The notes under the pieces were generated by a model that saw only the letters and a list, made by a program, of their open reading frames with translations, made no database searches and was not told where the DNA came from. Both the position numbers and the translations under genes were made by a program. DNA of 64,000 bases from Agelas oroides (lineage: Eukaryota > Porifera > Demospongiae > Agelasida > Agelasidae): the NCBI GenBank assembly GCA_949130485.1, contig OX422185.1, positions 19,099,353-19,163,352 on the forward strand, given 5' to 3'. This document shows, piece after piece, positions 1 to 64,000 of this stretch. Each line of letters opens with the position of its first letter. The first letter of the stretch is position 1.

Positions 1-2203
1 GAACAAGAGTCAAATATAGTTTTCTGAGAGTGCTTGTGTTGCACCAACGGTAGAATTTCCTATAAATAAGTCCAATCACTCTTTTTGCTCTTGCCACAAT
101 GTCCGAAATATGTTCAGACCAGCAGAGATTATAGGAAATTGTGATACCAAGGTACTTGAAAAGATAGACTCGATCAAGTGACTCTGAGTAAAGAGTAATG
201 CAAAACTGATTTGAGATTGAACACTGTTTCTTTCTAGTTATCAACATAGTCTTACATTTGCTGCTGTTTAGAGTAAGAAAGTTGTCCCGAGTCCATTGAC
301 CAATTTTGTCGGTGTCTGATTGCAGGTCAACTAGGTCTTGTGTGCACCTGATAGGCTTGTAGAGAAGCATATCATCAGCATAAACAATCAATCGGGTATC
401 TGGGGATAGATCTGCCAGAAACACTGAGTCAACATAGATAATGAAGAGTAGGGGCCCCAGAATAGATCCTTGCGGGACACCTGAGAGTACTGGTAAAGAA
501 TCTGAAGCTTCTCCATTTACAATCACTCTCTGTTGTCTGTTGTAAAGGTAGTCCCCCAGCCACTGTAGAATATGGGAGTCAAGACCCATACTGGCTAGCT
601 TGTTTAGGAGAGGTCTATGGGGTACTGAATCAAACGCTTTCTTCAGGTCGAAGAAGACTGTGCCCACCTCTGCATTCTGCTCCAAGATCTGGTGCCACTC
701 ATCAGTCACTGTGAGCAAGGCAGAACCGGCTGATCTACCAGGCAGAAATCCCCATTGGTTTGGGGATAGAGGACAGAATAAGTCAACATGTGTGAAGATT
801 AGATTGTAAAAGTGCTTCTCAAGTATCTTGCTCAGAATAGAGAGAAGAGAGATCGGCCGGTAGTTGGAAGCTTGTGCTCTGTTGGAAGACTTAGGTATAG
901 GTACTATATTAGAGTTTTTCCATTCATCTGGGACTACTCCATTCATTACAGAGTAATTGAAAAGAGTTTTGAGAGAGGGTGCAATGACAGATGCAGTAGA
1001 TTTCAGCATTCTAGCCGCTATACCATCTGGTCCTGATGCCTTATTAGTATCCAAGGCTTGCAGCAATTCCAGTATCTCTTCCTCTGAGCAGAGAAGTTCA
1101 GGAGGGCATAGGTCAGGATGTACTCGCATCTGTTCAATATCTGAGGTATCAAGTGGGGGTTCAGATCGATTGAAGCAATTGGAGAAGAACTGGTTTAACA
1201 TTGACGCCTTTTCTTTATCGGATGAGGCTGTAGAGTTGTTATGTAGGAGAGTTGGTATTGAAGAGGATGAGTTATTTAATTTCTTCATAGCACTCCAAAA
1301 TGTTTTGGCATTTGAGGATAGATTACATAACTTTTCCATGTACTCCTTTTTTGCTCCGCGAAGGTTTGAAACTAGTTTGTTGCGCTGAATTTTATACTTT
1401 AGCCAGGATGTGGAGGTTCTCAGTTGCTTCGCCCTCTTGAAGAGAACATTCCGTCTCCTCATGCCATTTACGAGCTTTCTGTTCAACCATGGTGCGGCAC
1501 TCCCTGCGGTGGAGGTTGTCTGAGGGATGCATTCATACATGATCTCATAAAACCTATTTTTCCAGTTTATCCAAGAGACGTTAATATCATCATTTTCAAG
1601 TAGTGTGTTCCAGTCAGTATCTCTAATTCTCTCCCGAGCTTTATCAAAATCAGCGAGATCATACCTCCAATAACGCCTGCGAGTTGCTTTGGCTTTTTCC
1701 TTACTCCCTTTCATTTTTACTTGCAAAAAGACAGAATTGTGGTCTGAGTTTGCAAGGGGTGGCATAACGGTGCACTCACTAACATTCTGCAAGTTAGACA
1801 CAAGTGCGAGGTCAATAATTGAGCTGTGTCCTGATTGGCTATAATGAGTTGGGTCCTTTACTACCTGAGTAAGAGAAAAAACATGAATAAGGTTAGACAG
1901 CTTACAAAAAAGATGATGAGATGTATTACAGAAATCAATGTTGAAGTCACCAAGGAGGATGAAGTTTGTGAAACAGGTGATGTCCAAGTTTTCCAAACAT
2001 GTATACAAAGCATCCATGAGTTCCGAGGATGAATTTGGTGGGCGATAAAATGCTCCGATTGTGGTTTTTCTATTGTTTACTGTGAGGGACTGGATGCATG
2101 AGTTAATCTCGAGAAAATTTGTTGATCTCAGGAGAATTGATCTTGCGAGAGTTGATTTCGAGAGAGTTGATCTCGAGAGATGACCCCGGTTGAAGAGAGG
2201 CAT
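1..2203 (-). CDS. Non-LTR retrotransposon (APE-type LINE) endonuclease/reverse transcriptase, partial
   Basis: One reading frame stays open from an ATG at 2203 down to base 1 and continues past the window edge (at least 734 codons). I checked the frame at four separated motifs and all agree. The C-terminal half of an AP-type endonuclease comes first: LLGDFNIDF near residue 85 and the catalytic SDH of NSDHNSVF near 153. The reverse transcriptase follows, with NYRPISLLS, FFDLKKAFDS near 517, VPQGSILGPLLFI and the catalytic YADD near 606. RKFYRWCNTSTLRK near the edge is the post-RT region. The N-terminal endonuclease is missing and an in-frame stop lies just upstream of 2203, so the copy is 5' truncated. 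The motif style suits the CR1/L2/Jockey group; the exact clade is inference. The ORF looks undamaged, which suggests a recent insertion. Confidence 0.88.
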   Translation of the reverse strand, partial: MPLFNRGHLSRSTLSKSTLARSILLRSTNFLEINSCIQSLTVNNRKTTIGAFYRPPNSSSELMDALYTCLENLDITCFTNFILLGDFNIDFCNTSHHLFCKLSNLIHVFSLTQVVKDPTHYSQSGHSSIIDLALVSNLQNVSECTVMPPLANSDHNSVFLQVKMKGSKEKAKATRRRYWRYDLADFDKARERIRDTDWNTLLENDDINVSWINWKNRFYEIMYECIPQTTSTAGSAAPWLNRKLVNGMRRRNVLFKRAKQLRTSTSWLKYKIQRNKLVSNLRGAKKEYMEKLCNLSSNAKTFWSAMKKLNNSSSSIPTLLHNNSTASSDKEKASMLNQFFSNCFNRSEPPLDTSDIEQMRVHPDLCPPELLCSEEEILELLQALDTNKASGPDGIAARMLKSTASVIAPSLKTLFNYSVMNGVVPDEWKNSNIVPIPKSSNRAQASNYRPISLLSILSKILEKHFYNLIFTHVDLFCPLSPNQWGFLPGRSAGSALLTVTDEWHQILEQNAEVGTVFFDLKKAFDSVPHRPLLNKLASMGLDSHILQWLGDYLYNRQQRVIVNGEASDSLPVLSGVPQGSILGPLLFIIYVDSVFLADLSPDTRLIVYADDMLLYKPIRCTQDLVDLQSDTDKIGQWTRDNFLTLNSSKCKTMLITRKKQCSISNQFCITLYSESLDRVYLFKYLGITISYNLCWSEHISDIVARAKRVIGLIYRKFYRWCNTSTLRKLYLTLV
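2105..2190. repeat. Short degenerate repeats at the 5' edge of the LINE copy
   Basis: Five or so units of a GTTGATCTCGAGAGA-like 15-18 bp motif lie where the LINE frame stops resembling endonuclease. In the minus frame they read as LSRSTLSKSTLARS-like residues, so the first roughly 35 codons of the open frame are probably not retrotransposon protein. Confidence 0.5.
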
Positions 2204-2607
2204 GCAAGGGTGGTGTTAAGAAAGGAAAAAAGAGACGGAGTGATGCATGTGATCCACTCCTTACCTTTTCAAACTAGCTCGAACAGTAAGGGCTATATAA
2301 CACAGTCCTGTGCATGTGTTGTTATTAAGTAACCTTATAGTTGCTTTTGGTTTGACTATGCAGTGACTAGTTTGTTTTTGTTCCAGGACCTGTATGGAAA
2401 TCTACTAATATGTGGTACAGCATTCCTGATTTCAAAATAAAATTTTATCTCTAACAGTTTGCATGCAATGATTAGAGAGAGTATACCTTACGTAAGGTAT
2501 ACTATCTATATGCTATGTCAGGTGTACTATCTACGCTATAATGAATGAGTGTAGGAACCAGAAGAGCCAAACTGTCAAAAAAATTGACAGTTCTGTGTTC
2601 GATGGTG
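2204..2607. other. Intergenic, no gene seen
   Basis: About 400 bp of AT-rich sequence with no supported coding exon. A short palindrome, ACCTTACGTAAGGT, lies near 2486. Confidence 0.5.
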
Positions 2608-2616
2608 GAGGAATCG

Positions 2617-2740
2617 TAGCCTCATTCCCAGGCCTACCCCGTTTTTTGTTCTTCGGTTTGCGTTCAATATAATACTCCGTGTATTATATTGAACGCAAAC
2701 CGAAGAACAAAAAAACGGGGTAGGCCTGGGAACGAGGCTA
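2617..2740. mobile_element. Foldback MITE, TAGCCTC family, 9-bp TSD
   Basis: A 124-bp nearly perfect inverted repeat begins TAGCCTCATTCCCAGG and ends CCTGGGAACGAGGCTA, with only a few unpaired bases in the centre. It is flanked by identical 9-bp direct repeats, GAGGAATCG, at 2608-2616 and 2741-2749. A 9-bp target duplication is typical of Mutator-like (MULE) transposition, so I infer non-autonomous mobilisation by such an element. It has no coding capacity. Its terminal TAG forms the stop codon of the adjacent broken SWIM gene on the minus strand. Confidence 0.93.
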
Positions 2741-3507
2741 GAGGAATCGATCTCTTAGCTGCAGGCACTGAAATACTGACTTCAGAATTCTTTCTCTTCT
2801 TTCCAACAAACTCACTGGAGAGTATGGTACTGACTTCATAGCAGGAGGCATTACCCAGTAGGCACTCTTCTGCGTAACAGTCAGTGATTCTCTGCTCTCA
2901 ACTCCAACACCAATGACCCAAAGCAAGTGATGCAACACAGGAACAAGTCTCACCCAGTCCTGCCATGCAATCACAGTGCGCAGCAAGGATTCTTCCATGA
3001 TCCATGGAGTGAGTGGTTTTTCACTCAATTTCTGAGAGTGATTTACCTGTACGTGAAAGAATGCCAAGGTGCTGACTTTAGGCTGCCAACAACAGTTGAA
3101 ATCAGTAGCTAAGTCTTTCCAATAACAATTCTCTTGGTATCAACAGCCTTCACAAGTACTTCTCTCGCCCATCCTCGCACAAAGTTCTGGTAGCAGTCCG
3201 AACTCTTGTAGTTGAGCAGGTCTTCTTTAGAGTAGGGGCTTGGAGACAGAATCAGGTACATGCAGACATGGACGTACGTAATAGCAGGCCATAAGTAAAC
3301 GTTATCATGCCATTCGTTCCTCGGTATTTCATAGGGATTAATACCATTCACCAGATCCAGCTTATCCGCATATCTTTTCTTCCAGTCCACATCTGCGATG
3401 GTAGTATAATATGCTGGAATGAGTCCGCGCTGCATCGCTAGCGCTGTGAATCGTGTTGAACCGCAAGTGTTACGCATACGCTTGTCCTCCAACATGGCGG
3501 ATAGCAA
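2738..3507 (-). pseudogene. Broken SWIM-type zinc-finger protein gene
   Basis: The upstream block (3507-3109) encodes 132 residues including ADVDWKKRYADKLDLVNG, ITYVHVCMYLILSPSPYS and FVRGWAREVLVKAVDTKR. This resembles the uncharacterised SWIM-finger proteins, sometimes linked to YqaJ exonucleases, found in many copies in sponge and cnidarian genomes. The next block has VNHSQKLSEKPLTPW, then a region whose +1 frame reads ILAAHCDCMAGLGETCSC, the CxC...CxH SWIM finger with the last His replaced by Cys. It then returns to frame for GVGVESRESLTVTQKSAYWV. An approximately 70-bp insert with a stop splits the conserved GK/VNHSQ junction (about 3056-3116) and has no GT donor. At least two compensating frameshifts occur around 2920-3000, and the final stop is supplied by the MITE at 2740. 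I call it a degraded copy; the family assignment is from memory of the motif pattern. Confidence 0.72.
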
Positions 3508-3646
3508 CAGTTACTAAGGAAATTAGGCCGGAAGCTGACGTCATTGCAACGGGTCTATAGATTTAGTGATATTTAGTCATGTACGTATAAATGAGAGAGG
3601 GTAGCTGATTGGATATACTGGGATGGGGACATTGAAGGATAAAAGT

Positions 3647-3805
3647 AGCCAGATGTTGTAAGAAGTCTCTTGTGTATGAATACAAGAGACTTCTTACTAG
3701 CCTCGTTCCCAGGCCTTCCGACTGTCCAGTTTTTGATCGCTTGCAGGTGATCATAAAACTGGATGGTGGGAATGGAACGAGGCTAACTTCTTACCACATC
3801 TGGCT
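3647..3805. repeat. Hairpin interrupted by a nested MITE
   Basis: If the MITE at 3698-3785 and one copy of its 9-bp duplication are removed, the flanks form a hairpin: AGCCAGATGTTGTAAGAAGT at 3647-3666 pairs with ACTTCTTACCACATCTGGCT at 3786-3805 with a single mismatch, and the arm continues into CTCTTGT/ACAAGAG around a short AT loop. Confidence 0.8.
3698..3785. mobile_element. 88-bp foldback MITE, TAGCCTCG family, 9-bp TSD
   Basis: It begins TAGCCTCGTTCCCAGGCC and ends GGAACGAGGCTA. Identical direct repeats ACTTCTTAC flank it at 3689-3697 and 3786-3794. The arms pair imperfectly around a GATCGCTTGCAGGTGATC centre. It is inserted into one arm of an older hairpin. Confidence 0.92.
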
Positions 3806-4070
3806 GCTCTTTTCAGCTCTCCAAACCTCCTGGTAGATTCTGAGTGTGGCAAGAAGGAAAGGGAGGATTTCATAGCACTCATAGAGGTCGACTGGGTGTG
3901 CCTTTGTGCTAAAGTGTGTCATCATCACATCACACAAGTGGTTTTAAAAGTAGTAAGAGCAAATGAAAGTAAAATGCAGACAGAAATGTGAACGTAATTA
4001 GCATAAGGCCCTTCTAAGGGAACATCTACGAACTATTTTTCCAAAGTAACATCACTGTGACGTGATCCCC

Positions 4071-4206
4071 TAGTCTCGTGCCCAGACTGCTTTCGGAAAA
4101 ATCAAGAAGGGGTCTGGCAACATGGCCATACATTGCTTTGTTCACGCAGTCTGTACAGTGTGTGCCAATCAGCAAGATTTCCAAAAGGGGTCTGGGCACG
4201 AGACTA
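4071..4206. mobile_element. 136-bp MITE, TAGTCTCG family, 9-bp TSD (8/9)
   Basis: Termini are TAGTCTCGTGCCCAGAC and GTCTGGGCACGAGACTA. The flanking nonamers are GTGATCCCC (4062-4070) and GTGACCCCC (4207-4215), one mismatch apart. The interior is not a perfect palindrome, unlike the TAGCCTC members. Confidence 0.88.
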
Positions 4207-4215
4207 GTGACCCCC

Positions 4216-4860
4216 CTCTCCCCCTCCTCATAACATCATGCATACTGTCAACTGTTGGTCAGACACCGCCCTCAAATAATAGCCATGGCTAATTATCCAT
4301 CCGCCCAGTTGGAATAACTTAATCCTATACACATAACTTGACTACTTATATTTTGGTATGTATACACAGGTGTCCTGTTATGACAAGTGTCCAAGAGTTG
4401 ATAGGGAACTGTTTCTATATTTCTCTTCGCAGAAGTGCAGAAGCTTCATTCAAGATCTGCCTGTCGTATCCTCCCACGTGAAGACATAAATATATGATGC
4501 TTACATGCAAGAACTCAATGCTGTTGTGTTGTATGTAGTCATTTTTGTACCTAGTCAATTTTGTTAGCCTCAGTCTTTCTTACTCCAGTGCTTGTCAGGC
4601 ATACTGCAAGAAACTAACGCATGATTAGAAGGCCTGGTTGTAAGGATGTTATTTTATTTTGGAAGTATGGTTGGTCAAATTTTACAATCAGTTATGATTT
4701 GCAGCAACATGCATGGTTGAATTTCAGCTGAACAGTAAAACAAGTAGTATCAGCCTTATCCTAGCCATGATCTATGCAGGCAGGCTACTTTGATAATTAT
4801 AACGTCATGTAGCTACTAACGCTAAAAGAAGTCATCTAGCTAGTCCCATGCTGCAAGAGT
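4216..4860. other. Intergenic, no gene seen
   Basis: AT-rich sequence without supported exons, tandem arrays or inverted repeats. Confidence 0.5.
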
Positions 4861-4949
4861 CTAGCCTATTAAAGTCCACCGTGAGACTGACGTAGGCAAC
4901 TGACAAGAGTGCGAGCGAGAGTAACTCACCCGATCCGACTTCACTGTAG

Positions 4950-5207
4950 GCCGTGCAAGTTGCACCGGAAGTCACATGACCAATTAGGGCGGTACCACAT
5001 GGGATTGGGTGAAAAGACAGCCTCCCTTTTATATAGTTGCGGCATCCTTTGACCTACGAGGCTCGTTTATCAATGAATACGGCCATCGTATACCGGTACG
5101 CGCGAAATTTAAACGCCAATCCTTCGTAGTTTCGAATAGAACTTGCAGGGAATACAGAACAGCGGGAACCTACTCATAAAAGCGCAAATTGCGCTTCCAA
5201 AATCGAA
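4950..5207 (+). promoter_or_regulatory. Possible promoter and untranslated first exon
   Basis: This is a CpG-richer patch in AT-rich surroundings. It holds CCGGAAGT (ETS-like) and CACATG near 4973, a TTTTATATAG TATA-like box at 5028, and an exon-like end AATCGAAG/GTTAGTG at 5207. The next acceptor (5608) lies eight bases before an ATG. These fit a promoter with an untranslated first exon for the short coding exon at 5617, but this is inferred from consensus elements only. Confidence 0.35.
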
Positions 5208-5616
5208 GGTTAGTGTTTGTGTACCTCTTGTATAGCTATAAAACCAAACCCACAGTTTGTGTTTGCTTACAACAGTAATATGGGATGCCCCCTATTGTTC
5301 TAAAGTAGGTGTGAGTTTGTTCCATGTATTGTTCGTACTATATTTCACAATTTAGTGCGTACGGTGTGTATGTAGTTGTGTACCTATATCTTGAAAGGTG
5401 TGGCTCTGTTATAAAAAGCCTCCACTAAAATGTTTGTAGTGTATTGAAGCTTTGCTTTGAATACCTAACTAAATTCTAGAATGTTAGTCACTCGTTGTAG
5501 AACTAATTGTAATTGTCATTAACTGGTTGATGAAACATGATCATAGCATATGGTATGCTCACTATGTATATGTTATAATCTCCATCAGTTCCCATTTTAT
5601 TTTAACAGGATTCACC

Positions 5617-6360
5617 ATGCCTCGCAAATGTAGACTTGGAGTGTATAGGAAGAACTGGGAGCGCAAAAAAAAGCAGAGAAGAGCCACCATGGTAAGATTA
5701 TAACTGTAACATTGTTTGAAATGTATATCTATTGTACTGGGACAAACATGCACAGTAACAATGATACCTTTCACATAGGAAATGGAACTGCAGGCACTTG
5801 CAGCCATCAACCTCAAACAGTGGCACATGGGTCAAATTCACCCAATGAAATGGTGAAGGCCATGTATACAACTGTTAGTGCCAACTTTGGCACTATCAAG
5901 CTAATGAATCTCATGGTGTTGCTCGTGTTTGCAAAATCATTGCTAGCTCAAAAGAAACAAGTCAGCCTGTAGTCATAAGCCACTGTCTTGAGATCAACAG
6001 CAACTTGACATGGTCACTCTTTGTCCATAACCGTCGAGTAGATAATGAAAACTGTTCTGCTTTGTCATCCGTGCCTAAGTGCCTTGATGTGACCTCACTT
6101 GCCAGCTTACTCTGCATGCTGGATGAAATGCCGGTATGTCCTGGACACCCTGAGAAACACTTCCTTGAGATGGTGGCTGCGAAAAAGGGCAGATTTGTGG
6201 ACATTCTGGGGACACTGTCGCTTTCATTGACAGTTATGCTTTGGTCCACTTGAATGGTGAATCCTATGCTAGAACAGTGTGCACAACTTCATGCAAAGTG
6301 CTTGTCAATGGTGGAAAATGTTCTACGTCTCATATACCTATGACTACACGAATCTTACGG
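5617..6360 (+). pseudogene. Decayed multi-exon gene of unrecognised, repeat-like family
   Basis: An acceptor (TTTAACAG, 5608) precedes ATG 5617 and a 25-codon basic exon, MPRKCRLGVYRKNWERKKKQ followed by RRATM, which ends at a good donor (ATG/GTAAGA, 5691). An acceptor CACATAG at 5778 opens a second exon in phase (EMELQALAAINLKQWHMG), which soon stops at 5847. Further on, one frame from about 5915 to 6200 reads YQANESHGVARVCKII, then SNLTWSLFVHNRRVDNEN and LCMLDEMPVCPGHPEKHF. At about 6208 the sense shifts frame and continues SGDTVAFIDSYALVHLNGES and CTTSCKVLVNGGKC until a stop near 6357. The frame changes and stops show decay. I do not recognise the family; its style suggests a dispersed transposon-related protein. 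Confidence 0.45.
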
Positions 6361-6607
6361 TAATTTTACGATGAACAGTGTGTCTATCGGGAAAGACATG
6401 GACAAGTCTGAAAACAGCAAAGCTGAGGTGTATTTTTCTAGCCCAAAATGGATGCTACTTTCTGCTTCAGCTAGCTTCAGGGAGCCATTGAAAACTTATA
6501 TCCAGCGACGCTGAAGTGGGCGAGGACCAACAGTCGGAGACTGACAACTGTACAAGTGACGCAGTTTTTACCTTTTCTCTCGAAATTCTTGGCCGCCAGC
6601 TAAGCCT

Positions 6608-7089
6608 CTATACTCATGTTTTCATGCAGATGTGAGTTAGTGTAAAACGGTGTTTGCTTCCTATTAGAGCTCACCACTGTTAGCTATGTGGAATAACACA
6701 ATGATTGTGCAACACCACAATGAACTGTCAGTGCAGTCAGCTGCAGGGAGGATGATAGTCCAACATCACTGAGAAATCAGCATCTGCCTGCCACCTTCTC
6801 TGTTTGCCTGACTATAGAATGCTCATGTTTTTATGCAGTTGTGAGTTAGTGGAAACGTGCCATTCAGCTTCTGGTGCTGCTTACTTTTTCTCTTTTGGTC
6901 ACCAGCTAACTGTTTATGTTCTTTGGCTAATGGCTAGACAGACACTAGAAATATGCGGCTATGGAGGGTGTTTACTTTCTATTATAGTTCACTATCAATT
7001 AGGATAATTGTACCACACCGAGCTGAACTGTCAAAATGTCAATTTACTTAGCTGCAAGAGAGGTAATACTCCAGCATCATTGATAAATC
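6608..7089. repeat. Diverged tandem duplication
   Basis: Two copies of the same AT-rich module lie in tandem (about 6608-6779 and 6812-7089). Shared stretches are CTCATGTTTT(C/T)ATGCAG.TGTGAGTTAGTG, CTATTA.AG.TCAC and ATCA(C/T)TGA(G/T)AAATC. The second copy has about 100 bp of extra sequence. No coding potential is retained. Confidence 0.65.
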
Positions 7090-7099
7090 CTAGGGTATG

Positions 7100-10030
7100 G
7101 ACTTGCTTCAAACGTCCGGCGCCCAGTCTCTATGATATGATTCACTTTGAATAAGAATCACTAAGGGTTCCAATACAAAGATTTCTTATCATTACCTGCA
7201 GCTGATTTCTGTTGAAAGATGAGAATTGAGTATCTCATTTCTGTCGAAAAAGAGTAATCTGTGATATGAACCAACCTGAATGTCCTTATGGCTCCACTTT
7301 ATATCCAACATATAGTGCAACTATGTTGGATAATTGTGACGTGTACTATATAGTATATGTTCAATTCAAGTGTTAGCTATAACCACACCGCAAAAGGAAA
7401 GAAACTTCAAATAAAAAAATGCAATTGGACATGCAGCCAGCTTGTCCTGCCCATCACAAATTCAGTGTGAAAGTTACAAAGGGTTACTTGAGGAACATTG
7501 AATCCAGGTGTATACACACTTCACACCAAAAATTAAGCATTGTCATTGCATGTAGCTAGAGTGAAGTGAAGCTAATTGACTTGCTAACACATGTGCGCTG
7601 CATGTCTAAATATTCTGTCTACTCAGGATGCCTTACCTCTCTACCACAGACTTGGACACAATTTGGTATTTATGGTAGGTTCGGTAATCTGTTTTGCCTC
7701 GACTGAATACTCTGCCTCCTTCTTGAGCACCTTCAGTTTTTTGAACTGCTTTCCTCTGTGAGGCCCTGTCCAGTCTGATATTATTACAAGTCTCCACTCA
7801 CATTTGTCACTTGGCTTTTTTAGCTGTAAGCAACCCAAGTGTATAGGAAAGTAAAAATCTCTCCAGCCTCAGGCTGCAGCATGGAGACTTGCATTAGCAT
7901 ATTTATAGCACATACACTTCCACAGCAAACATCTGTGAATGTCTGATCACAGCCCAGAAGAGAATGGGAGAAGAATGTAATTATGCTTAATCAATTAGGC
8001 AAACTGAAAATTGATGTTCTCTGTTCTCCTGTTGAATTTCACTAGGGGCACCCAGAGGAGGTAGGACATGGTCACAACTGCAAAACTTCCCTGAGATATG
8101 GCTGGGCATTCTTGGACAAGTTGAACACAAGGCTATTACCTTTTAGCTCTACAGTAATATGTATCTGCTCCTCCTTGTAAACTGTTGCTATCGTCAATAC
8201 TGACTTATGTGGCAGAAGAAGCTAGTATACAAGCTTTATTTACTTTATTTGTTTGTTTGTTTGTTTGTTACGGATCCTTTTTCTTACTGCATGTCCTCTG
8301 TTCTCCCACATGCAGCACAAGTTCCTCTGCCACACCTAATTCATATTTTTCAAGCTGACTAGATCAGAGCACCATCAAGAGATCATCATTACGATATTTC
8401 ACAACATGTATTCTAGTGTTAATATATATTTCGTGTAGAATACATCAGATTTTTTAGAGTGAAATAGCTATGTAATTTTTTTTTTTTCTCTATAAATTTT
8501 TATGCAAAGGCATACAGGTGAAGGCAAATAGCAACCTAATGCTAGTACAAAGCCTGCCCAGCAAATCAAAAGAACAAGAAGCAATAATATGAGTCATGGA
8601 CGTAGCTAATATTTACACACAAGAGAGTAAGCAGTAATACATTCACAACATACATGCATGTACAGTCATTCTATGATTCATTATAATACACACGGAATAC
8701 GGACAGGCAATGGATGTATATAACACACAGTGACCTAATATCGCTAAGCATTTCGAGTGGTCAAGGAGCACAGCAGGGCAGGAGCCCTGCTTCCCCTGCT
8801 GTGCTAGAAAGCTCCTGCGCAACAGCGCACTGCACAGGTTTCGCTGGACCATTGCCCCGAGGTTGGTTGCTGGACCCTGCATGGCGCGCGCGCATACTTT
8901 GAGCCACAAGAATCCGTCTTCTTTTGGTAGCCATGTTATGTGGACGAAGAATACTTGTTACGGAGGAAAGTAGACTGTTTACGGTTTTATATACATGTAA
9001 AAAGTGGAAGGCGTGGTTAGTCACGAGCATGCAGTGTTGTGGAAAAGAAACGGTGAGTGGAATGCTTAAAATACTGAACCGATTAGCTACAGGGCGTGTT
9101 CTGTGTGTTTCAAGACTATACAACCTCTACTTTGTCCTGCATGCTTAATTATCAGGTGTGGAAGTAATTACAAATTGTTGGCATCATCAGACTTTCAAGC
9201 TTGTCACAAATGTCACTTCTAGTAATGTCTTGAGCTAATAGAACCAGCAGACAACTGGAACAAAATGCATATGTGTGGAACCCCTTGGTTGGAACTTTGT
9301 GGGTCATTTATTATCCTCTGTATTGCAATCGCAAGCTTCTGTAACTATTTGCAGCTGCTTTTCACATTTTCAAGTAATGTACATACAATGACACCATAGT
9401 AGGACCATAGCATTCATCATAATAATGCCACTCCAATAAATGTTCATATTTCTAGTCAGCTATAAAATTTAGTGCATCTCATCATAAGTAATTGTTTCTC
9501 ACAAATTGTTTTTATAGTTGTGTTCATGCAAAGGAGCATGCAACGCAAGCATCAACACTTATTGGCAACCAATCAAGCTCCAGGTGAGGTTGTACTTCCT
9601 GTCAAATGTGACTTCTGCTTGATATGTGGTGTATGTGTGTGGCTTGTGTCTGGGATGTGCCATTGCTCCCACTCTCTTCAATCTCTACTTAAATCTGGCC
9701 GCTGAGAGCTGGTGACAGGATTTACTGTAGCAAAGTACTTCTAGTGCATGCATAACTTAAATTAGTCTGGCATAGCAACAAGTTACTGCTCTATTGAAAA
9801 TATGTAGATCTTTTTTTTGCATATACCCAAAGCAGCGAACAAGTACATAGTATAAGAAGGAAAAAAAAATCTAACATACTTAGTACTAATTGACTAATAA
9901 GCTCCTAGACCCTCCATGTCTTTCAATAATGAGGGAAGAAAAACTTGTTACCATGGTGATGGTTACTATATTTACTTGTAGAGGAAGAAATCACTGCATA
10001 AAGGTATTCACACTTCTAACAGAGAACAGA
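7100..10030. other. Intergenic, no gene I can support
   Basis: Mostly AT-rich single-copy sequence with a (GTTT)n run at about 8246-8270. A CpG-rich patch at 8761-8940 holds a short minus-strand ORF starting at 8934 (MATKRRRILVAQSMRARHAG, 57 codons) and a palindrome of AGCACAGCAGGG type at 8768-8806. No donor or homology was seen, so I do not call a gene. Confidence 0.5.
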
Positions 10031-10107
10031 AATAATTACATGGATATGCTATAGCTATGGATTACAGAATGTGTACAAATGTTTGCACAAAATACACTGC
10101 ATGGCAT

Positions 10108-10700
10108 GTTCAGATAACTGAAGTGTTCGGATAACTGAAGTGTTCGGATAAGTGAAGTGTTCGGATAACTGAAGTGTTCGGATAAGTGAAGTGTTCGGAT
10201 AACTGAAGTGTTCGGATAAGTGAAGTGTTCGGATAACTGAAGTGTTCGGATAACTGAAGTGTTCGGATAAGTGAAGTGTTCGGATAACTGAAGTGTTCGG
10301 ATAACTGAAGTGTTCGGATAACTGAAGTGTTCGGATAAGTGAAGTGTTCGGACAACTGAAGTGTTTGGACAACTGAAGTGTTCGGATAAGTGAAGTGTTC
10401 GGATAACTGAAGTGTTCGGATAAGTGAAGTGTTCGGACAACTGAAGTGTTCGGATAAGTGAAGTGTTCGGATAAGTGAAGTGTTCGGATAAGTGAAGTGT
10501 TCGGACAACTGAAGTGTTCGGACAACTGAAGTGTTCGGATAAGTGAAGTGTTCGGATAAGTGAAGTGTTCGGATAACTGAAGTGTTCGGACAACTGAAGT
10601 GTTCGGACAACTGAAGTGTTCGGATAAGTGAAGTGTTCGGATAACTGAAGTGTTCGGATAACTGAAGTGTTCGGATAACTGAAGTGTTCGGATAAGTGAA
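10108..10700. repeat. 17-bp minisatellite, about 35 copies
   Basis: The unit is GATAACTGAAGTGTTCG, with variants GATAAGTG and GACAACTG, in an almost unbroken array. Because 17 is not a multiple of 3 and the complement has no stop codon, all three minus frames stay open. Each yields a 17-residue repeat (LSEHFSYPNTSVIRTLQ and variants). These are repeat artefacts rather than genes. Confidence 0.95.
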
Positions 10701-10770
10701 ACAATATACTATTTGTATACAAAGCAGAGTACTTTCCAAATTAAGTTCAGATAAGTAACTTCCTACTGTG

Positions 10771-10928
10771 TTCAACAAGTTACAAAATTAATGTATACAA
10801 ATGTTCAACAAGTTACAAAATTAATGTATACAAACGTTCCAACAAGTTACAAAATTAATGTATACAAATGTTCAGAATGTCACAAAATTAATGTATACAA
10901 ATGTTCAACATGCAAGTTACAAAATTAA
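10771..10928. repeat. 34-bp tandem repeat, about 4-5 copies
   Basis: The unit is GTTCAACAAGTTACAAAATTAATGTATACAAAT-like, with small indels. It lies between the 17-bp array and the 3' end of the BEN gene. Confidence 0.85.
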
Positions 10929-11081
10929 TTACAATGGTTTATAATGTGCAGAATATGAGAACTAACAGTTCTATCTCAATGCACATGCATACATTGAAAA
11001 TTGAATCACAGTCTTCATTGACGATTCAGAAGATGTAAACTGTTGTTCTTAAAGATAAATTTTTAACTGTTAACATATTTC

Positions 11082-11340
11082 TCAGTTTTTAGGTCTCAGT
11101 CTATTACACTTGTGCCCTATAGCATCTTTACATTTCTTCCACAGTGCTTCCTGGTCTTTTTGTGGAGAGTTCATTACAAATTTTGTGATCGTTATGCGCT
11201 TTATTTCTTGCATCTTGGTGGGATCCAATGTACGAGGTGTGTTTCTAGCCATCACTTCTTTTCCAAAGAAGTAATACAATGCTAGATGAACAGCCATCTT
11301 CCCTGCATCTTCTTGGCGATAAAATTTTTCAATGACTTCT
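11082..11340 (-). other. BEN domain coding segment
   Basis: The C-terminal domain runs from about 11340 to the stop at 11082. The hallmark helices are LALYYFFGKEV, IKRITITKFV and WKKCKDAIGHKCNRLR. It has a normal length for the family and ends three residues before the stop. Confidence 0.8.
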
Positions 11341-14300
11341 TCAACTGATTGCTTTGGACTAAAGCTAGAAAGAGAAGGCTGCGAGAGTTGGTACTGTAGC
11401 TGTGGACAGGCAAAAGATGTGTGATAAAGGGGCTGGTACTGCTGCTGCTGATGCATCGGAGAAGGGAGCTGGCACTGCTGCTGATGTATCGGAGGAGGGA
11501 GCTGGCACTGCTGCTGCTGTATCGGAGGAGGGGGCTGGCACTGCAGCTGCTGTATCGGAGGAGGGAGCTGGCACTGCTGCTGCTGTATCGGAGGAGGGAG
11601 CTGGCACTGCTGCTGCTGTATCAGAGGAGGGGGCTGGCACTGCTGCTGCTGTATCGGAGGAGGGGGCTGGCACTGCTGCTGCTGCTGTGTCGGAGGTGAG
11701 GGCTGGTAGTGTTGCTGCTGGTGACAGGCAAGAGGTGTGGGATGATGGTATTGCTGTTGCTGAATGTCTGAAGCTGGGTATTGCTGAGACTGAAGGGGCA
11801 AGAGGTGGGGCTGCTGATGAAGAGGTTGGGCTGGTGACAGCTGGTACTGCTGAAGGGTAGGAAAGTCAACCTGGCTGCTAGTCAGTAGTTCCCACAAGTA
11901 GTTTATTTCCTGTGTGGAATCTTCCGCTTGTGAAACAAAGGGGAGCGAGTATGTTCCTGCTGATGCTGATGCTCCTCCACTTGGGGTTATAGCAGATGAT
12001 GAGGACTGTGGGTGGCCAAGACCTTCGGTTGTAGCATATGTTGATAGTGGGGGGCCATAACCTGCAGATGATGAGGATGGTGGGTGGCTAGGAACTGTAG
12101 TTGTAGCATATGATGAGGACGGTGGCTGGCTAGGACCTGTGGTTGTAGCAGATGATGAGGATGGTGGCTGGCTCGGACCTGTGGTTGTAGCATATGATGA
12201 GGACGGTGGCTGGCTAGGACCTGTGGTTGTAGCATATGATGAGGACGGTGGCTGGCTAGGACCTGTAGTTGTAGCGGATGATGAGGACGGTGGCTGGCTC
12301 GGACCTGTGGTTGTAGCATACGATGAGGACGGTGGCTGGCTAGGACTTGTGGTTGTATCATATGATGAGGACGGTGGCTGGCTAGGACCTGTGGTTGTAG
12401 CAGATGATGAGGACAGTGGCTGGCTAGTACCTGCAGATGTAAGATGGCTAGGACCTGCAGATGTAAGATGGTTAGGACTAGTTTGTGGTAGGAACTGGCT
12501 TCTGGATATCCCTTGAGTTTCAGACAGTTTCTGCATAATCCATTCCTGGTTCCGCATCATTTGTTCCTGATTCTTTGCATTTACTTCTAGGAACTGTGAA
12601 AATAGTTTGAGGTGTGTTGTAAGTGCTTCCAGTGCATCTGGCTCACCGTCTGTTTAAAATGGAAAAGCAGTTTACAAGTAAAGTGCTAACCTTGTATTCT
12701 TCAACCCAGCTTTTGTTGCACAACAGAAGGAGGCATACACGAAATTCAAACCCAGGACACCTGGCTTGTGCAACCAGTGTTCTACAACTGAGCCATGACA
12801 ACCGGATAACCACCAGCAATCTGGTTCTGACGGCACGTGCTGAGGTGTCCTCGGTTCCATTCCTGGTGACTCCCGGCCTTTTCACTTTCCTCTATTTTCG
12901 TCTCAAAACATCTAAATTCTCTTTATTCCAACGTGAGACAAGAGTTCTAGACTGAGAAAACCACTCAGCATGGGTTCTCTACTGGATGAGATAACGGGGT
13001 TCTGACAGCACATGCTGAGTGACTGCCAGGTGTATGACTGAGGCATTTCAATACCACCTGCACAGTATATATAGAGGATTGTGATGCTGGTGGTTGTCCA
13101 GTTGTTGTAGCTCAGCAGGAGCCCTGGGTTAGATTCCCAGCGAGGTTTATCCACTTTCCTACTGGAGCGACAAAAACTGGAGTGAAGGCCTGGGTGTAAG
13201 TTTAAGAAGAGCATATGTTTCATGACATTATATAGACATAACTGTGTGTGCAAGTTTTTGGTTGCTAAAAATGATGCTGTTGTTTCCTTGACTAGTTACC
13301 AACAGCAATTTGAGGGTAAATGAGCAGCAGCTGTATACAAGCTGGATGCGGATGGGGTCAGGGGACCTACCCCACTCTTAGCAGCCCCCCCACGGACTAG
13401 ATACTGATGCCCTCTTTCATGGACAAAATACACACACACTGCTCTCTTTTCCAGAGCCATGCAATAGATAGACCAATCATGTGATGTGTTCCACAAAGAT
13501 GAGTACCAACAGAGGGCCTAGGCCCATTTGAAAAATCAGAGAAAGGGCCTCGTATCCACTGTTTGTGCAGGTGCTTAATTAGTGCATAAAACTCACGTGA
13601 AATTATGCAAGGGTGTGTCAAATGATGGCCTATATCATGTGGTTATGAACTATGACATTACATATATCGCCAAAGAGGTGACCGCTGCTCTCCGAGCCCT
13701 TTGCCCACGCCTTCTAGCCCCAGCACTTATCGCTTGAACTGCACTGTCGATGTGGGCCGATCTTCACGCTATAACTTTGTAACATGAATTATAACTTGCC
13801 AAAACTCATAAGCAGCCAAATTTCTCTTGGATAAATGCTTCATAGATGCTTTATTTTCAAGTTTGAGCACAGTCGTTTCGCAGGAAGGCAGGGATACAAC
13901 ATGGCAGAATCCGTGTCTTACACACAAATAGCTATTGTCAGCAGTGTATGATTAAAACCACAGGGCTTTTCCAATGTTTTTGCTCTTTGCATACTGCAAG
14001 CAATCAAAAACTGGAGGCCAAGGCCTGGGAATGTAGCTACTGGATCCAAACGTCCTCCAGTGACTGCTATTGCACATAAGTTACTTGCACTTTGGCCAGC
14101 CTTCCATGAAGCCTTCTATGAACACACACAGAAATCAAGGAGGTTCAAATCTATTCATTCAGGCAACTCAAGCACATGACTTTCTGCATACTAACATGAT
14201 ACTAGCTCTTTATTCTCAAGAATAGCATCAACTTCTGAACCTAGTCACGCAAAGCAACTGTGGCAGACTATATACATCTGCTGGTGGAAGCGAACAAAGA

Positions 14301-17169
14301 CAATTTTCTATGGGGAACCAAATCACTCAAAAAGCCTTTTTGCATGTCGCTCACTTTTTTGCGTGTCACCCACTTTTTGGCATGTCACTCTCTTTTTTTG
14401 TGTTTCTGATATATATATAATTATATATATATATCGGACGTCCGATATATATGTTACAGCCGGATTTCAAAACTTTGACTGGTTTGTAAACTGTTCAACT
14501 GGATTATAAGCTGGTCAGCCGGATTTAAAAACCGGTCCAGTTTACACAAAGTCAAAAAGTGGGTCAATAAGCCAGCATGCACAGTCACGAAGCGGGCCGT
14601 CGCATGCACTGGACGGCTTAGCACCTTGTTCATGTGGTCAACGGTCTTTCACGTGTGCTGATAAAAGCTACTGGAAAGAAGCTGCAAAACACAACCTGGG
14701 AACTAGTCAGTTCTTTTTCATGTTAGCATTAGCTTTACGTGTTACTCTCGCAAGTGAGACCCAACCAACGCCAGCATGGATCGCTTTCAACGTCAGATCC
14801 GCGCTGGCGTTGGTTGGGTCTCGCTTGCGAGACCTTGCTTGTATGCTTCTGTTAATCGTTCAACCAGCTTTCATGCCGTTCGAGCCACAGGCTGTTTGTT
14901 CGGCAAGCTTGTACAGCTTTCATGCCGTTCAGGCTGCTTGTAAATGCTTCCAAGCCGTTCGGCCTGGTTTCTACATGGGACCACTTCGTTTTGTATAATT
15001 GAAAGTGGGCCAACCAGTTTAAAAACTGGATGACCGGTTTATAAACCGGTGGCCTGTTTACAAACTGGTCAAGTTTGCAATCAGTTCGCAACATTTTTTT
15101 CGGATGTCTGATATATATACCAGGTGTCTGATATCTTCTTGTTATTAGTAAACATACAAGCTATGTTATTTGTAAACATACAAAGCAGTTTACACTGTAA
15201 ACAAAGTAGCTTATAGGACACATCATTTTACAACTTCCTGTGGTATATGAAACAGAATCTACAACTTCCTGTCAGTATAATATTATTATTATTATTATTA
15301 AATATATACAACACACCAATACAGATGCAGGGGTGAAAAAAGACTAATTAGTACATATTGTATAAATTAAGTCATTGATCTCTGAAGGGTTTCCATGAAG
15401 ACGATGTATATGTAATAGATAAACCACAGCAGACATGCTATTAATCCAAAATACCACAGCAAACCATGCTATCACTTATTACTACTATAAGGGCTTGAGG
15501 ACCGAAGCTATCGATACCTAAAGGACATGGTGACCTTTTGTACGACGATACGCTAGCCTCGTATTCATGCCTGCTTACACCAACACTTGACCCTAGTAGT
15601 ACTCACTGTTAGTACTGCAAACACAACAAACACAGCTGCGCTACAGCTAAGCATGCCCCAAGCTTCAGTATTTTCAAACGACCTCTGGTTACGCTGACAG
15701 GGCAGCTTTCGCAACATACAGCTAGCGCCTGTACTTTTGTGGACACAGAACACCTTCGTTCGATACTTTTACTATTCTGCCAACAGGTAGCCATAGGAGA
15801 ATAGTCTCGTGCCCAGACTATTTTTCGCACGCGGAGGGGAAAAATAGTCTGGTCAACTGCCTATTCAATTTTTGTTCCGTGCGGTTTAAAAATTGGTGAC
15901 GCAACGGCTTCAAAAATGTATTATGTGATGTCACACAAAGCTTGAAACTACGAAAGAGCTCTAAAGAGACGGCTTGTTGCAGGCATCATCCTTCTCGGAA
16001 CTTCTGAACGCCAAGAGATGAAGATTCACAAAACACGAAGCCTCTGCCAACCTCAGATAGCCCTGAGACAATCTTATCGACATTTGAAAGCCTCAGGAAC
16101 TTCACACTGCCAGTTTTCAAGCTCAGAAACACACACCGCCCGTTCACAGAAGTCCTGGCATTCCTTTGCCGGTCGTTCTCTGGTTCTACAAGGCTTAGTC
16201 TCCTGCATAGCGCTTCAACTGCCTAGCCAGCTTTGATAGCTGTACGTGACGTCATTCGCATGAAGCAATCTGATTGGAGCGCCACGAATGTGGCGCTTGG
16301 AACAAAAATTGAATAGGCAGTTGACCAGACTATTTTTCCCCTCCGCGTGTGAAAAATAGTCTGGGCACGAGACTAATAGGAGAACACGCTAACTGCTCAT
16401 GGTCTGAAAAAGTGACCTCCGCCTTTTACCCCACCCAAAATTGAAAACGTGTCCTACAACATTTCTGTGACAACCTTGTAGGTGGCACCTCAATTAGCCA
16501 ATCAGATTAGTATTCAAAGAAACCAATCAGATTTCTCAGTAAGTGTGAAATTACTTTACACTTTTCAATGGATCAAGCATTTATACAGAGAACTTTACGG
16601 TATTAGGAAAATAATACCCACCTGTTAGGCAGGTGTGAAGTGGAGAAACAAGGGTGAAGTGGAGAATACATAATAGTTAGACACTAGGATCTATGCAATT
16701 TAGAAACCCGAGGGCCCCCAGGCTATAGAATCCTGAGCGTAGTGAGGACGCTACTAGGGAGCCCGAGGGTTTATAAATTTTGGCCCAAAAATGGTCTCAG
16801 AAGCAATAAATTACCAATATTTTCTGGGAGGGGGGGGTCATGCCTCAAGACCCCCCTAGCTGTTGTGTGCTTACACACACACCAGTAACCTGACCACTTC
16901 AAATCTGATTACTACAGCCCTGAATCAGGACTACACAAATGTGCAGTAAAAAAATCCCCCATATAAGGCAAATGCCACTCCCAAAGGGCATGCTGCTGGG
17001 GTCAAACCCACCACCAAGCTACCAGCTGTAGTAAAATACATGTGTAGCCTCTGGTAGACCTCCTACCTGGCTGGTACTTCGCTTTTTTCGTGGCGGGAGG
17101 GCTGTCTTCGAAAGTACGTGCATTACCATCGTATATACATGACCTGCTGCGAATCTCCTCCTTGGACAT
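11082..17169 (-). CDS. BEN-domain protein, two-exon model
   Basis: Exon 1 (17169-17067) starts MSKEEIRSRSCIYDGNARTF and ends at donor CCAG/GTAGGA in phase 1. Exon 2 (12649-11082) opens after acceptor TTTAAACAG with the matching phase, giving 1671 nt and 556 aa. After a short helical segment (DALEALTTHLKLFSQFLEVN) come about nine imperfect GPSQPPSSSYATTT repeats, then a Gln/Pro region of CQLPPPIQQQQ repeats. The last 75 residues match the BEN pattern: AVHLALYYFFGKEVMARNTP, LDPTKMQEIKRITITKF, ALWKKCKDAIGHKCNRLR. BEN domains bind DNA or chromatin factors, so I infer a nuclear regulator with a long disordered region. The repeats are DNA-level tandem arrays likely to vary in length. Extra exons in the 4.4-kb intron cannot be excluded. 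The BEN exon is firm; the link to exon 1 rests on phase and splice sites. Confidence 0.72.
11440..11700. repeat. Coding tandem repeat, Gln/Pro type (BEN gene)
   Basis: About eight units of roughly 30 bp, CTGCTGCTGTATCGGAGGAGGGGGCTGGCA-like, encode QCQ(L/P)PPPIQQQ on the minus strand. Other frames give misleading long ORFs (EEGAGTAAAVS and LALLLLYRRR repeats). Confidence 0.9.
12080..12425. repeat. Coding tandem repeat, Ser/Thr/Pro type (BEN gene)
   Basis: About nine units of 42 bp encode GPSQPPSSSYATTT on the minus strand. The high similarity between units implies recent expansion or gene conversion. Confidence 0.9.
12690..12865 (-). mobile_element. tRNA-derived SINE
   Basis: On the minus strand, TGGCTCAGTTGTAGAACACT resembles a tRNA A box (D arm) and CCTGGGTTTGAATTTCG a B box (T arm), at tRNA-like spacing. 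The preceding GATTGCTGGTGGTTATCCGG is shared with the copies at 13.1 and 61.6 kb. It lies in the BEN intron just upstream of exon 2. Confidence 0.6.
13063..13150 (+). mobile_element. tRNA-derived SINE fragment
   Basis: TATATAGAGGATTGTGATGC, then TGGTGGTTGTCCAG and TTGTAGCTCAGCAGGAGC (A-box-like), then CCTGGGTTAGATTCCCAG (B-box-like). The leader is shared with the 61.6-kb copy. The anticodon-arm region is deleted. Confidence 0.6.
13160..14400. other. BEN gene intron, no further feature seen
   Basis: Single-copy AT-rich sequence. I see no supported exon in either direction. Confidence 0.45.
14408..15120. mobile_element. Foldback element with long diverged TIRs
   Basis: The left arm (GATATATAT...CCGATATATATGTTAC, then CTGGTTTGTAAACTG, CCGGATTTAAAAACCGG) is mirrored on the right (ACCAGTTTAAAAACTGG, CCGGTTTATAAACCGG, CAAACTGGTCAAG, CGGATGTCTGATATATA). 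The arms are roughly 130-150 bp and clearly diverged. The interior holds a second palindrome (14746-14832). No clear target duplication could be assigned. Confidence 0.6.
14746..14832. repeat. 87-bp palindrome inside the foldback element
   Basis: TCTCGCAAGTGAGACCCAAC at the left pairs with GTTGGGTCTCGCTTGCGAGA at the right, and the arms continue through CAACGCCAGC/GCTGGCGTTG. Confidence 0.85.
15802..16375. mobile_element. 574-bp MITE, TAGTCTCG family, 9-bp TSD
   Basis: Termini TAGTCTCGTGCCCAGACTAT and ATAGTCTGGGCACGAGACTA continue as roughly 95-bp arms (GGAGGGGAAAAATAGTCTGG, CAACTGCCTATTCAATTTTT). Exact 9-bp repeats ATAGGAGAA flank it (15793-15801, 16376-16384). The about 380-bp interior is unique here and has no convincing ORF. 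Confidence 0.94.
16390..17030. other. BEN intron, no gene seen
   Basis: It contains a poly-G run near 16829-16836 in a repeat-like GGCCCAAAAATGG context. No exon is supported. Confidence 0.4.
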
Positions 17170-17339
17170 CTTGAACTCGCTCCCTGTTGTGTACCTCGCT
17201 CTTTCCCCAAAGAATCGTTCACTGATATGTCCGAGTCCCTCGCTTCTCGATCAAACTCAAGATTCGCCCACACTTGTATGCCTCGAATGAAATTGGTCGG
17301 TGGGGAGGCACAGCTTTGCGAATGACAAATGGCTATGGG

Positions 17340-17793
17340 ACTGTAAACAATGACGTCAAATGCCCTTTAACCGTAACGATCGTACCGATCGTACTAACCG
17401 TACCTACCATACTTACCATACTCAGGTTCAGTTGCCTACCCACTTCTGATGAAGAAGAGCCTGGGGACGTGGATTACCCCAACCCGTCAATTGACTGTCT
17501 TTGTGGACGCACGGGAGGGTATATTATCTATGACGGGAGGGATACCTGTATTATATTATCTATGACGGGAGGGATACCTGTATTTTAAAAATACAAGTAT
17601 CCCTCCCGTCATAGATAATATACCCTCCCGTGCGTCCACAAAGACAGTCAATTGACGGGTTGGGGTAATCCACGTCCCCAGGCTCTTCTTCATCAGAAGT
17701 GGGTAGGCAACTGAACCTGAGTATGGTAAGTATGGTAGGTACGGTTAGTACGATCGTTACGGTTAAAGGGCATTTGACGTCATTGTTTACAGT
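17340..17793. repeat. 454-bp inverted repeat (hairpin)
   Basis: Arms of about 210 bp start ACTGTAAACAATGACGTCA and end TGACGTCATTGTTTACAGT. They match almost base for base, including GATGAAGAAGAGCCTGGGGA and CCGTCAATTGACTGTC. The centre is a direct repeat of ATTATCTATGACGGGAGGGA. I could find no target duplication. It sits just upstream of BEN exon 1. A transcript would form a long double-stranded RNA. Confidence 0.93.
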
Positions 17794-17993
17794 AGTATTT
17801 TTAATGCCATATCAGCATTTTACTGTTTATGTTGAGGTTTCCTGTACAAGCTCAAGACACAAGACACAAAGAGAGTAAACTAGTTCACATTGATTGGAGT
17901 AGACAGAACCTGCCTGAACTTTTCATTTGACTCAAGAATCCCAGGAATGGACCAGGTAGCTAATTAGTTGACCTGCTGTGTAACAAACAATCT

Positions 17994-19782
17994 GGCCATG
18001 GCGATGTATGCCATTGGCACTCTCCCCCTTATCCGCAAGCTACATGGCGATGTGACACAGGTCTGGTATGCTGATGATGCGTCTGCGGGTGGGAGAACTT
18101 CAGACCTGCGTGTATGGTGGGACAGTCTGGTATCATATGGCCCACGTTTTGGATACAATCCCAACCCATGCAAGACATGGCTGGTTGTCAAGCCCGAGCA
18201 TTTACCCGCAGCAGAAGAACACTTCCGAGGCTCTGGAGTCAACATCACTATCCAGGGACATAGATACCTCGGTGCCCCTTTAGGGTCAAAGTCCTTTGTA
18301 GAAGATTTCATCCGGGACAAGATCAGCTGTTGGGGTTCTGAGATCAGACGTCTAGCCGAGATTGCTAAAGTCCAACCTCAGGCTGCATATGCTGTCTTTA
18401 CCCACGCCCTTACAAGCAGGTGGACGTTCCTCATACGCACTGCTCCTGGCATAGAACCTCTCTTGCAACCATTAGAGGAAGCAATCCGGCACCAATTTCT
18501 GCCGGCAATGACTGGGAGACAAGGAATCACTGACATAGAGAGGGAATTATTGGCCCTACCAGCGCGCCATGGTGGCCTTGGTGTACAGATTCCAACTAGA
18601 AATGCTAAAAACCAGTTCAAAGCCTGCACAGAAGTGACTGCTCCCCTCGTGAAGCTCATCCGCCAATGGAACCCCAATTATCCCAAGCCCTCGCAGCAAG
18701 AGCAGAGGCAGATGAAGTCTGCACTCCGCACAAGGAACCGAAGAGAAACCACAAAAGAGGCTGAGTTATTGAAACCAAAACTATCAGGGGCTGGGCAAAG
18801 GGCAATGGAACAGGCCAGCGAAAAAGGTGCCTCTACATGGCTCACAGCCATCCCCATGTCCAAACACGGCTTCAACCTTCACAAACAGGCCTTCAGAGAT
18901 GCCCTCTGCCTTAGGTTTGGCTGGACACCAGCAAGACTAGCCACACACTGCCCATGTGGCCAACCATTTAGTGTTAACCACGCGTTCAGCTGCCCGAAGG
19001 GTGCCATGCCTTCCATTCGACACAATGCTATCAGAGACATCACTGCACAACTTCTCACGGAGGTATGCCCAAACGTTTGTGTAGAACCCATTCTCCAGCC
19101 GTTGACTGGAGAGAAATTCCCCTTCAGAAGCACCAATACTGAGGAAGGCGCAAGACTTGACATCAAGGCCCAAAATTTCTGGGACAAAAGCAAAAAATCA
19201 ACCTTCTTTGATGTCAGAATCTTCAACTCCCATGCACCAACGAATTGTACTTCCTCCACCGACGCTTGCTACAGAAGACATGAACGCGAGAAGAGGAGAG
19301 CATATGAACAGCGTGTCCTCGAAGTGGAGCATGGTACCTTTACTCCTCTGGTCCTGTCCACAAGTGGAGGTTGGGGTCCGTCTGCCACGGTTGCTTTCAA
19401 GAGACTTGCAGGTCTCATTTCTGAGAAACACGACCAACCATACAGTAGCACCCTCAGCTTCATCAGATGTAAGATCGCTTTCAGCTTGATTGACTCAGCC
19501 ATCGCATGCCTCCGAGGTCCCAGATCTGCCTTCCATGCTCCAGCCAGGGACTTCAACCTGACAGACCACCCCCTGGACCTCATCCATGCTGAGGTCCATC
19601 TTCAGGCCTAAACACCAGTCAATCTTAACATGCCAATTGGACATTAATAGAACTCTTACAATTCTTTATATGCTATTTGGTTTCCATGTTTTTCCTACTT
19701 TCCTTTTTTTACTCATCTGTACAGAGTACACACATATATATATATTTTTTTAAAAAAACGAAAAAAAAAAAAAAAAAAAAAA
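17994..19782 (+). mobile_element. 5'-truncated RLE-type LINE with poly(A) and 14-bp TSD
   Basis: Exact 14-bp direct repeats GTAACAAACAATCT flank the element (17980-17993 and 19783-19796). It starts inside the reverse-transcriptase coding region and ends with an A-rich tail at 19751-19782. This is the signature of target-primed reverse transcription with 5' truncation. Confidence 0.95.
17998..19611 (+). CDS. LINE reverse transcriptase C-terminus plus restriction-like endonuclease
   Basis: The open frame begins upstream at 17968, but its first ten residues are host flank. Element sequence starts at about LAMAMYAIGTLPLIRKL. VWYADDASAGG carries the catalytic YADD; the upstream RT motifs are lost. 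The thumb and linker region includes ALTSRWTFLIRTAPGIEPLL and LLALPARHGGLGVQIP. A CxC...H...C zinc motif (HCPCGQPFSVNHAFSC, about residues 308-323 of the listed frame) with nearby RHN is followed by ARLDIKAQ and STFFDVRIFNSHAP, which fit a PD-(D/E)xK endonuclease as in R2/NeSL-like LINEs. About 538 residues are uninterrupted to the stop at 19611, so the copy is young but cannot be autonomous. Confidence 0.85.
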   Translation: MAMYAIGTLPLIRKLHGDVTQVWYADDASAGGRTSDLRVWWDSLVSYGPRFGYNPNPCKTWLVVKPEHLPAAEEHFRGSGVNITIQGHRYLGAPLGSKSFVEDFIRDKISCWGSEIRRLAEIAKVQPQAAYAVFTHALTSRWTFLIRTAPGIEPLLQPLEEAIRHQFLPAMTGRQGITDIERELLALPARHGGLGVQIPTRNAKNQFKACTEVTAPLVKLIRQWNPNYPKPSQQEQRQMKSALRTRNRRETTKEAELLKPKLSGAGQRAMEQASEKGASTWLTAIPMSKHGFNLHKQAFRDALCLRFGWTPARLATHCPCGQPFSVNHAFSCPKGAMPSIRHNAIRDITAQLLTEVCPNVCVEPILQPLTGEKFPFRSTNTEEGARLDIKAQNFWDKSKKSTFFDVRIFNSHAPTNCTSSTDACYRRHEREKRRAYEQRVLEVEHGTFTPLVLSTSGGWGPSATVAFKRLAGLISEKHDQPYSSTLSFIRCKIAFSLIDSAIACLRGPRSAFHAPARDFNLTDHPLDLIHAEVHLQA

Positions 19783-19799
19783 GTAACAAACAATCTAGG

Positions 19800-20570
19800 A
19801 TGGCCAAAAAGAAGAATCGAAATTTCAAAGCAAGGGAGGAAAAGCAATGATATTCCAACCTCGAGCAACAAAACTCTTTTGACACAAGATTGGCACAGCC
19901 TTTCAAAGAAAGTAGTTTGGCCATGTGATTCATCACACACGTCCAAGCACGATTGTCACGCTAGTGCATGGCAAATGTAATGTCAAATGTGGCCACTTGT
20001 CAAGTTTGGTATAAATGCTTTCTTTTTTTCAGTGGTCCAATGTACAATCTTAGAACCCAATTTAGTATGGCTCACTGAAGTAGCTAATAATAATATGGAA
20101 GGTAGCTATCTAAAAATAGAACACCCACAAAACTTCACTTCTTACCATACATTTGTCGATAGCTAACTAGAACCAGATTTGGGGTTAACATGTTGCTCAA
20201 AGCGTTGTGTCTCACAAGAGAACCTTGTATGCTTATTCTGAGGAAAAATGCGCAGTTCAGTGCTGTTTGGCACCCCACAACAGTGGGGGACAGTCTGTGA
20301 TGACTTCTGGTCCTCAACTAACACTTAGGTGGCTTGCTGTCAGCTGGGATTCTCTGGTTCCAGCTCACATTCAAAGTTAGCATGCAAGTATTACATGGGA
20401 GTATCTTGTAACATGTTTTAGTGTCTACTGTCTAAATACCTGTGAAGGAATCTGTACAATGAGTGGCTACTTCAAATTGAAGCTAAACCAGCCATGTGAC
20501 TTGCGAAGATGAATAAGTAGTGACAGATTTAGTCCCAACCCATTTCTGAGCTACTAGCTAGGGGAGGCCA
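19800..20570. other. Intergenic, no gene seen
   Basis: AT-rich sequence between the LINE and the next MITE, without supported exons. Confidence 0.45.
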
Positions 20571-20580
20571 AAGATATACC

Positions 20581-20908
20581 TAGTCTTGTGCCCCGCCCAC
20601 GCGTGCCTCCCAGCGAGGAACGGTCTGGTGAACGAAGTCGAATTTCTTGGGCTTATTACCCAAAAGTGGTAATGACCAATGAGATTGCGAGGTTGGTAAT
20701 TATTATGTAGCACTTAATTCCCTTACAACAGTAAAATTTGTTCATTTTCATTCGAGTATCCATACCTTTTTTTGAGCGGGTTGGCCGCAAAATGTTTTGA
20801 TCGTTGCTAGGTTACATTGTCGCAAAAGCGTGCGCTAGCCCAAGAAATTCAACTTGGTTCACCAGACCATTTCTCCTCGTGAGAGGGTGGGGTCTGGGGA
20901 CGAGACTA
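20581..20908. mobile_element. 328-bp MITE, TAGTCT family, 9-bp TSD
   Basis: Termini are TAGTCTTGTGCCCCGCCC and GGGTGGGGTCTGGGGACGAG ACTA. Sub-terminal arms GGTCTGGTGAACGAAGT and CTTGGTTCACCAGACC pair. Exact 9-bp repeats AGATATACC flank it (20572-20580, 20909-20917). Confidence 0.92.
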
Positions 20909-21246
20909 AGATATACCATGTACGATAACTACTGTAGTATATCCCAGCTAAGATCTGTAGTACATGTGGATGGGCATATCTTTGATTTTTGTGAACTGGA
21001 CAAGTCTCTCCATCTTGACAATTCTGACTGATTGTAGTTTTTTTGATGTTTGTTCGTTTGTTTGTTTTTTGTTTCTTTAATCAGCCTCTCCCCATTCCAT
21101 GTTGTGCACAATACTTGCTTCAAGGATTTTCCAAAAGAAGTACAAAAATTGGATAAATAATCATATTAATTAGCATCAAATCGGTCTGCCTGCAAAACAA
21201 TAACAATTTGACAATTATTACCATGAAAAAGATTCAGGTACTATTT

Positions 21247-23084
21247 CTATATATTTTGATATAGAGCAGGTAACTTAATGGTCCTGCCACTGACAACACA
21301 GTACCAGTTGTGTGTGTGTGGAGAGATGTCCTGATGGAGAGGACATGCACTCACATCTGGAAACTCATACTCCAGCTCCCCATGCACAAACACAGATGAA
21401 GCACAACAGTTCTCCACCAGTTGGGGGTATGGTAGTTGGGCTGGTATTGGGAAGTCACACTGGGTATCTTCGTCAGTGGAGGTCGGTTGCTGTTGGCTGA
21501 GAATGTTTAGCAACAGTTGGTTTTCCACTTCCAACTCTCTCACACGATCATTTAGCTGCTCAGTATGTTCTTCAAGTGTTGAAATCCTTTGGACAAGTAC
21601 ACACTGGTTCTGAATGTGGGATAGCAGAAAGGGAGTGAGAAAACATTGTCAAGAAATCACTTATATCTCTCGAGTGTGTATGTACATAATTGGGGCGAGC
21701 CTGAGCGAACCCCACACTAGCGAAACTGCATTGAGCACGTGTGTGTGTGATATATACTTGCTCGGTTGGTGAAGGGATATATTGCCAGAGTACAGCAACA
21801 GTATAGCTGCCCTGGCTGGAGAAATGGCGCAATTTGTTGGCATGTGATACCTAGCCATCTCTGGTGATGACTTATCTACTTATGCATCATCAAGTTCAGC
21901 TTATTACGCTCATGTGACAGTAGACAGTGACAAACCCTAGACCTGCTGTGTGCCATGACAAATCATTAAACCAGCAGCTTGCTGCTTGCTCAGGCTCACG
22001 CCACGATGATGAATCATCTGACTAGTTAAGATTGTTTTATTGTGTGTGAAACTGGGGCCAGTCAGCATAGCTTGTAGTATATATAAGTGCTATACCATTG
22101 CAGTAGTACTGCATGGTGGGGACATTCATGTTTCAATATTCATTGTTCTTTACCACTAACCACACTAAGAGTGATCTAACCCTCAGACCAACCTACCTGA
22201 AACTGTATTGCATTCTCCAAGTGTTCAACATGTTGATTTAGCTGGTTGATAGTTTGTTGTAGCATCTCTAACTTAGCAACTACTTGCCGAACTTCATTTT
22301 GACTCTCATCTAGTTTTCTCTCCAGTTGTGGACACTTTGAAATGTATTGGTGGCTGGCAGTAGAGGTACACTGTGTCAAGTTAGCTGTCATCTTTTGGGT
22401 AAGGGATTCGTAGTCCTGCGCCCACTGGTTGTTAATGTAGCATAGCTACATGATAGATAAAATGTTACCTAAAATGAGTAACTAATATTGAAATTTGTCA
22501 CTCATATAACATAATATATATATGCACTGAAAAGCACATCTGAAAAATTCATCATGCACTCTCATTACCACAGAAGGGGTAGATTTTTCATTAGCTAAAT
22601 TTTGTAGAATTACTGATATTCATGACTACATACTACATAATACTACATGCACACACACACACATAAATTTTATTTTATTTGTTCATTTGTTTATTTATTT
22701 ATTTTTATTTTTTTCTTCGCTAGTCATTTAAGCTGGAATGACAGACGGACACACACTAACCCTCTCGATGTACTCTTCAAACGCCTGTCTATCTCGTCTC
22801 ATTGCGCTCCTGTCGCGCCACAGAATAAAGTAGTGGAGAAGCAGGTGGATGAACACTGCCTCGGGACCCTGCAGCTGCCACGAGTAGAAATAAACTGGCA
22901 GAAGATCCTGCAGTTTGCTCTGGAAGGCAGCAGAGTTCGCGATCTCCACCATCTCCGCAGTCGTCGTCTGCGAGATGTCTTCGCACATTTGCTGCAGAAT
23001 CTCCGACACCTCCTGTCCGCTGGGTAACGGCAGACTGGGAACGCTCGGAAAGCACCGAGGGATTGCGCTACTCTCGCTTGCCAT
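21247..23084 (-). CDS. Gene B: three-exon coiled-coil protein of unknown family
   Basis: Exon 1 is 23084-22761 (108 codons), exon 2 is 22445-22197 (83 codons), and exon 3 is 21624 or 21609 down to stop 21247. All junctions are phase 0. The N-terminal domain has SGQEVSEILQQMCEDISQTT, SKLQDLLPVYFYSWQLQG and HLLLHYFILWRD. Exon 2 starts LCYINNQWAQDYESL and is a coiled coil. Exon 3 ends in a Cys-containing tail, ENCCASSVFVHGELEYEF, CPLHQDISPHTHNWYC. It is a clear paralogue of gene A at 28.3-30.1 kb but lacks the last 60 residues of exon 1. At exon 3 the expected acceptor AG reads TG (TTTCTG/CTATCC); an in-frame CAG 15 nt downstream could replace it. Function unknown. If only the normal acceptor is usable, the gene may be damaged. 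Confidence 0.68.
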
Positions 23085-23214
23085 GAAGACGACTACTACC
23101 AGCAACCGCAATTGTACAACCCGCCGCACTAACGCCAGCCGGTATGTTCGTCGCCTTTATATAACGTAGGTAGCAAAAAGGGGTTAGGCGCGCGCCGTAT
23201 AGGACAACCGCTCC

Positions 23215-23395
23215 TTCGTACATTCTCATGATTCGTACATTCTCATGATTCGTACATTATGATTCGTACATTATGATTCGTACATTAACATTATGATTCG
23301 TACATCGTACATTCTGATTCTCATGATTCGTACATCGTACATTCTCATGATTCGTACATGATTCGTACATTCTCCGTACACTCTGAACCGACTTC
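23215..23395. repeat. GATTCGTACATT minisatellite
   Basis: About ten irregular units of (CTCAT)GATTCGTACATT with TACATCGTACATT variants lie just upstream of gene B. The CpG-bearing units may overlap its promoter. Confidence 0.85.
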
Positions 23396-23989
23396 CTGTC
23401 AGCCATGTTTTTCATGAGTCTGCTCCCACCCAGCAAGGCAGGAGAGTATGATTGTTACAAAACGAACGGTGAGAATAATATTTAGGGTGGCTTATTATAT
23501 CCATATGTTTTGCTCCTGAGAAATAAGGAGAGTCTGGTTGATTGTTACTAAACAACAGTGAAATTTTTTTTAGCATTTAGGGGTGATTTATTAGGTACCA
23601 GCCACCACAGCTTGTTGCTTGTGACACGCTTTCCAGCTACCAGCAAAAGCTGTCCTGGAATGGTAGCTAGCTAAGTGTAATACAGACAGTCAATATGTTT
23701 ATCACTTTTCTGATGTGAGCTACATGGGGACATGGGGCCCAAGTTACCTCTTTTCGATGGTTTTATGGATAGGAAGTCGTTTCTTCTCGTCAGCTGACTC
23801 TAAGGTAACCATTTAAAGCTTCAAATCGGCCGCTCGATGCACACAATCGAGTGAGTTCTTTGCATGCTTTGTGCTACCATCATAAATCTACAAACTGTGT
23901 ATCAATATATATAATTTTGGCGTTACGAATGCAGGGAAGTAAGTATGCGAAAGTGATGGAATTCCACCGCCCATGCGCAAATGGCTGAA

Positions 23990-24034
23990 ACCAGGCCCTT
24001 TCTCCTCCTCTTCGGGTCTGGGAACGAGGCTAAT
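23990..24034. mobile_element. Solo right end of a TAGCCTCG-family MITE
   Basis: GGTCTGGGAACGAGGCTA matches the right terminus of the family, preceded by AGGCCCTTTCTCC. I found no matching left end or 9-bp partner for the ATGTAACAT that follows. Confidence 0.45.
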
Positions 24035-24179
24035 GTAACATAAATCTACTATGCACCAAAATTCTGACTTACACCTAGGTTGTTCAACCTTGCAATAGCT
24101 TGCTGATCATGAAGACATTCACTCACTTTGTTTAGGTCACTCCTTACCTAGTTGGTTATGGCAGCATAGTCAACGGCAG

Positions 24180-24480
24180 TTTACCTCTTGTGTCTTTGAC
24201 AATCAACAGCTCGCTCCAGGTGTAGGGTTAGGGTTAGTATGTTGTGCAAGACTTCTTGGCCAGCAAAACAAACACATTCCATGCAACAGCATGTTGCAGA
24301 AATGAGAGCTTGAATCAGCTTCATCCGGTGTCTTCCACAATCAACAACTCACTCCAGGTGTAGTGAAGCATGTTGTGCATGAGAGGGGGGGGGTTCTTGG
24401 CCAGCAAACCAATTTTTAAACAAACACATTCCACACATGCAGCACCTCCTGTTACAAAAATGAGAGCCTAACGTGACACA
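24180..24480. repeat. About 150-bp tandem duplication
   Basis: Two copies (about 24190-24320 and 24330-24475) share CAATCAACA(G/A)CTC(G/A)CTCCAGGTGTAG, CATGTTGTGCA, TTCTTGGCCAGCAAA and AACAAACACATTCCA. No coding potential. Confidence 0.75.
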
Positions 24481-24499
24481 GCTTATTGTAAGAAGTGTA

Positions 24500-25170
24500 T
24501 ACAATCCTGTATATATTGACGATGTCATAAGTTACCATCTCATCTGTGTCCCTTGTCTTTTGCCTACATTCTTGAATCAGCTGTAATGGTTATGATAAAT
24601 GGATAAATGGATAGCTATTTGGTGTATGTTTGGTCTTTGCAAGGTGTGCTTAATCCTTTTACCAAGCCATTTTGCTGCAACTGCTCTCAGCTGTTTGATT
24701 CTTGTGTCAACACTGACATGTATGGGAAGAGGAGGTTTTTTCTTTGCTCTTTCTTCTGTCTGGATCTGCCACGTTGATTGGATACATTCATTGTGTCCAT
24801 TAGTGGGTCGGTTTGCTGCGCTTTGACTGTGTTTTGACCTTTGCAGACTCTTGAGATTAACACCCGTTCGAGCATACTGCCACATGCATGTTTCACTGTA
24901 CATCTTGACAGAAGATGGACTGCAGGTATGTCTTTTGGAGTTGTAGAGCTAAAGCAATAGCTAACACCTTCATTTGCTAGAGCTTCTGTGTTGATGGCTT
25001 TCAGGGTTGATAGTGTTACAAAACACTAAGGAAATGCATTCAGCAAGAGCTCCTTCATATAAGTCGTCCACCTTGTATGGATCAGGCGTCTTTCTGCTAA
25101 TTACATAATGTGTATATTCTCCCTTCGCCCTTGTTTCTATGGTAACAGGTAGTTTTATCAAAAGTTTACC
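24500..25170. other. Intergenic, no gene seen
   Basis: Single-copy sequence between repeats. Short ORFs here lack splice or family support. Confidence 0.4.
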
Positions 25171-25179
25171 ACTTACCTT

Positions 25180-25250
25180 ACCACTTTTGGGGAATAAGCA
25201 CAAGGAATTCGACTTTGTTCACCAGGCCGTTTCTCGCTGGGATGCGGGTT
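25180..25250 (-). mobile_element. Fragment related to the 20581 MITE
   Basis: ACCACTTTTGGGGAATAAGC, AATTCGACTTTGTTCACCAG and CCGTTTCTCGCTGGGA are the reverse complement of the left sub-terminal region of the element at 20581. Ends and target duplications are missing. Confidence 0.6.
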
Positions 25251-25792
25251 GCCCTAGACTTAAATAGTTTGTAGTGACTGTATAGCCACTCAATTTGACC
25301 AGCAATTTGCCAGCTTTAGTTATATTCATTGACTCATCTGGCTCCTGCATGAATGCCAAGTTCTATAGAAGTCGGCAAACTTTTTGCTGTAATTTCGACT
25401 GAATGCTTCATTCCTCTTCTCTAGCTACTCAAGTCTGAAAACCCACAAGTAAGTTTTTAGGCCATACCAAATTGATTAGTTGTTTAACAGATTTCCTGAA
25501 CAGTGAAATGCTGTCGATAGGTTGGTATAAATTTGTTTTGTTTCCATTTACTACACCACATTCACTGCAAATTACTCCGAATACTACAAGCAGTCAAGTC
25601 TGGCTGGTGCACATTCTAACGCCAGAAGTGCATAATAAGGTAGACAGAAGAGCGAAACATGACCATCTCTACGATTCGCTCTAATTCATGGAACACATTG
25701 CTTTTGGATTTTTACAAGCGTTCTAATCAATGTTCTTCAGTGACTGCTGTGCCTAGGTGGTGCCCATCAGTGGACAGTGCTTGCCCTGTTGG

Positions 25793-26256
25793 GTAAAGGA
25801 TAACCCTGTTACTATGACAATGGTTACTATCTTTCATGTGCATACATTTAATTTTACTATGGCTGACACATAAGCTCAGCAAGGGGCTTCTGTTTGCTGT
25901 AACACAGTTCAAAGTGACATTCCTAGGAAAGCATGGTTAACTGCAGCTATTTCAGTCTCAAACAGAACACATTTACTTACAACTGAAACATAAGCTAAAA
26001 GCATAGTTTGCAGGCTGTGGAGTAAAGGATAACCTGTTGCCATGACAATGGCTACTATATTACATGAATTTTACTATGGCTGACACAGTATATACATAAG
26101 CTCAGCAAGGGGCTTCTGTTTGCTGTAACACAGTGACATTCCTAGGAAAGTAGAGTTAACTGCAGCTATTTCAACCAGATCTCAAACAGAAGGGCTCAGA
26201 ACACATTTACTTACAACTGAAACATAAGCTAAAAACATAGTTTGCAGGCTGTGGTA
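25793..26256. repeat. About 230-bp tandem duplication
   Basis: Two copies (25793-26021 and 26022-26256) share GTAAAGGATAAC, AAGCTCAGCAAGGGGCTTCT, ACATTCCTAGGAAAG and AGCATAGTTTGCAGGCTGTGG, with small indels. Confidence 0.85.
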
Positions 26257-26609
26257 GGTGAAACATACCAGGCTGTTGTCCACAGCAGGTCCAAAGCTCT
26301 TTGTACTGTGTATTGGAGTTTCCCAGGTGCATGCATTCTGAAATTATAGTGATACTGTTAACTAACCATGGCTTACATAACAAACCTATTTATTTGTACT
26401 ATAGCAGTAAACATATTCTCGGTAAACATAGTTTCATATGGTGTTAAGCATATGAAACCATCAGAGGAGGTCCGACACTAGTGATGATAGATGTTAAGCA
26501 TCAGAGGAGGTCCGACACTAGTGATGATAGATGTTAAGCATATATTCTTATACCAAAAGAAAACTATCACATGGTAAGCACCAAAAATGGAGGCAGTGAT
26601 AGGAAGAAA

Positions 26610-26815
26610 GCGTCACAGCTAAGGAAGCGTCACAGCTAAGGAAGCGTCACAGCTAAGGAAGCGTCACAGCTAAGGAAGCGTCACAGCTAAGGAAGCGTCA
26701 CAGCTAAGGAAGCGTCACAGCTACGGAAGCGTCACAGCTAAGGAAGCGTCACAGCTACGGAAGCGTCACAGCTAAGGAAGCGTCACAGCTACAGAAGCGT
26801 CACAGCTAAGGAAGC
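26610..26815. repeat. 17-bp minisatellite, about 12 copies
   Basis: The unit is GCGTCACAGCTAAGGAA with a few CTACGG and CTACAG variants. It has the same unit length as the 10.1-kb array but an unrelated sequence. Confidence 0.93.
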
Positions 26816-27179
26816 ACTTCTTAGTTAGGGCCATAAAAATCAGCATCAGCATACCAACATAAACATGCAGGGTGAATGCACCATGTTGTGATATTCATTG
26901 GTTATAGTTGTGATAGAGACTGGGATTCATTGGGCCTGCCTTTGCCCAGACATCCTGGCACCAAAACATTCACTGGCCACTTACACTGCTGTGGTATGCT
27001 TCGCTGACCACTGTAACATGTAGCTATATGATGTCATTGTACAGGTGATAATACAGGTTGTGAAAATTAATACTGTCCAGATATCCCGGCACCAAACATT
27101 CACTGCTGTACCATAAACACACATCTTCTCGCTGTTCCACAATCAAAGTAAACTTGACTAATTGAATTCATGTTTCACA

Positions 27180-27470
27180 GTCAAGTGCACACTTGGATAG
27201 TGTTCCACAGTGTATACTAATTAGGTTAGTGTTCTGATGCACACTTGGATGTGCCGCCGAGTGTACACTTGACTAATTGGGTTAGTGTTCTACAGTCACT
27301 TGACTAATTGGGTTAGTGTTCTACAGTCACTTGACTAATTGGGTTAATGTTCTACAGTCACTTGACTAATTGGGTTAGTGTTCTACAGTCACTTGACTAA
27401 TTGGGTTAGTGTTCTACAGTCACTTGACTAATTGGGTCAGTGTTCTACAGTCACTTGACTATTGGGCATA
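27180..27470. repeat. 31-bp minisatellite, about 7 copies plus degenerate units
   Basis: The unit is CACTTGACTAATTGGGTTAG followed by TGTTCTACAGT. Units from 27263 to 27465 are nearly identical; those before are degenerate. Confidence 0.92.
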
Positions 27471-28324
27471 ATTATTGTAAACACTGAACTACTGTAGACT
27501 GAATTGACTACATAATTTAATTGCAGTGTCTGCATGTGTCCATGTGGCATGACCCACTCACACCAGCCAATCATGACAACTAATTTTCAGGGGGATATTT
27601 CTGAAAATTAATCAAGCTTTCTAAAATCACAGCCATTTGGTTCTACCACTACCTCATCATGGGTGTGGAAGACAGCCTCTGTTTTGGTGGCGGATTCCTT
27701 CGGTAAAGTTGGCACGGATGTATATATGTAACATCTGCCTGGTTCCCATGTAGAATGGGCCTGAGGACTAGGCCAAGCATATAACACTCTTAATAGGGAG
27801 ATAGGGCACTTTTAAGTGTAGAAACATTGTAGCCTCGTGCAAAGGCACTTGACAATAAGATCAATGCTTGCTCCAATGTATAATAATCCAATGTACAAGA
27901 ATAAAGCAGGAATCACAAAAAGTGTACCAAAAAATAACAAATGCCTATTTATTAGCATGATGGCCCTGCCTGCAAAGCATTAACAATCAACATGCAGCAT
28001 CTGCTGCTGGTGTTGTTAGTATCTCACACTTTGTAAAATTATTACCAAGGAAATATTAAAAGGTTTGGAAGCTACAAAAGTCGGTAACTATATACATTGA
28101 TATAGGAGGCTGCATGTTTCTGTAATGAAAGAATAGGTATGAACTTTCTCTCAAAGGAAGTATAATATAGTGCAACTTAAAAAGTGTTCTTAAAGTTTGT
28201 AGAAAATGAAGTTCACAAACTTGAAAGCACATATACATGTAACACACTAACAAAAAATGGCAAAAGTTATGACTAGTAGAGTTAGTTTGTGATGTATATA
28301 CGGGTGCATAATGTGATTGTATAG

Positions 28325-30109
28325 TCACTTAATTGTCATGCCGCTGATGATGCAGTACTGATTGTATGTGTGTGGAGAGATGTCCTGATGGAGAGGGCAT
28401 GCACTTGCATTTGGAAACTTGTACACCAACCTCCCGTGCACAAATTCAGATGAAGCACAACAGTTCTTCACAGGTTTGGGGTATGAAGGTGTGGCTTGTA
28501 TTGGAGAATCAGCTGCAGGCTGTGTATCCACCAGTTTCTGTTCCAACTCTTGCATGCGATCATTTAGTTGCTCAAGTGCTGAAATTCTTTGAGCAAGTGA
28601 TTCACAAGTGAATGCCCACTGGTTGTCAATGTGACATAGCTGAAGGGGAGGGAGAGTCAGATTATTTAGAATGCTTGCAAATTTTATAAAGTGGTGCATT
28701 TATATAGCAGACCAGAATGTTCAGTTCAAGTCATTCCATGCCTAATTCAGAATGCATCATGGCTAATTGCAAATCCTTATCCTTTCCGCAGAAAGGATAA
28801 GGATTTCATAGCAGGCATGCCTGCTATGCTATGAATATTCATACATGGTGCCTGCTATGAATACCTGCTATATTCATAGCTAGCCTCGTTCCCAGGCACT
28901 TGAGGAAAGAGCCTGGGGACGAGGCTAATTCATAGCAGGCATGCCTGCTATGAATACTTAAAGCTTGCACATAATCAAGCTGCCAAAGACTATGGTGCAG
29001 TTCTTATAATATGCAGCGGTAGCCATTTGCAGCCACCAATATACACACATGTAAATGTCAATGAACATGATACTATTACAGCATGAAGAGCTTGGCTCTC
29101 AGAACAACCTACCTGAATCTGTATTGCACGATTTTCATTCTCCAAATGTGCAACTTGTTGATTTCTCTGGTGTATAGTATATTGCAGTGTTTCTAACTTT
29201 ACAGTTATTTGGCAGACTTCATTTCGACTCTCGTCCAGTCTTTTCTCCAATTGTAGACACTGAGTGCATTCCATAGTGGTAGAGGAAGGGGTACTGTAAT
29301 ACCCTGTTGAGTTAGCTGTCATCTTTTGGGTAAGTGATTCATAGTCTTGAGCCCACTGGCCATTAATGTGGCAGAGCTGCAGGGGAATTAACACCAAAAA
29401 TCATACTATAAACTGGCACTCATTTACTGATACTGCAGTTTAATGCACTGAATGAAAGATCTGCTCTTATATATGCACTTGACAACATGACAAAAAGTAA
29501 AAGATTTTTATTATATAGCTACAAGAATTACGACTATAATATTATGCATACAAACTCGAGTAACTTCAGCCAAGCTGGAATGACAGATGGACACGCGCTA
29601 ACCTCGTCGTGTGCACTCTGTAATTTCTTGTTGTCCATTTTCAAGTCTTGCACTTGCTTCGTGAGTCTATTAACCTCGGGGTCTGTCTCCTCCAGCTCCG
29701 CCTTCGTTTTGTGGATCTCGCTTTGACTCGCGTCAAGTTTCTTCTCCAGCTCTGCCACACGAGTTTTCAGTCGCTCGATGTACTCTTCAAACGCCTGCCT
29801 GTCTTCCCTCCTTTCGCTGCCATCTTGCCACAGAAGAAAGTAGTTAAGAAGCAAGTAGATTATCACAGCCTCGCGACTCTTCAGCTGCCAAGAGTAGAAA
29901 TAAACTGGCAAAAGATCCTGCAGCTTGCTCCGTGGAGCTGCGGAGTTTGCAACCTCCACGATCTCCGCAGTCGTCGTCTGCGAGATCTCGTCGCACATTT
30001 GTTGTAGAATCTCCGACACCTCCTGACCACTGGGCAGTAGCTGCAGGCTGGGAGCGCTCGGAAAGCAACGAGCTCGAGGGTCTTGGATTGCGCTACGAGA
30101 GTTTGCCAT
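28325..30109 (-). CDS. Gene A: three-exon coiled-coil protein of unknown family
   Basis: Exon 1 is 30109-29603 (169 codons), exon 2 is 29376-29113 (88 codons), and exon 3 is 28639-28325 (104 codons and stop), all phase 0 with GT-AG sites, giving 361 aa. The N-terminal domain contains SGQEVSEILQQMCDEISQTT, SKLQDLLPVYFYSWQL and YLLLNYFLLWQDG. Then comes a coiled coil (RVAELEKKLDASQSEIHKTK). Exons 2 and 3 both open with LCHI(N/D)xQWAxxxESLxQ. The C-terminus is NCCASSEFVHGRLVYKF and CPLHQDISPHTYNQYC. The start was chosen because the MA residues are shared with gene B; an in-frame ATG at 30226 would add 39 residues. I do not recognise the family. It lies 568 bp downstream of the DLG5-like stop on the same strand. 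Confidence 0.75.
28775..28960. repeat. Cluster of nested palindromes (gene A intron 2)
   Basis: AATCCTTATCCTTTC pairs with GAAAGGATAAGGATT, and repeated AGCAGGCATGCCTGCT and TGAATATTCA palindromes follow. A 47-bp MITE has inserted into them. Confidence 0.8.
28881..28927. mobile_element. 47-bp foldback element, TAGCCTCG family, 9-bp TSD
   Basis: TAGCCTCGTTCCCAGGC at the left and GCCTGGGGACGAGGCTA at the right are joined by only 13 bases. Exact 9-bp repeats ATTCATAGC flank it (28872-28880, 28928-28936). Confidence 0.92.
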
Positions 30110-30677
30110 GAGGACGAGCTTGTACGTACGGCTGTAATTTTCGGGTTGGGGCTCGGAAGCAGAATGCATGTCAACTGAGTCTTCTCGCGCGCTTTTATTA
30201 CACATTAGGGCGGAAGACACTGCCATAAATACTTATAAGGCGACAGCCAAAAATGTTTCCAGGAGCGCTTGGATACAGGCTGCACGAGTAATTAGCAATT
30301 AGTTTTACGTGCACAGTAGGCGTACCCGGAAGAGTAAGCTTCCGTAAAAGATCGGATGTGCTGTAGAATATCTGTTTATGCTACCAAACTATCCAGTGCT
30401 TGTGTTATATGCCAGTGACTTTGATCCTTAAATGAGTATTACATAATTATAGTAGTAGGTAAACATTAAAAGTTAAACATTATAAAAGTGTGGATGTTAT
30501 AAACAGTAGGATTTGTGATAGTTTGCAAAGTGTGACAGACTCAGCTAAACATGAAATATTGTATAACAGATTTGATAAAAAGTTTCATTGAGTGTGATGA
30601 CACATACCACATAAAACACACATCTATAAAAAAAAAATTAAAGATGATGATCAAGCTTCAAACAGACAATGTTCATT

Positions 30678-56095
<25,418 letters not shown>

Positions 56096-56569
56096 TGCAA
56101 CAGTAGAAAACCGACCAATCAGAATAGTTGAAACTTGATTTTGAAGTGATCCAAATTAACAGAAAAACTACAGAAAATTGGAGTCAGTGGTCAAAAGTGA
56201 TAAAATTGTTTTGTTTATCATTCAGGAATTGTTTATGTTGATATTGTGGTGTGGCAGGTATTTCTAAACAAACATTCAAAACTCCTCCACTGCCTTTCAG
56301 AAACAGGTAACACCTTTCGATTGTAGCAGATTGCCAAAGAATTCAATTCTTCGCATTCAGTACTTTCTCAGTTTCTGACAATCTTGTATTCAGTGGCAAG
56401 TGTTCTATTATCACAGTTTCAAATTGTGCAATTGCTAAGTGATACAGTGTTTGATTGGCTGTCAGTTTTGGCGGGAAGATGTGAAGAGGTATACCTGAGG
56501 GGGATAAAGAGAAAAAGAATGTGCAGCTGTAATTGATTAGCGTGTCAAACACAGGAGTTGTGTGTGCTA

Positions 56570-56765
56570 CAGGAAAGAAGAAAGGAGGAGGATCAAGGAA
56601 AAGGAAGGGAGGAAAAGAATGGAGAGAGAGAATGAAAAGAGGGAGAGGCAGGAGGGGGGAAAAAAAGGATAGAGTAAGGAGAAAGGGAGGAGGTAGAGGG
56701 GAGAAAGGAGAAGGGGGGGAGATGGGGGGGAGGAAGAAGGGATAGGGAGGAGGGAGGGATATTTA
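56570..56765. repeat. Purine-rich tract upstream of the DLG5-like start
   Basis: GGAAGGGAGGAAAAG-type sequence with G runs, about 500 bp upstream of the ATG. Confidence 0.8.
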
Positions 56766-57037
56766 CCAAAACCTTTAACTAATTCAAATTACCAATAATA
56801 ATATATGTACAGCATACAAGCATATATATCAATCAACATGGTCAACAAATGTAAGCGTGGGATTATAATCACTAGCTGAATTCCTCCTAAAGATTTGTTA
56901 CAATAGCTGGATACGGTCTTTATGGCAAATACCAACCTCTTTATTGAGTGTGTTACGTAGACAATACTTCATTGTGACAGCTGTACATGTATAAAACAAC
57001 AATACCAGGTAGACAACACATCAGCTTGTGGTTGTGG

Positions 57038-57038
<1 letters not shown>

Positions 57039-57121
<83 letters not shown>
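57039..57121. repeat. (CA)n microsatellite
   Basis: About 41 CA units. Confidence 0.95.
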
Positions 57122-57122
<1 letters not shown>

Positions 57123-57189
57123 ACAGCTTATCGTCAGAGCCTTCCCTCCCTCTCTCTCTTACTGGTTAGCTAAACATGTTACAAGACTT

Positions 57190-57385
57190 AAATCCCCACC
57201 TCTCTCTCTCTCTGTTCTTCAACCTTGCTTCCTCTCCCTCTTTCTCCCTCCCTCTTTTTCCCTCCCTCCCCCCCCCATTCCTCTCTCTCTCCTTCTTTCT
57301 TTTCTCTTTCTTCCTCCCTTCCTGTCCCCTCTCCCTCCCCCTCTCTCTCTGTCCTCTTTCTCCCTCCCTCCCTCCCTCCCCCTAC
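57190..57385. repeat. Pyrimidine-rich low-complexity tract
   Basis: CTCTCTCTC, CCCTCCCTC and CTTCTTTC runs; ORFs here on both strands are artefacts. Confidence 0.85.
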
Positions 57386-57789
57386 GCATACCCAAGTTGT
57401 CCGGTGTTTCTTAACATGTCTACTATGCACCAAAGCATGGTATAGCCCCCCCTCAATTTGAGACGCATGATTGGTGGGATGTCATGTGACTAGAGATGAA
57501 CTGTCTGAGTATGCTATTTGTTAATTTGCTTCACATCAGTGAGCAAGTAGCTAGGTGGGGCCAGCCCTATTCAATTTACGTTTTATTCATGAGTTAGTCT
57601 GCACAACTTGTGGCCACGCTTAAGGTCTCATAAGCTCCCCCTCTGCCAGCCACAAAGTCTCATAACAAACCCCAAAAGTCCTTGAACTCCACTTCATTGT
57701 CTAAACTGAGTAGTGGTTTCCATAGCAACCAAGTACTACACACGTGGCTACTATTAACCTTAGCGCCTCATTTGGAGACCAATGAAAAC

Positions 57790-57880
57790 ATATCCCATGA
57801 GAGAGATCCAGCCGTGCATGATTCAAACTTGGGCCTTCTCAATGCTGGTCAACTGATCCACTGGAACTCTGGCATTGACG
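57790..57880 (-). mobile_element. tRNA-derived SINE-like fragment
   Basis: On the minus strand GTGGATCAGTTGACCAGCAT resembles a D arm and CCCAAGTTTGAATCATGC a T arm. Degenerate. Confidence 0.35.
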
Positions 57881-58261
57881 TAAAATGAAGTCAAAATGGC
57901 ATGTACCCATGCATGACACCCTTTTTCTATGGTTGCAAAACTTCCAGACAGAAGGAGGTAACAAAAAGGCCAATTGTCTATGCCCTGGGGTAATGTTCCA
58001 AGTGTACCCACACAGGTGGCATTGTTTACTAGTAACAATCAGTTCTGACTGGCGACATATTTTCAGCATCATGAAAACCCCCCTATGGCCTAAACCCATC
58101 ATGATCTTTGCCGCACAGCATTTCCGATTGCTATATTGATGGCTTTTAGTCCTTGGAATGTTCATTAATGCATAGCGCACGTGACTGTGTCGGACCTCCT
58201 CTGCCATGTTACTATGATTTCAAATGCACATATACTTATTTTCAAATGACTGGTGAAGTTG

Positions 58262-58545
58262 GCCAAGAGTAGGCCTCGACATTTGGTGGGAAGCAGGGTT
58301 CTCGCTAGGCCTTCAGCGGATGGTTTTGCACCATTTGGTTAATTGCAGCACAATTTGGATGATGTGTTGAATTTCAGTAAGAGCACTATTTGGCCTAAGC
58401 CCTGCCGATGGCAGTTACTATCCTGGCTTCCCACTTAACAATAGTAGAGTGTAGAGAGGGTGTTTGCTCATTGTACTATGCACCATTTGGAAGTAGATTT
58501 CTAGCGAGAACCCTGGTGGGAAGGCCTGGGAACGAAGTTAGTACA
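58262..58545. mobile_element. Imperfect inverted-repeat element
   Basis: TAGGCCTCGACATTTGGTGG and AGCAGGGTTCTCGCTAG at the left are partly mirrored by CTAGCGAGAACCCTGGTGGG and AAGGCCTGGGAACGAAGTTA at the right. No target duplication was found. It probably relates to the TAG...CTA family. Confidence 0.45.
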
Positions 58546-58932
58546 CCTTACAATTCTCAGTAGGGTATACTAATAGAATCAAATACGCCTCCTGTATATG
58601 TATACGCTAACAGCTAGACCATTATGCAGAACAAATACTCCATCTTAATTTAGTTATGACTGCATGATTGCATACTTTAGGACTAGGGCGGCACAGAGTA
58701 GGATTCTTTAGGTGACCGTTGCTATGGTACTAATGAATGATTTAATCCAGCTGCTAAAACAATTACAATACAATTTTATGAGAAGGGCTAAATGGAAAGA
58801 AGGTTTAACTTGAACCAGAAAATATTTTGCTAACTTTTTGCTAGTGAATGCAAGAGAGTGAGAACCAGTAGAAATTCAGCTGAGGCCTCAGGCAATGCTG
58901 CTCATAAAGCTTGTCTTCCACTCCTCTGCCCA

Positions 58933-59012
58933 AGGGTCCAAGTGGCTTAGTGGCAAGAGCATCCGACTAGTATTCAAAAGTTCTTGGGTTCGAATCCCAG
59001 CTTAATCTTGGA
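58933..59012 (+). mobile_element. tRNA-like sequence (SINE or tRNA pseudogene)
   Basis: AAGTGGCTTAGTGGCAAGAG C has a D-arm (A box) and CTTGGGTTCGAATCCCAG a perfect T arm with GGTTCGAATCC B box. The anticodon arm does not pair cleanly and the acceptor ends do not match, so I do not call a functional tRNA. Confidence 0.55.
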
Positions 59013-59325
59013 ATTTTTGGATATATAATTTCTCATTTTCTTAGCACAGCACTATTACTCATGAGTTCCTGCTGCCAGTAATACCAAGCCTCTGAATGTC
59101 CAAGTTCAAGTTGGTAACCTGTTCTGTTTATGCAGCTGAGAAGCCACTGAAAGCAGTAACCTAGTTGGGTGGGAGGGGGACGTGTGTGTTCTAACATGAA
59201 GAGTTAATTTACCTCTGACTCACCTTGAGTTGGCCCAACATTGAGAAAACGTAAGAGCAAGTTTATAGTAATTCATTTCTCTAAGTAGCTTTCAAAGCAA
59301 TGAAGGCTCATGATTTGTTTGCTGA

Positions 59326-59328
<3 letters not shown>

Positions 59329-59392
<64 letters not shown>
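59329..59392. repeat. (CA)n microsatellite and CA-rich surroundings
   Basis: About 32 CA units, followed to about 59870 by scattered ACACAC and CCAATTAACACA motifs. Confidence 0.93.
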
Positions 59393-59394
<2 letters not shown>

Positions 59395-59899
59395 ACTGTA
59401 TTTGTCTGGTGAGTGAGGTGAGCATATGTGTTTAAACTGATTGTGTGTGATTGGTGGAGTGTCTTTGCACCTCAGCAATTAACACAAAAACATACCAAAG
59501 TTAACACACACACACACACACAGGCACCTACCAATTAACGTGCACACACTCACCAAAGCTAACACAAGCACACCGGCACAGACACACATACGGTTGTAGA
59601 CACCACACCCACCACACACAGAACAATAACACTCCTCAAGGCTTGTACCTATTGTATGTATAAAGAATCCTTCAATTAATACACACAGTCAGAAGAAACA
59701 CCCAATCAACACAAGATAGGTACATACCCCACCAATTAACACAAGTGTACACAGAGAGAATTTTTCAAAACAAATCTTCAGATTAACAAACGCACAGACA
59801 ATAATTACAAACACACCCACCAAACATCGACAATCTTTCAGTGAACACACCCACAACACACAGAACAATAGTCTAACTTGACAAACTCAAAAAGAATCT

Positions 59900-60640
59900 G
59901 CATAGTTGGTAGCCAATGTTCATGAGCTTGTTAACTATCAATTAAGCTGTCAGTGTCTACATGTCTGGACAATAACAAAAAATAGCATGTTGCTATGGCA
60001 ATGGCTATACCAATTCATAGTTTATACATACCAGGGTAAAAATACCCCGTGTGTTACCAAATAGCTTAGCTATAACTCTACAACCACCCACCCTCCTGTT
60101 TATAAATTGAGGGAGGTGCCAGTGAAATACTATATACAATTTTGCTTGGCCTTAGCATTCCTTTCGACACATCCAGTCATAGCTATGCATTCACAAGTGC
60201 CAAGAAAGCCGTATGAATGTCCATTGACACAGAATATTATGTTGCTGTGTAACAGCTTTTGTTGGCCAGCTTTACAAATGGGCTCTTTGATGTTCTGCAA
60301 TGAGAGAATCCATGAAAGAATGAACTTCAATAAAACTTGGATTGAAAATTTTTAATCCTTTCCAGGGCCTTTGGGTTTGTTTGTTTTTTTTGTTGTAATT
60401 ACAGAGAGCTTCTCTACAAGGTGAGAGGAGCATAAAATTGTTCATACAAACTTGCTGTGAAAAAAAGTTTTTATTTAAGTTGGATACAGAGAAGGGTCAC
60501 TGCCATTGTGCAAGGTTGTAGCAAATACTGATGACTAATAAACACTGCTGATTGGCAACGGAAATTGCTGAAAGGTCATAGGTCAGATTCTCTGCATGAT
60601 TGTTCCCTCAGTACATCCTCCATTATAAGAAAATAGTAGC
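59900..60640. other. Intergenic, no gene seen
   Basis: AT-rich; short ORFs without support. Confidence 0.4.
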
Positions 60641-60647
60641 TACCATC

Positions 60648-60767
60648 TCAGCAATTGACAGGCCTAGCCTCGTTCCCAGGCTCCCCCGCACCAAAACACA
60701 AATACGCGGAGAGAGCTTGGCATCTTTTCTCACGTGATCATGACGTAATCAGCAATTGATAGGCCTA
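60648..60767. mobile_element. TAGCCTCG-family end flanked by longer direct repeats
   Basis: TAGCCTCGTTCCCAGGCTCC (60664) is a family left end, but no right end follows. TCAGCAATTGA(C/T)AGGCCTA flanks both sides (60648-60667 and 60749-60767), so the insert of about 85 bp may reflect a different rearrangement. Confidence 0.45.
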
Positions 60768-61607
60768 CATATGCTACCCACTATACAGGACTCAATACCA
60801 TGCTTAATCAACTGAACAATCTGTGAAGAACTGTAAAGAGACTAACCTAGACATATTCCCCCGCCATGAAGGATATGTTTCAATCCATACCATGCTACAT
60901 GCTTCATCAGCTATGCATGAACAATCTATGAACAACTGTACTAGACAAAGCTTAAATATGTTATACAGATTCATCCACTGCGTATGTCGCGTTTCAGACA
61001 ATACCAAGAATCATCAATGCGTGAACCATCAGTGAACCATGTCCCCACAGTAAATGCCTTAAAATGTTAGGAATGCACAATTCACCCCATAGGCCAAAAG
61101 ACTTTACCTCAAGGAATGAGGAAGGGTAAAGAAATGCTGTACTTGATAGCAACAGGTGGGACTCAAACTTGGGACTTTGGTCTACAGTCAAATGGTAGTC
61201 GTCCCTTTCTATTGTTTATTCAGATAGTTGATTTGTTTTGTGAATAAGTGGAAAATGAAAACTGGCAGTCACTGGAAACTGAACTCCAGTTCCACCCTGT
61301 ATTAAATAGCTTGAGCTGCGGCCATTGTTCTGACCGCACTAGAAGGGACTCGAACAGGTTTGTTTCTGTTGGCTGGGCGGGTTTGTTTCACAGGGAAATA
61401 CTTGGTCACAAGCCACAGCCAAAAACGGGACTACTATAGCTGAGGTCATTTGGGGGGAAAAAAGTCAACTGCCAACAATGACAGACATAACAGCAGGTTT
61501 TTGGTGGTAACGACTGTTTTTATGAGCAAATGTCTTGAGTTCTGTAACTAAAATCATTTTACAACCAGTAGAATTTACCCAAAGAAAGGGTTGTACCAGT
61601 AATTTGA

Positions 61608-61735
61608 AAATATATATATAAAGGATTGTGAGGGCTGATGGTTGTCTGGCAGTCACATAGCTCAGTTGTCTAGAGCACTGGCATCTCAGGCCATGGGCCC
61701 TGGATTCAAAACCTGGCAACTGCCAACTTTTCACA
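61608..61735 (+). mobile_element. tRNA-derived SINE
   Basis: TATATATAAAGGATTGTGAG, TGATGGTTGTCTGG, CATAGCTCAGTTGTCTAGAG (A box) and CCTGGATTCAAAACCTGG (B box). The leader matches the 13.1-kb copy. Confidence 0.6.
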
Positions 61736-62235
61736 TTCCTGTATTATACCAACAAACAATATTAAGGCAAAATGCTCCAAAGCGGAGCCAGAAATATAAA
61801 TAGCAAATAGCAAATTTGTAGCACAAAAGAAACTAACGGATACAAGGTCACTCAAACGCTGGATATAAAAAGAGGGCGGCTATTCCAATGGAGTGGCAGT
61901 GGTAGTGCTATAATTAAGCGATTTTCAGCTTTGTTACAGCATTGAAATCTTCCCAGCATTTAAAGTAACTCCACTTTGAATTGTTTCAATCAACCTATAA
62001 GCAAAAACTGGTAACGTTAAAAATTTGCACCGCAGGTTTACAAATCAACACTGAAAACAACATGTCATGGCAGCATATAAGATCTATATAACTAGACACA
62101 AATTTTAGGCTGTAAATGGATAGATTTTTATTGGATACATAGATTTTAATTTGTCAACCGGAATGCTGTATCTACAATATGCTGTGGGTTTTCGTACAGG
62201 TCTTGGCTTTCACACACAGTGTTCTACCAAGTACT

Positions 62236-62282
62236 AAACTAAAAAGTACCAAACTAAAAAGTACCAAACTAAAAAGTAGCAA
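62236..62282. repeat. 14-bp repeat, about 3 copies
   Basis: ACTAAAAAGTACCAA units in tandem. Confidence 0.85.
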
Positions 62283-62438
62283 AGAGATACAAATTAACTA
62301 CCTACTACTTTTCTACAGGTCAACGTTCCTGTAGCGTTGCTAAGCTGCTTCTTAGATGTCATTCGCGATAATTTGACCACAACAAACAAGTTATCTAGGT
62401 AGCATTTGTTGTACTGTATGCACATACAGCATACTTAC

Positions 62439-62535
62439 CTGGGACCTTCAAAATGGTCGAACTCGGACGCTTAAACAAGCGCGCCTTTCTCTTGGTACAT
62501 CTGCTTCTGATCAACTCCTCTTGGACTCCAGCAGC
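62439..62535 (-). other. Possible upstream exon with strong donor
   Basis: The minus strand reads an open stretch (GVQEELIRSRCTKRKARL, FKRPSSTILKVP) ending CCCAG/GTAAGTATG at 62439, with a stop upstream and no in-frame ATG. It could be an untranslated first exon of the DLG5-like gene (6.3 kb upstream of its ATG) or belong to another gene. Support is only the donor and the local CpG content. Confidence 0.3.
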
Positions 62536-62844
62536 GATCTAGAAGCCATTCATAAAGTGATCAAATGTCATAATCAGCATCTTGTGTCGAAAAGAGGGGG
62601 AGGGGTCGCCACTGGGCATGGCATGTGGTATTTGGCGACCTACGCATTCCAAAAATGTTTGTGGTAACGTAACAGGCTAAGTGATACGGGAACGAGACAG
62701 TAGGAATAGGTGTTGGGGCAGAATCTGACTCGGCACACCCCCACACTTGACCAGCCCAGTCGTGGGCCAGCCAGACGCTTGTCTGAGCATAGCATATTCC
62801 CGGCCCCCCGCCCAGGTTTCTTTGGCAAGCCAGCCCAGTGGGAG

Positions 62845-62864
62845 TAGTCTGGCTTGCGAGACTA
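62845..62864. mobile_element. 20-bp minimal TAG...CTA element with 9-bp TSD
   Basis: TAGTCTGGCTTGCGAGACTA is an imperfect palindrome flanked by identical CAGTGGGAG at 62836-62844 and 62865-62873. It has the same end bases and TSD length as the longer MITEs. Confidence 0.7.
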
Positions 62865-63026
62865 CAGTGGGAGGAGCGAGCACCTACGCCACGCCTGGCT
62901 CGCTAGACTAGACGGAGGCTGGAAAACAGGTTAAACATCGCCGTTTTTCGATTTTTCTAGACACAGGTAAAGTAATCGCTATTATCCATTTGTCAATAAT
63001 TTGACAGTAAGAAACCGTTCAGGCAA

Positions 63027-63847
63027 TAGTTTGGTTCCCAGACCCTTCCTGTATGGGCGGGGCGAAAACGCTCCCCTTTTGCCCCGCCCATACAGGAAGT
63101 AGTGATGTCAGAGTTTCCAAAAGTATGTAAATATTCTTCTACACAGGCCATTTCTCCACAATGTCTTAATGTATTCACATCAAATTTGATATAGAGGTTC
63201 TTTAGAGGCTTGGGTATATTTCCTTGCACAGCTTTGTTAAAAATATCTGCCTCGATCAAAACTACACACAATTTTTTGTCACATCTCGCTACTTTTCTGC
63301 AAATTGTTGAAGTATTAAGACATTTTGTGATGCTGCTCACAGGTACTTCAATATTCAACAAAGCACAACCAGTTCTGTATACTAGAGTAGTTGTCCAATG
63401 GGATGGTACAGGTTTTTGATTGGAACCTTGCTCCAACTTCCCCGGAAATGCAACTATTTATGGCCACAAAATGCCGTTTTTTAAGCATTTATCAAGCCTA
63501 GTGCAAGGATTATACTAGATATCTAAAAGCCACAACCTTCATTGGACTGAATAGGTACAGACTATCCTTCACAGCGAGTTTCGTTCTGATCGGGCTTACA
63601 GCGGCTTCCGGAAAGGTAGTGACCGGAATATTGCGCTAAAATGACGTAGAAAAATTTGGCAAACCGGTTACATTTCGAAGACCGTACCGCTTGCTGTATT
63701 CACCCAATCTCATTGATATGGGTACCGTTGGAATCGCCATTTTATGCTCTTTTCGAAAATAAAGGTTGTTGTTGTGATAAACGAATTTTGATTTTCACCC
63801 CGACATCGCTACAGGAAGGGTCGGGGAACTCGCTGGGAACCAAACTA
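63027..63847. mobile_element. 821-bp MITE, TAGTTTGG variant, 9-bp TSD
   Basis: TAGTTTGGTTCCCAGACCCT and CTGGGAACCAAACTA termini, with CCTTCCTGT/ACAGGAAGG next inside. Exact TTCAGGCAA repeats flank it (63018-63026, 63848-63856). A second hairpin (GGGCGGGGC/GCCCCGCCC around 63053-63094) lies near the left end. ORFs in it lack support. Confidence 0.92.
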
Positions 63848-64000
63848 TTCAGGCAAAGCCAACGTGAAAAAATCAAAAGAAAGGCTTGCGTATCTGCTAA
63901 CCAGACCCCATCTGGGTACGATATCACACAGCTTTTGACAAAAGTCCTCGCAGATCATTGGGGTTGGGGGGCGGGGGAGGGGACAGAATTACGGGATTAT

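Follow-up and report, generated by a model that had tools for sequence, protein, structure and literature searches.

A solo LTR is formed when the interior of a retrotransposon is lost between its LTRs and one LTR stays between the target duplications. Among DNA transposons, the target duplication is 8 bp in the hAT superfamily and 7–8 bp in the P superfamily, followed by 8–9 bp in Merlin, Zisupton, and other superfamilies and 8–11 bp, usually 9 bp, in the MULE superfamily. As far as the available parts of the sources go, the closest described systems are the MULEs, including Muta1 of Aedes aegypti, with 8–9 bp duplications, inverted ends, and non-autonomous derivatives (PMC5225508); Galileo of Drosophila, with foldback-like ends and copies that grade in structure from nearly complete, through two-TIR, to solo-TIR forms (PMC3573991); and FB4 of Drosophila, which is non-autonomous, makes 9–10 bp duplications, and has an unknown transposase (PMC8277862).

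In our study, the window (the whole stretch of 64,000 nucleotides of Agelas oroides that was analysed) was found to contain elements that resemble these systems in the features named. As in a solo LTR, the interior of the smallest elements would have been lost between the element's own repeats, with one end left between the target duplications; however, solo LTRs arise from direct repeats of hundreds of bases, whereas the repeat here is one of 4 bp that comes from near-palindromic inverted ends. The ends start with TAG, no transposase is linked to them, and members go down to 19–21 bp, unlike MULEs such as Muta1 (PMC5225508). Galileo belongs to the P superfamily and has 7-bp duplications and long TIRs, and its solo-TIR copies are defined by the missing partner, whereas ours are defined by the duplication around one 18-bp end (PMC3573991). 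FB4 has TIRs of about 700 bp, and no series of tiny members is described in the available part of the source (PMC8277862). We consider it probable that the elements form a non-autonomous group moved in trans, that their size ladder arose by internal deletion after insertion, and that the smallest members are putative solo-terminus scars.

The original prediction named eight TAG...CTA insertions, seven of them with exact 9-bp flanking repeats. All eight were located with the predicted coordinates and lengths, and seven repeats were exact, the one mismatch being that of 4071–4206 (Table 1). The partial members expected at about 24.0, 25.2, 58.4, and 60.7 kb were also present, at about 24.0, 25.2, 58.5, and 60.7 kb.

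Table 1. Elements, partial copies, and single termini of the group in the window.
Feature	Position	Strand	Flanking repeat or remark
124-bp near-perfect palindromic element	2617..2740	.	9-bp repeat GAGGAATCG
88-bp element	3698..3785	.	9-bp repeat ACTTCTTAC
136-bp element	4071..4206	.	flanks GTGATCCCC / GTGACCCCC, one mismatch
Degenerate partial relative of the 88-bp element	13994..14039	-	82% over 49 columns
574-bp element, 82-bp inverted ends	15802..16375	.	9-bp repeat ATAGGAGAA
328-bp element	20581..20908	.	9-bp repeat AGATATACC
Intact single terminus	24016..24032	-	no partner with 9-bp repeat found
Partial copy of the left arm of the 328-bp element	25178..25245	-	90% over 68 bp
47-bp palindrome, two back-to-back termini	28881..28927	.	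9-bp repeat ATTCATAGC
Degenerate single terminus	34294..34310	+	2 mismatches
Degenerate terminus	58524..58540	-	2 mismatches
Intact single terminus	60665..60681	+	no partner with 9-bp repeat found
20-bp solo terminus, TAGTCTCGCAAGCCAGAC + TA on the minus strand	62845..62864	-	9-bp repeat CAGTGGGAG
821-bp element, TAGTTTGG ends	63027..63847	.	9-bp repeat TTCAGGCAA

The word palindromic, which had been applied to all eight, was found to fit 2617–2740 and 28881–28927 throughout and 3698–3785 nearly so; the longer elements contained inverted ends around a non-palindromic middle, with arms of 82 bp in the 574-bp element. Long self-complementary arms of the foldback type were present in 2617–2740, in 28881–28927, and largely in 15802–16375; the inverted ends of the other elements were shorter. 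The first 90 bases of the 574-bp element matched at 94–100% in all 40 scored places (of 548 first-look candidates). The 88-bp insertion probably lies inside a duplicated stretch, since a portion of the left end and of the flank next to it was matched at two other loci (L163 and L164). The degenerate terminus at 34294–34310 resembled the right end of the 328-bp element, with 92% similarity over 25 bp. The one at 58524–58540 adjoins a different inverted-repeat element, 58294–58515, which has 8-bp repeats.

With ends defined as TAGYYTBR, the window contained 37 left and 37 right ends, forming 141 pairs spaced 16–6000 bp apart. Seven of these pairs had exactly matching flanks at k = 9 (0.0008 expected), followed by one match at k = 4 and none at k = 5–8 or 10–13; flanks shifted by 1–6 bp gave no match among the 141 pairs, even with one mismatch tolerated. 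A scan blind to the end sequence, which asked for repeated k-mers flanking two ends that agree as inverted repeats at 8 or more of 10 positions, recovered exactly the seven exact-repeat elements of the window at k = 9. For each of the remaining k between 5 and 12 it gave 0–5 matches, and the ones listed, at k = 8 and k = 10, lacked the TAG start. When 200 kb of flank was added, giving 264 kb in all, the number of end pairs rose to 647, of which 15 (14 distinct left ends) were exact at k = 9, one matched at k = 4, and none at k = 5–8 or 10–13, a pattern that agrees with a MULE-type duplication. The excess of 9-bp repeats on which the original prediction turned was therefore present in the 264 kb. 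No exact match was found in the window or the 264 kb at k = 8, the hAT-type length, or at k = 7 or 8, the lengths of the P superfamily and Galileo.

Among pairs up to 1000 bp apart, the exact repeats were distributed over TAGCC (9), TAGTC (5), and TAGTT (1) ends, and a drawn sample of other TAGNN end types, used as a control, gave none. Shuffling the right flanks among pairs yielded no more than 5 exact matches in either region, compared with 15 observed in the 264 kb and 7 in the window, figures that have to be read with the recurrence of flanks across several pairs, by which true partners can be re-paired. That TAG and CTA words and 9-mer matches merely coincide in low-complexity DNA is, on these counts, practically negligible: the window expectation was exceeded at nine bases and at no neighbouring length or shift, and the control ends were empty. 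Chance was rejected on the k = 9 counts of both regions, the end-blind scan, and the TAGNN controls.

The 17-base terminus was found in 26,906 exact copies in the 259-Mb genome, a density of about 104 per Mb, and its reversed control in none. Palindromes of 34–64 bp built from two termini numbered 935, again with no control match. The best explanation is one very large group of non-autonomous DNA transposons of MITE or foldback type, ranging from 831 bp down to 19 bp, whose members share little beyond a terminus of 17–19 bp (TAGYCTCGTNCCCAGRC, with variants such as TAGTCTCGCAAGCCAGAC) and the 9-bp duplication. The ends, the duplications, and the copy number are the established part of this explanation. 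The elements are MITE-like in being short (19–831 bp), in their inverted ends and target duplication, and in their high copy number; their non-coding nature is judged from one open frame of the 821-bp element (62993–63457, minus strand), which had no Pfam match at E 0.1.

Since cyanobacterial palindromes share CTCGTTCCCAGGC, we asked whether the ends are of bacterial origin, an idea that was rejected. Among the matches listed, 2 of 124 loci, L007 and L009, contained a TAG...CTA pair whose 9-bp repeat was exact or had one mismatch; both are contigs filed under a sponge symbiont, and no such pair was found at the other 122. A 2573-bp pair in L125 was likewise rejected as an element and read as a tandem duplication, because its left end is shared with a 627-bp element and the repeat recurs downstream with the same flank. 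In the sequence read, 26 flank queries for empty sites (25 distinct elements) gave one case that we judged to be a near-empty paralogue, L171/L174, in which most of the 9-mer is present once; it also has an adjoining 9-bp gap and was therefore not counted as proof of an empty site. A literature search for four end words of 13–14 bases returned no paper containing them, and no title or opening of an abstract in the literature on sponges, MITEs, MULEs, and 9-bp duplications described the group; a coral MITE paper, from its available part, deals with piggyBac-related elements (PMC2872659).

The original prediction had pointed to a MULE-like transposase. This is plausible from the duplication length and from the presence of at least 119 MULE (PF10551) domain matches in the genome. 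We read 30 of these loci with about 1.5 kb on either side (about 3.3 kb each), and in none was the domain enclosed by two of these ends flanked by 9-bp repeats; at L162 a left and a right end enclosed it, but the repeats were absent. No autonomous element was found in the 30 loci or in the 264 kb. The assignment is also made plausible by a family of MULE-bearing copies whose ends are different: three of seven copies had flanking repeats, of 10, 11, and 8 bp, and four had none. It is possible, if rather doubtful, that the mover is not a MULE but an enzyme from some other superfamily, perhaps an undescribed one, that makes 9-bp duplications. The outcome at the 30 loci would suit this, as would the TAG start, since most, though not all, arthropod MULEs have G/C-rich first three TIR bases according to the available part of the source (PMC13359780). 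However, the loci read cover 30 of at least 119 matches and only about 1.5 kb on either side, and MULE domains are abundant in this genome.

The smallest elements, of 19–21 bp, each consisted of one terminus plus TA. In a census of 362 kb, 3 of 1157 TAG...CTA spans of 14–30 bp had the 9-bp repeat (lengths 19, 20, and 21), and all three read TAGTCTCG-N3/4/5-CCAGACTA, with an identical junction. The other repeats listed in the census belonged to satellites (k = 10) or to tandem arrays (k = 8), none of which supports a chance reading. Genome-wide, TAGTCTCGN2-6CCAGACTA occurs at 667 places and TAGCCTCGN2-6CCAGGCTA at 221. Reading 17 single sites chosen by the solo motif gave a fourth solo, L187 (21 bp); the repeat was absent from the other 16. 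The 18 bases of the window solo occur 812 times in the genome, whereas the same bases followed by TA occur at only two places, the window element and one at C15. A donor terminus is therefore an unlikely source for the TA of the window solo, which would instead be the TA of the lost opposite end. Termini like those of two other solos were found to continue as CCAGACC at L157 (spacers GAT and GAA) and L167 (CGGAG). At one site each for the spacers CGGAG and CGTAG, L177 and L185, the sequence read CCAGACTA without the 9-bp repeat, so that TA-ending donors are conceivable for the two solos with these spacers, which slightly lowers our confidence in collapse.

The part of the explanation that we infer is that the size ladder arises by internal deletion after insertion. 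The elements would be mobilised in trans by a separate transposase, possibly of MULE type. Because each T-type terminus is nearly self-palindromic (TA-GTCT-CG...CC-AGAC), the 4-bp word GTCT stands as a direct repeat, on the outer side of one end and on the inner side of the other. A deletion from GTCT to GTCT, by replication slippage at a hairpin or by end joining after a break, would remove the interior and one terminus and leave TA+GTCT+GG..., that is, one terminus plus TA, 19–21 bp long and flanked by both 9-bp target copies; the smallest members would therefore be solo-terminus scars and not 20-bp transposons. Other deletion junctions would leave palindromes of tens of bases. The 47-bp palindrome was hardly repeated (one exact place and one with 3 mismatches), and a 53-bp example had two exact places, so neither of the two checked is amplified. 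At L147, where the 574-bp family is represented by a form of 62 bp, left and right parts were joined across a shared 14-bp direct repeat, whereas three of five short forms of that family (75, 48, and 70 bp) had no junction overlap (0, -3, and -12, with one mismatch tolerated), and the 70-bp form had no in-register 9-bp repeat. In the 362 kb, solos were found for 3 of 21 T-type termini but for 0 of 36 C-type termini (TAGCCTCG...CCAGGC; one-sided 0.045), although the C-type has an equivalent GCCT repeat.

The near-exclusive 9-bp repeats and the many termini and two-terminus palindromes, with empty controls, are counted for collapse. The common solo junction, the rarity of the 18-mer with TA, the CCAGACC continuation at L157 and L167, the direct repeat of L147, and the unamplified palindromes also appear to favour it. 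The TA-ending L177 and L185, the C-type termini, the motif sites without a repeat, and the short forms without overlap would count against it. The smallness had originally been taken as a trait of mobile elements, but the shared junction and the contrast between 812 and two occurrences suggest that collapsed relics are more likely. Mobility of the 19–21 bp units themselves, either as a single short end that is inserted or as two pre-cut ends that are loaded in a tagmentation-like manner with the gap joined, seems very unlikely to us. Exact duplications at places where no larger element is evident, a unit with its own TAG start and CTA end, and repeat-less sites such as L177 and L185 as possible donors would suit it. 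However, the exact 20-mer hardly recurs despite its common 18 bases, three census solos have three different spacers, and two ends 20 bp apart on one stiff DNA helix are unlikely to undergo synapsis. We give hardly any credence to an enzyme of an undescribed kind integrating isolated termini of about 19–21 bp as complete substrates, with TAG...CTA ends and 9-bp duplications; if true, these would be the shortest transposons known.

An unlikely, though less remote, origin is excision, in which the transposase removes the element and imprecise repair leaves fragments of one end or of both between the target copies. The active mosquito MULE Muta1 occasionally left up to 13 bp of its end, in constructs without target duplications, according to the available part of the source (PMC5225508). 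In the same source, excision of Muta1 with 8- or 9-bp duplications was about 90% precise in yeast, one target copy being lost, whereas a complete terminus and both target copies persist at the solos here. Excision and collapse differ mainly in the cause of the break and are indistinguishable from sequence.

If our explanation is right, DNA transposons would have their own equivalent of the solo LTR: ends arranged in this way would predispose an insertion to collapse in place into one 20-bp end, and genomes could retain insertion scars too short for ordinary repeat finders. Because one group ranges from 831 bp to 19 bp, it would also allow a test of how small an element can be and still move. 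Given the density of its exact termini, the transposase of this group has shaped the genome.

All eight insertions of the original prediction, which had described TAG...CTA elements of 20 to 821 bp flanked by 9-bp duplications, were confirmed in position and length. The 9-bp flanks were exact in seven elements and contained one mismatch in the eighth. In the window, the end pattern TAGYYTBR matched 37 left ends and the same number of right ends, forming 141 pairs spaced 16–6000 bp. Exact flank matches among these pairs were found seven times at a repeat length (k) of 9 (expected 0.0008) and once at k = 4; none was found at k = 5–8 or 10–13, or when both flanks were moved by 1–6 bp. A scan of the window for repeats flanking any inverted ends returned the identical seven elements at k = 9 and no additional ones, with 0–5 hits at each remaining k from 5 to 12.

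The excess of 9-bp duplications, on which the original prediction depended, was also found in 264 kb (the window plus 200 kb of neighbouring sequence), where 15 of 647 end pairs were exact at k = 9, one left end being counted doubly because of an apparent tandem duplication. Nineteen pairs were found at k = 9 with up to one mismatch, one was exact at k = 4, and none was exact at k = 5–8 or 10–13. In 362 kb, which included a further 98 kb of MULE loci, 25 distinct elements, 19 to 831 bp long, had repeats with no more than one mismatch, 18 being exact; this tally omits a duplicate 2573-bp row. A far-side search, started from 174 termini and requiring only CTA and the repeat, gave 39 rows at k = 9 (both ends of most elements being counted) and 4, 2, 2, and 0 rows at k = 7, 8, 10, and 11, respectively, and contributed two further elements of 329 and 67 bp. 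The 9-bp repeats were found with TAGCC ends (nine), followed by TAGTC (five) and TAGTT (one), and with none of the remaining TAGNN end types drawn. In the 259-Mb assembly of 141 contigs, which contains the window at C3:19099353–19163352, the 17-base end TAGYCTCGTNCCCAGRC was present 26,906 times and its reversed pattern 0 times; two-end palindromes of 34–64 bp numbered 935 versus 0 for the control, each being reported on both strands. Recurring groups of termini (46–47 bp palindromes; triplets a few kb apart) were seen at 4.48–4.67 Mb and 1.26–1.46 Mb of contig C1, which suggests segmental or tandem arrays bearing the elements.

The window elements have little in common beyond their ends; matches between them were 17–29 bp long, except for partial copies at 14.0 and 25.2 kb. 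Two end types were dominant: the C type, TAGCCTCGTTCCCAGGC, and the T type, TAGTCTCGTGCCCAGAC; variants included TAGTCTCGCAAGCCAGAC. The 124-bp and 47-bp elements were palindromic over their whole length. The 574-bp element contained 82-bp inverted ends, each with a nested inverted partial self-copy, GAAAAATAGTCTGG.

Among 1157 TAG...CTA spans of 14–30 bp in the 362 kb, three contained an exact 9-bp repeat, with lengths of 19, 20, and 21 bp. Their common layout was TAGTCTCG-N3/4/5-CCAGACTA, each being one terminus plus TA. The 18-base part of the 20-bp element was present at 812 genome places, partly as inverted pairs; followed by TA it was present at only two, this element included, so CCAGACTA is at most a rare ending among donors of this family. 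The opposite end has TA and then GTCT at its outer edge, the retained end has GTCT at its inner edge, and two ends joined at GTCT give precisely the 20 bp observed. Termini resembling those of the 19-bp element and of the 21-bp element in L187 run on as CCAGACC in loci L157 and L167. Evidence to the contrary came from L177 (spacer CGGAG) and L185 (spacer CGTAG), where CCAGACTA was read without a 9-bp repeat, and TA-ending donors are therefore possible for those two families. A fourth solo terminus (a single end of about 18 bp plus TA between two target copies) was found in L187, the only one with an exact 9-bp repeat among 17 single motif sites read, 15 of which had been selected for unusual spacers; the other 16 contained no such repeat. 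Three palindromic pairs were read, with exact 9-bp repeats at 36 and 48 bp and none in register at 70 bp. Symmetric tiny units (TAGTCTCGN2-6CGAGACTA) were present at only 12 genome places.

A transposase with a 9-bp staggered target cut made the insertions. Near-palindromic ends create short direct repeats, and later deletion between them would leave the smallest members, which most likely arose in place after insertion, judging from the sequence. Short members of the 574-bp family were 75, 70, 62, 48, and 36 bp long. In the 62-bp member, the left and right parts were joined across a 14-bp direct repeat made by the nested inverted copy. Prefix/suffix overlap, with one mismatch allowed, was 6 in the 36-bp form and 0, −12, and −3 in the 75-, 70-, and 48-bp forms, so the junction repeat is absent from some members. 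Solo termini were found for 3 of 21 T-type ends and 0 of 36 C-type ends in the 362 kb (one-sided 0.045); C-type ends carry an equivalent GCCT repeat, yet none was solo, which counts against simple collapse. The solo-like form was present at 667 T-type and 221 C-type places genome-wide, totals that are no measure of solos since the ends of larger elements, the 574-bp family for instance, account for some of these places. The first 90 bases of the 574-bp element showed 94–100% identity at all 40 scored places, some being two ends of a single copy, from 548 first-look candidates. The two small palindromes tested were not amplified: the 47-bp element had one exact genome place and one with three mismatches, and a 53-bp palindrome had two exact places.

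The proposed MULE-like transposase stands in part: the 9-bp duplication length, on which the assignment is based, fits, but no MULE domain (PF10551) was found inside a TAG end pair with 9-bp repeats in 30 of at least 119 genomic loci, searched about 1.5 kb to each side. In L162, a MULE domain lay between two such ends (left, 342; right, 2784), which had no 9-bp repeats. Flanking repeats were sought at seven MULE copies, whose ends were not TAG; 10, 11, and 8 bp were found at L160, L170, and L157 (one family), and none at the other four. An 854-bp element with a MULE domain was seen in L160 (1256–2109) and L170 (1183–2036), with these 10- and 11-bp repeats and with 86-bp inverted repeats containing CCCAGAATGTCTAAT motifs. 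The MULE-bearing loci L163 and L164 matched almost completely (99.8% over 1936 bp). L163 carried an extra stretch of about 385 bp (about 1937–2320) that was missing from L164 (1934–1936); most of this insertion was a palindrome, which had AGAGCGGCTGC-like ends and a TAT repeat. The two loci show another palindromic element once present and once absent.

Outside this genome, the same 17-mer was present in at least eight contigs catalogued as belonging to a Cycloclasticus symbiont from a Poecilosclerida sponge. These eight loci yielded 34 end pairs; a 147-bp pair had an exact 9-bp repeat and a 61-bp pair one with a single mismatch, and none was exact at k = 7, 8, 10, or 11. One of them, L041, contained a 44-bp palindrome with 87% identity to the 47-bp element of the window, without a 9-bp repeat. 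Open-frame coverage (at least 120 codons) was 0 to 0.52 in these loci and 0.16 and 0.42 in two window stretches, and five further loci ranged from 0.29 to 0.86, which favours a eukaryotic origin of the eight contigs only a little. Cyanobacterial loci, including L023, L027, L034, and L035 (Microseira), contained palindromes CTCGTTCCCAGGCTCC(T)GCCTGGGAACG, whose 13-base core is common to the animal element ends; no common 9-bp repeat structure was seen.

Open frames in the window were exon-like by eye; with the PDZ match of the frame at 45596–46006, this points to an animal host, which is probably a sponge. No Pfam match was found for the frame at 45596–46006 (E 0.001) or the 547-aa frame (E 0.1). 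The protein at 29534–30232 had 153 database relatives (E up to 0.001), some with a PF27605 domain. The 222-bp element, from its 8-bp repeat, is presumably hAT-like.

Other features of the window
Feature	Position	Strand	Description
Open frame	45596-46006	minus	Match to solved PDZ-domain structures (harmonin, E 1e-5)
Near-perfect palindrome, another inverted-repeat kind	17340-17793		172-bp arms, 99% complementary, 37 nt between
222-bp element	58294-58515		CAGGGTTCTCGCTAG-type inverted ends, 8-bp repeat GTGGGAAG; adjoins degenerate TAG terminus
547-aa open frame	17968-19611		By eye resembles C-terminal part of non-LTR retrotransposon protein
Two similar conserved proteins (EVSEILQQMC...)	22728-23156 and 29534-30232	minus	

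The group behaves as MITE/foldback elements with MULE-like duplications. Solo LTRs are similar in logic to the solo termini. No match to the end words of the group was found in the literature searched for them. The solo-TIR class of Galileo (PMC3573991) resembles the solo termini found here. An apparently new feature is such extreme collapse, in a dense group, to a single 18-bp end that leaves the 9-bp copies intact.
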